64,000 nt of DNA, taken from positions 62,001 to 126,000 of the forward strand of contig JBBPTG010000035.1 in assembly GCA_038093975.1 (NCBI GenBank), written 5' to 3'. A model generated the notes under the pieces. It was not told where the DNA came from and did no database searches. It worked only from the letters and a program-made list of their open reading frames with translations. Shown piece after piece: positions 1 through 64,000 of the stretch (positions are counted from its first letter, which is position 1; every line of letters starts with the position of its first letter). A program made the translations under genes and the position numbers. Source of the stretch: Chalciporus piperatus. Its lineage: Eukaryota; Basidiomycota; Agaricomycetes; Boletales; Boletaceae.

Positions 1-3000
1 AAGATCTAGAAATACAAGAACCAGATGTCAGCTCAAGTGGTCATTCAGCCTATACGCATCGTAACCCACCTTTTGTCCCATCGACGACACCAAGTACCCA
101 TTTATGCCACAAAGCGCAGTCACAGGTCCCTTGGAATCATCACGTACACGCAACTTGAGTTTATACCATCGTTGCACATTGGACGACGGATCCGGAACGA
201 CTTCCGCGACCTCAAAAATATACGTCTGTGTTGCATGACGCAAAGAGCAAACAGTGAATGAGCCAATGCAATCACATCACAAACAAGAATCGACAAATAC
301 TCACTGCACCCTTGACAGCCAGATCCTCACCACGATCAATGGTCGTTCCAACTGCAATGAAATCTCTACTCCCAGATTCCGTACTGAGCGTCTCCAACGT
401 CACACACTCCAACGCATTGACGTATTCGTTTGGCGCGAATTCATATCTACGAACCCATCAAACCATCAGCTGCTCCTTCCATTGTCAAAAAAAAAAGGAA
501 CGGAGATGACAACCCACCCGTCCATAGTTATCCAACTGTCAGGTGAAATAAGCTCCAACGTCGAACAATCACATTGCGCGAACGACACCCCTGGGCCTGG
601 ACCTCTCTTTTAGCGCTCATGTATAGTCTACCAAGAGCGAACGAAAACACGTTACCATCTGGCTCCCAAATAATGTTGCTGTCTTCGTCATACGATGTGA
701 ACCTAGCTTGCAACGTGGAAGCTGCAACGATCAAGGACGCCGACGGTTCGAATACAATGTTTGAACACGGTCGAGACCGTGGAAGGGAACGTTTCGGTAG
801 AACGGTATCCAATTCAACGTCAGGTATCCACTCAAGAAGACTAGGGCCCTAGCGACAAAAACCTTTTAGCCCAAACCCTCGGCGCCGAAAGAGAGAAGAG
901 GGACAACGAGGTCCACACAACGTCATCCTCAACTCACCTCGTCAGAGTAAACCAAAAACTCCGCCTTTGATTCCCACAACGAGCACGCCGTGAAGGCGTG
1001 CACGACCGCATGTCCACTCGGGAACAACTTGAGGCCACCTTTGTCAGTGCGCACGATCCAGCTTGGTCGATCGCCGGTAAAGAACACGCCCGTGAGCGTG
1101 TGGCGACTGGTGGCGTCCGAGGTTGTTGTAGGTGACGTGACGAATGGTACGAATGTCCGGGATATCCGCTTTTGTTCCGCGAGCACGGTTTTCTCCGCTT
1201 CTTCTTGTTTAGATAGTTCAAATGTCCTCGTCAAGACTTTCGTAAAGATGACGTTCAAAAAGGTGACACGCGCATCGGACGTGGAAGGTTGAGGAGACGG
1301 AGCGGTGGAGGCTGGAGCGGGATGAAGCTCATAAACTGCCAGATGTCCGCAACGCATGAATACCTAAAATAGACTGTGAGGATCCCAATATATGAGTGAG
1401 AAACAGGCGCACGAAGAGATGAGGTGTTGGTGCCGACTCTCCTAAAGGAGCGATGAGAATCTGTTCAATATCCAGATCCTGAGGTTTCCGAGGTGGATCT
1501 TGGGGAAGAGAAACGGCAGGCGGATCGAGAGAATCGTTCAGAACCGGCTCCAGTGTGCTAATCGTGGTATTCGAAAATACGAGAGTCAGCTTCGGCAGCG
1601 ACCATATCTGATCGAGAAACTTTGTGAGTTTTCTAAATGAAAAGGGAAAAGGGAAGATGAACGAACCTCCATGACGCCCTGAGGGCGGATTAGCATCAAC
1701 CATGGGCTATTGTGTCCTGCAGTGACTACAGCCTGAAGAGTCGAAGTGACGTTCATGTCAGCACTGCTAGACGCTGGGACGGTAGCATCCGTCATTGACA
1801 TTTCAAGCAAGCCCGAGGTATCCATGTAGAAACATCCCGCAAGGTACTTGGATGACTTGTTTGAAACAAAGGGTGTCAGTCCTCTTCATATGACGCAATA
1901 CAACACCGGAATCTACCTTCTCGCCCATCGGTGACATGTCCTTTCTCCTGATTTTGCCTCGCTCAGTCTCGCCAATGAACAAGCCGATCGTTTCGTCCTC
2001 CCTGATAATCAACACGAACGGATCGCATATACTACACGCTTTGATCCTCGCTCGAGGCAGATTCCCGTCCATGTCTTTGATGATCTGTCTCTCAGAGCCA
2101 TCTATCCAATGCCCATCAAACCACGAGAAGACGCATAGACAACCAAACATAACCCACCAGGTTCGAGCACACGAATGGCGTTCGTCATCACATGCAAAAT
2201 CGCCGTGCGTTGGAAGAACGGGCCGGCACCAACCGTCGTCCCAGGTATACGTGTCGGAATGGCCAAATCAGCCTTCGCAGCCCTGGTCGCAATCTGAATC
2301 GCACGAGTCAGCTTGGTTGAGGCGCAAGGAGTTACAGCAGAGAAAACGTACGCGAGATACACCAGGCGACGGGTTAGCATCCGTGCTGATCACAATGGTG
2401 TCGTTCTCCCAGGCAAATAGTCCACCACCCGGCTTTTCGTACGACGTACCATTCACTCTATGTGACTGCCGGATAGGGATGGACCAAATGCCACGTGCTC
2501 CGCCGAGAACGTGGAGTTTGCGTTTGGTACGGATTGGCAGGTCACGCTAGAGACCAAGAAATTATCATGCTAAACCGTGGGTGGGGTGGGTGAACGTTCT
2601 AGGCTTACCTGGAAGAGCGTGAAACCGCCCAAATGTCCGCTCCCAGTGGCAGCAACCAGTTCGGGGACATATCGCTCCTGGGCACGTCAAAGTATCATGT
2701 CCAAACCAAAGACGTGAGTATATGCGCGCCGGAAATATCATCAAATGTATATAACACGTACCCCAAGCTTCGAGAGCGAAAAGGTCATGTCCGCTATCGG
2801 ACCATATGCAGGCAGCGAGTCACACAGTGAAAGATGCACCACCGAGCGCGTCCGAATTGCAGGTGCGCCTGGAGTTACACCATTCGATGTGGTTCTGGTC
2901 TCGGTCTTTGACTCTCCATACAAATCTTCCGAAAAAAAAAATTCCTAAATCAATGGGACCCAAGCTCTGAGCACAGTACCAGCTCACCATCATCATCGAA

Positions 3001-4693
3001 ATCGTCGATATCCATCGCATTTTTGGTATCCACGACCGCGTGTTCTGCCGTCTCCGCTTCCTCGCCAGGTTTCACCTCTTCTTCCACTCTCACTGCCCTC
3101 AGCAGTACCGATGGACCAACGGTGCTCCCAATGAACAACATCCCTTTATCAAGCTGCCTTGTCACAGCTGGGATCGTGGTCTGGGCGAGCGCGGGAGAGA
3201 GTGCAAGTTTCGACACGACACGTCCATCCGAAATGATCTCCACGGGGTGGACCATTCCATCTTTCTTGATCACAAAGAACGTTTTGTCGTCTACGAATAC
3301 CAGCCTGCCCCCTTCGAGAGTGAGATCCAGGTCTTTGTCGAGCGGAAGAGATGGGATGTCGCTGACACGCGCAGCCCACCCGTTGACAGGGAGTGCTACA
3401 CGGCGAGCAGCTTGGTCCACGTATATGAGTGAATTGGCGGTGAGAATGACGACACCTCCAATGGAAGGCGCACAGGGTAGGAGAGAGAGGCAGTCAAATG
3501 GGAGATTATCCACGGCGGTGATGATGGGGTAGGTATGGTTGAGGAGGTCCAGCGTGAAGATGTATAAGCGACCTGTGTCGCGGTATTCTTTGAGCCGGCT
3601 AGAATAGAGCGCATCGTGGGTGAGTGTCAGCGCAATATTCGGTCACTTGGGACAGCCCTTACCCAGCCCAAGTTTTCTCGGATTGACAAAGAACAGCGAT
3701 TGTTGGGTTGTGATATCCTGGTAGAAAGACGAAGTCGGTTACGTTGCGTAGATTGGGATCAACATCTGCGACTAGGTCCAAGACGAAAGACGGAGAGTAA
3801 GGTGTTTCTCTGAGGGTAGTTGTAAGTTGTAGACATGGTTCAAACGCTGGAGAGTACCGAGTACCTTGTGAAGATTTGGTCCTGTTCCATGATGTCAAGT
3901 TCGGTCTGTGTTTGGTAGAAAGGAAGAATTGCGAGAGAGTCTTTTGGGAGGGAAAGAGCGGCACAACGGGATAACGAGTCCGCACGAAGCTCTGCACGGA
4001 AGAGATGGCTATCAAGAACCGCCTTATAAAAGTCTGTTAGAGGGGAGGTCTCAGGACAATGATATGGCCGTACCATTTGTGGTGCACGTTCGTAGGTGTG
4101 AATGGACACGGTGACGAGGTCGTGTATGGCATCGGACCACTCGAGCAACGCTATCTGTGAACAGGTTTATGACGACTGGAAAAGAGATATAGCGCCTGAA
4201 CTTACCTTTGCGTCTTTGAAAGAGACAAGAAGTCGGTCAACCTTGTCGTCTCCAAATGTCATTGTACGGACTTTGTCTACCCCCGTGACGGTTCCGAGCA
4301 GGGTGTGCTCGCGAACGAAATATAATCGCAGCGTCGTTGCAGGTTCCGCATGCGCGTTCGACTGATCATGATGTGAGCATTACCCAGAGATATGTTGCAC
4401 CATGTACTCACTTTGACAGCACCCATATTTACCCAACCTTCGCCAGCTTGTTCCATCTCGACCTCGCCCTCGACAGCCTCTGTCCCTTTTCGTACGCGAG
4501 CACGCTTGTCGCGTTCGCTCTCAGCATGGTCTGAGATGGGCGAGGGTTGTTCGCGAACTTCATAAACACGAAGGATGTTGGATTTCGCGGTTACAATGTT
4601 CACGAGTGCAGACGGTGTCGGAGAGGTGAGGTTGAGAGCGACGGCAAATTCAACACCACTTGGAGAAAGAATGTCATGTCTAAGAGCATGCAT
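1..4693 (-). CDS. CFT1: CFT1/CPSF160, cleavage and polyadenylation factor subunit (3' end outside window)
   Basis: Large multi-exon minus-strand gene. The first exon starts at 4693 with MHALRHDILSPSGVEFAVAL and continues with NLTSPTP, IVTAKSNILRVYEVRE, the usual N-terminus of CPSF160. Later exons give VDRLLVSFKDAK, IALLEWSDAIHDLVTVSIHT, LPFDCLSLLPCAPSIGGVVI, the CPSF-A-like C-terminal propeller (RPCSNIVFEPSASLIVAAST) and QKGPVTALC-like text near the edge (DSKGPVTALCGINGYLVSS). The last visible intron is 69-6 (GTGGGT...CTAG). It joins GQK to IF, the family's GQKIF, so only the last part of the protein is missing. The known role is in the nuclear cleavage and polyadenylation complex, where the subunit helps recognise the polyadenylation signal. 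No break is seen across the exons checked, although I did not resolve every splice site. Flanks: a possible short divergent gene begins at 4870. Confidence 0.93.
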
Positions 4694-4869
4694 AACAATC
4701 TCTTTCGCTGTATTTTTGGGCCCTCCCTAAGCAATTGGCGTTCAACTCCCGAGACAAACGCGAGAACGATGGCAAGGACAACGACCACACCAACTTCACT
4801 GTCACATGTCACACATGTCACACCACACCAATACCCCTGTCGACTCAGTGTCTACCTTTGCGTGGCGGT

Positions 4870-5141
4870 ATGAGCGAGAGTCTAGCTAACCTCCAAGTCA
4901 TTCATTTCGCTCAGCTCTACTACACACTCGAGGAACCCCCTCCGAGTCTCCTTCCCTCCATTCCAAGGTACGTGCGGATACCAGTGTAAATTGTTTACTA
5001 ACGCTCAGGTACGTTTCATCGTCCGCGTTCTTTAGCATGCATGCAATCACCCCGAGGGTTCGAGCAATTCCTCGGAAGCTGTATTTTCATGTTCACAGCA
5101 TCCTCATCTCTCACACCACACAGTTCTCGACTTCTAATTGA
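4870..5141 (+). CDS. possible short two-exon gene, unknown product
   Basis: A reading frame opens at ATG 4870 (MSESLANLQVIHFAQLYYTL), divergent from CFT1. It is joined by a plausible 41-bp intron (4968-5008, GTACGT...CTAACGCTCAG, with a good branch point) to a second exon ending at TGA 5139-5141. The product would be about 76 residues. The first 33 residues look protein-like; the second exon reads less convincingly. I recognise no family. It could be the 5' end of a longer gene that uses another splice site, or chance. Confidence 0.3.
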
Positions 5142-7075
5142 AAGGTGGGACCCACATCAAGTCCGTCTATCTCTCTGAGAACCTCGTCTCCCAGGACACG
5201 CTCCGATTCAATTCGTAAAGACCTAGGTGCTGCAGGTCTATATCTCCCTAGTTGCGCACTGCTACGCCCTTGACATGTATGTTTATATGTACACCCCTCT
5301 CAAACCCTTCACGGTCTTTTCTGTACGGCCGTTTCTCATTACAAACGGAAGCGGCCTGTGCAGTGCTCAGCTGTGGTCGACGAACCGCGCATTGATCGGG
5401 GGCGGTTTCAGACGCACTTCTGACGGCGACCTGTTCCACTTCAAGTTGGTGGAACGGTCTCGTCAAACACCGCCCCGCGAAGAGACCGAATCCCCCCATA
5501 CCAAGGTACAGCTATCGGCGAATTTCGCGCCGTTTCAGGCTCAGCGACTGGCACGAAAGGAATCAAAAAATCAAAAGAGCGATCAACACAGGTGAAACAC
5601 GGCCTCCTGTTCGCCTTCATGATTTCTTGATGAGGATGCTCTTTATACACCTCACCGGTCACGAACCACTCTCCTGCGAGCCGCTGTTTAAGCTCCGTGC
5701 TGGGGTTTTCATCGATTCGACGCAAGTAGCCCTCGCCCCTCGCTCGCGACCATTCATTGACCTGCGAACGTGTTGGCACTCCACTCACCCTTGAGCTGCG
5801 TGTACAAACACACAGGGTAATCCCTGGTAATCCCTCGTTCGCTGTATTCGTGTCATCCTGCTACTGAGTGAATCTCGGCGCTCTTTTGTTCCGAACTTGA
5901 AGTTTGCGCAGTCATAAGATGAAATCTTGGCCATGCCCGCATAGCTACTAGTATAACTCGTTTATAGAAGCCCTCCTGTGGCCAGCCGCGTTGGTTCTAG
6001 TTGTGAACCACTGCGAATTCTTTGCGGAAAGCCACGACGTCTCCTCCCTCAACGGCCTTATGGATCGTATTTTCATTGCTCAGTCCAAGTATGAGATGGC
6101 AGGGCTCGATACGGTTTCTCTTCTTGACTCGGATGATCGACGCGTGAGCAAGTTCGGTTCCTGATATGACCGTCCGCCGTTGACCACCTTCCTCTTTGAC
6201 CAACGTAAATGCTCGTAAATGCTAACTCTGGAACGAGATATTTCATTGATTCGGTCACCGGCCATCTGCTGCTTGACGTATAGCCATCGACACGTTGTCG
6301 CTCCTCATCAGCACCGACTCGTTGCCAGTCATTACCTGTGAGACGCTCGAGGTGGTCAGTTCAAGCGCTTTCAAAGTCACCAAAACGTTCCTTTCCGCCA
6401 GGTTCATGGCTTGCACCGTAGTACTCGGAGAAAACGCAGCATGTCAACTCTTGCGCCATGATCTTGCGTGGCAAAATTACAGGCGCAAGACACCAGGCTT
6501 GGATGAGCGTCTGGTCCCTGCTGGCTGAATGCACCGGAGTCCGGCATACCACCCATCGTCATCGTCACCGAACCAATCCGTAATTGATACAAGGCAGTCA
6601 TTGATGGCCACCTTCTTTGGAGTTCTTTCGCCCCTAGAGCCACTCGATCCTCATTTGCTCGCGTAGGGTTCACATCAAAATCAGCCGCATGTCCTGCAGC
6701 CTGGTTTACTCGTGTTTCGCAGCATGCTCCCATTGGCACGCTACACACCATCGCCAATTCATCTATTCTGCTCACTTTCGATTCCGAAAGCCCCGTGTGT
6801 TTCTTTGCTTCTCACCACTAACACCGAGTCGCTCCCTCCGTGGTCTGTCTTTCTTTCTTATAAAGTACCCCGCACCCACATATGCCCGCCCCCATTCTGC
6901 TAGGTCAGAAAGAGGTCTGAGCTATGACTGCTGCATTCGTGTCAAATCCACTGTCTTCTTCATTCAACCCTGGCGTCCGTCCACCCTCAAGAGCTGACCG
7001 CGGAGGTGTCGGTGGCATCCCGGGATCCTCCAAGGTCAGTTCCCACTCCAGACTCTTTCAACGTTCGACAGGATA
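5142..7075. other. gene-poor stretch with degraded minus-strand coding-like fragments
   Basis: No complete gene is visible. Three minus-strand blocks read like worn exons. At 5788-5600 there is EWSRARGEGYLRRIDENPST followed by LKQRLAGEWFVTGEVYKEH. At 6203-5997 there is RTVISGTELAHASIIRVKKR followed by CHLILGLSN. At 6690-6470 there is GAKELQRRWPSMTALYQLRI. They are in different frames and have no convincing splice joints or clear start, and no family is recognised. They may be remnants of one decayed gene. The plus strand from 6750 to 7000 is pyrimidine-rich, consistent with the promoter and leader of the gene that follows. Confidence 0.3.
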
Positions 7076-8696
7076 GTGAACGCAGTTGCCTTACTTTGTT
7101 CCCTCCCCCTCGATCGACAGAACTATGTCTTGCCAGTACGCTCCGGCTTTTCGGTGCGCGTCTTCAAAGCACCAACGCTTTCTGCTTCCTCCGCCCGTCA
7201 GTACTCAACTTCCGGTCAACAGCTATCCACCGTCACTGCAAAAGGTGATATCGACTACAGACCATCGTCGCATCGGGATCCCCGCACATCGGGAGCTCCG
7301 ATGCGCGATCCACCTCGAAAGCTGGTCAAGGCTCCACCCCCACCGCATGCCCATCCCCACGCCCCAGACGAGCGAGAGAGGGATAGAGACCGTGGCTATC
7401 GTGAAGGTCAAAGTCGACGCTTTGGTTTCATCCACGCTGGGCCAGTCCCAGCCACCTATATCTATGAACGCTCCATCGCTTCTACCAAGTCGGATCCTTA
7501 CCACGACTACTACTACCCCCCGTCGTCGGACAGTACAGCGAGCGACATCGACTCTCTCTTCTCTGCTCAATCGTCAGGCTCGAGCAATAGCAGTGTGGAC
7601 GACGACTGTCCACCCAGGGGCATGCACCAAGCCGCTCGGTCTCCACCTGAGCGACGACCATCGTATGGCCATGGTGGGCAACGATCCGGGACGCCCTTCC
7701 CGGTGGGATATCACACGTGCCCGACTTGTTCGGAGATGAGCAACAGCCCACCACCCCGCTCGGCTAGACCTGATGGAGCATCAACGCATGGATCCCGCCC
7801 ACTTCCTACACCACCCGTGAGCGCCCGCGTGCGCAAAGACAGCCTCGTGCTCGCAAACGAGCGTTCTGTCCCAATCCCAGCAACACGCCCTCGGCTCCCA
7901 CAGCTCCGTATCGGAGATCGCCCTGCCTACCCTACTTATGACCAGGACGCTCAACAGAGCGCATGGTCGACAGCAGAGACGGGAGGATACCTCTCTGCAT
8001 CACCTCCACCCCTGACACGTTCCTCCTCGCTTAAGAGCAGCGGATCCGCGGGGAGCAATTCACACGGAATCGTACCTCCACCTCCAGGATTGAATGTTGG
8101 TTGGGAGTACCCTCCAGTCGAGGGTCTGACGATCGATATCACTGAAGAACCTTCACATCGCCAACTTGGCCGCCGCAACTCGGACGGGGATCAAGGACAG
8201 ATCTTGCCTCCGCGCCCACACCGCGCAAGCACAGCACCCCCACCACGCTCCGTTCGTTGGTGCGAAACCCTGGAATGTCCAAGCCCTATCTTCCCGTCCC
8301 AGAGAAGGAAAGGGTGGTTCAACAGACGAGGGTGTGTTTTTCCTTGTCCTGTATAATATCACCTCTATCTGAACGTCGGCTGATATCAAATCCCCCCCTT
8401 TTTTTGTCTATCCTGAATCGTCGGCCTCGTGAATTAGGGATCAACTGTGGCGCAACGATGGGTCGTACAAACCGCCACCACCTGGTGAGGTCTACCCTGA
8501 AGATCTCGATGACTACCCAGAACCAGACGAGGGCTGGCAAAACGAAGAAGGCGTCCGAATCGACATCAATAGGAGGCTTATACCCAAAGCGCCCCCACGC
8601 TCGGTCCTCAAACAGACAAACTACTGCAAAGAAGAAGGCATCGTAGCCGGATACCTCACGAACGGCCCAGCCTCGCCTACGTCGGACGACGAGTGA
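7076..8696 (+). CDS. proline/serine-rich disordered hypothetical protein, two exons
   Basis: Exon 1 ends at 8331 and exon 2 is 8438-8696. The intron 8332-8437 (GTGTGT...AATTAG) joins FNRRG to DQLWRNDGSYKPPPP and keeps the frame, giving about 504 residues. The protein is low in hydrophobic residues and rich in P, S, R and D, with SPPP-type and RERDRDRGYR tracts and a single YHTCPTCSEM patch that could be a lone Cys pair. No domain, signal peptide or membrane segment is visible, and the C-terminus is acidic (ASPTSDDE). The first ATG (7076) is uncertain because the initial 50 residues read poorly. Translation may begin at an unseen upstream exon or at a later Met. It is expected to be nuclear or cytoplasmic by composition only; the function is unknown. 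Confidence 0.6.
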
Positions 8697-8941
8697 AACG
8701 CGCAAGCACGAGGCCGGGTCTTTTGATTTCCCCTCTTCATTCTTCTTTGACATCATTAACACGATGATCTCCATCTGGACATTGGCCCAAACTCCGAGCG
8801 TTTGCATGCATGGCTGAAACGTGTTACGTCTCGGCTTTCCGTATTATTTATACGCGTGGACCCCATCTCGTGACTCGCGCGTGGGTGTCCTGTCGTTTTG
8901 CATCAACCTGATTTCATCATCATTGGCACAAGTTTTAGCAG

Positions 8942-9045
8942 CATCTTTGTTGTAAAAAGTTTATACCCTCACACGTTCCGCATTCCTCACGTCGTTCATT
9001 CCTTTCTTTCACGGAGCTGGTATCCTTTGTGTATCATTAGTGGTA
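8942..9045 (+). repeat. short 3'-flank repeat, copy A
   Basis: About 104 bp beginning catctttgttgtaaaaag and ending cattagtggta. A near-identical inverted copy lies at 30420-30525. Here it follows the proline-rich gene and directly abuts the conserved flank of CHAT-A. In locus B the same piece lies on the opposite side of the CHAT gene. No coding potential is apparent; it resembles 3'-UTR or terminator sequence. Confidence 0.85.
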
Positions 9046-9268
9046 GGCTGTTGTACGTTTAGGAGCGATAAGTTACATGCATCATTTCACCCCTGGTGAT
9101 GAACGCTCTCGAGTCTAGAATCTCGAATGATGGAGGAAAGTGGGGCCCCTTGCGTTCGGATCACGAGACGTTTTCGACCGTCCCCTCGAATCCCCACTAA
9201 TGATGGTCTTGGCCGTTCTGCTCCAAGGTCCAAGTTCCGCGGCGAGCAAAGCGACCCATGAATCGGGG

Positions 9269-9303
9269 GCCATGATCACCACTGTGATAAGAAACAATCG
9301 ATA
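9269..9303. repeat. 35-bp micro-inverted segment, copy A
   Basis: In A this segment runs from gccatgatca to caatcgata, between aatcgggg and cccgcaaagc. In locus B the same outer borders enclose the reverse complement of the segment, with about four substitutions. The short GGGG/CCC borders form an inverted repeat. Confidence 0.8.
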
Positions 9304-11150
9304 CCCGCAAAGCACTCACTCTCCAGCGGTAGCGACGAGAAGACATGGTGGTCGGAGTTGTCTCCTCTCCGTCTGACGGAAGATCCGGTTGAATTGCTGA
9401 ACCATTGAGAAGGCGTGAAACCCGTCCGGGCGTAAAATGGCAGGGCTTATGGCTTCACGTCAATAGTAAGACGTAGACGTACATAGGGACCCACTCGGCG
9501 TACGTGGATAAGCGGGATGAGGGTGCTCGTCACGTCTCATGCATGTGTGGCGTGCACTGTTGGCACTGCCAATGTCACGGTGAGGCACTCTCATAAGATG
9601 GACGGCTAGAAGCCTGGACGATCCCTGAATGTGGGGTCAGATGAGATTGGACGAATGGAGGTGTAAAAGCTTGGATGATCTGGGGTGGTTCCCTGGTGAC
9701 AAGACACGTAATGTAGGAGCCCCCTTTCTGCGTGAATCTGACGTGGTAAAGTACTTTGTAGGTCGTCAGGGACACTATACATAAGTATGGAGACGCAGTG
9801 GACTCGTTCGACTTACTATGCCCTGCTAGGACCTGCGTCCCGTGGAACACCGTGAGACCGTGCTTGCCAAGGGTTGTCGGGTGCGCCAAAAGACCACTCG
9901 ACCTGCCACTGGACAGTGCAACGTGTCAGAGTCGCAGTGCCGGTCACGGTCTGGCCTGACGGACACTGACCCCGGCTGATTGATTAGATTTCCCTGTGCC
10001 ACTGATGAATTAATTGAAGGGAGTGTCACAGTGAGGGACTGGACATCGACTCTACCAGTTCCTCTTGAGCTGGTGGTGAGCAAAGCCCACCAACGCAGCG
10101 TGACGCTTACCTATGCCAGAAATCCCTAAGCTAGGCGGCAGAGGTGCCAGAGTGCGAGCGTAGTGAGTAAATACGGGACGTACAACACCGAGTTGTGTTT
10201 AAATCAATTAAGCCAAGCGATAACAATGGCTTTCGTACGTTTGGATGGATTTCGAGAGCAGTGGTGCGTGTATTTAATCAGAGTCCGGGAGCGTATTCTC
10301 TTTTCTGTGATGATTTACACGGTGGATCGACGCTTCGAGGCCTTGAGGGGTGTATACTTAGGTCGAGCGATGCCCCATGACACTAGCGGCTAGGAAGTGC
10401 GACAGGCGGGAAGCACCCTTCGCGAACATAAGGGAGGACAAGTCCTAGTGGAGGGTGAACGTTTGAACGACTGTCTTCATCCCGACTCTTGGGTCTGCTT
10501 GCGGACTAGTGGTTGAACCAATCACGGTTTCCCACGATGCTCCTTCCTCGACGCATCTTCATCACTTTGCTAGCACTGTCTTCCTACCTAAGGGGGAGAC
10601 TACACTTTGGGCTACCTGGGCAAAGTCTGGCAGACTACCTGTGCGTTCACGCGGTGTAGTGGATTTGAACCGGGTCACTGCACAAGTGACCCCAAGAGTG
10701 CGAGAAACGAGCTCACGACCCGCTGTTGACATTTCGTTTCCAAGACAGAAGGACAACAACGTCTGAAGTGCGCGAGACTTCCGGGAAGATATCCCAAGAA
10801 ACGAACTAGGCGCGTGATTGAGGTCAACATATTGTCAATGTATGTATGAACAATTGTCATGTGCACGGAGATATGCTCCAGAACGCATCGTGACTGAGTA
10901 CTGAGTATTAATGATTGTCCAGAACCCGAGCCAGCAGCGCTTTCTCCCAGCAAGTTCCCCCTCCCCACCAGCGTACGGTGCAATAAGCAAAGAAGCACAA
11001 CATCACATCAATTCAAGCAACTCGGAGCTTGGCTTGAAGCCCGAAGGCCGTACAGATACACGAGGAATCAAGATACTGTGCTGGGGAGGTCCTTTTGCCC
11101 GTAACCACCTTCTTCCCTTCCCTCTCTCTGTCCCCCGCGTACACGCGACG

Positions 11151-11197
11151 GTGAGTGGACTGTATGTGAGAACATCGTCGATACTCAACGCTCGTAG
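11151..11197 (+). other. conserved 5'-UTR intron of CHAT-A
   Basis: GTGAGTGG...CTCGTAG, 47 bp, with a CTCAAC branch-like site. The same intron occurs at 35149-35103 before CHAT-B. The conserved splice borders support the start codon chosen at 11284. Confidence 0.7.
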
Positions 11198-11283
11198 GTC
11201 TGACGCTGCTTCCTTCAAGAACACCATTTCCCCAATCAATCCATTTCATTCCCCACCTCCTCCCGCTCGTCCAGCCCACTGCC

Positions 11284-14200
11284 ATGTCTGAGATCAACGA
11301 GGAAATTTCTCGCCAGCGTGCTGAGTTAGCACTTCTCCCGCAAAGTCATCCTGACATGGCCAGGTCACTCGAGAGCCTCGCAGATGCTCTGCAGACTCGG
11401 TACGAAGAGCTGGGGGAGATACCCGACCTCGATGAAGCGATCACCCTCCACCGTAATACATTGGTGTTTCGTCCAGATGGACACCCTGATCGGTCCACGT
11501 CATTGAACAACCTCGCAGATGCCCTGCAGACTCGGTTTGAGGACCTAGGGGGGATACCCAATCTCGATGAGGCAATCACCCTCCACCGCGATGCATTGGC
11601 GCTTCGTCCGGACGGACATCCCGGACGATCCACATCATTAAACAACCTTGCAAGTGCCCTCAAGGCTCGGTTCCAGGAGCTGGGGGGGATTTTTGACCTG
11701 GACGAGGCAATTCCCCTTCACCGCAATGCATTGGCACTTCGTCCGGACGGACATCCCAAACGACCCACGTCGTTAAACAACCTCGCAAGTGCCCTCAAGG
11801 CTCGGTTCAAGGAGCTGGGGGGGATACCCGACCTCGATGAGGCGATCACCCTCCATCGCAATGCATTGGCACTTTGTCCGGATGGACATCCCAACCGGTC
11901 CTCGACATTGAACAACCTTGCAGATGACCTCCAGACTCGATTCGAGCAGGTGGGGGGGATGTCTGACCTGGATGAGGTGATCCTCTTCCACCGTGATGCA
12001 TTGGCGCTTCGTCCGGACGGACATCCCGGACGATCCACATCATTAAACAACCTTGCAAGTGCCCTCAAGGCTCGGTTCCAGGAGCTGGGGGGGATTTTTG
12101 ACCTGGATGAGGCGATTCCCCTTCACCGCAATGCATTGACACTTCGTCCGGACGGACATCCCAAACGACCCACGTCGTTAAACAACCTCGCAAGTGCCCT
12201 CAAGGCTCGGTTCCAGGAGCTGGGGGGGATGTCCGACCTCGATGAGGCGATCACCCTCCATCGCAATGCATTGGCACTTTGTCCGGACGGACATCCCAAC
12301 CGGTCCTCGACATTGAACAACCTTGCAGATGACCTCCAGACTCGATTCGAGCAGGCGGGGGGGATGTCTGACCTGGATGAGGTGATCCTCCTCCACCGTG
12401 ATGCATTGGCGCTTCGTCCGGACGGACATCCCGGACGATCCACATCATTAAACAACCTTGCAAGTGCCCTCAAGGCTCGGTTCCAGGAGTTGGGGGGGAT
12501 TTTTGACCTGGATGAGGCAATTCCCCTTCACCGCAATGCATTGGCACTTCGTTCGGACGGACATCCTGGACGAGCCACGTCATTAAACAATCTTGCAAGT
12601 GCCCTCAAGGCTCGGTTCCAGGAGCTGGGGGGGATGTCTGACCTCGATGAGGCAATCTCCCTCCACCGCAATGCATTGGCACTTTGTCCGGACGGACATC
12701 CCAACCGGTCCTCGACATTGAACAACCTTGCAGATGACCTCCAGACTCGATTCGAGCAGGTGGGTGGGTTGTCTGACCTGGGCGAGGCGATCTCCCTCCA
12801 CCGTAATGCATTGCCACTTCGTCCGGACGGAGATCCTGGACGATCCACGTCATTAAACAACCTTGCAAGTGCCCTCCAGACTCGGTTCGAGAAGCTGGGG
12901 GGGTTGTCTGACCTGGATGAGGCGATCTCCCTCCACTACAATGCATTGGCACTTCGTCCGGACGGACATCCCGAGCGATCTTCATCAGTGCATGGTGTTG
13001 CATCTTGTTTGCTTGAGCACCCTCAGGACTCCGAGACGAATAGGGAACAAGCATTCAATCTTTATTCCACACTCTCGAATGTGTCGCAATTGGTAACCTC
13101 AGCTGACCTTCCTGCTGCCCGAGCATGGGTTCGCGCGGCTGAAGAACTTGGACACCGTACGACACTCTCCGCCTATCAAACGTCACTCCGCATCCTTACT
13201 ACTCATCTCGCTGCTCTCCCGTGTTTACCTCAGCACCTCACTGTTCTAAAGGATCGCATGTCCTCCCTCGCAATGGACGCATTTTCAGCTTCCATCCGTC
13301 ATGGCACACTCATCGGTGCGGTCGAGCTCCTCGAACAGGGCCGTGGGGTCTTTTGGAGCCAGCTTACTCGCCTCCGTTCCCCTGTCGACGAGGTCATCGT
13401 TTCTGGAGACAATGGAAAGGTGTTGGGAGAAAGGTTCATGTCAGTTTCTCGTACACTTCGCAACATTCTTGATTCCAACCCTCAAGATGATCGGGCGTGG
13501 CACCTTACCAACGAATTGCGAGAGATAGTGGACGACATTCGCCAGCTACCTGGCCATTCACGTTTCCTCCTCTCTCCACAATTCTCCGCCCTTCAAACGG
13601 CTGCGAGTGACGGACCTGTCATCATCGTCAACGCCAGCCGGTATGGCTGCGACGCAATCATCGTTTTTCACGATAGAGAGCCCATCCACGTTCCTCTTCG
13701 AATCCAGAAACTACACGTCAAGGACTGGTCGGTGGATCTCGGCAAGATCACGAAGAAGGGCAAAAATCAAGACGTGCAAACAGAGCTGGTCGTGCTTTTA
13801 CGCGAACTCTGGGATGAGGTTGTTTCCCCGATTGTTCAGGTCCTCGATGAATTCTGTCCTCGTCGGTCAAGGATTTGGTGGTTGCCCACTGCCGAGTTTT
13901 CTCTCCTCCCTCTTCACGCCGCCGGGGAATACAGGCGGAACAAACCGCAATTCTCTGATCTCTACATCTCGTCTTACACCCCAACCTTGACTGCTCTCAT
14001 TCGCTCTCGACGACCATTGGAATCTATCACACGAACACCGCGTTTCGTTGCAGTGGGGATTGCAGAGACTCCGGGACAATCTACGCTCGCGCAAGTCCAT
14101 GCTGAGCTCGTCAGCATCAGGGAATCTGTCGCCGCTCACGCGACATTCACGTGCATCGAAGGCCAGGAAGCCCAAGTCGGCAGGGTTGGCCTAGAACTCC

Positions 14201-14631
14201 AACAGTGTGAATTCGTCCACTTTGCCTGCCATGGGATCCCGATGCCCGAACTACCTTTTGAGTCTGGCTTCGCACTCGGTGACGGACTTCTGAAGATTCA
14301 ACATATCATCCAGAACGACTTGCAACACTCCCGACTTGCCACCCTGTCCGCCTGTCATGCCACTGTCGGATACAAGGACAGTCCGGACGAGGCCATCCAT
14401 CTAGCTGCAGCGATGCAGTTTGTCGGTTTCCGTTCTGTCGTCGGGACGATGTGGGCGGTGGGGGATGCTGAAGCGAAGGAGATCATGGCGGAATTCTATC
14501 GGATCATGGTGGACAAGTCTGGACATCATGGTCTAGATCATACCCGTGCTGCGTTCGCGTTGCACAAGGCACTGAGGACTGTGAGGCTGTCGCTTTATCA
14601 GCGAATCTTGTTCGTGCACATCGGCGCGTAG
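11284..14631 (+). CDS. TPR-CHAT (caspase-like) protein, copy A
   Basis: A single-exon coding region of 1115 residues. Residues 1-47 form a leader, followed by 11 full 45-residue TPR-like units (consensus DLDEAI.LHRNALALRPDGH, then P.RSTSLNNLA..L.TRF) from residue 48, plus a partial unit to about 575. A linker with YSTLSNVSQ and LEQGRGVFWSQLTRL leads to a C-terminal CHAT domain (about 720-1115). The CHAT domain shows FVHFACHG (His about 983) and LSACHATVG (Cys about 1024), the His/Cys pair of the caspase-like clan CD fold, then VVGTMWAVGD and the end FVHIGA. CHAT domains in bacteria act as proteases in defence and cell death. In fungi the role is not established, and activity here is inferred from the intact dyad. 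The start is supported by its match to CHAT-B and by the leader intron. Confidence 0.9.
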   Translation: MSEINEEISRQRAELALLPQSHPDMARSLESLADALQTRYEELGEIPDLDEAITLHRNTLVFRPDGHPDRSTSLNNLADALQTRFEDLGGIPNLDEAITLHRDALALRPDGHPGRSTSLNNLASALKARFQELGGIFDLDEAIPLHRNALALRPDGHPKRPTSLNNLASALKARFKELGGIPDLDEAITLHRNALALCPDGHPNRSSTLNNLADDLQTRFEQVGGMSDLDEVILFHRDALALRPDGHPGRSTSLNNLASALKARFQELGGIFDLDEAIPLHRNALTLRPDGHPKRPTSLNNLASALKARFQELGGMSDLDEAITLHRNALALCPDGHPNRSSTLNNLADDLQTRFEQAGGMSDLDEVILLHRDALALRPDGHPGRSTSLNNLASALKARFQELGGIFDLDEAIPLHRNALALRSDGHPGRATSLNNLASALKARFQELGGMSDLDEAISLHRNALALCPDGHPNRSSTLNNLADDLQTRFEQVGGLSDLGEAISLHRNALPLRPDGDPGRSTSLNNLASALQTRFEKLGGLSDLDEAISLHYNALALRPDGHPERSSSVHGVASCLLEHPQDSETNREQAFNLYSTLSNVSQLVTSADLPAARAWVRAAEELGHRTTLSAYQTSLRILTTHLAALPCLPQHLTVLKDRMSSLAMDAFSASIRHGTLIGAVELLEQGRGVFWSQLTRLRSPVDEVIVSGDNGKVLGERFMSVSRTLRNILDSNPQDDRAWHLTNELREIVDDIRQLPGHSRFLLSPQFSALQTAASDGPVIIVNASRYGCDAIIVFHDREPIHVPLRIQKLHVKDWSVDLGKITKKGKNQDVQTELVVLLRELWDEVVSPIVQVLDEFCPRRSRIWWLPTAEFSLLPLHAAGEYRRNKPQFSDLYISSYTPTLTALIRSRRPLESITRTPRFVAVGIAETPGQSTLAQVHAELVSIRESVAAHATFTCIEGQEAQVGRVGLELQQCEFVHFACHGIPMPELPFESGFALGDGLLKIQHIIQNDLQHSRLATLSACHATVGYKDSPDEAIHLAAAMQFVGFRSVVGTMWAVGDAEAKEIMAEFYRIMVDKSGHHGLDHTRAAFALHKALRTVRLSLYQRILFVHIGA
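11425..12990 (+). repeat. 135-bp TPR coding repeat array with 405-bp higher-order period, copy A
   Basis: Eleven full 135-bp units encode 45-residue TPR-like helix pairs. Units 3-5, 6-8 and 9-11 form three near-identical 405-bp trios (about 11560-11964, 11965-12369 and 12370-12774). Each trio runs GGIF, then GGIP or GGMS, then the PNRSSTLNNLADDLQTRFEQ unit. This indicates recent in-frame amplification of a three-unit block. Confidence 0.88.
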
Positions 14632-14863
14632 TCTCGTTTGGTGATCATGTTGCTCCCTCTATGTACCACTAGCTATTAATATTTATTTTCGAGCATTTTG
14701 CTATGCGAAAGTTTTCTTTCTCTCGAATGTGAACATGTCTCATGGATATCGGAGAAAGGCAACAGATTTCAGGAAAACTAGTACATGGTACATACGGGGG
14801 GTCATTTGGTTATGTGGTCGTATCCACCTTCAATTGGAAAGCCATTGCGTTGCGGTCCGCTGG

Positions 14864-16337
14864 TTAGTCGTCCTGGAAGAAAATACCGTCAATCTCTAGC
14901 GGATGGAATGAAGAGTTGACGCGATGCTCACCACAGCAATTGTATCCTCCTCGCCATCCTCATCGAGAGGGTCCCAGGGCGTAGACGCATCATGCCAGCT
15001 GGGTTGTGGGTTAGTCTATAAACCGAGATCTGAGCATGAGAGCAGAATGTACTGACAGGTCGTCGCCTTCGGGAGGCTTCCCATAGTCTCGGAACCTAGG
15101 CATGTCAGGCCGGTTTCGGTGCTTTAGCGTGTATAGAGGAGTGAAGGGAAAATCGCTATCTTTCCCACACGCTTCGCGAGACTCGGAGAGATCGGACTGC
15201 ACTTCGGACTGCCAGTCGAACCCCAAACCGCCAGCCACGGTGGCACCGGGAACGTGCGCAGGGGCCCTCGCCACCAGCTGGAGAGAAACGCTCCCTTCGT
15301 CTGAGTTACCAAACCTTGTCAGCGGACGTGTAAAGAATATGGAATGACGAGGCGCTTACTCTTCTTTGAGAGATGCATCGTATATGCAGGACACATGTAC
15401 ACCTGGGTGACCAGGGATTTATCCTTGAGCAGCGGTATGTTGTAGAGATGTTTCAGCACCACATCCGGAGGAAGATAGCTGATCCGAGAGCGATACATGG
15501 CGAGGATAGCACTCCTTTTACCCTCCTTGAATGTCCCCTTTATATTGAAGGCTACATGCCTGCCACCCTCGATGTTCCTGTCATACACCAAGTGCCAGTG
15601 AGTAATAGCGATCTCGTAAAGAACACACGAGGGCGTACACTTCTGGTCCCACTTCAACGTTCGCCTTCGAGAAACCACTTGAGGCGAGAATGTATTTCTC
15701 CTCGAGTGGTCCATCAACGGGCCTGCAATTCGCCAAGGTGAGCCCTACGCCTGCTTTGTCTAGCTCTCTCTGGATTTCGGAATTATCGTAGATATTCCCG
15801 TCGACCCGGAGTTCGCCCGTTTTCTTGTCGATGGTGCCGTATGTTCCAACCTAGACAGGGCAAGTTCTGTGTTCAGGAATAGAGCATGCATCCCAGTAAC
15901 TTGGACACCAACTGTGATAGAGCGTGGGGGATCCCCGGGCCAGTTGGTCCAGTTGGAGGACGTTTGGTAGATGAGATCGACAAACTTTCGTCGAAGTTGA
16001 CGTTGATCCATGGGCTTTGACTGGGATCAATGGCACAAGTCAAAGAAGGAGCGCAAATACATATCCCCCGGCGTCTATCGCTAGATCGTGGAAGACGCAC
16101 CGATCTGGGTCGTAGATGCTGTGGTAGTCGTCCCTGTCGTAATTAGTCCTCAATTTCCGCCCTCAAGTTCTCGGTGGATCCGAATCCTCTCAACTCTTGC
16201 AGGTTTTTGCTTTCAGCGAAATTGTTCCTTGACGACTTCTTCAAGTTGAGCATTCGAGCTCCTGCCAGGGCTTCGATGTCGAACACTAGGTCTAACTCGA
16301 AGTCATTTAAGCCGAGAATCCGCGAACCTGCTGGCAA
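14864..16337 (-). CDS. Agaricomycete-type uncharacterised protein, multi-exon
   Basis: Exons that can be joined in frame are 15907 to about 16015, 15639-15850, 15360-15577, 15057-15300, 14932-14998 and 14864-14872 (TAA). They read RRKFVDLIYQTSSNWTNWPG, DPPRSITVG, YGTIDKKTGELRVDGNIYD, DGPLEEKYILASSGFSKAN, PLLKDKSLVTQVYMCPAYTM, then an acidic end EDTIAVDD. This motif order (DD[YF].SI.DP.RCVF.D, NW..W, V..YGTID..TG, V...Y.CP.Y..Y.S) belongs to a family I associate with mushroom-forming fungi whose function is unknown. The 5' part is unresolved. The frame of SRILGLNDFELDLVFDIEAL (16143-16337) and that of DDYHSIYDPDRCVFHDLAID (about 16130-16060) do not join cleanly, so there is a missed intron or a frameshift. 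A 57-bp piece of this gene is also found at locus B. Confidence 0.65.
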
Positions 16338-16570
16338 GCCTACTATGGCGAAAGCCAGTGGGATGATGGAGTAACAAGTCCAGCATATACATATACACTG
16401 CTTTGCCTTCTTCTTTATCGAATCTATATCTCTACGTCGCAGTAAATGTCGAAAGATGTACCAGTAGACTTCAACGAGCTAACCTGCGTTGCGCACAACG
16501 TCCGTTGTAGCCCCTACATCCCCATCTAGATCACAAGCATCACCACCGCACCCTCCATCAGCGTTTTTGA

Positions 16571-18905
16571 TCAGCTCCCCCCGCGTTTTTGTAAGACTCC
16601 TCCTAAAACAGCCACGGTCCCACTACACCACACAATCAGCACCCCGCCTCAACGCCGCCACCACCACCACCAACAATCCAAAAAAATCAGCACTCACCTC
16701 TTCCCCTCACCCCCTCCGGCCTAATCTGCAAACAACTCTGATGTATCAAATTCAACGCCTTGATCGCATCCCTCGCCTGAATGACACACGAGATATTGAT
16801 CTCGCTCGCGCCTTGACTGATCATCTCGATGTTGACGTTCCCTTGAGCGAGCGTTTGAAACATCCGGCCTGACATGCCTACTAATTTGCGCATCTGCTTG
16901 CCGACGAGCGAGAGGATCGTCATGTCGTTGTGGATGGAGACCTAGAGATACGGTTTCTTGTCAGTCAGAAGATCGAGAATCGAGAATCGAGGATCGGGGA
17001 TGGGGAACTGGAACTCACCGATCCAGACTTTTGAAGTTCAGCTACCAACCGATCCATAATCTTCCTCGACAAGGTATCCTCGATCGCCATACTAACATGC
17101 ACCTCGCTCGTGCTAATCAAATCAACCACCACCCCAAACCGATCCAACGTCCCAAATATCCTCGCCAAAAAACCATGCGAGACGCTCTTCCGATTCGAGT
17201 TCACGTTCAGAACGACGATACGTTCTTTTATGGTGACCGCGGTGGGTAAGCGATTGCTTTGTTGTATGCTTTCGGGGGAGGTGGTGATCGAGAGACTGCC
17301 TGTCATGTTGCCAGCTGGGGCGACGGTATCCGCGTTGGATTCGTCACCATCACCGATGACTTCGTCGGGATCTGGGTGAATGACCGTTCCGCCACCCCGA
17401 GGATTCTCCACGTTCTTTATCCTGATGGGTATTTTTCTACGAATAGCCTAGACGGAAACAAACGTTAGCAAGGGACCTGAGTCTGAGACGGTAGAACGAC
17501 CATGAAATAGAACCCGGACGAACCTGTTCCATGGTGAACGGATGAACGACTTCACTTCCGTAATATGTCAGCTCCGCGGCTTCGTCTGGCGATATCATTG
17601 GTATGAGCCGTGCGGTTGGTACTTTTCTTGGGTCGGCAGTGAATATCCCATCCACTTCTTTCCATATCTGAAGTTCGGACGCTTCGAGGCCAACAGCAAG
17701 CAGCGCCGACAGCAGATCCGTGTAACCTCTGCCAACCTGACGCAATAACGACCCCGGTACGGGACCAAAGAACCCTAAACAGAAACACGGATTGAATGAG
17801 CGGGATGGAGAGACGAGACGAGACATGGAACGACGAGACGTACCAGTGACGACGGGAACTCTTGGGGCACATTGTTTGATGCGTTCTCCAACAGCAGCAG
17901 CCACGCCATCATAAAACGATTGATCCAAGGAACCCTCTACGTTCCCGAGATCACCGTCATCTGGAACGGGTACGATATCTTCCAATGAAACATACTCGGC
18001 ATCTATGCCCTGCGTGAGATAAATATACCGCGTGAGTCCTGTTATCCCATTCGTGCATCGCTATGATGGGTTAAGGATACGTACCTGATCTCGAAGAATG
18101 GCCGTCACGAGTTTACATCCTAACTGTTCGCCAAAACCAACGATGCTGTCTCGCGACCGAGGGGATATCTCATCGATCACCTATCATATCCATCACAACA
18201 AAGCAAAGCCGTGAGCTCCCACACTGTTTCACGCAAAAGCAATGAACACTCACTTGAGCAGCATATAAAAATGCACGAAGCCAATCACAATCACGTTCTA
18301 TCTCCGCTTCGATCTCTCGAAGGATCTCCGGCGTCTGAATGGACGCTCTGGCTGCGCTAAGATGTTCAGCACGAATGACATCAACGGTGGAGCTGAATTC
18401 GGGAACGTTTTGTTCGGATCGAGTTGAGGTGAACGGGGTGAGTGGGGCGAATGCAGACGTTGGGGATGAGCTGCGCGTGCGAGGGGATGAGACCTCGGAC
18501 GGTCGACCAAACATGCCATTCGTGAGAGGGGTCATCGTTCCGGACCGAGAATGTATTTTGTTACGTGGTCGTTGTTTGGCTTCGGAAGCAGCTTTGAGTA
18601 ATAGGTTGGTCGTTCCGAGTGCTTTGGTGGACCCAGACCGAGCTGAGCAGACGACGGCGACTTTGTGTTGATCAATGTAGTTCCTACACCCGAGCGGTCG
18701 GTGTTTGATGAGCAGACGGGATGAAGTGGACTTACGAGACGATATCCCTTGCAATCTGGACAGCAAACTTGCCGACGCTGGTACCTCCAAACTTTTGAAC
18801 GAGCCATCGTGCGTCTGGATCGACAGTGTTCTGGTGCAAGTTCGGTGGTGTCGAAGGTGGGGAAGTGGATGATCCCGAGCTGGAGTCCACGTCTGATTCC
18901 GACAT
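16571..18905 (-). CDS. HOM3: aspartokinase (aspartate kinase)
   Basis: Catalyses ATP-dependent phosphorylation of L-aspartate, the first step towards threonine, methionine and isoleucine. The start at 18905 gives MSESDVDSSSGSS and then the kinase motif VQKFGGTSVGKFAVQIARDI. Downstream exons give KVAVVCSARSGSTKALGTTN, the substrate/ATP region GRGYTDLLSALLAVGLEASE, then QIWKEVDGIFTADPRKVP and DEAAELTYYGSEVVHPFTME. Two C-terminal ACT domains follow (RIVVLNVNSNRKSVSHGFLA; TILSLVGKQMRKLVGMSGRM with QGASEINISCVI), which is where feedback regulation by threonine is expected. A Ser/Pro-rich insert (SPRTRSSSPTSAF) sits between the first kinase exon and the rest. The exact 3' end is uncertain: a consensus donor (GTGAGT, near 16695) suggests a short last exon ending at 16571, otherwise the frame stops at 16687. 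Confidence 0.93.
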
Positions 18906-19621
18906 CGTGAAGTGAGTTGAAGGTCGAAGCTTCGTGAAGATTAGATTCTAGCAATCTCGAGTAGGTGAGCAGATCCCAAGTCACAGATATGCTCAACAAT
19001 GTTTTTGACTTTTGGCTCACGACACAAATCCTGGAATATGTGCAGTCAGTCGATGTTGGTAATAAAAACTGTAGATTCAAAAGTCAATGTAAAAACTCGA
19101 CCTCGAAGTGACTCATTGACCCGCTGTCAGTATGACCCCAGACACCTCTGGACAGCCGAACCCAGGATGCGCATTCGATCAGTACAATGTCGGCTTCACC
19201 CACCACTGTCAAGTCCAGGCATGAAAAATTAACAGGAAACTAATCGCCCCAGCCGATGAGGGAAAACTTAGCCCTCGACTCGGGACATTAGGATTAGGTG
19301 AACCAATGTCATCAAGCCGAAACTTGCCAATGACATCACCGAAACTTACAGTGAACTCAGGCTTCCCTCTGGCTCAAGCAGTGAGTCTAGATATCCAGAC
19401 TTTCATAAACTGAAGATGATTTGCTCTAGGTCGTGAAATAACAACGTCAACCGCATAGTACGCACATGCCCTGCCGGACGGTGTCTCCATCCCCACAACT
19501 TATATGAATCGAGCAATCAAATGCATGGATGATACACGTACGCTACAAACCAACGAACGGACAGCGTCAGTCGACGCTTCGACGAGTGTCAGGGAAACAC
19601 TGACCACGACTCGACCCCAAG
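18906..19621. other. intergenic, nothing recognised
   Basis: About 0.7 kb between the divergent aspartokinase start and the 3' end of the first small secreted protein gene. Short open frames only; no motif, RNA gene or repeat was recognised. The part next to 18906 is expected to hold the aspartokinase promoter. Confidence 0.5.
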
Positions 19622-19870
19622 TCAAGCGCAAATCAAGTATGGCGTCCTGTGATGCGGAGCGCCCAACGGTACGCACACCCACGGTGGGCAACAAGGCCCC
19701 CTCCAGCCCGCCGGCCAGTCGCAGAGACCCCCTCTGTGTTGGCACATATGATGGTCGTCAGGGGTGACGAGCATTGATTGCTCGATGTTTGAGCTACTGA
19801 TATCACCAATAGGTGAGCCAGCGGCAAGAGCGAAGAGTGACGACAGGGATAATATCAGGGTGAGATACAT
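19622..19870 (-). CDS. small secreted six-cysteine protein, knottin-like, paralogue 1
   Basis: 82 residues. Met at 19870 is followed by a clear signal peptide (YLTLILSLSSLFALAAGSP). The mature part is short and has all six cysteines in the spacing C-X6-C-X9-CC-X4-C-X14-C, including LCDWPAGWRGPCC. The adjacent CC in third and fourth place fits an inhibitor-cystine-knot layout. An upstream in-frame Met exists (20035), but the signal peptide supports 19870. A paralogue with the same framework lies about 0.7 kb away at 20364-20633. Expected to be exported; the role (effector, antimicrobial, inhibitor) cannot be told from sequence. No intron is needed. Confidence 0.72.
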   Translation of the reverse strand: MYLTLILSLSSLFALAAGSPIGDISSSNIEQSMLVTPDDHHMCQHRGGLCDWPAGWRGPCCPPWVCVPLGAPHHRTPYLICA

Positions 19871-20363
19871 GACTTGTAAGTGGGAGTAGCCCGCGGCGAA
19901 ATGGTGTCTTTGACCGCCCTCGAACCGATCTCGACACTTATGGCAGGCGCTGAGCTTGACTGCGCCCAATACCACCCGATATGGGAGCGTAGGGTTCTCA
20001 AGTAGCGAGTTGTAGGTGTACGCGTGGTGGCTCATGAAGACTGATTCCAGATCCGAAACCGAGGTCTACATTTCATCTCACCAGTGCTCATCCAGAACCT
20101 AATTATAAAGAAGAGTGAGAACGACGGTATGGGCGCGACAGTACTGGCAACAATTTGTTCTGAAAAGAAAGATGCTCCAAAACAAAACAGCGTAAGAAAA
20201 CAATGGTGCAGCCTCAGCTTGTGTATACCGTGCGGCGTGAGTAGACGGAAATACATCCAGGCAATATAATAGACCGCATGGACGTAACGAAACCTACAGT
20301 TCCAAAATGATTGTCAGCCTTCAAGAGACAGTCAGTTGAGAACTCGACCCACTGCTATGACCG

Positions 20364-20633
20364 TCATCGGGCGCAGACTAGGTACGGCGTTTTGTGCGCA
20401 CTCATGGGTGTGCACAAGAGACCCGGACAGCACGGTCCCCTAGATCCAGCTGGCCAGTCGCAGAGTGTTCCTTCGACGTAGCATTGCTGAGAGTCGCTCA
20501 ACTCGTCCTGTGGACTGACGAGCGTCAATTGCTCCGTGTTGCGGCTGACAGCCGCTAAAGGGGAAGAGGCGACGAGGGCGAAGAGCGACGCCGCGAATAA
20601 TGTCACTGTAAGGCGCATGACAGAGAAGAGCAA
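20364..20633 (-). CDS. small secreted six-cysteine protein, knottin-like, paralogue 2
   Basis: 89 residues from Met 20633, or 84 from the Met at 20618 (MRLTVTLFAASLFALVASSP), which gives the cleaner signal peptide. The mature part carries C-X6-C-X9-CC-X4-C-X12-C with the block LCDWPAGSRGPCCPGLLC and the end PYLVC, closely matching paralogue 1 at 19622-19870. The leader and propeptide differ more than the cysteine core. This suggests tandem duplication with selection on the core, or divergence of the leader. Both genes are on the minus strand and could have separate promoters; the gap of about 0.5 kb holds nothing recognised. Confidence 0.74.
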   Translation of the reverse strand: MLFSVMRLTVTLFAASLFALVASSPLAAVSRNTEQLTLVSPQDELSDSQQCYVEGTLCDWPAGSRGPCCPGLLCTPMSAHKTPYLVCAR

Positions 20634-20937
20634 GCGACGGAGGTTTGCCGTTGAACGTTGAACTTTGTTGTTGACTCGTTCGTTCCCAAGAGCGGGCTTC
20701 TCGCTGGTGCAGTGGCTTCAAGTGTAGTTCAAACTCCGCGTCTCGAGACCTCGTCTCATTCGATACCCTGTTCCGGTGCTCGCTGATTGGTGGTAATAAC
20801 CTTGGTCGGCGCAGTGGAGAAAAGGGGATGCCTTTTGTATCTAGTTTCCAGCTATTGGGCAATGATCAATTTGACTGATCGACTGTGCTCGACGGGCCGG
20901 CAAAGGCTGCACTGCCACTGTCGGAAATAAACACAGG

Positions 20938-22039
20938 ATGGATAGGGGTGCAAGGGCTTCCAACTCACCATCAAACATGCGGAATCGAGAGCCTACACCA
21001 CTTCCCCCAAATCCCTTTGCAGAAGGTGCATTGCAGGCTGCTTATCAACGCTGCCTTGCCCTGGAGACTGCAACCTCTCATCAAACTGGTCCTCCTTTCT
21101 CCCCCAAGGCTCCTCCTCCCATCATATATGCTCGTTTTCTTGGCCACCTGTTGTACTTGGCTCCCACTAGCACAGCCCAAGAACAACTCCAGCAGGAGAT
21201 CATGGCAGCTACATATAATTTCCAGCTCCTTAGACTTGGCAAGAAATACATGACCAATTCTCTCTATGCCTGTAAGTCAACACTTTCATTCTCTCAAGGT
21301 GTTCATTTCATCAACTTGATCTTGAAGTTCGACATGAAAGCACACCAGAAGCAATGAGCGAGGAGGATGAGGAAGCTAATCCATCAGAGTCCATTGTAGA
21401 ACATGTGTTTGGGTCTACAAAGTATCGGAAAGATGTATAGTTTCAATCAAGCTTTTGTAATCACCTCACTAACACTGAACTAGGTATTACTTCGCAGCAA
21501 TTATCACTGTTCAATAACTGACCAACTTGATTGTGATCATGGTGGCTACACATATGTAGTACCTGCACATATCATTCCCATTCAATGTTTCCATTCAACA
21601 AGCCTATGGGAAAACATCCTGAAGTTTACTGATCCCAATGCCATTGGAGATTTAAAAGGCAGTAACATTCATTGTTTGGAGAATCTCATTGCAATGACCC
21701 CACGATTATATGCTTATTTTGCTCATCTTTACATGTGGTTTGAGCCTATTGAAGTATTTATTTTGATGAGATTTTATCTCTGTTCAATATACTGATTAAC
21801 ATTTATACCAGGGTCAATTGAACACATACAGTGTTCATTTAGCTTGGGAAAAGCTAACAACAGGGAAGGGTCCCGACAAAATTCCTGAAGTTGTGACTTT
21901 CTCCACATCAACAAACCTCCCACTTCCTAACAGTGCATATATTGCACTTCATGCACTTTGCTGCAAGGTTACACTGATGTCTGGGGCACTGGAATATATT
22001 GAATGGATTGAGAATCCATATGCTAGGGGAGGATCATGA
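20938..22039 (+). CDS. HNH-nuclease-like protein, four exons
   Basis: Exons 20938-21271, 21328-21434, 21484-21753 and 21812-22039 join in frame to 312 residues. The N-terminal part is Pro-rich, then comes a helix-rich region (AQEQLQQEIMAATYNFQLLR). The core reads SNYHCSITDQLDCDH, VPAHIIPIQCFHSTSLWENI, then NIHCLENLIAMTPRLYAYFA and HLYMWFEP. The order AHI ... N-x-H-x-LEN ... H-LYMWFEP is that of the HNH-type domain common as stand-alone proteins in basidiomycetes. DNA cleavage is inferred only, and some catalytic positions are not certain by eye. Exons 2-4 are visibly richer in A and T than neighbouring genes, which may point to different origin or age. The frame is intact. Confidence 0.72.
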
Positions 22040-23813
22040 GATAGGTGAAATCCAGATGGTGTCTTATTTCTAACACATTGGCTGAGACATTGTTAGTTAG
22101 ACTATACAACTTGAATATATAAGATGTTGACTACTTAGCCCCATTCTTGACTGCTCTATCATGCACCAGATAACCAGCACCTTTGGAATTTGGTGCACAA
22201 CACTAGCCATGAAGGCCAGGAACCCTCAGCCATACCCGACGAAACAGAATTTCAGCAACAACTTGGAGGGCCAACAGACTAGTTGGCATTTGCCCCAAAT
22301 GATGGTGATTGGCTTCAGTTGTGCCTATATCCCTGTAGATCACGATACGCGCATGATCGTGCTGAGCCCGTTTACACATCGAACTGACCGTACGGAGATT
22401 GTCCACAACTCCGACACCTTGGAAAAGACAAGAATAATAACTGCGGACGAACCACCATCGCGGGAATGGATTCCAAGGCCGGAACTAAGCTTTTATGGGA
22501 ATGACGTGCGTGTCCTCGCACACGGCACTACCATACTAAATGAGGCATTCGGATGCCACGGAACTGATTCAGGACTGAATGCACGCACCGATGATCATCG
22601 GAACTCTAGGTTCCCCTGACTCGCCATATGATTCAGGTGCAGTTAGAACTGCATCGCGTTAGGATGGGGAAGTTCAATAAGTTGGATCATCAATGGAGAG
22701 AAGAACCTGTATGAGATAATCAGCATCCTCGTCCCTCCCCTTACGCGTGGCAAGTTACGAGACCATGCACGGAATCGAACAGCAGATAATACCCCAAGTT
22801 CGTTCCTGGGATCGTCAAGCTGTATGGAGGAACTTGATGTCGTCGACTCCGGGCCGAAAAAGATAGAAAAGTAAACACTGGTTAAGAAACAGGTAGCCGT
22901 GTATGTCAACTGTACCTTGCAGGCACGAAATATAGTGACCGGGATTAGAGCGCCAGCTCCAAAGAGTTGGACCTGAGCGCATTGTACTGCGCATCGCGTT
23001 TCCCCAATAAGCTTCAATGGATTCGCTCGAAGGAGGCAGCGGCCATGAGCCTGTTCCTGCTCGCGACTTGCCGTAGCGAGCAAAGTAAATTCGGAGATAC
23101 GGTCGAATGTAAGCACAGCAACGCATTAGTGGTGTTGCAAACCACAGTCGCGCAGCTCAGCGTTCCAAAGAAGCTCCGGCTACCCACGTCCAGGGATGGG
23201 AGAAATGCAGTGGTGAGTTGAGTTGGAGCATGGGTCGACTTCGCGCGACCGGTACCGTGAACGGATGGCAAGAAGCCGGAGTGAGCGAATTGAATAGCAG
23301 GATGGGAAGCTGTTCGGAGGCCTTTTAGTAGTATGAAAACACGAGGCGGCGCTGGTATGGGGCGTGCCTTAGAATTCTGCCTCGCATTTTGGGAAAGGAC
23401 AGGAAAGGATCTATTATGAGGACAAATCAGGCACGGTCAAGTCCTGAGGTGGAGTTTGGTCGGGGAACGTACTGACAGGGAGGAGACGGAAGTGAGAGGA
23501 GCACAGAGAGTGGGTTGAGGTGGGTGTGGTATCGGAATGGAATGGAATGGGTTATGAACGAGGGGTCATGATGTATGATACTGCGAGTCTCCAAGCCAAC
23601 CCCAACTTGAAGTGCCCCAAGTATATGACAGTGTGATTGACTCCGGTCTGCTCGTGGCGGCGTCAAGGAGAGACTTAAATTGGAGAGTGCAGGTCCGTGC
23701 CTGACCCTTCGCTACAGTGTCGTCGACTCCCTCGATTGACCGTCTCAGCTGCCGACTCACCATCAGTCCCAGTCCTATCCCCCTCCTCCCCTCACCGTCT
23801 TCCACAGCGAGAA
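22040..23813. other. 1.8 kb without a supported gene
   Basis: Contains only medium open frames. A plus-strand frame at 22161-22619 and minus-strand frames at 22643-23116 and 23014-23271 are not recognisable and lack convincing splice partners. The minus-strand text GETRCAVQCAQVQLFGAGAL with a following hydrophobic stretch could be a small membrane protein, but codon pattern and ends do not support a call. The last 150 bp are pyrimidine-rich, as expected for the leader of the G-alpha gene. Confidence 0.4.
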
Positions 23814-25854
23814 ATGCCCTCAGGAAACTTCAAGTCCAATAACGACTATGACCCACTCGACGAACTTCTCAAACCACCTCCGAACGAGACAGAGGAGGAT
23901 CGCGTTATCAGACTCGCTCAGGAGGCAGAAGCAAGACGAATAAGCCATCAAATCGACGAGTCTATCAAGGCAGAAAGACAACAACAGAAGAAGAAGAACG
24001 CAGTCAGGCTACTCCTCCTCGGTCAGAGCGAGTCAGGCATGTACTCCTCCCAATCAACCTCTCTGGACTCACTGACGACCGTCCATGACTCACCAGGCAA
24101 ATCTACCACACTCAGACGTCAGTCTTACCCCGACCGTCCTCCACGCTGGACTGACACACCCCTTGCAGACTTTCAGAGATTGTATACCCCAACAGCATTC
24201 CGCGAAGAACGCATCCTATGGCGTAGCGTCATTCAACTCAACATCGTTCGCTCAGTACGGACTATCATGGAAGCTCTATCAGGTGTACGTCTCCCTCCCG
24301 TCGATAGTGGAGGTGAAGACAGCGACGAAGATACCCCATATATCCCTCACGAACTCGACATGCTCAAAATGCGTCTCACACCTCTCCGTCACATCGAGGC
24401 TTTGCTCATCGCCAAACTAATACCACCAAGCGAAGACGAAGCAGCCTCCGTTGTCGGAAGCTCATACCAATCACATCGGAGTCGAAGGCCAGAGCGCTCA
24501 TGGCGGTCACAAGAAGTCTTTGTTCGACCAGGAGCTACTTGGAAGGGTGCACTCGCTAAAACTCGTAGGGACGGCCGCCCGACTTCGCTAGGTGACACCG
24601 GAATGGCTACCCGAGATGAAGCACAAGAAGTCCTACACACGTGCACCGACGATATTCTAGCACTCTGGAACAACAAGTTTGTGCGCGAAGTACTACGGAG
24701 ACGCAAGGTTAGATTGGAGGAACTTCCTGGATTGTACGCAGTTCAATATCTCAGACTCTGCGACTTCCCGTTGACCGCCCTCTTAGTTTCTTGAACGATC
24801 TGGATCGTGTAACAGCACTCAACTATATCCCGTCAGATGGTACGCATTTCGCTTGACATACGCTGGTATCGGCTATCTCAACTCCGTCACACAGACGACG
24901 TTCTACGAGCTCGTCTGAAAACGGTTGGTGTATCAGAATACAGATGTCACATGGAGGCTGCAGCTGGGCGCGAGCAAGGTACCGAATGGCGAATAGTCGA
25001 CGTGGGAGGTTCTCGATCCCAGGTACGAGTTCTCGTGCCCCTTGACATGGTTGCGTCTAAGTCCCTCGTTCCCGATCTAGCGAGGTGAGATATTCTGATC
25101 GCCGCTGAACGCACTTACTCATAGTCTCAGCGACGTGGGTGCCATTCTTTGACGATGGTAAGCTGCACATGTTTACCTCGTGGTCGTGTCTAATGTTTGC
25201 ATTACTTTAGTGGACGCCATCATATTCCTCGCACCAATATCTGGCTTTGACCAAGTTCTTGCTGAGGACCGCACCGTGAACAGACTGGCAAGGGTCTTCC
25301 TCACTCCTTTGACCCCACTCTGACTGTCACTATCCTTCCCCACAGGAGGACAGCGTCCTACTTTGGAAAGCCATCTGCTCGAATAAACTCCTCGCGAACG
25401 TCGATCTCGTCCTTTTCCTAAATAAATGCGATATCCTCGATGCAAAGCTCAACTCAGGTATCCGCCTAGCCAAATACGTCCGCAGTTACGGTGATCGTCC
25501 AAATGATTTGGAGACGGCATCAAAATGTTTGTTGTTCTATTCCCGGAAAAAAACACATTGAGTGATATGTTTGAATAACAGACTTTAGGAGCAAGTTCAA
25601 CGCTATTCATCGGGAATATTCGCCTCTACCTCGGAAGTTCTACGGTTTTTGTACGTCTGTTACGGTGAGTCGGGGTACTGACCAGCGACGCCTGTGAGCT
25701 GAGATTCTCTCTCTGCAGGATACCACCACTACTGCCGGTATCTTGGCGAGCGGTAAGAAGTCTCACGTGTGGGAAGTTGTGTGTATGCTCATTCTATCGA
25801 TCAGTGCGAGACATGGTGGTCCGAAGACACCTGAAACAGTCTAAACTTTTGTAG
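23814..25854 (+). CDS. heterotrimeric G-protein alpha subunit, basidiomycete long type
   Basis: Twelve exons, summing to 481 residues plus stop: 23814-24036, 24097-24117, 24169-24733, 24787-24839, 24895-25022, 25081-25084, 25131-25157, 25211-25287, 25346-25526, 25582-25664, 25719-25752, 25805-25854. After splicing the GTPase motifs are all present: G1 GQSESGKSTTL, switch I RLKTVGVSEYR, G3 DVGGSRSQRATW, G4 LVLFLNKCDIL and G5 CTSVTDTTTT. A long helical domain carries an acidic insert (GGEDSDEDTPYIP). The N-terminus (MPSGNFKSNNDYDPLDELL) lacks the MGxxxS myristoylation signal of classical subunits, and the C-terminus ends KQSKLL. Known role: receptor-coupled GTPase signalling at the membrane. 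The start at 23814 was chosen over 23697 because it matches the N-terminal pattern and follows a pyrimidine-rich leader. Confidence 0.92.
24037..24096 (+). other. GC-AG intron splitting the P-loop of G-alpha
   Basis: A 60-bp intron with borders AG/GCATGT ... CACCAG. Only this removal gives GESGKST-type G1 sequence (GQSESG joined to KSTTL). No GT donor nearby preserves the motif. A second GC-AG intron (25288-25345, CTG/GCAAGG ... CCACAG) occurs in the same gene. Confidence 0.75.
25081..25084 (+). other. 4-nt microexon CGAG in G-alpha
   Basis: Flanked by intron 25023-25080 (GTACGA...ATCTAG) and intron 25085-25130 (GTGAGA...TCTCAG). Including CGAG yields RSQ-RA-TWVPFFDD, the expected switch II text. 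Leaving it out, or using any simpler pair of sites that I tried, breaks the frame. Confidence 0.7.
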
Positions 25855-26790
25855 AACCCTGTCACGAGACCTTGTTGGTAAAGCAACGATCACCTACGTC
25901 TGCGGCGGCCTCCATCTGATCGTTCCTTTCTCTCAGGAACCACCATGTAGATCCCCTCTCTCACAGCCCACCAAACATGAACCCACCGAGTCGCCCACGG
26001 GACCTTTTTTTTACCCTTTTTGTTGAAAGCCATGTGATTCCCGAATCCCTACTACCCCCGGCATCTCTCGGTCGCTCGCCAACTCACGAATTTACGTCCA
26101 TCTTTTCATGAATCCACATGCGTTCTTCGTCCCTCACTTCCGGCTGTACATGTTCGCTCCACCAGGCCTGCGAACCCTGGTCGGGCAACGTTTTCCCTTT
26201 CCCATGTACGTCATACCTGTACAGCTTTTTCACGTGGACCCGCCCACACCACGAGTCGACCTGTGTTCATGCCTCCATCTTCTCTTTTTGTTTTCTCCCT
26301 TGTGCTCCATCTTAACCATTATCCATACTCTCGCTTTCTGCAATGGATCTAGATGCATCTCCCCGTGTTTTTAACGATATATGGAATTTTCTTTTCCTCT
26401 TATTTTTTTTTTTTTTTTATATAGCTTTGCATCTCGATCGCCAATCTCTATCCCCCTCTCCCTTGCCTTCTTCTCTATCCCTCTTCCCTCTTCCATGCAC
26501 GGTTACGACACGCACGTATCCTTCATGGTATCCACCCACCGCTTTCCTCCCATTTTCTTCCCCTCTTCTTTCCTTTTCCATCTGATTTTTGTTGACCAGC
26601 TTGTACTATCTATTGGTGTATTTTGCATATGCGTATACCATGTAGGATATATCCACAAATCTGTCTGTACCTGCCTAAAAACCTCTGTGTGGATCCATCA
26701 CCCATCCATCGATGCCCTCCTCGACCTTGCATTCCCACTCTCACTCCCTCGCTAGCCTGAGATCGTTCGCACTCCAACTCGCACTCGCAC
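25855..26790. other. intergenic between convergent genes, pyrimidine-rich
   Basis: About 0.9 kb with a long T run (about 26404-26419) and C/T-rich sequence to about 26750. Hydrophobic-looking open frames at 26108-26755 are explained by this composition. Expected to hold the 3' UTRs of G-alpha (plus) and aminopeptidase P (minus). No gene supported. Confidence 0.55.
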
Positions 26791-29700
26791 TCACAATGAG
26801 ATGGCCCGACACTCGCGCTTGAGCCACGCTAGCGCGCGCTCGTCCTTGCCCTCCAACAGCGGTGCCACTTTCGATTCCACCTCGGCGTGATACTTGTTTA
26901 ACCACGTCTTTTCTTCGGCCGTCAGGAGTGATAGGTCGACCAGGCTCGTTTGGATCGGGCACTGGTGTGTGTGTGTGGTTAGCTCCGAACGAGGAGGGGG
27001 AGGGGGGAAGATAAGAGAAGGGGGATGGGAAAGAGGAAAGGCAAAAGGGGAGAAGGAGGACGGAGAGGGAGGGAGGGAGGGAGGGATGGGGTACTGACCA
27101 TAGTAACCCGCTCGAATCCGAGGTATGGCTTATTTCCAAAGTTATTTCGCGTCTTTACTTCACGAACGACGACGACGTTTTCGATGCGGATACCCCACCG
27201 TCCGTCGGCATAGTATCCCGGCTCTGATGGAATGACGAAGAGGAACCAACCGTCGAGTTGTCAAGGGCAAGAATTAGAATCAATCGACAATCGACAATCG
27301 GGGGGGGGGGGGGGGGGTTGCTCACCGTTGGAGAGTGTCATCCCGGCTTTCAGAGGTGTGTTGTTGTATCCTGTGAGGCCAGTGCAACAAGCTCAGTTTT
27401 GGGGTGTATGAGATGGTTCGTGCACGATGGTTTTCCTTACCGATGCGGATACCGATGCCCTGGGGACCTTTTTCGGACGATGGAGTGAGCATCTCATCTG
27501 TGCCGTTCGTGCGTTGAAGAACATACCTTCGTGCACGTTCAGGAAGTGACCCACTCCGTGACCAGTGCCATGTCTGTATGAAATCCATACAATGAACCCA
27601 AACCATGCCAGACACGAGGACCAACAAACCTGTAATCTGCACCATGAACACCCATGAGCGAACTCTCGCCACGCCATAAGCGCAGCACCAAACTCACCGA
27701 GACCATCTTGCCACAACGCCCTCCTCGCCCATGAATCTCTACCTTGGTGTCAGCGCGCCACAAAGTCGAAACGACAACACTTCACACACATGACGTATCC
27801 TGTGAGACATGATAGAAGTTAGAGATGGGGTGTTGCCAAGGATAGACGAAGGGGACCTTACCAGTTGTTCCAGTGGGGACAATGGCAGTGTCGATGGCGA
27901 TGTGACCTTGAAGAACACGCGTGAAGGCGCGCTTTTCCTCTTCAGAGGGTGCGCCAAAGTGCTGTGGAGTTCTTGTATCATTGACTCGGGTGCATGATGA
28001 AGCTCTTACCCATGTTCGAGTGACATCAGTTGTACCGTCGAGGTATTGTCCTGTAAAAGCGAATGGATGAGTGCCAAACCATCAACTGGGCGAGTTTATT
28101 CATACCTCCGGAGTCACAGAGATAGATCTTGACATGAACGTTAGTTGATGGAACAACATTGCTAAGGGACAATTACCTGATCCTTGGTTATCGTTGCGCA
28201 GTTCTGAGGGTCCGGCGAGTAATGAATAATAGCTATGGCAAGTTGTAAACATCCAAATCGCATTTGCGATGTTACCTCACAACTAACCTGCGTTTGAACC
28301 TGAGGACGAGATGGTTGTGAAAGACAAACCACGGAACAAATCAAGTTTACTGCCAAGAAGATCAATTTACGAGTCGATCACAAAAGATAACTCCAACCGC
28401 TCACGATCTGAATTGTTCGAGCTTGTCCGATCCTTGGCTCTCGTTCAGAACGACCCCAGCATTGAGTTGCTCTTCGAGCCATGAAAAGTACTGAGCTAGT
28501 GCAGCACCATCACGGATATGACTTTGTCGGAAGCCTTCGATTTCGGTGCTGTTTTTGATCGCTTTCATAGCCGCCACAGGGGATGGTACAATGACCACAT
28601 TCTCCTATTCAATGTATGGGTTTCCGTGGAATAGGACAGTGGAGGGCCACAAACCTCGCAGAGCGCATGTACAACAGCCAAACTTGTCTTGTCTCCGAGT
28701 AACACAGGCTGGAGGTCGTCACCCATATAAAGTTAGATCTAAGTACCGGAGTCGCCTGATTGTACATTACCTTCTCTTTCTTCACCAAACCTGCTCCGAC
28801 GAGGTCTTCGAGGTAAGGAAGGAACGCTTCGTAAGGCCTGACCTCGACATCCTCGCCGAAATGGGTCCTCACAACATCATCGACCTGTGACTGGTCAATG
28901 AAGAGCACGGCGGTATCTTGTTTCACAACCGCGTATGCGAAGAAGACTTTTGTTCGAGTTTAGATACAACTGCGCGTGAAGGTGCGATCAACCCACCGGG
29001 GTTGAAATCGATATCTGTACCACGAAGGTTGAATAACCACGCGACTTCGTCAAGCAGAGTAACGGCCATTGCTACTGCATTCTTCTGGGCCATCTCTTTC
29101 CGGGCGCGCTCAAGTTTACTGCGAAGAGTTTCCCCTAACGAAATATCAAGCAGACGGAAATGAATCGAGGCAAGATACTCGAACCTGAGTATTTCACATC
29201 GAGAGGAAAGACTGTGTTCTTGGGTCGGAGGGGACGCTCAGCTCCCCATACGATGTCCACGGGGTTCTTCAAGATAGGAACCAGTTCTGACTTTCCAAGA
29301 GACTTTGTGATACCCTTGGCATCGGCTACCACAGGCATAAGCGTGGGGCTGCGAATGACGAGGATAACAACATACCGGCAGAGACAAGACTCGGATCAAC
29401 TCCGATTCTTGTACCTTGCTCAAGATTCTATATCTGATTGTACAGATTTAGGAATAACACGGTCGATTGAGAACATACCTTGGACAAGAATTCTTGCCAA
29501 CTTGGTACGTCTTCTCGAGTGTTAGTAGCGCTTCACTGTCTAGGTAGCAAGTCCATTACCTGGTAGGCCATTTTTCATCAAAGTCCAATTCCTTCGCCAT
29601 CCTCAGGACATGAGAGAAAGCAATACATAGAGTGCAGACTCACTGGTCCAGTTGTTGCTCGGCTTGGAGGAAATACCGTCCGTCCGTGAAGAGGTAGGCC

Positions 29701-30235
29701 TTGTCGAGAGTAACGACAGCACATCCTGTGGATCAAAAACATAAGCTCGGATCTTCAGGATGGTCTTACGACCCAGCCTTGTCTAGATTCTAATCACCTG
29801 CGGAACCGTTGAATCCGGAGATGAATGATCGTCGTTCATCGGCTTTGGAAGGATACTCGCTGAAGTCTGCATGATCAAGGGCAGTCAACACCGATGTACC
29901 TGCAGACGCAAGTCCCACCCACGCTCGTCCTCACTAGGGACAACGAACGCTCCGACATTGTAATCTTGCTGCTGCAACAATGCCCGAAGACGTGCTAGCC
30001 GTTCGGAGGTGTCGACCTTCGCAGTTCCTAGAGCACCCATCGAAGCAGACGAGGAAGCGAGTCTGAGAGCAAAGTATTTGGAGTTGGATAGAGTGGGTTG
30101 TGTGAGAAGGGAGCGATATCGATGTAGTAGGAGTATTTGAGCATGTGCTCGTCCCTGTCTACACTGATGGTACCACATGCCTTCCGCAACCCGCTCCGGA
30201 ACAACTTCGGGACTCAGCCGAGTGCGGGGAAGCAA
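26791..30235 (-). CDS. AMPP: Xaa-Pro aminopeptidase P (peptidase M24B)
   Basis: Removes an N-terminal residue next to proline; a dimetal enzyme. The N-terminal creatinase-type part reads [49 protein letters not shown] and [17 protein letters not shown]. The catalytic M24 domain shows the metal ligands in order: [20 protein letters not shown] (two Asp), [17 protein letters not shown] (His), SNEPGYY (Glu) and [10 protein letters not shown] (Glu). It ends [11 protein letters not shown] with TGA at 26791. About 15 exons. Upstream of [13 protein letters not shown] is an Arg/Ser-rich stretch with few acidic residues ([20 protein letters not shown]) that looks like a mitochondrial presequence. The start could be 30235, 30178 or the internal MGALG. 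Two introns carry long G-rich runs on the plus strand. Confidence 0.92.
27064..27090 (+). repeat. G-quadruplex-type (GGGA)n tract in intron
   Basis: Five GGGA steps in a row followed by TGGGG, on the plus strand, inside the last intron of the aminopeptidase gene. This is the template strand for that gene. Confidence 0.8.
27300..27317 (+). repeat. 18-nt poly-G run in intron
   Basis: Uninterrupted G homopolymer within the next intron of the aminopeptidase gene. Its true length may be affected by assembly or sequencing error. Confidence 0.85.
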
Positions 30236-30419
30236 GTCAACTCAAACTGAAAGTCAACCTCGTCAAACTTCCTTTATGTAATTGCTCAGACGTGCTCGCA
30301 GGGGTCAGAATTTGTTTCACACCGAATCGCTTGCAAAGCCTGCACTGTGCTTGAGCTTGGACGACCTTGAAACCTGTGTAACGAAGTATCGCTGAAGATG
30401 CATCGTCTTCGTGCAGCAT

Positions 30420-30525
30420 TACCACTAATGATACACAAAGGATAGTACCAGCCCCGTAAAAGAATGGAATGAACAACGCGAGGAATGCGGAATGTGTGAG
30501 GGTATAAACTTTTACAACAAAGATG
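30420..30525 (-). repeat. short 3'-flank repeat, copy B
   Basis: Reverse complement matches 8942-9045 (catctttgttgtaaaag ... cattagtggta), with a few substitutions and small gaps. It lies downstream of CHAT-B, while copy A lies upstream of CHAT-A. Outside 30420 the similarity to locus A stops at once. Confidence 0.85.
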
Positions 30526-30578
30526 GACCAATTGAAGAGAAATACATTCTCGCCTCCAGTACTATCTCGAAGGCGAAC
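30522..30578 (+). pseudogene. 57-bp fragment of the Agaricomycete-type gene, fused at locus B
   Basis: Encodes DGPIEEKYILASSTISKAN, matching DGPLEEKYILASSGFSKAN of the intact gene (15715-15659, minus strand). The fragment has the same length (57 bp) with about eight mismatches by eye. On one side it is joined to the short 3'-flank repeat through the shared GATG. On the other side it is joined to the 3' end of CHAT-B through a shared AAC/GTT. It has no expression context of its own. Confidence 0.82.
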
Positions 30579-30582
30579 AAGA

Positions 30583-33500
30583 CTACGCGCCGATGTGTAC
30601 GAACAAGATCCGCTGATCAAGTGACAGCTTCACAGTCCTCAGTGCCTTGTGCAACGCGAACGCAGCACGGGTATGATCTAGACCATGATGTCCAGACTTG
30701 TCCACCACCATGTTCCGATAGAATGCCGCCATGATATCCTTCGCTTCAGCATCGCCTACCGCCCACATCGTCCCGACGACGGAACGGAAACCGACAAACT
30801 GCATCGCCGCAGCTAAATGGATGGCTTCGTCCGGACTGTCCTCGTATCCAACAGTGGCATGACAAGCGGACAGAGTGGCAAGTCGGGAGTGCTGCAAGTC
30901 GTACTGGATGATATGTTGAATCTTCAATAGCCCGTCGCCGAGTGCGAAGCCGGACTCGAAAGGTAGTTCGGGCTTCGGGATCCCATGGCAGGCAAAGTGG
31001 ACGAATTCACACTGTTGGAGTTCTTGGCCAACCCTGTCAACCTGGGCATCCTGGCCTTCGATGCACGTGAATGTCGCGTGAGCGGCGACAGACTCCCTGA
31101 TGCTGACGAGCTCCGCATGGACGTGTTCAAGCGTGGATTCACCGGGAGTCTCTCCATTCCCCACTGCAACGAAACGCGGCTTTCGCGAGGTCGAATCCAA
31201 TGGGCGTCGAGAGCGAATAAGAGCAGTCAAGGTTGGGGTATAAGAGGATACGTAGAGATCGGAGAATTTTGGTTTGTTCAGCCTGTATTCCCCGGCGGCG
31301 TGAAGAGGGAGAAGGGAAAACTCGGCGGTGGGCAACCACCAAATCCTTGACCGACGAGGACAGAATTTCTCGAGGACTTGAACAATCGGGGAAACAACGT
31401 GATCCCAGAGCTTGCGTAAAATCACGACGAGCTCTGATTGCACCTCTTGAGTTTTGCCCTTCTTCGTGATGTCGCCAAGATCCACTGACCACTCCTTGAT
31501 GCGTGCTTTCCGGACACGAAGAGGAACGTGGATGGGGTCTCTGTTGTAAAAAACGATGATTGCGTCGCAGCCATACCGGCTGGCGTTGACGATGATGACA
31601 GGTCCTTCGCTCGCTGCCGTTTGAAGGGCGGAGAAGTGTGGAGAGAGGAGGAAACGTGAATGGCCCGGTAGCTGGCGAATGTCGTCCACGATCTCTCGCA
31701 ATTCGTTGGTAAGGTGCCACGCCCGATCATCTTGAGGGTTAGAATCAAGAGTGTCACCAAGTGCACGAGAAACCGACAAGAACTTGTCTCCCAGCTCCTT
31801 TCCCTTGTCTCCAGAAACGATGACATCATCAAGAGGGGAACGGAGGCGAGTGAGCTGGCTCCAAAAGACACCACGGCCCTGTTCGAGGAGCTCGACCGCA
31901 CCGATGAGGGTGCCATGACGGATGGAAGCCGAAAATGCGTCCATCGCGAGGGAAGACATGCGATCCTTTAGAACAGTGAGGTGCTGAGGTAAACACGGGA
32001 GAGCGGCGAGATGAGTAGTGAGGATGCGGAGTGCCGTTTGATAGGCAGAGAGCGTTGTACGGTGTTCAACCTTTTCAGCCGCCCGAACCCAGGCGTGGGC
32101 AGCAGCCACGTTAGCAAAGGTTACTGATTGCGACAGATCTGAGAGTGTGGAATAAAGGTTGAATGCCTCTTCCCTATTCTTCTCGGAGTCCTGGGGGTGC
32201 ACAAGCAGGCAAGATGCAACACCATGCACTGATGAAGATCGGTCGGGATGTCCGTGTGGAAGAAGTTTTAATACAATGCGGTGGAGAGCGATCGCCTCAT
32301 CGAGGTCAGACACCCCCCCCAGCTTCCGGAACCGAGTTTTCAGGGCAATTGCAAGGTTGTTTAATGTCATGCATCGTTTGGAATGTCCGTCTGGGAAAAG
32401 TGCCAACGCGTTGCGGTAGAGGGCGATTGCCTCATCGAGGTCGGGTATCCCCCCTAGCTCCGAGAACCGAGTCTGAAGGGCAGTTGCAAGGTTGTTTAAT
32501 GACTTGGATCGTCCGGAATGCCCGTCCGGATGATGTGCCAATGCATTACGGTGGAGGGCAATGGCCTCATCAAGGTCAGACAACCCCCCGACCTGCTCGA
32601 ACCGAGTGTGGAGGGCACTCGCAAGATTGTTGGACAACTTGAATTGTCCGGGATGTCCGTCTGGAAAAAGTATCAATGGATCACGGAAGAGGGCAATGGC
32701 CTCATCAAGGTCATACATCCCGCCCAGCTCTTCGAATCGAGTACAGAGGGCACCTGCGAGGTTGTTCGATGACGTGGATCGTGCTGGATGTGCATCCGGA
32801 CAAAGAGCCAATGCACTGCGGTGGAGGGAAATTGCCTCGTCCAGATCAGACATCCGCCCCAGCTCGTCGAACCGAATACAGAGGGCATCTGCAAGGTTGT
32901 TTAACGACGAGGATTGGTTGAGATGTCCATCTGGACGAAGTGCCAATGCATTGCGGTGGAGGGCAATTGCCTCATCCAGGTCAGGCATACCCCCTACCAG
33001 CTCGAACCGAGTGCTGAGGGCAATTGCAAGGTTATTTAATGGCGTAGATCGCTTGGGATGTTCGGCTGGAAAAAGTGCCAATGCGCTGCGGTGGAGTATG
33101 ATCACCTCGTCAAGGTCGGAAATCTGTCCCCCCATGTCCTCGAACCGTATCTGGAGGGCATCTGCGAAGTTGTTTAATGACGTGGCTCGTGCGGGATGTC
33201 CGTCTGGACGAAGTGCCAATGCATCGCGGTGGAGGGCGATTGCCTCATCCAGGTCAGACATCCCCCTCAGCTCCTCGAACCGAATCTGGAGGGTGGTTGC
33301 AAGATTGTTTAATGACTTGGATCGTCCGGAATGCCTGTCCGGACGAAGTGCCAATGCATTCCGATGGAAGGCAATTGCCTCGTCCAGGTCAGACATGCCC
33401 CTCAGCTCCTCGAACCGAGTGTGGAGGGCATCTGCAAGGTTGTTGAACAGCTTGGATTGGCGGGGATGTCCATCAGGACAAAGCGCCGACGAGTTGCGGT

Positions 33501-35016
33501 GGAGGGCAATGGCCTCATCGAGGTCAGACAACCCGCCCACCTGCTCGAACCGAGCGTGGAGGACAGTTGCGAGGTTGCTCAATGACATGGATCGGCCGGG
33601 ATGTCTGTCGGGACGAAGCGCCAATGCATTGCGGTAGAGGACAATCGCCTCATCGAGGTCGGGTATTCCCCCCAGCTCCTCGAACCGAGTGTGGAGGGCA
33701 TCCGCGAGATTATTTAATGACGTGGCCTGATTAGGGTGTCCGTCCAGACAAAGTGCCAATGCATTCCGGTGGAGGGTGATCGCCTCATCAAGTTCAGACA
33801 TCCCCTCCACCTGCTTGGATCGAGTCTGGAGGGCAGTTGCAAGGTTGTTTAATGAGGCGAATTGTTCGGGATGTCCAGCGGAACAAAGCGCCAATGCATT
33901 ACGGTGGAGGAGGATCGCCTCATCCAGGTCAGACATCCGCCCCCCCAGCTTCTCGAACCGAGTGTGGAGAGCATCTGCGAGGTTGTTTAATGACGTGAAT
34001 TGTTCAGGATGTCCGTTTGGACGAAGTGCCAATGCATCACGGTGGAGGGCGATTGCCTCGTCCAGGTCGGGTATCCCCCCCAGCTCGAACTGAGTGTGGA
34101 GGGCATCTGCGAGACTGTTTAATGATGTGGACCGATCAAGGTGTCCGTCTGGACGCAGTGCCAATGCGTTCCGGTGGAGGGTGATTGCCTCATCGAGGTC
34201 GGGTTTCTCCCCTAGGTCCTCGAACCGAGTCTGCAGGGCATCTGCGAGATTGTTTAATGATGCGGATCGTCTGGAATGTTCGTCCGGACGAAGCGCTAAT
34301 GCATTGCGGTGGAGGAGGATTGCCTCATCCAGGTCAGAGATCCCCTTCAGCTCCTCGAACCGAGTGTGGAGGGCATCTGCGAGGTTGTTCAACGATGTGG
34401 ATTGTTCGGGATGTCCGTCTGGACGAAGTGCTAATGCATTGCGATGGAGGGTGATCGCCTCATCGAGGTTGGGTATTCCCCCCAGTTCCTCGAACCGAGT
34501 GTGAAGGGCATCTGCGAGGTTGTTTAATGGCGTAAATTGTTCGGGATGTCCGTCTGGACGAAGCGCCAATGAATTGCGATGGAGGGTGATCGCCTCGTCG
34601 AGGTTGGGTATCTCCCCCAGTTCGTCGAACCGAGTCTGCAGGGCATCTGCGAGGTTGTCCAATGATGTGGATTGTTCGGGATGTCCGTCTGGACGCAGTG
34701 CCAATGCATCGCGGTGGAGGGCGATTGCCTCATCGAGGCTGGGTATCCCCCCTAGGTCCTCGAACCGAGTCTGCAGAGCATCTGCGAGGTTGTTCAATGA
34801 CGTGGACCGATCAGGGTGTCCGTCTGGACGAAATACCAACGTATTGCGGTGGAGGGTGATCGCCTCGTCGAGGTCGGGGATCTCCCCCAGCTCCTCGTAC
34901 CGAGTCTGCAGAGCATCTGCGAGGCTCTCTAGTGACCTGGCCATGTCAGGATGACTTTGGGGGAGAAGTGCCAACTCAGCACGCTGGCGGCAAATTTGCT
35001 CGTCGATCTCAGACAT
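30583..35016 (-). CDS. TPR-CHAT (caspase-like) protein, copy B
   Basis: A single-exon coding region of 1477 residues from Met 35016 (MSEIDEQICRQRAELALLPQ), the position matching the start of CHAT-A. The longer frame from 35112 is rejected because that ATG lies inside the conserved leader intron. It has 19 full TPR-like units of 44-46 residues plus a partial unit, more diverged from each other than in copy A. The linker and CHAT domain follow and are very similar to copy A. FVHFACHG and LSACHATVG are both kept, so the His/Cys dyad is intact; the end FVHIGA is the same. The similarity to CHAT-A stops about 8 bp after the stop codon. Probable function as for copy A: a regulated protease with a TPR sensor or scaffold region (inference). 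Confidence 0.9.
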   Translation of the reverse strand: MSEIDEQICRQRAELALLPQSHPDMARSLESLADALQTRYEELGEIPDLDEAITLHRNTLVFRPDGHPDRSTSLNNLADALQTRFEDLGGIPSLDEAIALHRDALALRPDGHPEQSTSLDNLADALQTRFDELGEIPNLDEAITLHRNSLALRPDGHPEQFTPLNNLADALHTRFEELGGIPNLDEAITLHRNALALRPDGHPEQSTSLNNLADALHTRFEELKGISDLDEAILLHRNALALRPDEHSRRSASLNNLADALQTRFEDLGEKPDLDEAITLHRNALALRPDGHLDRSTSLNSLADALHTQFELGGIPDLDEAIALHRDALALRPNGHPEQFTSLNNLADALHTRFEKLGGRMSDLDEAILLHRNALALCSAGHPEQFASLNNLATALQTRSKQVEGMSELDEAITLHRNALALCLDGHPNQATSLNNLADALHTRFEELGGIPDLDEAIVLYRNALALRPDRHPGRSMSLSNLATVLHARFEQVGGLSDLDEAIALHRNSSALCPDGHPRQSKLFNNLADALHTRFEELRGMSDLDEAIAFHRNALALRPDRHSGRSKSLNNLATTLQIRFEELRGMSDLDEAIALHRDALALRPDGHPARATSLNNFADALQIRFEDMGGQISDLDEVIILHRSALALFPAEHPKRSTPLNNLAIALSTRFELVGGMPDLDEAIALHRNALALRPDGHLNQSSSLNNLADALCIRFDELGRMSDLDEAISLHRSALALCPDAHPARSTSSNNLAGALCTRFEELGGMYDLDEAIALFRDPLILFPDGHPGQFKLSNNLASALHTRFEQVGGLSDLDEAIALHRNALAHHPDGHSGRSKSLNNLATALQTRFSELGGIPDLDEAIALYRNALALFPDGHSKRCMTLNNLAIALKTRFRKLGGVSDLDEAIALHRIVLKLLPHGHPDRSSSVHGVASCLLVHPQDSEKNREEAFNLYSTLSDLSQSVTFANVAAAHAWVRAAEKVEHRTTLSAYQTALRILTTHLAALPCLPQHLTVLKDRMSSLAMDAFSASIRHGTLIGAVELLEQGRGVFWSQLTRLRSPLDDVIVSGDKGKELGDKFLSVSRALGDTLDSNPQDDRAWHLTNELREIVDDIRQLPGHSRFLLSPHFSALQTAASEGPVIIVNASRYGCDAIIVFYNRDPIHVPLRVRKARIKEWSVDLGDITKKGKTQEVQSELVVILRKLWDHVVSPIVQVLEKFCPRRSRIWWLPTAEFSLLPLHAAGEYRLNKPKFSDLYVSSYTPTLTALIRSRRPLDSTSRKPRFVAVGNGETPGESTLEHVHAELVSIRESVAAHATFTCIEGQDAQVDRVGQELQQCEFVHFACHGIPKPELPFESGFALGDGLLKIQHIIQYDLQHSRLATLSACHATVGYEDSPDEAIHLAAAMQFVGFRSVVGTMWAVGDAEAKDIMAAFYRNMVVDKSGHHGLDHTRAAFALHKALRTVKLSLDQRILFVHIGA

Positions 35017-36860
35017 GGCAGTGCGCTGGACGAGCGGGAGTAGGTGGGGAATGAAATGGATTGATTGGGGAAACGGTGTTCTTGAAGTAAGCCGCGTCAG
35101 ACCTACGAACATTCAGTATCGACGATATTCTCACATACAATCTACTCACCGTCGCATATATGCGGGGGACTGAGAAAGAGGGAAGGGCAGAATGTGGCTA
35201 CGGGGCAAAGGACCTCCCGCGAGGTAAGAACGTCGTGTTTCTTTGTTTATTGCACCGTACGTTGGTGGGGAGGGGGAAGTTGGGAGAAAGCGCTGCCGGC
35301 TCGGGTTCTGGACAATCATTAATACTCAGTATTCAGTACTCAGTCACGATGCATTTTTGAGCATATCTCCGTGCAAATGACAATTGTTCATACCTTGAAT
35401 GATACGTTGACATCAATCGTGCACCTCGTTCATATCTTCCCGGAAGTCTTGCGCACTGCAAACGTTGTAGTTAGGCTTCTGTTTTGGAAACGAAACGTGC
35501 TTGTGACTGACGACACTTACTTAGTCTGCCTTGGGTAGAAAGTGGTGGGATGAGCACCGTGGGAAATCGAGATCCCGCATGTCGAGTGATGCAGTCCGTC
35601 TTGTCTCCCTCATGCATAAGTATAAGTACGTTCGCGAAGGGTGCGTCAGGCCTCCCGCACCTACCTACTAGCCGCTGGTGCCATGGGGCATCGCCCGACC
35701 CCTCAAGAAGCGTCGATCCACCGTGAACACCTACGTTGCTTAAATTTAAACCATCACAACAAAGAGAATGCGCTGCCAGTGCTTTCCTAGCCCGTCATTG
35801 ATACACAAACCACCACTTCCGAGTCCTCGAACTCCATCCAACATACCAAGTCAGGGCAGTGTCAATGTCCAGTCCCCCACTGTGACACTCCCTCTGATTA
35901 ATTCATCAGTGGCACGGGGCCATCTAATCAATTAATCAGCGGAGGTCAGCAAGAGGTCAGTGTCAATCAGCACAGACCGTGCCAACCAATATGTACCGTG
36001 ACCCTGACACATTGCACTGACCACCAGCAGGTTGAGTAGTCCCATGACGCGTCCGCGTCAAGCACCGCACACCGTGTCTTGCTAGGCGCGTGTCTCATGG
36101 CGTCCCGCGGGGCGCACGTCCCAGTGCACAGTAAGTCGAACGAGTCCACTGCGTCTCCATATTTATGTACGTCCGTGACGACCTACACAGTATACCACGT
36201 CAGATTTAGGTTCACGCTGGTTCACGCAGCAAGGGGGCTCCAACATTACGTCTTGTCACCAACGAACCACCCCGGATCATCCAAGCTTTTACACCTCCAA
36301 TCGTCCAATCTTCTCTGACCCCACCATCAGCGATCGTCCATCTTATGAGAGTGCCTCACCGTGACATTGGCAGTGCCAACAGTGTACGCCACACATGCAT
36401 GACCCGTGACGGCCCTACGGACACCCTCGTCCCGCTTATCCACGTACTTATTGGAAACGACCAGTGGGTCCCTATGTGCGTCTACGTCTTACTATTGAGC
36501 CCTGCCATTTTACGCCCAGACGGGTTTCACGCCTTCTCTATGGTTCAGTAATTCAACCGGATCTTCCGTCAAACAGAGTGGAGACTCAACTCCAACCACC
36601 ATGTCTTCTCGTCGCTACCGCTAAAGGGTGAGTGCTTTGCGGGGCCATGATCATCACCGTGATAAGAAACAATCTATACCCCGATTCATGGGTCGCTTTG
36701 CTCGCCGCGGAACTTGGAACTTGGAGCAGAATAACCAAGACCATCATTAGCGGGATCAAAGGGGACGGTCGAAATCGCCTCGTGATCGGAACGCAAGGGG
36801 CCCCACTTCCAAGGGTGAAATGATGCGTGTAACTTATCGCTCCTAAACATACAACAGCCT
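35017..36860 (-). repeat. conserved upstream flank of TPR-CHAT gene, copy B
   Basis: Inverted copy of 9045-11283 with indels. Its outer end, aggctgttgt at 36860-36851, corresponds to A position 9045, the base adjacent to where the short repeat of copy B ends. Includes the leader intron 35149-35103 and the inverted 35-bp segment at 36644-36678. Beyond 36860 the similarity ends. No gene is supported inside it. Confidence 0.8.
36644..36678. repeat. 35-bp micro-inverted segment, copy B
   Basis: Relative to the duplicated flank, this segment is in the opposite orientation to its counterpart at 9269-9303, while the sequences on both sides stay collinear. Confidence 0.8.
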
Positions 36861-37147
36861 CGCCCGCTTTTTCCCGCATCTGTAGCAAATCAAACATAGA
36901 GAACAGGAAGACACAAGATTCGGGGCCACAAAAGGGCGAAAGCTCGACATTCGACAAGGTGATCGCTGGCTGAGGGGCATTGAGCAAGTGACTATCTACT
37001 TAACACTGAAATAATAGGTGTACAGTGAGTAGAGGAAGACGTAGGACGCACATATGGACATCAGTTCTGGATGCGCTGCCTCTTGTTTGTGCGAGTGCAT
37101 ATCCATCCGCTGTGCTTATTTTGAACTTCGAGAGCGTGCTAGGCCTT

Positions 37148-37709
37148 CTAGGACGATCTCTCTCTAAGAGCAGGAATTGAATTGGCATCCTCTGCCAGTC
37201 TACGAAACCTGAATGGTAAGCTGGGCCCTAATACGCGAAAATGAGCCAAGAACGCACCCATTGTTCCGTCATCTCCAGAACGAACAAAACGAAGCCGTCG
37301 TTCCTCATCGGCTCGTGTGAGCACGTAGTACAGCCTGTCCGCTTGTTCTACACTGATAGTGCTCTCAGCGTCACTGCTGATGATCGTTCTACCATCGCTC
37401 GTCACCGCAAGATCATAGACGGAATCCGTGTGCAGAATTCGGTATCCCCTCCACTGCACCGTCGACTAGTCTCCCGTAGGCAGCCCCTTAGGTAGGAAGA
37501 CAGTCGTTCCTACTCTTCTAAGGACCATCGACGAGATTCCAGACCCTGACGGTACCATCGAGAGAACCAGTAACTAGCCATTGTCCCCCATTGGCGGGAA
37601 GGAATACTATCTGATTGACCTGATCATCGTGACCAAACATTGAGAGGATAGGCTCAGCATCGCGCTGGCTGGACCAGGGTGCGTAGTTCGACATGGACAG
37701 ACAAGGCAA
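37148..37709 (-). pseudogene. WD40-repeat fragment
   Basis: Two pieces read as WD40 blades: HDDQVNQIVFLPANGG with QWLVTGSLDGTVRVWNLVDG (37650-37520), then HTDSVYDLAVTSDGRTIISS (37430-37370). They are separated by a possible intron (stop after VDGP; acceptor near 37494). About 160 residues in total, too short for a propeller, and no further blades are seen towards 36861 or upstream, where the nuclease gene begins at 37904. Most likely a truncated remnant, perhaps cut when locus B arrived next to it; a short expressed gene cannot be excluded. Confidence 0.5.
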
Positions 37710-37903
37710 GTCTTATGGCTGTGGCTGTGCTGCTACTCGAAACGGTTAGCTCAACTAGCTGTGGGGAATTGACGCGTTGTCTTGACAGGTCTCATAAGTT
37801 AGAGTCCTCGGGGAACGAGACTCTTTGTCCTCAACTTGGCCTCGGTATAAGAGGACAAAGCTTTGGAAGACTGACTCGTACTTTGAAACGTTGAACACCC
37901 ACT

Positions 37904-39218
37904 ATGCGATTTTCTTCGCTGCTCGCATGCGCTCTCGGCGCTGCTATCATACCAGAGACATACGCATGGGGCGTCGTCGGTACGCGTCACTTCGCGTCCT
38001 CGACCTTTCTAACACTCACCTGAACTACAGGGCATGAAATTGTTGCGACAATCGCGCAGATGCATCTTCACCCGACCGTGATGCCCAAGCTATGTGATAT
38101 CCTCCACTACACCGGAGAGTGCCACCTCGCACCCGTCGCAGGTTGGGCAGACCGGATACGTGGTCTGCCGCAATTTAGATGGACCGGTCCTCTCCATTAC
38201 ATCGGTGCCGTTGACGACTACCCCAGTTCAACTTGTGCTTTCCCAGGTTCAGGTGGATGGGAAGGTCGGACGAATATCAACGTCCTGAGTGGTATCAGAA
38301 ATACCACGAATGTTTTACAGGAATACGAGGGATTCCGCAAAGCCGGGATGATTGTTGCGGGCGAGGACCATGTTCAGGACGCACTCAAGTTTTTGATCCA
38401 TTTCATGGGAGACATGCACATGCCACTCCATCTTACCGGTAGAGACCGTGGTGGCAACGGCGACAAAGTTTCCTTCGACGGACGTACCACTAGTACGTAC
38501 TCCTTCCTGTCTCTAACGTTCGTTCTGATAATTCTTTCTGACAGACCTCCATTCGCTATGGGATAGCTTACTAATCTCCCAGCGATTGCGTACCCTGTCG
38601 CGAAACTATTCTCAACCCCTCCCTATCCCCGAGGTCGAAGACCACCTCCGAGATACCATATATGACCCTTACATCCGTCGGCTAGTCTGGGAGGGTTTGC
38701 TCGGGAAGTGGGAAGACGAGATCGATTCGTGGCTCACTTGCCCTTCTATCCAACGAGTCCCAACCCAGGCCGCATCTACTTGGCAGAGTATCCTATTCTG
38801 GTTCACAAATCTACCCAGTCTTAGCGGGGACGGCCTCGGCGTAGACGACGATACCCTCTGCCCTTACTCCTGGGCCAAGCCAATCCATCAGCTCAACTGT
38901 CAAATCGTATTCCCCAAGGCTCTAGACGAGCCCTCTTACAACCGAGTCTCATTCTTCGAGATGCCCTCAAAGGACGAAGGGCACGTTTGCGGCTCATCCC
39001 ACCTCGACGACGAGTACGACCACTTTGCCGCCCGCAAACCCACGAAATCCCCTTACATAGAGCTCGATACCCCAGAGTATGCTGGAGTCATCAAGGAACA
39101 GTGGATAATAGAGAAGTTGTTGACGCAAGGCGGGATGCGACTGGCTGCGGTTTTGAATTGGATCTTTGCAGAGCCTGAGCAGGGTGAGATCCTGCGTGGG
39201 CGGTCTGTGACTTTGTAG
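37904..39218 (+). CDS. secreted S1/P1-type nuclease
   Basis: Zinc-dependent single-strand endonuclease / 3'-nucleotidase family. Exons 37904-37979, 38031-38492 and 38545-39218 give 403 residues. Signal peptide MRFSSLLACALGAAIIPETY-A, then the mature protein starts WG, placing the family's N-terminal metal-binding Trp correctly. Further ligand motifs: GHEIVATIAQMHL, GWADRIRGLPQF, GPLHYIGAVDD, LKFLIHFMGDMHMPLHLTGR with GGNGDKVSFDG, and NLHSLWDSLLISQRL. An NTTN glycosylation site is present. Expected to be exported and to act on nucleic acids outside the cell or in the vacuole. Typical length; no break. Confidence 0.92.
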
Positions 39219-39410
39219 TGTATTCTATTGATTGGAGCGTGTAGAAACTTGTATTAGTGTGGATAAACTAGCTAGCATGGACCTGAGGCAATATCGATTT
39301 TGATTTACAGTTGTCAAACCGCATGGCAAGATCCGGCGACTCTCTGTTCGAGATAATTCCCAATGTCATTTGGAGTGCCGACTCGGGAATGCGGATACGA
39401 TCACCAGGGA

Positions 39411-40889
39411 CTAACACCAAATCAGTGACATCAACTCATCTACATGCACCGTACTCACGATATTTTGGTGGTGGTGGACCCCTCGGCTGAGTAGGTGCGC
39501 GTGGCGGCTAGGTGTAGATCCAGCGCTAGGAGGAGGTCCATGTTGCTGTTGTTGTTGAGGTGGGGGAGGTAAACCACGCCATGCGTGTCGACTCTGAGGA
39601 GGGAGTCCTCTCATCTGCGGCGGTCCCGTAGGTACTCAACGGCTTCCTTGTATCCGCGGCAAGTCTGGATCAAACATACTTGACAGCACCGGAAGACGGT
39701 AACCTTCTCAACGAACGTCTGCAAAGCATGTGCGTGAGTCGCATAGTGCGACATAGACTCCGAAACATCCACGGCAGGGACTCGGTGTCCCTCTTCCTCC
39801 GCAAGTTCCTCTATCCAAATATTGACCAATCTCTCCAGACGGCCCGCAGCGAGATATGTCAACGTGGCTATCTTCTTGGGTTCTAGGGCCGCCGCAACAA
39901 TCTCTCCTTCGTCCTCTTCATTCTCCAAGCTTGGAACTCGAGCCGCGCCTCGAGCTGCTCTGCGAGTCCTCCAAACTCGTCCGCGGACGCAAACGTGCAA
40001 AGAACGACGAAGACTTCTGCCCATTCAGAGAGATCGGCGTTCTGAACGATATCGTCGAGATCATTGATGACGATGCTCTGGAAGAGACGAAGGTAGGGCT
40101 CAAAGTATGCTTTCTGAGTGCGTTTCAAGAGCTCGTCGCCACCTTTGATGGCGAGGAGTGCATCGGCATAGCGTTCCGTGGAGAGACAAAGTTCGACGGC
40201 GCTCGAGAAGTCTCCAAGGACCAACGCGCGTGTGATAAGCCTATCTGTCTCGCTTTCGTCAGTGGAGATCCTGAAAATGTTGCTCTGTCAACAACATAGT
40301 TTATCTGAGGGACGACAGTTTGCGAATCGTTGGCATCCGTGTCTTGAATGGCAGCCATGGTGCTGCAGAAATCAGCCCCGAAATTACCAAAAGCGACATC
40401 ACTGGTACGCTTAAGAAACGGAACGTGATCACTGACAGCTAACTGGACGAATGGAAAACTACGGACTCTGCCTGCACGATGATCTTTTCAGGATCCCACA
40501 AAAAAAGTTCACCGATCTCCATGCCTGCAGCAATGACGCCGCGTAACCGGTCCTTGCGGACTTGTCCCCATGCGATGCGGTTGAATCTATAAGGCCATGC
40601 AGCTCAACTCGCGAAAAGAAAAGACTAGGACGGTGTAAAATTACCTCGACGTATCCCTGACAAGAGGCTTTGAATCTGCATCGGCACCAATTGGGTAGAG
40701 TTCATTCTTACTCATAAAGTCAAGTTGCCATATTTCGAGCTGATATTCGTCGGACTCGGAGAAAGACTCGTCGAGTGAGCCAGCAATGGTGCCGATCGCG
40801 ATGAGAGGGTGTTCAAGTTGGCGACCAGGAATACTGAAATGGTCAAGCTGGTCGATGATATAGAGGCCATCGTGCGGCTTGAAGGGCAC
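39411..40889 (-). pseudogene. SEC31: SEC31 (COPII coat) relic lacking most of the WD40 propeller
   Basis: Reads in order: first-blade text HPLIAIGTIAGSLDESFSES and EYQLEIWQLDFMSKNELYP; RLRGVIAAGMEIGELFLWDP; then TSDVAFGNFGADF; ESETDRLITRALVLGDFSSA followed by VELCLSTERYADALLAIKGG; IVQNADLSEWAEVFVVLCTF; AGRLERLVNIWIEELAEEEG; and a short Pro/Gln-rich end. These are SEC31 landmarks, but blades 2-7 (some 300 residues) are absent between ELFLWDP and SDVAFGNFG. The frame also changes at about 40290 and again near 39940 without usable splice sites, and the Pro-rich region is very short. A functional SEC31 is essential, so an intact copy should exist elsewhere. This copy is best read as a decayed duplicate. 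Confidence 0.75.
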
Positions 40890-43800
40890 AATGGTAGCAC
40901 GTGCTGGGAGTCGGGACCCTCACTCAGGGCGCGCGACCGAGGCGGATCATGCACAACGATTCGTGACGGCGTGCCTGCTTTGAGTTCAGATGGCTGTACA
41001 GAGAAAGTCATGAAAGTCGGGTAGCACAGATATGCCAAAGCACCAAGTTCTAGCGCGGTGCCACTGATATCAATCCCCACAGTGAGAGCACTGGCAGGCC
41101 GTGGGTGTAGTGAGATCTACGAGAAGCTAGTAAACTCTCGAGACAGTGCCGGTGGTTCGAGGCGCACGACTCACTCCCGCCGGGCCGGATCATCATGCAT
41201 CATGCCAACTTTGTGGTGCCAACTCCGACTGTAGGTGACTTTCAACGCCTTAGAGAACCGGAGGGTTTTCTACTGACGCACTGCACCAGCTCGATCATGC
41301 GTTGTATGTATCTCCGAACCAAATCACCCAAATCGCAATCCATTAAAGTTCTTGGTGAGACTGGTTTGTGGTGCGGCACGAGTGCATGGCCCAACACAAC
41401 CGTACAGCTTCGGATGTCGAACGTTTATGCCAGCACCATTTTGCTGGTACTTAGTAGCACGGAGCTGCACGCCTGGCGGGCCGGTCCAGGCATTCATTCC
41501 ACCCAGAAACCATCAGGGAGGCACGAAATTGAACTCCGTTGTCTCCCTCCTAAGCTTGCTTTAACGAATAAGCAACCTTTAGATCGCAGTTCGTGTCGTC
41601 GCCTAACGGTTCGCGGAATCTGTCACATCCGTGCTACGTCTTAGATTGGCACGAGGTCATTCAACGATGGGCATTCGGCTCCCCGGCGACACCGTAAGTA
41701 ATGGCGTACCTTGCGTGAGCGTATTTTTTACTGTTGCCCGTGTCCCCCCCAAGGCTTTATGTCACCAGCGCAACACTGTTGAACCGACACGATCCCAACC
41801 AATTTATCCAATGTGTAAGATCCGGGCCGACAAGGGGCAAGCGGAGAGTATACACGTATAACACGCATTCCCCATGCAACTTGGGACCTGGTACTCTGAT
41901 GGTAAGTAACGTGTCAATGTCGTTCACTTGCAGATTAGCGACCTCTTCTCTTACTAGGATTCCGCAGCTCTTGGAGTATCGGTTGCACGAGAACCAATTC
42001 CGTCAAGGCCATTTTTTGCTCTATTTTCACAACAGGACAAGAGGACCCTGAATGTGCACTCACCTGGCGCAATGTGGAGTGTAGCGGCCAGTGCGCAGCG
42101 TTTCGTCACGCCGGCCGTCTCGGAATCGATGGTGATAGACAGCTGGGCCGCCACCAACCGATATTATAGTGCGCGCCGTCATACACTCCTCCACTTCACA
42201 CATTAGGCCGCCACATCGGTGCACGCAGAAGGAGGACTCCGCAGTTTGTCTGAAAACCACGATCTGCTATTCGTTGCATCGGCAAATATGCCGCAGAACG
42301 CCTGCCTGGGAAATAGAACGTCTGCTGGTAAGTCATTCATTGGGACTTTTGAGTAATAGGACGACTACTTAAGTAGAACTTGGGGCGTCTAGGATTCATC
42401 TCTGCGTCATCTTCCACCGTGGCTTATGTGACTGGTACGCACCCCTTCACACCTCGGGCCGCTGTTCTCTTCCCGTCTTCGTCTTCAGCGATCGTATCAA
42501 CCCGCCACAGCCGTATACTCCTAGCTGTCACGACTACACACTATGACTGTGATGGGGGTAGGCAGCCACCTAAAGGGGCAGTGGCGTGAGGTCCCTCCAG
42601 CCTTGGCAAATCACGGGACGAAAACGATTATCACGGTCCCGTCTGTCCAACTCAACCACCACGATCACCCCACCTATTGTTCACGATACCAGTGGTGATA
42701 TGGGGATAAAATGAAGATGACGGGCGATAACGTGAGAGATCAAGAAGGTATCTGGATATTTGTCTATCTTTCTGGCACGCTGCCCCCCTACCTACAGCAA
42801 AGGGTCCAATTCCGTCGTTTTCGCTATTACTTCTATAGACGGACATACGTGCCCGGGCGCGAGGGTACGCACAAACTGTCAATTGAAATTGCAGGGGCAT
42901 GACGCTGGAACTCAATTCCTCATGTCTGAACCTTCGCCTCATTTTTGGAATGATGGTTATGACTCATTAGTTCTCGCCCTCAGTTGACTGATTTGAACCG
43001 TAAATGGGGGCGTGAGTTGGGGCGCGAGATGTTGAGGTTAAGTATTGGAAAGGAACGCCTCCGCGACACGAAAGTCGAAAACAATGATGTGTGCGAGTTA
43101 AAGATATGTAATACAGTACAGCATGCTACAATTTGCAAACACGACTACCCATCGATCTCGCTCTCGGATATGGGTATCAATCAGATAGGTACCAACAAAA
43201 CCTCGCTTTGCATGTACCTTCAGCGCAAGGCCTCGTTTCTCGGCCGGCAGGTCACATGCCATATTTTCGTTTGAGGGCTGCCCAGGACAGCGCCGCTGTT
43301 CGATAGCAGGTCACGAAGTGGTTCATATCATGCTCCGGGACACGGTTGATGTCGAGTCGATTCCAATATCGGCATATGGTATAGACTATATCGTTTGCGT
43401 CACGGTCGGAGCCGCGTCTGTGGCCCGTTTAGCCATTTAAGCCTGGGACGGGGAAAACCGGCAGCTTACATTGACCAAGCTTTAAGTTTGTCTCGGACGA
43501 ACTCTGAGAGGGTCAAGAAAGGAACGCCTTTTAAGTTCATCGTCGTCGAAGTGTCCAGCTTCCGGGGGCCATGCTCCCCAGCAGGGAGTATTTCAATCTG
43601 TGAATACCATGGGAGGTGAACCAAGGACACGCGCCACACATGCAAAGTAAAAACTCACCTCGACAGCGGGTATGAGATGACGATACGTGACATGCAACCT
43701 GTGCGTACACTGTTACAAGGGTTGTGACCACGTTGAGAGAAAGCGCCTGTACCGATTACTCCATGGTGAATGAGTGGTTGTGAAATATTCGCTGTTAGCT

Positions 43801-44812
43801 ACCGCTTGACGGACGCGGCGGAAAGGGTGCGTGGGACCACCCTCTACGATACAGAAAATTTCCTGTGTGAGGAGGTAAGGACGTGTCGACACGTGAAGGG
43901 AGGGTAACTAACATCGCAGCGGGAGGTGTCCGACATGATAGCAGTCAGTATACTGCCGTGAAACGCATGCGGGATGGAGTGCATGGTCAGCAGTCGTGAG
44001 AGCGCAGTGGCAGCTTCCAAGAGCCTGCAAGTGTCTGAAGACATTGCGAGAAGAACAGCGAAGGGGGGAATAGGTGGGAGGTAGAATGCGAGACGTCAGG
44101 CGCAGAGCATGGTAAAATAGAGAGTTGAGGCAAGAGCGTAGGGCAAGAGTGAGTCTTTTGGATATGTAATCAGTTCCGTGAGGGTTGGACCAGAGATGGG
44201 TAGGTTGATCTCCATCTGATCTTTCCAACATGTACATCGTTACCGAAGTCGGATTTGTCCGATCAGACCAGAAAAGGCCAAGGGACACGTTGGGAAGACC
44301 AGGAGAAGGGAATAAACGGCCGGTGACGAGGTCCCAGATCACCTGAAGCCAAACACATGAAGCAAAAACGTAACAAGGTCCGGATGTTCGCAATTTGGGC
44401 GATATGAGTACGAAAAATTCACAGCAAGAGGTGAAAATAAACACGACTGCCATTGCCTGACTTCCAGAGCCGAGGGGCATAGTATGCTCTCCTCAGCTTC
44501 GCGGTCTTTCACTAAAGTCAGTCCATGGGCGGAATGCGGGGCAGGCCCAAGGTTGCGACATTTCCAAATTTGGAGCGGGGTAATATGAGGTAATATGTCA
44601 CGGCCGGGTGACCCAGCGTGACAGAAATAAATTAATTGTTCAAATCGGGGAACCTTGGCATTTCCCAACATGTGTGGCCAAAATACCTTTTGGTCCTTTT
44701 CTTCGATCAGACAATTTCGACGAAACAAGTCGAGCGGATAATATTTTCTGCCATTCTGCTCTGGAACTTGTGAATGTATACGCATCCACTACGTCTGCAG
44801 GTCAGCAATGTA
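40890..44812. other. 3.9 kb without a recognisable gene
   Basis: Only short frames in all six readings. Some GTAAGT-like donors (for example near 41902 and 42329) and a hydrophobic minus-strand frame at 44480-43908 exist, but no coherent spliced protein could be built. No tRNA, terminal repeats or transposase motif was seen. It may be true intergenic DNA, an old degraded element, or a non-coding transcript. Confidence 0.4.
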
Positions 44813-46778
44813 ATGCCACTCACAGGACGCATCTCTCGTGTGAGATGCCCACCCCGCTGCTTTTCATATCCTATACCCCGGTCCGACAAGTCACCCATCC
44901 TCACCAAAGCCCGTTTCGCCTCATGGAACGCTTTCCTGAAACGAAGACCTACTCCCTCGGCAAACGAGGAGGAAGTCGCCAAAGCAGCCATCCTGGAGAA
45001 AGTCATGAAAAGCAGGCTCCCATCTGATCTCATGTTACGCTGTAAGTGACCCACAGACTTTCCACCCATTCCCCAACGCGTTGTCCGATACTCACGAGTC
45101 ACTTTTCCTAGGTACCGTCTTGGACGAACAGGGTAATTTTTTTCTCGTCTAAAACAGTGCTTTCCATTGCTCAAAACGTAATGACACCGGTCTAGGCACG
45201 GTCAAGACTATCTCCGGACAGTTCAAGAGATCGGATTTATGCAATGAACACCGTTTGAACGTAAGTTTCTCAGAAAACCGTTGACTTTGGGACGTCATAA
45301 GCTCTGACGTTCACATGAAGCCTCGTGACCTGCGCAAAATAGATTCGCGTATACCAAACCTGGTGCCCACAATACTTATCCGTAAAGAGGCAATCCTGGT
45401 AAGTTTGACTCGCTCTCTGACGACCGAGCGCTTCCTCAACTTCGCCAGATCAATATATTGCACATCAGAGCGCTAGTCAAGGCCGATACTGTCGTGCTCT
45501 TCGACACTTACGGATCCAATGACTCCAGGCTCCACTCAGTCTTCTTATACCACCTCGAGGTATGGGATAAGAGCGGCCATCAATCTCTCTCATGCCCTAA
45601 CTTCTCGCCAGCACAATCTGAAGGCCCGTGCAAGCGGTGCTCCTTACGAATTCAGGTGGGTTTACGACCAACTCACCTGCAACGATGTTTAATCTTGTTA
45701 ATGTCTATCAGAGCGATCGAGTCCATTCTTCTCTCCGTTCTAAGTGCACTCGAGGCCGAAATGGTCTTTATTCGTAATCTTGTCGGAGGACTCTTGGCTG
45801 AGCTTGAAGACGATATCAACCATGATAAATTCAAGCGGCTTCTTCATTACTCTAGGCGTCTTGCCGCGTTCAAAAATCGTGCCACTTTGGTAAATCCTTC
45901 TGAAATACCCCCTGTCGTGAGACTTCATTTCGCCCTGTAGGTCCAGGAGGCTCTGGAGGAGGTTCTTGAACAGGGTTTGTCATCACGACTGTTTATGTTT
46001 CTTCACTAATAAATTCGTATAGATGAGGACCTGAACGCAATGTACCTAACCGACAAGAAAAATGGCACTCCTCGTGAGATGCACGAGCATGATGAACTCG
46101 AGATTTTGCTTGAATTCTTCTCCAAGCAAGTCGAAGAAATCGTGAATGAGGCTGAAAACATCGAGGTTTGTTAGACTTGCATTTGTATTTGTCCCAATAT
46201 CAATCATAGCTAACCGGTATGACAAAGGCGAACGTTCAATCAACTCAGGAAATTGTCGAACTCATTTTGGACTCAAATCGCAATGCACTTTTAGCTTTGG
46301 ACCTTAAAGTTTGCCTTCATCTTCCTTGTGGAAACCTAACAATTGATCGCATATTTATATCAGGTCTCTATTGGAACCATGGGCCTTGGTTCAGGCGCCC
46401 TCGTCGCTGGGCTATTTGGGATGAATGTAGGTGATATCATCCACCGAACCCTTTCTGTTTCGGGCTAATTGCTCGATGTCGAATTTGTCAAGCTACAAAG
46501 TCACATGGAGGATATGCCTTACGCCTTCGCCGCAATGTCGATTGCATCCTCTGCTATTGCTGCCCTGGTTGCATGGGCTGGCCTCTGGAGGTAATAAAAT
46601 GGCTTATTTACACCGTGTGCGCGGTCCTGACTCGTCGCTGCGCCCCCACAGACTTGCCAAAATACGAAAAGTGGGTTTGACGACACAGGCCAGTAGGCGT
46701 GGCGGGTCAGATCCGAAGCCTCGAACACCTTGGATACCCTTGCCCTTGCGCCGGCGAAATCCCGATGGATGGTCATGA
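44813..46778 (+). CDS. MRS2: MRS2-type mitochondrial Mg2+ channel
   Basis: CorA/MRS2 family, Mg2+ uptake across the mitochondrial inner membrane. About 13 exons. The N-terminus is basic and lacks acidic residues at first (MPLTGRISRVRCPPRCFSYP), fitting a targeting sequence. An in-frame Met at 44774 is the alternative start. Core motifs: QFKRSDLCNEHRL, PRDLRKIDSRIPNLVPTILI, LVKADTVVLFDTYGS, FRAIESILLSVLSALEAEMV, the coiled-coil region (NEAENIEANVQSTQEIVELI), then the first membrane segment ending in GALVAGLFGMN with the diagnostic GMN. A second membrane segment follows (YAFAAMSIASSAIAALVAWA), with a basic tail RLAKIRKVG ... NPDGWS. Introns split GMN from the loop at 46430. The frame is intact through TGA 46776-46778. 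Confidence 0.92.
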
Positions 46779-48144
46779 GAACTCGTCGACCAGATCGCCA
46801 AGAACCACGATTCACTCTGATTTCCTCATCGTGCGCATCCTTAGATTTTAACCTATTGCAAGCTGCATATCAAACCCACCCAAATGCGTGGCATGGCATG
46901 TTTTTTTTTTCCCGCTATTGTAGGATCAACTTCACCTCGTGTGACACTTATCTTTGTACCACCACTCATCACTCATCACCAACATAATCATATCTCGCAT
47001 ATCCGCACTACATAGAGCAGACGAATATATCACCCTTCTTGGTTTTATTTCCAGGTCGTTCTGATGCTGCAAAGAAAATCGGATCGAAGGTCGAGTGAGA
47101 ACGGAATAAGACGGACATTTACGCTGAGCCTACGGTACATACCCGTAGCGGAGGGCCTCTCCTCAAATAGACCTAATACTTAGGATCCCCCATCATATCA
47201 TCGCCTCCCTGTCATCAGATAAATCCGATCTTCTATCTCACCCCGTATCAGCTCTAATCTTTCGGGTTACGTACTGGGTATTCTCCCCTGCCATCGTCCA
47301 GTTCGCCTGCCGGGCTGCCATTGTTCTTGAGGTGAGGCAAGATCGCTTGGCATGCACTCTTCTTTGAGCAGGTGCGGCCGCGCAGGGCGGGCGTCACTGG
47401 GACTGAATTGAATCAAAATTGAATAGTGTCCAAACGTCCAAGGGCTTAGCTATGTCGATTCCGGAACCCTTTTCCTTCCAGGCCTTGCGCTTTCCCATTG
47501 CTTGCGCCGCATGTCGGGGTCAAGATTAGACCGTAGTACTCACCACGTTGTATTGCGTTTCGTAGATACCCGAGCCCGATCTATTAAAAACGAGAAGACA
47601 TCTCACGAAAGCCACGACCCAGGTGAGAAACGTCGTTTGAGGGCGTGGAAGGACGATTACTACCCTAAGCGGTAGCAGAGAGCGATAACAAACATAACAA
47701 AGTAGCAATTCAATGGCGCGATACGGTACATCAGGAATCGTACAGTACCGTACAGTATCCAAAACGCGTCCGAAAGAGTTAATCTGAGAAGTCAAAGAGT
47801 CAGCGATCGTCAAACAGGAGCCACTCCTGTGAGCTGGATGGGCTCGTGCTACGGAGGAGACATTTTGAAGTGGTTGTGATGGATGGATAAGTTATATGAA
47901 GCGAATACGTAAATTGTCTAATGATCAATGTGTGTAGGTGAGTGGTGGTGTCGATAGTTAGCTGTGGATCTCGGGCCGCGGTTGTGAAGCCTGGTCTTCT
48001 TCGTCTTCTAGGATCTGCAAGAGGCGTCGTCTCTGGAGTCTACCGATGCGACAGATTGGCGCCACCCCAAAGCAGGCAGGTCGTACCGCGAGGTAACAGA
48101 AGTAGGGCCCAAAAGATCACGAGGCGCAGCCGTCGACGTCTAAA
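46779..48144. other. intergenic, nothing recognised
   Basis: About 1.4 kb between the 3' ends of MRS2 (plus) and the membrane protein gene (minus). It has an AT-rich patch after 46900 and two near-identical short runs (cgtacagtaccgtacagta, 47738-47756). The minus-strand frame at 47526-47813 is not recognisable. Confidence 0.5.
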
Positions 48145-49833
48145 TCAATCGTCCGCTTGCGGAAGAGGCATATCAGGAATAAGATAGTGGATGGGACGGC
48201 CATCTCCAAAGCTAGCCTTGTGCGATAACTCGAGTGGAGAGCTGTTGGGAGCTGTTCCCCTGCCTGATCCTGATCCGTGGGAGTGTAAAGATGCGGCAGG
48301 AGTCGTGAAGGTGGAAACAGAGCCTGCGGTCGCCTCTTCGCGCAACTCGAAGGGATCGTATTGGGGAACGGGTTTACGGGGTGTGCGGTGTACGGCGCCT
48401 GTGGAGATGGAGCGGTTGACAGGGGCTGCGGTGACAGGTGAGAGGGGATACTCTTCTTGGGCTTGCGATGAGCTAGGAAAGCGTGATAGACCTGAAGGTG
48501 GTACTGTGGGCATCGAGAGAAGTCCGCTGCGGCGCCCGATGGAGCTGTCCATCGATGATCTGATTCGATGTGCTTGTTGCTCCAGGCTCCGATTGGACGT
48601 GCGAACGGAGGTTGCGCGAGGTCGGGAGTTGTCCGCTACAGCGGTGGGGTTTTGGATGGAGTACATGGAGGTGCGACGATCATATTGAACAGGGGTGTTG
48701 AGGACGTCAAAGGGGCTCATTCCGGGAGGAGAGGAAGGAGAAGGAAGTTTTTCATCTCCCATCATCGCGACATCTTCGTGCGAATCACCGGGTGTTGGAA
48801 AAGTCTCTTCATCCTGGAGCATGCCACCCATCGACTCTGTCTGAGAATGGTGGCTCGGTATTCGATTGATAGTTCCTCCGATGGCTCCCCGCGGGTCAAT
48901 ATCAGAGTTGTTTGACTTGAGCGAACCCCATCTGCCGCCGTGACGACCCAATCTGGAGCCAGCAATGTACGTTGTTCGTCGTCTGCGCAACCAGAACCAT
49001 GTCGCCACGATGGCAAGCAGCGCAGCGCCCACGATTGCACCCACGACACTTCCCGCGATTGTGCTTGTGTTATTGTTTGACGATGAGGAACTGTTCGCTG
49101 AATCTGGGGTTGGGGTTGGGGTTGGGGAGGGTTGTGAGGACGACGGCCCAGTTCCGGTCAAACAGGATACATCCGTTCCGTTTGTGACGAAGAACCGGGA
49201 AGAAATGGCACTGGCGCCTGTCGCGAATACGAGACCTTCGATTTCGTACCACCCCTGAGAGACATTGACAGACGGCCAAGTCCATCTAGGCGGAGAGGTA
49301 TCCGTCTCAACCAGAAGCCCCGAGAACATGCTCCCCGTCCCGCTCTGCCTCGACTCCAGGGGAGGGCGCTCAAGATCTTGAGATACGCCGATGTTGGTGA
49401 TCGACAGTAACAATTGAGTTGATTGTCCACCATAAGTCCATGTAATGACGCTCGACTGGCATGCCGTCATGTTCTGAGCGGTCAAGCTGAGATTGGTCGG
49501 CAAAGACGAAGGCTGAGGCGTGTTGGAACTGCTTAATGGCGAAGGCGAGGCTGAGTTGCCCGATGGAGAAGATGAGGACGATGGCGGTTTTGGTGAGCTG
49601 AGTGAAGTCAGAGGAATAGATGGCTCACTAGCACTAGGCGTAGCAGACATGGTGTGAGTCGACGACTGAGGTGGGAGACTAGCTGGCCCAGGACCGAAAG
49701 TAACTGGTGGAATGGATTTGGGGCCGCCCTGACGTGCCTCGTGGACACGAGCAGATGCTGTGGCTGCGGCCGAAGCGGCGGAGACAAAACAGCCACAGGG
49801 AACAAACAGGAGCATGGCCTGTAGTAGCAACAT
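48145..49833 (-). CDS. single-pass membrane protein with Ser/Pro-rich ectodomain
   Basis: About 562 residues from Met 49833 (MLLLQAMLLFVPCGCFVSAA), chosen over 49875 because it begins a clean signal peptide. The ectodomain is Ser/Pro/Thr-rich with NLS/NMT/NVS/NGT-type glycosylation sites and contains a compact fold-like part (CQSSVITWTYGG ... WTWPSVNVSQGWYEIEGLVF ... FFVTNGTDVSCL) with two Cys. A (PT)n stretch (QPSPTPTPTPD) precedes one membrane segment (SVVGAIVGAALLAIVATWFW) and a stop-transfer LRRRRT. The cytoplasmic tail of about 260 residues is disordered, rich in S, P and R. The layout resembles cell-wall stress sensors (Mid2/Wsc-like), but no defining domain is present, so the function is open. 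No intron is needed. Confidence 0.75.
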   Translation of the reverse strand: MLLLQAMLLFVPCGCFVSAASAAATASARVHEARQGGPKSIPPVTFGPGPASLPPQSSTHTMSATPSASEPSIPLTSLSSPKPPSSSSSPSGNSASPSPLSSSNTPQPSSLPTNLSLTAQNMTACQSSVITWTYGGQSTQLLLSITNIGVSQDLERPPLESRQSGTGSMFSGLLVETDTSPPRWTWPSVNVSQGWYEIEGLVFATGASAISSRFFVTNGTDVSCLTGTGPSSSQPSPTPTPTPDSANSSSSSNNNTSTIAGSVVGAIVGAALLAIVATWFWLRRRRTTYIAGSRLGRHGGRWGSLKSNNSDIDPRGAIGGTINRIPSHHSQTESMGGMLQDEETFPTPGDSHEDVAMMGDEKLPSPSSPPGMSPFDVLNTPVQYDRRTSMYSIQNPTAVADNSRPRATSVRTSNRSLEQQAHRIRSSMDSSIGRRSGLLSMPTVPPSGLSRFPSSSQAQEEYPLSPVTAAPVNRSISTGAVHRTPRKPVPQYDPFELREEATAGSVSTFTTPAASLHSHGSGSGRGTAPNSSPLELSHKASFGDGRPIHYLIPDMPLPQADD

Positions 49834-49875
49834 CTTGTTCCGTTCTCCTACTACGAATGGACATCGCCGGGTCAA

Positions 49876-50394
49876 TCAGAACAAAGGCCTAAGCGTTCTA
49901 TCAAGTTAGCAGAGGACATACCTGATCAACGCTCAACAGACAAGGACACCCTGCACTCGATGGGAGCACGATTCGACCGCAACGACGACCTTGTTTGACA
50001 GCGAACCAACTGGCGATGTGGTTGGGAGAGAACTCACGCTGCCCGCTGCCCCAACTTGACACGGGCATTGCAGCCTTCATGGCAACGGCTCACGAGGTCG
50101 ATCCTCCCACGTGTTCGGCCCACCGAAGTTTCGCAGCAACAATGACACACGTTGTGAATGGGCTTCTTCATATTATACATCAAACATATCATCGTTTCAG
50201 ACTTCAGTCATGCGTCGGTGGAGCTGCCAAGGGTCTAGCGTCGGTCCGCCGCACAGTTGTTCATTCGGTTTAATCATGCTTTTCTCCAGGACCTTGGTGC
50301 CCAGGCACTTGCCCGGAGAAACTGGTTCTACTGTTCTCCCGGTGTTTACAATGCTCAACGATCAAAGACGTCAGAGGCAGTTTCACTTTCGCCC
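49876..50394. other. upstream region of membrane protein gene and tRNA
   Basis: About 0.5 kb with no gene. Probably holds the promoter of the minus-strand membrane protein gene. No further tRNA is seen. Confidence 0.5.
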
Positions 50395-50467
50395 GGTTCA
50401 ATGGTCTAGTGGTTATGATTTCTGTCTTACACACAGAAGGTCCTGAGTTCGATCCTCAGTTGAGCCA
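50395..50467 (+). tRNA. tRNA-Val (anticodon UAC)
   Basis: 73 nt, folds as a full cloverleaf with no intron. The acceptor GGTTCAA pairs with TTGAGCC (one G-T), followed by discriminator A. The D arm contains GTCTAGTGGTTA. The anticodon arm TCTGT-CTTACAC-ACAGA gives anticodon TAC with U33 before it. The T arm is CTGAG-TTCGATC-CTCAG. The internal A box (TGGTCTAGTGG) and B box (GTTCGATCC) are in place. Confidence 0.92.
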
Positions 50468-50470
50468 TTC

Positions 50471-50476
50471 TTTTTT
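50471..50476 (+). terminator. RNA polymerase III terminator
   Basis: Six T residues, 4 nt after the end of tRNA-Val; the usual pol III stop signal. Confidence 0.8.
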
Positions 50477-53001
50477 CATTTACTATCAGTCGCAACTCAA
50501 GTGCCCATAGCCAGCAAAGGTTTGTCCAGTTCTTTGTGGACTTCGTTTTTAATTTCCCTAAGTAGCTCCCCTGCTCCCTGCGACGACATTCGCAGCGCTG
50601 CCGAGGTGCCGTCCCGACCATTTCTTCTTTCCGTACCAAAATCCTAACACAGGATGACTGCCACACAATTGCATGCTTTTCCTGTCCACATGGAATCGTC
50701 ATGGTGGGGTTAACAGCTATATTCTGCACCCCCCACGGCTGTTCCAGGCGGATTCGAATATTCAACCCCATGCCAACGCCACTCACGATATACTCCAACA
50801 GGTATATTCCATCGCAAGTTTCTTGCTTCCCTGGGTCCCAATCTCTCACGTCGACGACAACCTACACGTCTATATGGCCATTCCCGGCGAAACTTCTGCC
50901 ACCCCTCCGAGCCTTCGAATGGTGGATGAGGCTCCAGAGTCCAGACATTGACATTAACAAGGTGCGCCGAGGTTTGAGCTCCGGTTCGACGTACACAGCC
51001 TCTTGTTGTTCCTCAAAAGACACGCCCTTCTTGGCTGGTATACCATACTTTTAGGGGGGACTCGTCTTTCGGGGATTTAGATAAGCTTCGATCATGAAAA
51101 GCCCAAAGTGAGGTATTCGCGCCATTGGACTCTTGGGTTTTAGTATTTGAAATTGACAGATATTGATTGCCACTGGCTCGGTGTAAATGTTTTTGCTAGT
51201 TATATATGCACCTACAACTTACACACTCTGTCATGTCAGATCTTCCCTTCTCCGCCGGATGTAGAAGGTGAATTCAATGAAATCCGGAAGTGGCGGCCGA
51301 GAAGGGTACTTGGACATGGGAAGGGAACTCCCTACTGCGGACGCTTTGTCTTGCCAAGTTCAAGTTATTAGTACGCATTGATCATGGAGGCCATGAGGTC
51401 AGTCCAAGCATAACTTTGGTGCACAGCGCGATCTCCAACCACAGTCGGCAGATGGACACCCCGGATTCAGCGAAGAGATTTTTCGCAGTTGTCTCTACTA
51501 GTCCCAATGAAACCTTGTTCGCACAGCTCGTCTCCAGAGGACAAGGAACTGATGCTTATTATCCAAGGGCCCGTTCACTTCTTCAACCTCGACATCAGTG
51601 ATCTGACTGGCAGGCATCTCCGTTCCCCTTCGTTCCGCGCTTTCTGCTCGATTCCAATAACATCGCGAAGACAGACCTGCACTGCCATAGGTGATCTCTT
51701 GGATCTCAATGGAGAGAAATGGACAGGGCCAACCAGGTCGCAATCATCATGCGTACGACCGGAAGGAATCAGCACCGATGGCTCATCGTGTCCGTTACAT
51801 GATGGCGTACAGGCCAGTGACTATGTGTACCTACAGATGACAAAATCTCAGATACCAAACCGTGAGTCTTACAGGGGGCAGTCGACGCCTATGTCCAGAA
51901 GATACCGCCTCGTGGATCCCCGCCGCCCCTGGTCAGCAGCCAATCAAATCTCAACTTGAATGCCATGATGCCAAGTCGCACATCGCAGATCCCCCGGTTC
52001 TGGATCACTATGACGGGAAACGGCGGGACGTACCTCACGACGATGTTCCGTGCGTGTAGATCGCAAAGGTTCCACCAGATCTGCTGTGCCGGAGATGCCT
52101 CCATTTTCAAAGATTTTGGGTTCGAATGCCTCTTTCGAGCTTCAAGGCGTCAAAAACACGGATGGAACTCGCTCGATCCGAGTCGTGTCAAATTGCTCCG
52201 CGAGTCGTGGGCCGAGAGTGTACCTCACATCCCCAAGTAGTGAAGGTCCCGGTCGAAGGTAAACTGGATATTATTCAACTTGCGCGGATTCGTGCCTGGC
52301 TAGAGTATGAGTTCTGAGGCGAGGAGACGTGGTCAAAGTGAATCACTGACAATCCAATGTGGTATAGTCCGAATCAGTCCGCGCTGGGACTGACGCCTCT
52401 GCGGTCACTGATGTTACGTCGTCTCTCTCCCCCTTTATCAAAGGTGGATTGAATGAGTTCCAGAAGGGGAGAACGTACTTGGCCATGGGAAGGGAATGCG
52501 TTGCTCTGGTGAGCGTGAGGTCACTCCAAGATGTAGGTGCGTACTTTGGTGGGATGATTGGGAGGGCATCAAATCGTGCCCTCGTGTGCAAAAGCAGCAA
52601 CTGGCTGAGCAAACGCTATCATGATTATCTGCGCACGGTGTCGTCAAACACACCATGAATCCCCCGCGCAGTCACGAATGAATCACCCCTCCCAAATCCT
52701 GTTCGACAAAGTCCTTGCTTTCAATGTTGTTCTTGGCTTTGTCTGGCAAAAGGCATTGTTCTGTATACTGAAGGTATAGTGTACGATATCATGGTATGCA
52801 GACGGGATTAGATCCAGAAATTATACTGGGCAGGGATGTTCTCGCATCCAAAAGGGCACAATTAGGGGTGCAAGAAAGATAGAAAGAGCAATCATGAGCG
52901 GAAAGACAAAGAAAGACGGAACGGTGGTCGTAACATGTCATGAAAAACCAACGGAGGGAGTCGCGCACTCGCACGGCGCGAACCCCAACAAGTCGTGAAA
53001 T
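50477..53001. other. 2.5 kb without a supported gene
   Basis: Several minus-strand frames read partly protein-like: RDWDPGKQETCDGIYLLEYI near 50840, EASPAQQIWWNLCDLHARNI near 52090, and a frame starting at 52612. Plus-strand frames at 51489-51959 and 51956-52262 compete with them. No set of exons joins convincingly and no family is recognised. A hypothetical minus-strand gene with several introns is possible. Confidence 0.35.
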
Positions 53002-54876
53002 TTATATCGTCTCCGAAGAGCATTCTTGGAGTTCTTCTTGTAGAGCTTTACGACCTTCCGGTGTCAACACGGGTATGCCGGAGACCCAACCGTCTTCAAA
53101 GTACTTGGGTATAAACCTACAAGTGGGGCAAGGTTAGCTCGGAGAACGGGTTACGGAATTGGGTTGGTCGACTCACTGTTCGTTCTTTCGTTTCCGTTCG
53201 CCCGCTTGGTCTCGTTGCCTTTGCTCGATAACAAGCTTGTGCTTAGTTGCATCTGAATACTCCTTGTTGAGTAGGCAGCTAGTGACGCTCTCCCACAACT
53301 TCCGACTCTCAGTCGGTAATTGCTTCTCGAGGGGACGGACGACCTTGGGGATGACCAATAGTTTCTCGAGGTCTATCAGCGTATGTAATTCCGCTGTCGA
53401 CGCAACGGACACGCTTGAACCCGAAGGGTTACGTCGCCATCGGATCTGATTCCGCCAGCAACCATCAAAGAAGGCGACGACACGAGAGTGAGGAACGTGT
53501 TTGACTTTTGTCCACTCCTCATGCTCCGTGGAATCTTCGTCGTACGTGTGAATGACACCTTCGACGAGAAAATGAGCCCGACCGAGCCATGACTACGCGT
53601 GGGGTATGACAGATTTAGAAACAAAGATGCTCGATTTAGACAGAAAGGCGTACCTCCTCTTTGTACTCTATCACTGCACGATAGCTTTCTTTCCCTTTAC
53701 CGCCGGTGCATGTGATAATCGTCGAATCCCCGACCGTTACGTAGAAGCTTCCTCTCAAGATCCCGTTAACGCTCGCAACGGGATGTGTGATATGATATTG
53801 CTCTCCTTCTCCTGGTCCTCCCGAAATGTTGATGAAGATTCCTTTGTTATATGAGCCGGGTGCGACACGCAGCGTGGTACCTGATATTTTCGCAGAGATC
53901 TGATCGACGCCTCGCATTTCAAGGGAGCGTGCAGGGCAAGTGGCATAGAATGCGGATACAGGCGGATGATGTGAAACTTGTTCGGTCATGAAGACCACGC
54001 GTATCGTGTCACCATCCGAGTCACCAGGGCCAAGGGAAAGGTTTGACATGTGTCCTGTAAGATCCCCGTCGTGATTTTGCTGCGGTGATGTAGGAGCAGT
54101 GGAGGGGCTGGCTTTGGTCTTGGAAAGGAGGCTGAGACCGCTTCGAGCACTCTTGGAACTGTGCTCGCTCTTTGCGCTCTTGATGCTAAGAGTCTCCGAA
54201 GGAATGGTGGTATTTGATAACCGAGGTGAGCTAGTCTCTGTTGTGTGGGTTCCAACTATTGGGGGATGCCTTGGGTCAGAAGAGTATCGGACAGGTGGAA
54301 CATCCCAATGTGCACGAAAGTGCTCTCCAAGCACCGAGTTGTATGGCTTGCAAACTTTACCATGCTTGGTAGTGTTAGAGCACCCATACGAGAGACCGGG
54401 TCACGGGTGTCACTTACAATAACCTTGAGGTCCTTGGTGAACGTGAACCGCACCACGGCAAGCATGCGCTCAAAGGCATCATCAGAATCATTGATCCTAG
54501 AATGATATCGCTCAAGTCGGGTACGACATGATATCCGAGAAGGACATACGCTGCAAACAGATCTGGTCTGTCGAGGTAATGCCAATACTCCAGGTTTGGC
54601 AATGGCTCGAGCAAGGATGCCGGTAAAGACAAGCGCCTGCGTGTGCAACGTTGGTCAGTGGCTGGGGGTGGCTGAGATGTATTGGTTCCGCACGCACATC
54701 GCTGCGATGTCCTTCACCCCGAGAGAGTTCTTGACGAGCTGAACGATCATCTTGAGTTTTCCACCTTCACCAGCGTCGCCAGAGTCCGGGACGGAAATGG
54801 GTGGACCTGGAGCATCCTCATCGATGACCCCGTTAGGAGCAGCTGTTGGTGTGATATCATCACTGCTGGCTGCCAT
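53002..54876 (-). CDS. oxysterol-binding protein-related lipid transfer protein
   Basis: ORP/OSH family; moves sterol or phosphatidylserine between membranes in exchange for PI4P. The start at 54876 gives MAASSDDITPTAAPNGVIDE, then LKMIVQLVKNSLGVKDIAAM and RLSLPASLLEPLPNLEYWHY with INDSDDAFERMLAVVRFTFT. The next exon has VLGEHFRAHWDVPP and, after a Ser-rich insert of about 100 residues, the family signature EQVSHHPPVSAFYATCPARS. It continues through SWLGRAHFLVEGVIHTYDED and SRKLWESVTSCLLNKEYSDA to EERQ-like QRQRDQAGERKRKNEQ and FIPKYFEDGWVSGIPVLTPE, ending at TAA 53002. No PH domain or ankyrin repeats, so a short OSH6/KES1-type protein. About seven exons, frame intact. The Ser-rich insert before the signature is longer than usual. 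Confidence 0.92.
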
Positions 54877-55515
54877 CGTGTGTTTGCTGGGATCGTAACG
54901 AATGTGGGGAGGGAGTAGGATGAAGGTAAGAAGACGAAAAGAACAAACGCGGAATTCTCTGTTTTGGGTGGATGGCAGATTGCTCCCACAAGGTTGTGGT
55001 GCACTGGGAGGATTGATTGCACGTGCGTAGAACACGCTCGGCTCGGCGTGCACAAAACAGGAGCTTGGTGGAACCGAGCACCTCAAACGTGTTCTAGACA
55101 GTCGGGGAGACCACAGCCCACAGACTGAGCTCGTTGTATGCCACTTGTGCAATGACTCGACGTAAACTACTGCTATGCCAACTATCATGGTACCCCTCAG
55201 CCTCCGGGGGTTGGAATTCATTACAATGAGCCACAAAGTCTCGCTGTGTTAGGATATTCTGGGTCCGAGCACTCCTTCGTCGCCTGCAGTAGTGCAGGTA
55301 CATTCTAGTAGGACAGCTGGATGAAATTTGGATGGTAAACCGGGTAGACCGTGACTACCTCAGGCTGCGGCCAGTGCCTGATGTGGATGTCTAAATTTGA
55401 GTATGGGGCACGTGAGGAGCCCGCTGTTCAAGGAGGCGTGGCCAGGTACTGCGACCCAGAAGACACCGGTTTTAATTTATACGCTCCCTCCTCCCTCGTC
55501 TTTTCCATCGGCGTC
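54877..55515. other. divergent promoter region
   Basis: About 0.6 kb between the OSBP start (minus) and the NIPA start (plus). An in-frame Met at 55397 could extend the NIPA frame, but the family start MLEDKYIG at 55516 is preferred. No other gene. Confidence 0.5.
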
Positions 55516-57159
55516 GATGCTCGAGGACAAGTACATCGGGTTGGCACTCGCCGTGTCCAGTTCGGTCGCCATCGGAACCAGTTTTATTATCACAAAGAAG
55601 GTGAAGTCCCCAGTCCCATCTCAAACGTTCCTTTCAAATTGAAGCTCGCACTTCAGGGTCTGACCGACGCAGCCTCACGAAATTCAACCTTGGGCTCCGC
55701 TTCCGATGACTATGCATATCTGCGAAATCTAACGTGGTGGGCAGGAATATCCACATGTGAGTCCCACTATTGTTGTCACTCCGATCGCACCAACAGTTAA
55801 CTCTGCACTCGTCTCGCAGTGATTGTAGGAGAAGGTGCGTCTGCGCTCGATTTCCCGACCATCCGAGTACTCATCTCCGTTCCAGTTGCGAATTTTGCGG
55901 CGTACACGTTCGCTCCACCAATATTAGTGACGCCATTAGGTGCATTGAGCGTGCTCATTGGGTTGGTTCATACGCTCCTCTGAATCTACCAAATTTGACA
56001 CCAAACAGTGCAGTACTAGCGTCGTTCCTGTTGAATGAAGAACTTGGCCACCTTGGACGGACGGGATGTGCACTGTGCTTGATCGGTTCCCTCATCATTG
56101 TCCTTCATGCACCCCCAGACAAAGACATCCAAACTGTTGACGAGATCCTCCACTATGCCATACAGCCAGGTGGGTCAGATTCCAGCTGTATACTGCGCAA
56201 TCTAACTCGTCACAGGCTTTATGTTATATAGCCTCACGGTTTTAATCTTCTCGTTGGTGATGATATATAATGTTGTCCCTCGATACGGCCGCTCCAACCC
56301 GATGGTTTATATCTCCATCTGCTCTTTGGTCGGCTCCGTTTCTGTCATGGCCATCAAAGGGTTCGGTGTCGCCGTCAAGCTCACCCTGAGCGGCAACAAT
56401 CAATTCACGCATCCAAGCACCTACGTGTTTGGCATTGTCGTTGCAGGCTGCATTCTAGTACAGATGAACTATTTCAACAAAGCTCTCGACACGTTCTCTA
56501 CGAATGTGTACGCCCCCCAGTGTGACTCGCTTGATGTCCCTAACTGATACTTTTTCAGCGTTAACCCCATGTACTATGTGGGATTCTCCACCGCAACGAT
56601 CGTGGCATCCCTCATCCTATTCCAAGGGTTTAATACCACAGACGGTACAAACACACTAACACTCCTCGCTGGGTTCACCGTCACTTTCCTCGGCGTTCAT
56701 CTGCTCAACCTCTCACGGGCACCTGATCATCCCAAACCCAACGGCCACTCGGCGCTCGAAGGCGGACTCATGAACCCGCGCATGAGTCTTCAAGGTCGCC
56801 CATCACTAGACGGTTGGGGAACTTCCGAGCTCCGAGCAGACGGCGCTCTCCAATCAGCCCACCACGGTCGTCGAAGTTCCCTCTATCGTGCCCAAAGCGC
56901 CACGTTATTCAACGCGTTCGAAGAAGAAGAAATTGGTGGTGGTGGTGGTAGTGGAAGGCCTGGTGACATGCCATTATCACAACTCCGGGAGAGCGAGGAA
57001 GTGGATGAAGCGGATGATTCCGAGTTTGACAGCGACGTGGATGAACGGACGCGATTGCATTCCGAACGTCGTGTACGAGAGAGCGTTTCTAGAAGCCATA
57101 GTACTTCTCCGGCGCTGCAGGGCAGTGCGAGGGGGTCGCCGACTCGGAGGGTGTCTTGA
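55516..57159 (+). CDS. NIPA-type magnesium transporter
   Basis: Membrane protein of the NIPA family (drug/metabolite transporter superfamily), expected to carry Mg2+. The start MLEDKYIGLALAVSSSVAIG gives the first membrane segment at once. Later exons: GLTDAASRNSTLGSASDD, YAYLRNLTWWAGIST, a 15-nt microexon (55820-55834), VANFAAYTFAPPILVTPLGA, AVLASFLLNEELGHLGRTGC, GFMLYSLTVLIFSLVMIYNV, VVAGCILVQMNYFNKALDTF and VNPMYYVGFSTATIVASLIL. Together these make about nine membrane segments in the family order. A long hydrophilic C-terminal tail follows, with a GGGGGSG run and an acidic stretch (SEEVDEADDSEFDSDVDE). The length is normal and the frame intact to TGA 57157-57159. Confidence 0.92.
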
Positions 57160-57721
57160 AAAAATTGTTTCGATGATGATCGATGCTTCGTCGAATGCGC
57201 GATGATTTGTATATGCGAGAGAAGATGGACTTTGGCTACGCTACTTTAGATTTTTATCATTTTACCTCCATACCTCACTCTGGAATTTACTCAGATTTCG
57301 GGCTCAAAACCCGGTCAGCACTACAAGAACGACTGTCTTCTGCTCATCGAGAGTCTGGGTTTGGGAGACTAGGTCAGCACGCTCACTGGTTACATACGTG
57401 ACGTTGCAGAGGGAGTAGCACAAGTATCACTTCGATTTTCGCACCAGTACCGTGCCGTGACTGTAGCTCTCTACCATCTTCCCATCCATGCGCACCTTCT
57501 CATCTCGATTCTCCACGCTGCCAGTGTCATGTGTTTCGCAAAAAGAAGATCAGTAACACGACTGTGACTCGTTGCCTCGTGCTGGCGCCTACTCAAGTCC
57601 AAAGTAGGGACAAAGCTGTAGTCCATGCCCCTGGGCGTTTTTGTGGAAAATCCTGTATCCTCCTCTTCCCTCGATCCATAAGGTCTGACAACCCAGCTAC
57701 TAGTTTTCACACTCTTCTGCT
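57160..57721. other. intergenic, promoter of DUF6606-type gene
   Basis: About 0.56 kb. No gene or RNA recognised; both neighbours are on the plus strand. Confidence 0.5.
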
Positions 57722-60700
57722 ATGCTCAAGTCCGACGAGCCTGAGGTTAACACTTTGGGTTACATCCTAACACATGTTTTCTGTCCTTTGCAGCTTCCTG
57801 ACGGGGACGACCACACCGTCGGGAACGACCGCGCCCTTGCTGATGCGATTTATGCTGCTGCCTGCGCTTATAGTGAGCACGCCAATATGCCTCAGTGGAA
57901 TGGTATCACACGGATGTTGGAGAACGTGAAGGCCACCGTACAGTTCGAAAGCCTGGAAAAAGGCCAGGTTATTTCGCAACTCGGTAGGATGAGAGTTGGA
58001 GGTAAAACGCCGACATTCTCAAGGTGCTAAGTGCTCATTGTACCTACTCAACAGATACCCTTGCGTTTCTCATCCGTGCTCAAAACGCGGCAGTCATCTA
58101 TAGGAAACAGAAAAAGGCCACGTTATGCGAGTCGATGGAGGTGTCCCCGATGGCCGGCGCTGTGATGACCACACGAGGCAAGCTCGTGTGCTCATATCCT
58201 GGGCCGGCCATCGAGGTCCCCAACGAAGTCTTTGAGGATAGGTCCTTCCAATCCGAGTTAGCAAATTTCCTCACTCGGATGAACGTCGACGTGCTTGATT
58301 CCGCTCCAACAACCCAGAAGTCACAGTCCACCGTCCTCGAAAACCGAGAAACAGTACATCCCCGGTATATCACTGAACTCCTCACCGGCATCTTGCGCGG
58401 TGTTGGTCGCCCCGCTGACATTGTTCGGATCACTAAACGCGTCGGCGATGACGTCGTATGGAATAATTCGTACCTGCCCTGGCGGCGCTCCCCGCTCTGG
58501 CTTCTCATTCGAGTTGCGCTCCAGACTTCTATGGAACGGTCGACCCTCGGCCGTGGTTCCTACAAGGCCTTCATGCTGTTCTTCATGTGCAATCTCGCGA
58601 TGGAAGCCATCCAGGAAGACCTTCCCAATGATCTACTCCATTTCACGTCTGCCAAGATCAGCAGACGGCTGAGGAAGCTCGGTTCTTCCGTGCCGGGCTG
58701 GCTTTCGCACAAAGCCCTCGAGACGTGTACCCACCTTCGGTTAACCCTCGAGAAGAGGTGGACGGATATCCAGGCTACCCAACATGTTTCCCCACAATGG
58801 ATTCCTTCACAACTTGATCTTGCTCGAGATACCCAGCTCTCTCTCGAACGCAGTCGCGAGTACCTGCTCAAAGCTCTCGCTAGTCAGGAAACCGCTCCTG
58901 TAGAGACACATTTCAATCCAGATCCCCTTGTCCGAGGTGCTCTCGACGATTTCCTGTCTATGGACGGCTCCTTCTTCAAGAAATTGTATCAAGCAGACCC
59001 CAATACCACGCTCTATGATGTCGAGCAAGCAGTAGCGCAGGATCTTGCTTCTTGGACGAATTCTGTCACAGATGCAGACAAAGCCTGCGTGAAGCTCGAA
59101 ATCTTGGCAAACAAGTACTCCTCCAGTGCGTTGAAAACCTATGCGAACAATCCAGAGCATTTGTCTGTGATGCTCTTGACAACGATCGAGCTCTGGATAG
59201 CCCTCGATCAACTAGCTGTCAAGGAAACTCCCATCTTTTCTAATTACTCTCCCGAAGTTCCTACGGCTCTACTGGAGAACTTGCTGCTCCGTAAACGCGC
59301 AGACCTTGATCGTGTTCGCCGCGCGTACGACTACCTTTCTACTCGCCACTCGCGTTCGCATCTTGGATGGTCCGTCTTTTCGGCAGATATGTCCCACAAT
59401 GCTTTCGCTGTCCGCTATTACGGAGCTTCCCCGTCACATCAAGCTCTTAAAGCAAAGGTAGAGGAAGCTGCGCAGCGCAAGGTGGACAAAAAGCTCGTCA
59501 AGCTCGAGAAGGACAATGCTCTTCATGCCACACTTCAGCAGGAGGTGGCCAATACCGACCACACTTACGCCATCAACTTAAGGGGCCGCATACATCATAC
59601 ACAGAATGAATGCCACAAGTGCGACCTGGAGAGACGACTTAGGAAGATGGATATAGCTGTTTCCGAGTGGCCTCTGCCGGCAGAGGATCTCCGTGCTGCG
59701 ACGGTCATATTCGAGCTGAATTGCCCAGTATCGTTCAACATGTGGCGTTCTTCCACCTTCCATCTCCTTGTCGACCTCTGTTCCCCATCCCCATCCACAG
59801 AAGCGAAAGAACCGTACATTCTGCTTGGCAAGTATAGCGCACTCAGCAACAAACGCTACCTTGTCAAGCATCCGAGATCGCGCATCACCCTTGCGTCAGA
59901 TACAAAACCGTTCGTCAAGACGCATTACAGTAAAGTATCGATTCCTTCTACGAAGGATCGGGTTTGCGTCAAGAATGGCCTGACATTCTATGGGTTTGAT
60001 ACCCATTCCTGTGCTCCAGTCTCGAAAGGGTTGGACAATATCGATATCAAGCATCACTGCACGTATGAACTTCCTAACGGACGGTATCGTAACCTGCAAA
60101 AATACGTGACCGCGACCTCGCACACCTCCAACGAGATCTTAGCGGATCAAGCGGATTGCGACAAGGACCTCTCGATCCACGAATTCATCGCGTTCGGCCA
60201 CCTCCGCAGCGGTGGTTCGCTGCAATGGCTCAACATCTTAAGGGAGCTCCGTGACCGGACGTTAAGCTTCCGCCGCCCGGAGGTTCACCTCCTGCTGGCT
60301 CAGACAGCTACTCAAATTGGGCCGCTTGCCAGTACCGGGGAGTGGGTGTGGCATCAAGAGTTACAAGAGCCTTCGTTCTGCGACGCGCTCCTTGAAGAGT
60401 TGGAGAGCCTCATCACGAGTGTGGAAGCCAACTGGCTCGAAGCGGTGACGATGAACACTGTTTCATTCTTGCTCAGTCGCTTACTTGGATCAAGTCCGAG
60501 TGAAGCTGCCTTGAGAAAGGCTCTCGGACTTCTCCGCCGCGTTCGCAAGAAGACGTTTTCCTGGGTGATCGAGCTCTCGGACAAGCTTGCGCAGACACCG
60601 GAGGACGAGGACCTTCGCTGGCTTTTGCGGGACATGGCCGCAAGCTGTCGCAGCACGTTCGATGTTGACCCTATCCTCATTCCCCGCCTCATCCACTCTG

Positions 60701-63700
60701 ACGAAGACGTCGAGGCCTTGCTGTCATGTTCCATCTTCATTCACGATAACACGCCGAGCAATCTCTCCGGTACTCCCGCGTATTCGCAGCTGCTCCTCCA
60801 GCGAGACAAGCGTCTCTCCCTAGTTCTCGAGGGTATCCTGTTTGACATCATCCTGAATGATGCGTTGGGGGGAGGCATTGACCTTGCAATTCGCCGAGTG
60901 TGGCCTGGATATCGTCTCGGCTCAGCTTGGCAGCCACTGCACTCTCCGAACTCGCAATGGGTTTCGTGCGAGACCGCAGCGACCGACGATCAGTGCTCCC
61001 AAGTGGTCCACTTCAACCTGCTCGAAGGGACCCTGATAGTTGAAGGGAAACCGTTGAGCAGATTGCCTGATGCTATACTAAAGCATCCAACATACCTGCA
61101 GATCTTTGGCGAGGTACGTATCTCAGTATAGATGCGAAAACGAGGGCTGACCACTCTATGCAGCGAGTCTTGGATGTCCTACCAGCGGATCTCCCGGGTA
61201 TGGCTTTCTCGACACGTGGCATGATCTCTCAGCATCGAGTGAGTATCCATCTCATGTAGTGGATGAACGATTGGTAACCTGAAACCATCAGGTGTACTTT
61301 GCACTGAGAGACAAGGATCTCATCATACGGGCGAAACATGAAGATGCGCCCCATATCATTGAGTTGATTCCGCGTGAAACACTGGTCGGAGACTTGCCGG
61401 CGTCGCTTGTCCAGGGCCACGTCCATTGGTTGAACCTCTCCACTTCTACCATCGAGATATGCCCCATCGACAAGTTTTGGGAGCATTCTACAGAGAATTG
61501 GGAGATCGTATGCATTCCTGGACAATATCATCTGCGCAAAGGTCGCCACTGTCTCGCAGACATCCGCAGTCCAACATGGTCTATGGTTTCCCGCCTTTTG
61601 GAGCCACTCGACGTTCCCGAGAATCTTATCATCATGCTGTCCCCAGTCGTCTCATCCCGACACACCCTCTCGCTACAGTTATCCGTTGATCTCCCCCGCT
61701 ATGGCTTGTCCTTCTTCATGAATGAAGATGGCGACCTTCAGTCTCGCAATCTGCGTGGCATGGTTTACGATGACAATCAATGCACTGGGACGATGTTTGG
61801 GTTGGTCAATCAGCTAGTTCTCCGGCCAAAACACTCAGTCGAAGAGGACCTCATCCCCCGCCGTGTGCTCATACCTGATGGCGACGTGTCCTTCGAGAAG
61901 CTCGGACACCACGTCCGCGTTGAAATAAAGACCAATCACGATGATCCCCTCAAACGAGTCACGTACCAAACGTACACGGTCGATGTGGAGCTAGGCTGTT
62001 TGACAGGGAATGTCAGCATGACGAACAAACTCTATCGTGCCTACCTGCATGCTCTGACCAGCAGCGGGTGTAGCACCGACCCATTAACAGGCAGGACAGG
62101 CGTAGAGGAAGCTCTCTGTCTATTACGTTCTGCCGGTTGTCGGTCGATCATGAAGCTTGGACCTCGCGACGCAGAGCTCCTGCAAACGATCGCATTACTC
62201 GCTCCCGCTCGGACATGGTACCCACCTCAGATGAAGCGTATGCAGGCGGTGGTGTGGCCAGGCCTTCCGGTGAATGCTCCCTATCATGAATTGTACATCG
62301 CTGCAAGAGCGATCAAGGATCACTGCGAAAGACTCCAGCTATTTCAGGCGCACCAGTCGAATTCATTGTTCCAAGATTTTCCATCGCAAGACGATCACCT
62401 CTTGGATCGCAGTGCGCTGCGTGCTGCATATCTTCTTCCACCAGGATTTCCCAGAGAGCTCCCAGAGGCGAAACACGATGTCAAGCACAAGGCCAGAGAC
62501 CTTCTGGGGGCTGAATCGGGAGAGCATCGGGCCTATACAGCGGCATATGTTGTTCTCCATCCCTCCGCGACCGGTGCGAAGGCTGTCAAGGATCTACAGA
62601 GCATGGTTGAGTCGTTGAAGGCCACCGTACATGGGGAAGCTTCTTTGTCACTGCAGTATAACAAATCGTGGCTGGAGCCTGACCTGTCATCGATATGGAT
62701 TCAGGCGTACAATCACCTACGCATCAGCCAGAAGGCCGAACACTTTGACCTCCTCTTCTCCCTCCCAGCCATGGCCTATGGATCACCAACGCTCAGCGAA
62801 CTTGTCCCCACGTTCATGGCTTTTGCGACGCATCCAAAGTTCAGTCTCGAAAGCCCACCGCCTTATTTATCCTACAATCTCTCAGACGGATATCAACCCC
62901 CGCCGCAAAAATTGCTCAGCCATCTCTATGGCTCCATACACCCCTTCGAGGATAGCCCAGAAAGTGCTATCGAAGCACAGCCTGACGAAAGCGAACCCGC
63001 ATTGAAGTCACGTCGATTCAAGCTCTACAACAGCAGAATCAAAGCTGATATCAAAAGTGCATCAAATCGTTTGCTCCAGCACTGGCCATCTGAGACGCCT
63101 CCTCCGTGTTCGCTCACCCCTGACGCATACGACGTTGAAAGCTTGACCTCGAAGCTTCAGGTCATCTTTTCGAGTTGCTATCAAAACCACAGGCTCAGGG
63201 AGCATCTTGTTCGCGTCCAGAAGATTCTGGACAACGTGTACTCGCAGGGTAGACCAAGTCGATCCCTCCAATATGTGGTCGGGCCCTGTCCCAACATTCC
63301 CCCTCGTACTTCGTGGGAGATCACAGAAAACCAGTTATTCACTCGATTGGCGCCATCGTTACCCCCACGCGAGAAATTGTCCCGTTCCACTGCTGAGGTT
63401 CCCAAAGCCTCAGCTTCAGGTTCGGAGGCATTGCATCGACTCATCGCCGAGGTTCAGACAAAGGTGGACATCCAATTCCACCATCAATATGTCTCCGACC
63501 TTCGCGCTAGCGCAGAGCACTTCGACCGCGAGCTGCTACTACCTTCAGTCACTCATGGTTTGACGGAGACACCTGACCTGGCACTCAGGGTGCACTATGC
63601 CCGGTGCAGAAATAGCTATTTGGACGCGTTGACTTGTGTCAAGCAGGAGCTAGGTCCGAGAAGCACGGGAGAGCAGGCTATAACCGAATCGAGTCAGTGG

Positions 63701-64000
63701 CCACGCGTGACTCCGTACGCACTCTTTCAATGTCTCGCATCCACCTCGTCAATCGTAGTCTCCGAGGATTGGAAGAAATGCCTCGTCAAGTTGGCACTCC
63801 TCGCCTTGGATCTCCAACGCTCTCGTAGGTTGCTCAGGTTATACCTAGACAATCTCGAGGAAGAGTTCACGAAGGAATTGGAGAACGAAGGGTGCGACGG
63901 GTGGAATGCTGAGCAACACCCAGATTGGCTTCTGGTCCAGGTGTGTACCGCGTGCCCTGAGCAGGTAGATTATACTAATCCCACCTATCCCATCAGTTGC
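57722..64000 (+). CDS. giant DUF6606/DUF3638-family protein, 5' part
   Basis: Exons 57722-58001, 58055-61113, 61164-61238 and 61292-63940, then an intron 63941-63996 (GTGTGT...CATCAG) and the first 4 nt of the next exon. Together they give about 2020 residues without a stop, so the full protein is much larger. The N-terminal domain carries family-like text: LTHVFCPLQLPDGDDHTVGN, DTLAFLIRAQNAAVIYRKQK, MTTRGKLVCSYPGPAIEVPN, HPRYITELLTGILRGVGRPA and WRRSPLWLLIRVALQTSMER. The later part has VEEALCLLRSAGCRSIMKLG. I associate this with the DUF6606 proteins of fungi, which usually continue into DUF3638 and DUF3645 regions; those would lie beyond the window. The function is not established. Exon 4 is an 883-codon block that runs to the right edge. 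Confidence 0.8.

What the first reader, a model, noticed from the sequence alone, without database searches (positions are those of the whole stretch)
8942..36860. Locus B is an inverted, circularly permuted copy of locus A, suggesting reinsertion of a circular DNA
Seen in the sequence: B (30420-36860) carries flank + CHAT + a 57-bp piece of the gene downstream of A + the short repeat that in A lies upstream of the flank. The two outer ends of B map to adjacent bases of A (9045 and 9045/9046). The inner joint links A positions 15715 and 8942. A simple inverted duplication cannot give this order. A circle covering about 8942-15715, opened at 9045/9046 and inserted, gives it exactly, with one extra internal deletion (about 14639-15658). 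The size budget also fits: about 5.75 kb plus 8 extra TPR units (about 1.1 kb) minus flank indels of about 0.4 kb is near the observed 6.44 kb. Established precedent: eccDNA-mediated, permuted gene insertions are known in other eukaryotes. A tandem duplication followed by several deletions is the rival model.
Basis: partly seen in the sequence, partly recalled or inferred. Interest (0 to 1): 0.88.

Follow-up and report, generated by a model that had tools for sequence, protein, structure and literature searches.

The report
Fungal gene copy reinserted via circle
A mushroom-forming fungus carries a second copy of an immunity-type gene whose pieces are joined in rotated order, as expected if the first copy had once been a small ring of DNA that was cut at one point and pasted back nearby; such events are known in yeast, cattle and humans, and this is a clean, still-intact example.

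Summary
On the minus strand B reads A 9046-14638 | 15659-15715 | 8942-9045. B's outer ends fall on neighbouring bases of A; the inner joint 15715/8942 has a 4-bp microhomology (CATC), the deletion 14639-15658 a 3-bp one (GTT). In the 35.5-Mb genome 8942-9045 and flank 9046-10056 matched only A and B. A has the ancestral order on its downstream side: the 57-bp piece is exon of a conserved gene that follows CHAT in A, and that order recurs at two paralogous loci (C50, C26). A and B are sisters (dS 0.21; support 93/96, not decisive); eight alignable non-coding stretches fit one age; both frames are open. No target duplication, terminal inverted repeat or left-over tandem copy was found. In a block census one circle insertion gives the order; no single inversion, deletion or copy does. 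Best reading: a copied circle of A, closed by end joining, opened at 9045/9046, inserted between two genes 15 kb away. A tandem duplication plus two inversions gives the same order and is not excluded. The empty site could not be tested. New member of a known kind.

The parts
8942..9045 (+). Block a of the donor unit in A: 104 bp upstream of the CHAT flank; reappears at the far (3') end of B
   Evidence: only A and B matched in the genome
9046..11283 (+). 5' flank and promoter region of gene A; start of block b
   Evidence: 9046-10056 matched only A and B (40 of 95 candidates scored)
11284..14631 (+). Gene A: single-exon TPR-CHAT open reading frame, 1115 aa, about 12 TPR units of 45 aa
14639..15658 (.). 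Part of the donor unit that is missing in B (GTT microhomology at the joint)
   Evidence: present in paralogue C50c and partly in C26
14896..16011 (-). Downstream gene (relatives mostly in Boletales); exon model made by eye. Exon 15584-15850 holds the 57-bp piece 15659-15715
15659..15715 (.). 57-bp exon piece carried into B; 15712-15715 CATC is the closing microhomology with 8942-8945
30420..30525 (-). B copy of A 8942-9045 (outer end of B = A 9045)
30522..30525 (.). Inner joint A 15715 / A 8942 (circle closure), 4-bp microhomology CATC
30522..30578 (-). B copy of A 15659-15715
30576..30578 (.). Joint A 14638 / A 15659, 3-bp microhomology GTT (internal deletion)
30583..35016 (-). Gene B: TPR-CHAT open reading frame, 1477 aa from the homologous start, about 20 TPR units
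35017..36859 (-). B copy of A 9046-11283 (5' flank); outer end 36859 = A 9046 (36860 ambiguous)
30040..30419 (.). Left side of the inferred empty site: upstream region of a minus-strand aminopeptidase-P-like gene (start codon at about 30040, by eye)
   Evidence: one match in the genome
36861..37200 (.). Right side of the inferred empty site, next to a minus-strand gene at about 37000-37900 (by eye)
   Evidence: one match in the genome

Best explanation
B is a duplicate of locus A made through a circular DNA intermediate. Shown: the block order, the adjacent outer ends, the microhomology joints, that A's order downstream of CHAT is ancestral, and that both genes have stayed open. Inferred: a copied (not merely excised) segment 8942-15715 closed by microhomology end joining at CATC into a ring of about 6.8 kb; the ring broke once between 9045 and 9046, 2.2 kb upstream of the gene, and was ligated in reverse orientation into a double-strand break between two genes about 15 kb away, with no target duplication; 1020 bp behind the CHAT stop codon were lost by a GTT-microhomology deletion before or after insertion. 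Because the cut fell outside the gene, B arrived with about 2 kb of upstream DNA and evolved on as a second TPR-CHAT gene with a longer repeat array.
For: Order and joints. Outer ends adjacent, chance about 4e-4. Of the single events enumerated only the circle gives the order. Polarity: the 57-bp piece is exon of a gene with 39 database relatives, and CHAT-then-this-gene is collinear with A at C50c through A 15929 and, in four ordered pieces from A 10700 to 15560, at C26+. A-B sisters, 93/96. Eight non-coding stretches, picked because they align, have compatible divergence (chi2 11.4, 7 df, p 0.12; end pieces against flank p 0.22 and 0.51). No vestige of an extra unit in the window, so it passes the false-positive test of Takahashi and Innan (PMC7188851, parts 1 and 2 of 4 read). 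Joint scars resemble those reported for circle insertions in wine yeast (PMC3053389, passages) and human (PMC7450558, passages).
Against: No empty site, no relative and no circle was seen, and only one such pair was found. Microhomologies of 4 and 3 bp are also what template switching leaves. A tandem-duplication route with two inversions is formally equivalent, and a tandem-type joint exists elsewhere in this family (C239). B's 57-bp piece is no closer to A (7 of 57 differ) than to C50c (6 of 57 by eye; BLAST 62 columns at 88.7%), so a C50c-like source for that piece is not excluded. A-B sisterhood is not starred in the tree, and A-B dS 0.213 is only slightly below B-C239a 0.234 and above C239a-C50c 0.206. 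One flank stretch (9941-10056) is more diverged than the rest (20 of 116). Whether blocks a and b adjoined in the ancestor could not be checked: none of 9 other stretches has them.
Confidence: 0.74

Rival explanations
1. Tandem duplication at A (joint 15715/8942), then an inversion with breaks at 9045/9046 of the first unit and at the B site, then re-inversion by recombination between the now inverted 104-bp copies of 8942-9045. No free circle is needed.
For: Gives exactly the observed order in the block model. C239 shows a tandem-type joint of downstream-gene sequence to CHAT 5' flank.
Against: Three events instead of one, and recombination in a repeat of only 104 bp. No left-over of a second unit was found in the window, though this route would not have to leave one.
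Confidence: 0.13
2. Replication template switching (MMBIR/FoSTeS): a broken end at the B site copied 9046-14638, jumped to 15659-15715, jumped back to 8942-9045 and rejoined the chromosome.
For: Microhomology of 4 and 3 bp at the jumps; local, inverted copy.
Against: Does not explain why the last copied base is the neighbour of the first (chance about 4e-4), unless A was itself broken at 9045/9046.
Confidence: 0.08
3. Tandem duplication followed only by deletions and one transposition or inversion of the remnant. A three-step form: tandem duplication, inverted copy of a stretch across its joint, loss of the extra unit.
For: The family sits in local clusters with partial copies.
Against: In the block census no single non-circle event gives the order, and at two steps only two intermediates lead to it, each needing a second copy to land exactly at the first one's end. 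Three-step routes were not enumerated; the form named here would need both ends of the copied stretch at the same base of two units. No vestige of an extra unit in the window.
Confidence: 0.04
4. Assembly artefact or transposon movement.
For: None found.
Against: A and B differ at 141 of 1431 compared non-coding columns. No target duplication and no terminal inverted repeat (9 of 30 positions); ends not of Helitron type (recalled consensus TC...CTRR); ends and flanks matched nothing else in the genome.
Confidence: 0.01

Closest known systems
Circular-DNA-mediated segmental duplications in human (Chicote et al. 2020, PMC7450558, passages; Takahashi and Innan 2020, PMC7188851, parts 1-2 of 4)
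   Same: Order change A-B/C-D to B-A/D-C, base-level joints with microhomology-scale scars, donor and derivative can be told apart
   Different: There >20 kb (Chicote) or >1 kb (Takahashi and Innan) primate segments; here 6.4 kb in a fungus, inverted and on the same contig, with a complete gene under constraint and an extra 1-kb deletion
Region B of wine yeasts (Galeote et al. 2011, PMC3053389, passages)
   Same: Fungal, permuted insertions, non-homologous joints with little or no shared sequence (2-3 bases at four junctions)
   Different: There a 17-kb horizontally acquired segment with several insertions and a working replication origin; here a native locus, one insertion, no origin tested
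Bovine colour-sidedness translocations (Durkin et al. 2012; known here only from citations)
   Same: Circular intermediate inferred
   Different: 492 and 575 kb (as cited)
Fungal CHAT (caspase HetF associated with TPRs) proteins (PMC10197012, passages)
   Same: Pfam CHAT and TPR matches; His/Cys motifs kept
   Different: No NOD domain among the Pfam matches at E <= 0.001; function of A and B untested

Membership tests
Circle-mediated (permuted) duplication | Block order rotated relative to the donor, all blocks in the same relative direction | tested here: met
Circle-mediated (permuted) duplication | Outer ends of the derivative adjacent in the donor; donor ends joined inside the derivative | tested here: met
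   9045/9046 and 15715/8942; the donor ends are defined by the joint itself
Circle-mediated (permuted) duplication | No second flanking copy that would betray tandem duplication plus deletion | tested here: met
   (window); genome searches (in one search only 40 of 95 candidates were scored)
Circle-mediated (permuted) duplication | Donor and derivative polarity known | tested here: met
   Downstream side only: exon piece and paralogous loci. The a|b side has no outgroup
Circle-mediated (permuted) duplication | Empty acceptor site in an outgroup | not testable with these tools
   no relative of G000 held (note); each flank has one match in the own genome
Circle-mediated (permuted) duplication | A free circle exists or existed | not testable with these tools
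   needs Circle-Seq or inverse PCR
CHAT-TPR protein | CHAT domain above Pfam cut-off plus TPR array | tested here: met
   CHAT 100.3 and 115.6 bits against 24; TPR_12 132.8 and 174.8 bits against 30.1
CHAT-TPR protein | Catalytic His and Cys kept in both copies | tested here: met
   The H and C of HFACHG and the C of LSACHATVG are invariant in 12 of 12 aligned genes; which residues are catalytic is recalled

The most novel reading that the evidence does not exclude
The lineage-specific TPR-CHAT family of this fungus spreads repeatedly through circles or tandem rings that start in a gene downstream of CHAT and close onto the CHAT 5' flank: B (15715/8942) and the C239 locus (aspartokinase fragment joined to CHAT 5' flank and framed by direct repeats of that flank) would be two independent products, making ring formation a regular source of new immune-type genes.
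Probability: 0.15. Interest if true: 0.72.

Novelty: new member of a known kind. Interest (0 to 1): 0.5.

Why it matters
Circle reinsertion is often proposed but seldom caught with every joint readable. A survey of 306 Magnaporthe oryzae genomes found no eccDNA-mediated translocation, though the same pipeline recovered a wine-yeast case (PMC9694575, passages). [quoted passage not shown] It gives a concrete signature (neighbouring outer ends) for scanning gene families of mushroom-forming fungi.

Tried and rejected
Dispersed-repeat explanation of 8942-9045: rejected, only A and B matched. Retroposition: rejected, B carries about 2 kb of DNA from upstream of the reading frame and an antisense exon piece. 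Transposon ends or target duplication: none seen. Allelic or haplotype duplicate: no further copy of 8942-9045, of flank 9046-10056 or of the B-site flanks was listed (in one search 40 of 95 candidates were scored). First dS and tree run used minus-strand loci unturned and is void; one search replaces it. Pfam found no family in 15584-15850 or in the right-hand neighbour piece 37151-37465, so a WD-repeat look of the latter is by eye only. Tree rows: 12 genes out of the 72 CHAT-matching pieces (7 close, 5 outgroups); split or partial copies (C49, C26, C239c, C312, C156), C303, C197 and the weaker ones were left out. Divergence: eight stretches picked because they align; the poorly aligned parts of the flank were dropped.

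Literature: six searches. No listed title or abstract start described a permuted circle duplication in a basidiomycete; for most papers only the listing was seen, the lists were capped, and subscription journals are largely missing, so this is not a claim of priority.
Full report
What is in the sequence. The window (C35:62001-126000 of an unnamed 35.47-Mb assembly in 484 contigs) comes, by inference, from a basidiomycete near Boletales: the gene downstream of A has its best named relatives in Paxillus, Lanmaoa, Boletus and Imleria (Paxillus ammoniavirescens is placed in Boletales; the other names were not looked up). A (11284-14631, +) and B (30583-35016, -) are single-exon genes with a TPR array and a CHAT domain. 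Self-BLAST gives, reading B on its own strand, A 9046-14638, then 15659-15715, then 8942-9045. The outer ends of B are neighbouring bases of A. At 9045 the first copy stops matching at once; before 9046 the other matches by a single A. The joint 15715/8942 shares CATC, the joint 14638/15659 shares GTT.

More than chance. A query of 8850-9150 has 3 matches in the genome: itself, B's copy of 8942-9045, and B's copy of the adjoining flank start. Flank 9046-10056 matches only A and B among the 50 rows (40 of 95 candidates scored). With independent ends in a 6774-bp unit, a gap of at most 1 bp has a chance of about 4e-4. Divergence of eight non-coding stretches, picked because they align, fits one age (141 of 1431 columns differ; chi2 11.4, 7 df, p 0.12), although one stretch (9941-10056) is higher at 20 of 116; the two small end pieces do not differ from the flank (p 0.22 and 0.51).

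Which copy is ancestral. The 57-bp piece (19 codons, DGPLEEKYILASSGFSKAN) is inside an exon of the minus-strand gene downstream of A. An exon model of that gene (304 aa, by eye) finds 39 proteins at E <= 0.001, best 47% identity over 95%, and aligns along its length with the 9 of them that I tried. At C50 another CHAT gene (C50c) is followed by a relative of that gene; A 12973-15929 and C50:156160-159139 are collinear (85%). At C26 (plus-strand copy) A 10700-10950, 12465-14722, 14852-15181 and 15482-15560 follow in A's order. So A's order on the downstream side is old, and the joints of B that interrupt it are new. Of 9 other locus stretches compared, none has blocks 8942-9045 or 9046-10056; some of these stretches hold only about 1.5 kb upstream, but the genome search agrees. 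The upstream side thus has no outgroup.

Age and constraint. In a CHAT tree of 12 genes A and B are sisters (93/96, just short of the tree tool's mark for firm support); dS 0.213, dN 0.059. Pairs among the 7 close genes span dS 0.16-0.38, so A and B are not much closer than some other pairs. The event is one of the later steps of a lineage-specific expansion but not recent; I infer that the empty site has to be sought beyond the species. In the database search the best listed relatives outside this genome reach 58-59% in the CHAT part (2536 hits among 7994 scored candidates, 120 listed). Both frames are open, and the H and C of HFACHG and the C of LSACHATVG are invariant in 12 of 12 genes (catalytic role recalled).

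Insertion site. B lies between a minus-strand gene with a Creatinase_N_2 match (start codon about 30040 by eye) and another minus-strand gene at about 37000-37900 (by eye). Without B the gap would be roughly half a kilobase. No direct repeat of 4 to 12 bp frames B within 3 bp of its ends, and the ends are not inverted repeats (9 of 30 positions). Each flank has one match in the genome.

Mechanism. In a block model one circle insertion gives the order; inversion, deletion or direct or inverted copying of one run does not. At two steps without a circle only two intermediates lead to it, each needing the second copy to land exactly at the end of the first. Three-step routes were not enumerated; one that I built by hand, tandem duplication, inversion at 9045/9046 and the B site, re-inversion through the 104-bp repeat, gives the same order and cannot be excluded by sequence alone. 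Takahashi and Innan warn that tandem duplication plus deletion mimics circles when a second copy of a block flanks the pair; none is left in the window. The 57-bp piece is as close to C50c as to A, so its source is not certain. I put the circle at 0.74, the two-inversion route at 0.13 and template switching at 0.08.

Size budget. 6774 minus 1020 (deletion) plus 1080 (8 TPR units) minus 395 (flank, 2238 against 1843 bp) is 6439, against 6441 observed (30420-36860). The parts of A's flank that do not align to B hold dispersed repeats: 31 of the 50 rows fall on A 10430-10518 and 5 on A 10070-10129.

Against known cases. Human circle-mediated duplications and wine-yeast region B have the same order change and similar scars. 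Chicote et al. report four donor blocks whose complete coding genes gave coding paralogues, so a working gene copy is not new in kind. A search of 306 rice-blast genomes found none. This case is a new member of a known kind, notable for completeness, polarity evidence and its gene family.

Elsewhere in the family. At C239 a fragment like A 16418-17881 (aspartokinase gene; ACT domains, gene name by eye) is joined at 22150/22152 to the CHAT 5' flank and framed by copies of that flank (within 21520-22150 and 23520-23976). At C312 and C156 a 75-bp piece of the same gene follows a CHAT 3' end. These resemble B's joint in kind and are the basis of the bolder reading, which rests on one clear and one ambiguous case.

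Noticed in passing
L063/L064, G000:C239:21184-24108: An aspartokinase-gene fragment (like A 16418-17881, 82%) sits in the 5' flank of a CHAT gene, framed by direct repeats of that flank; looks like a collapsed tandem duplication or a ring integrated by homology.
   Followed up: partly
L050 (C312) and L051 (C156): CHAT 3' ends followed after about 40 bp by a 75-bp piece 96% identical to A 16866-16940 (aspartokinase-gene exon); the two contigs are 99.5% identical over 2210 bp.
   Followed up: partly
9266-9306 and 36641-36681: A 41-bp stretch of the shared flank is inverted between A and B (93% identity in the opposite direction).
   Followed up: no
10430-10518 and 10070-10129: Short dispersed repeats (31 and 5 of the 50 rows) in parts of A's flank that do not align to B.
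   Followed up: no
11393-12980 and 32237-34924: TPR arrays of 135-bp units; in A a 405-bp (three-unit) period scores best, a sign of recent unit turnover.
   Followed up: no
G000:C26:134088-139544 and 154141-159826: Another pair of CHAT copies in opposite orientation about 20 kb apart, like A and B; within the stretches held only the plus copy has sequence of the downstream gene.
   Followed up: partly
G000:C50:155788-156532: A 373-bp direct repeat at 99.5% identity just before and into the CHAT part of C50c.
   Followed up: no
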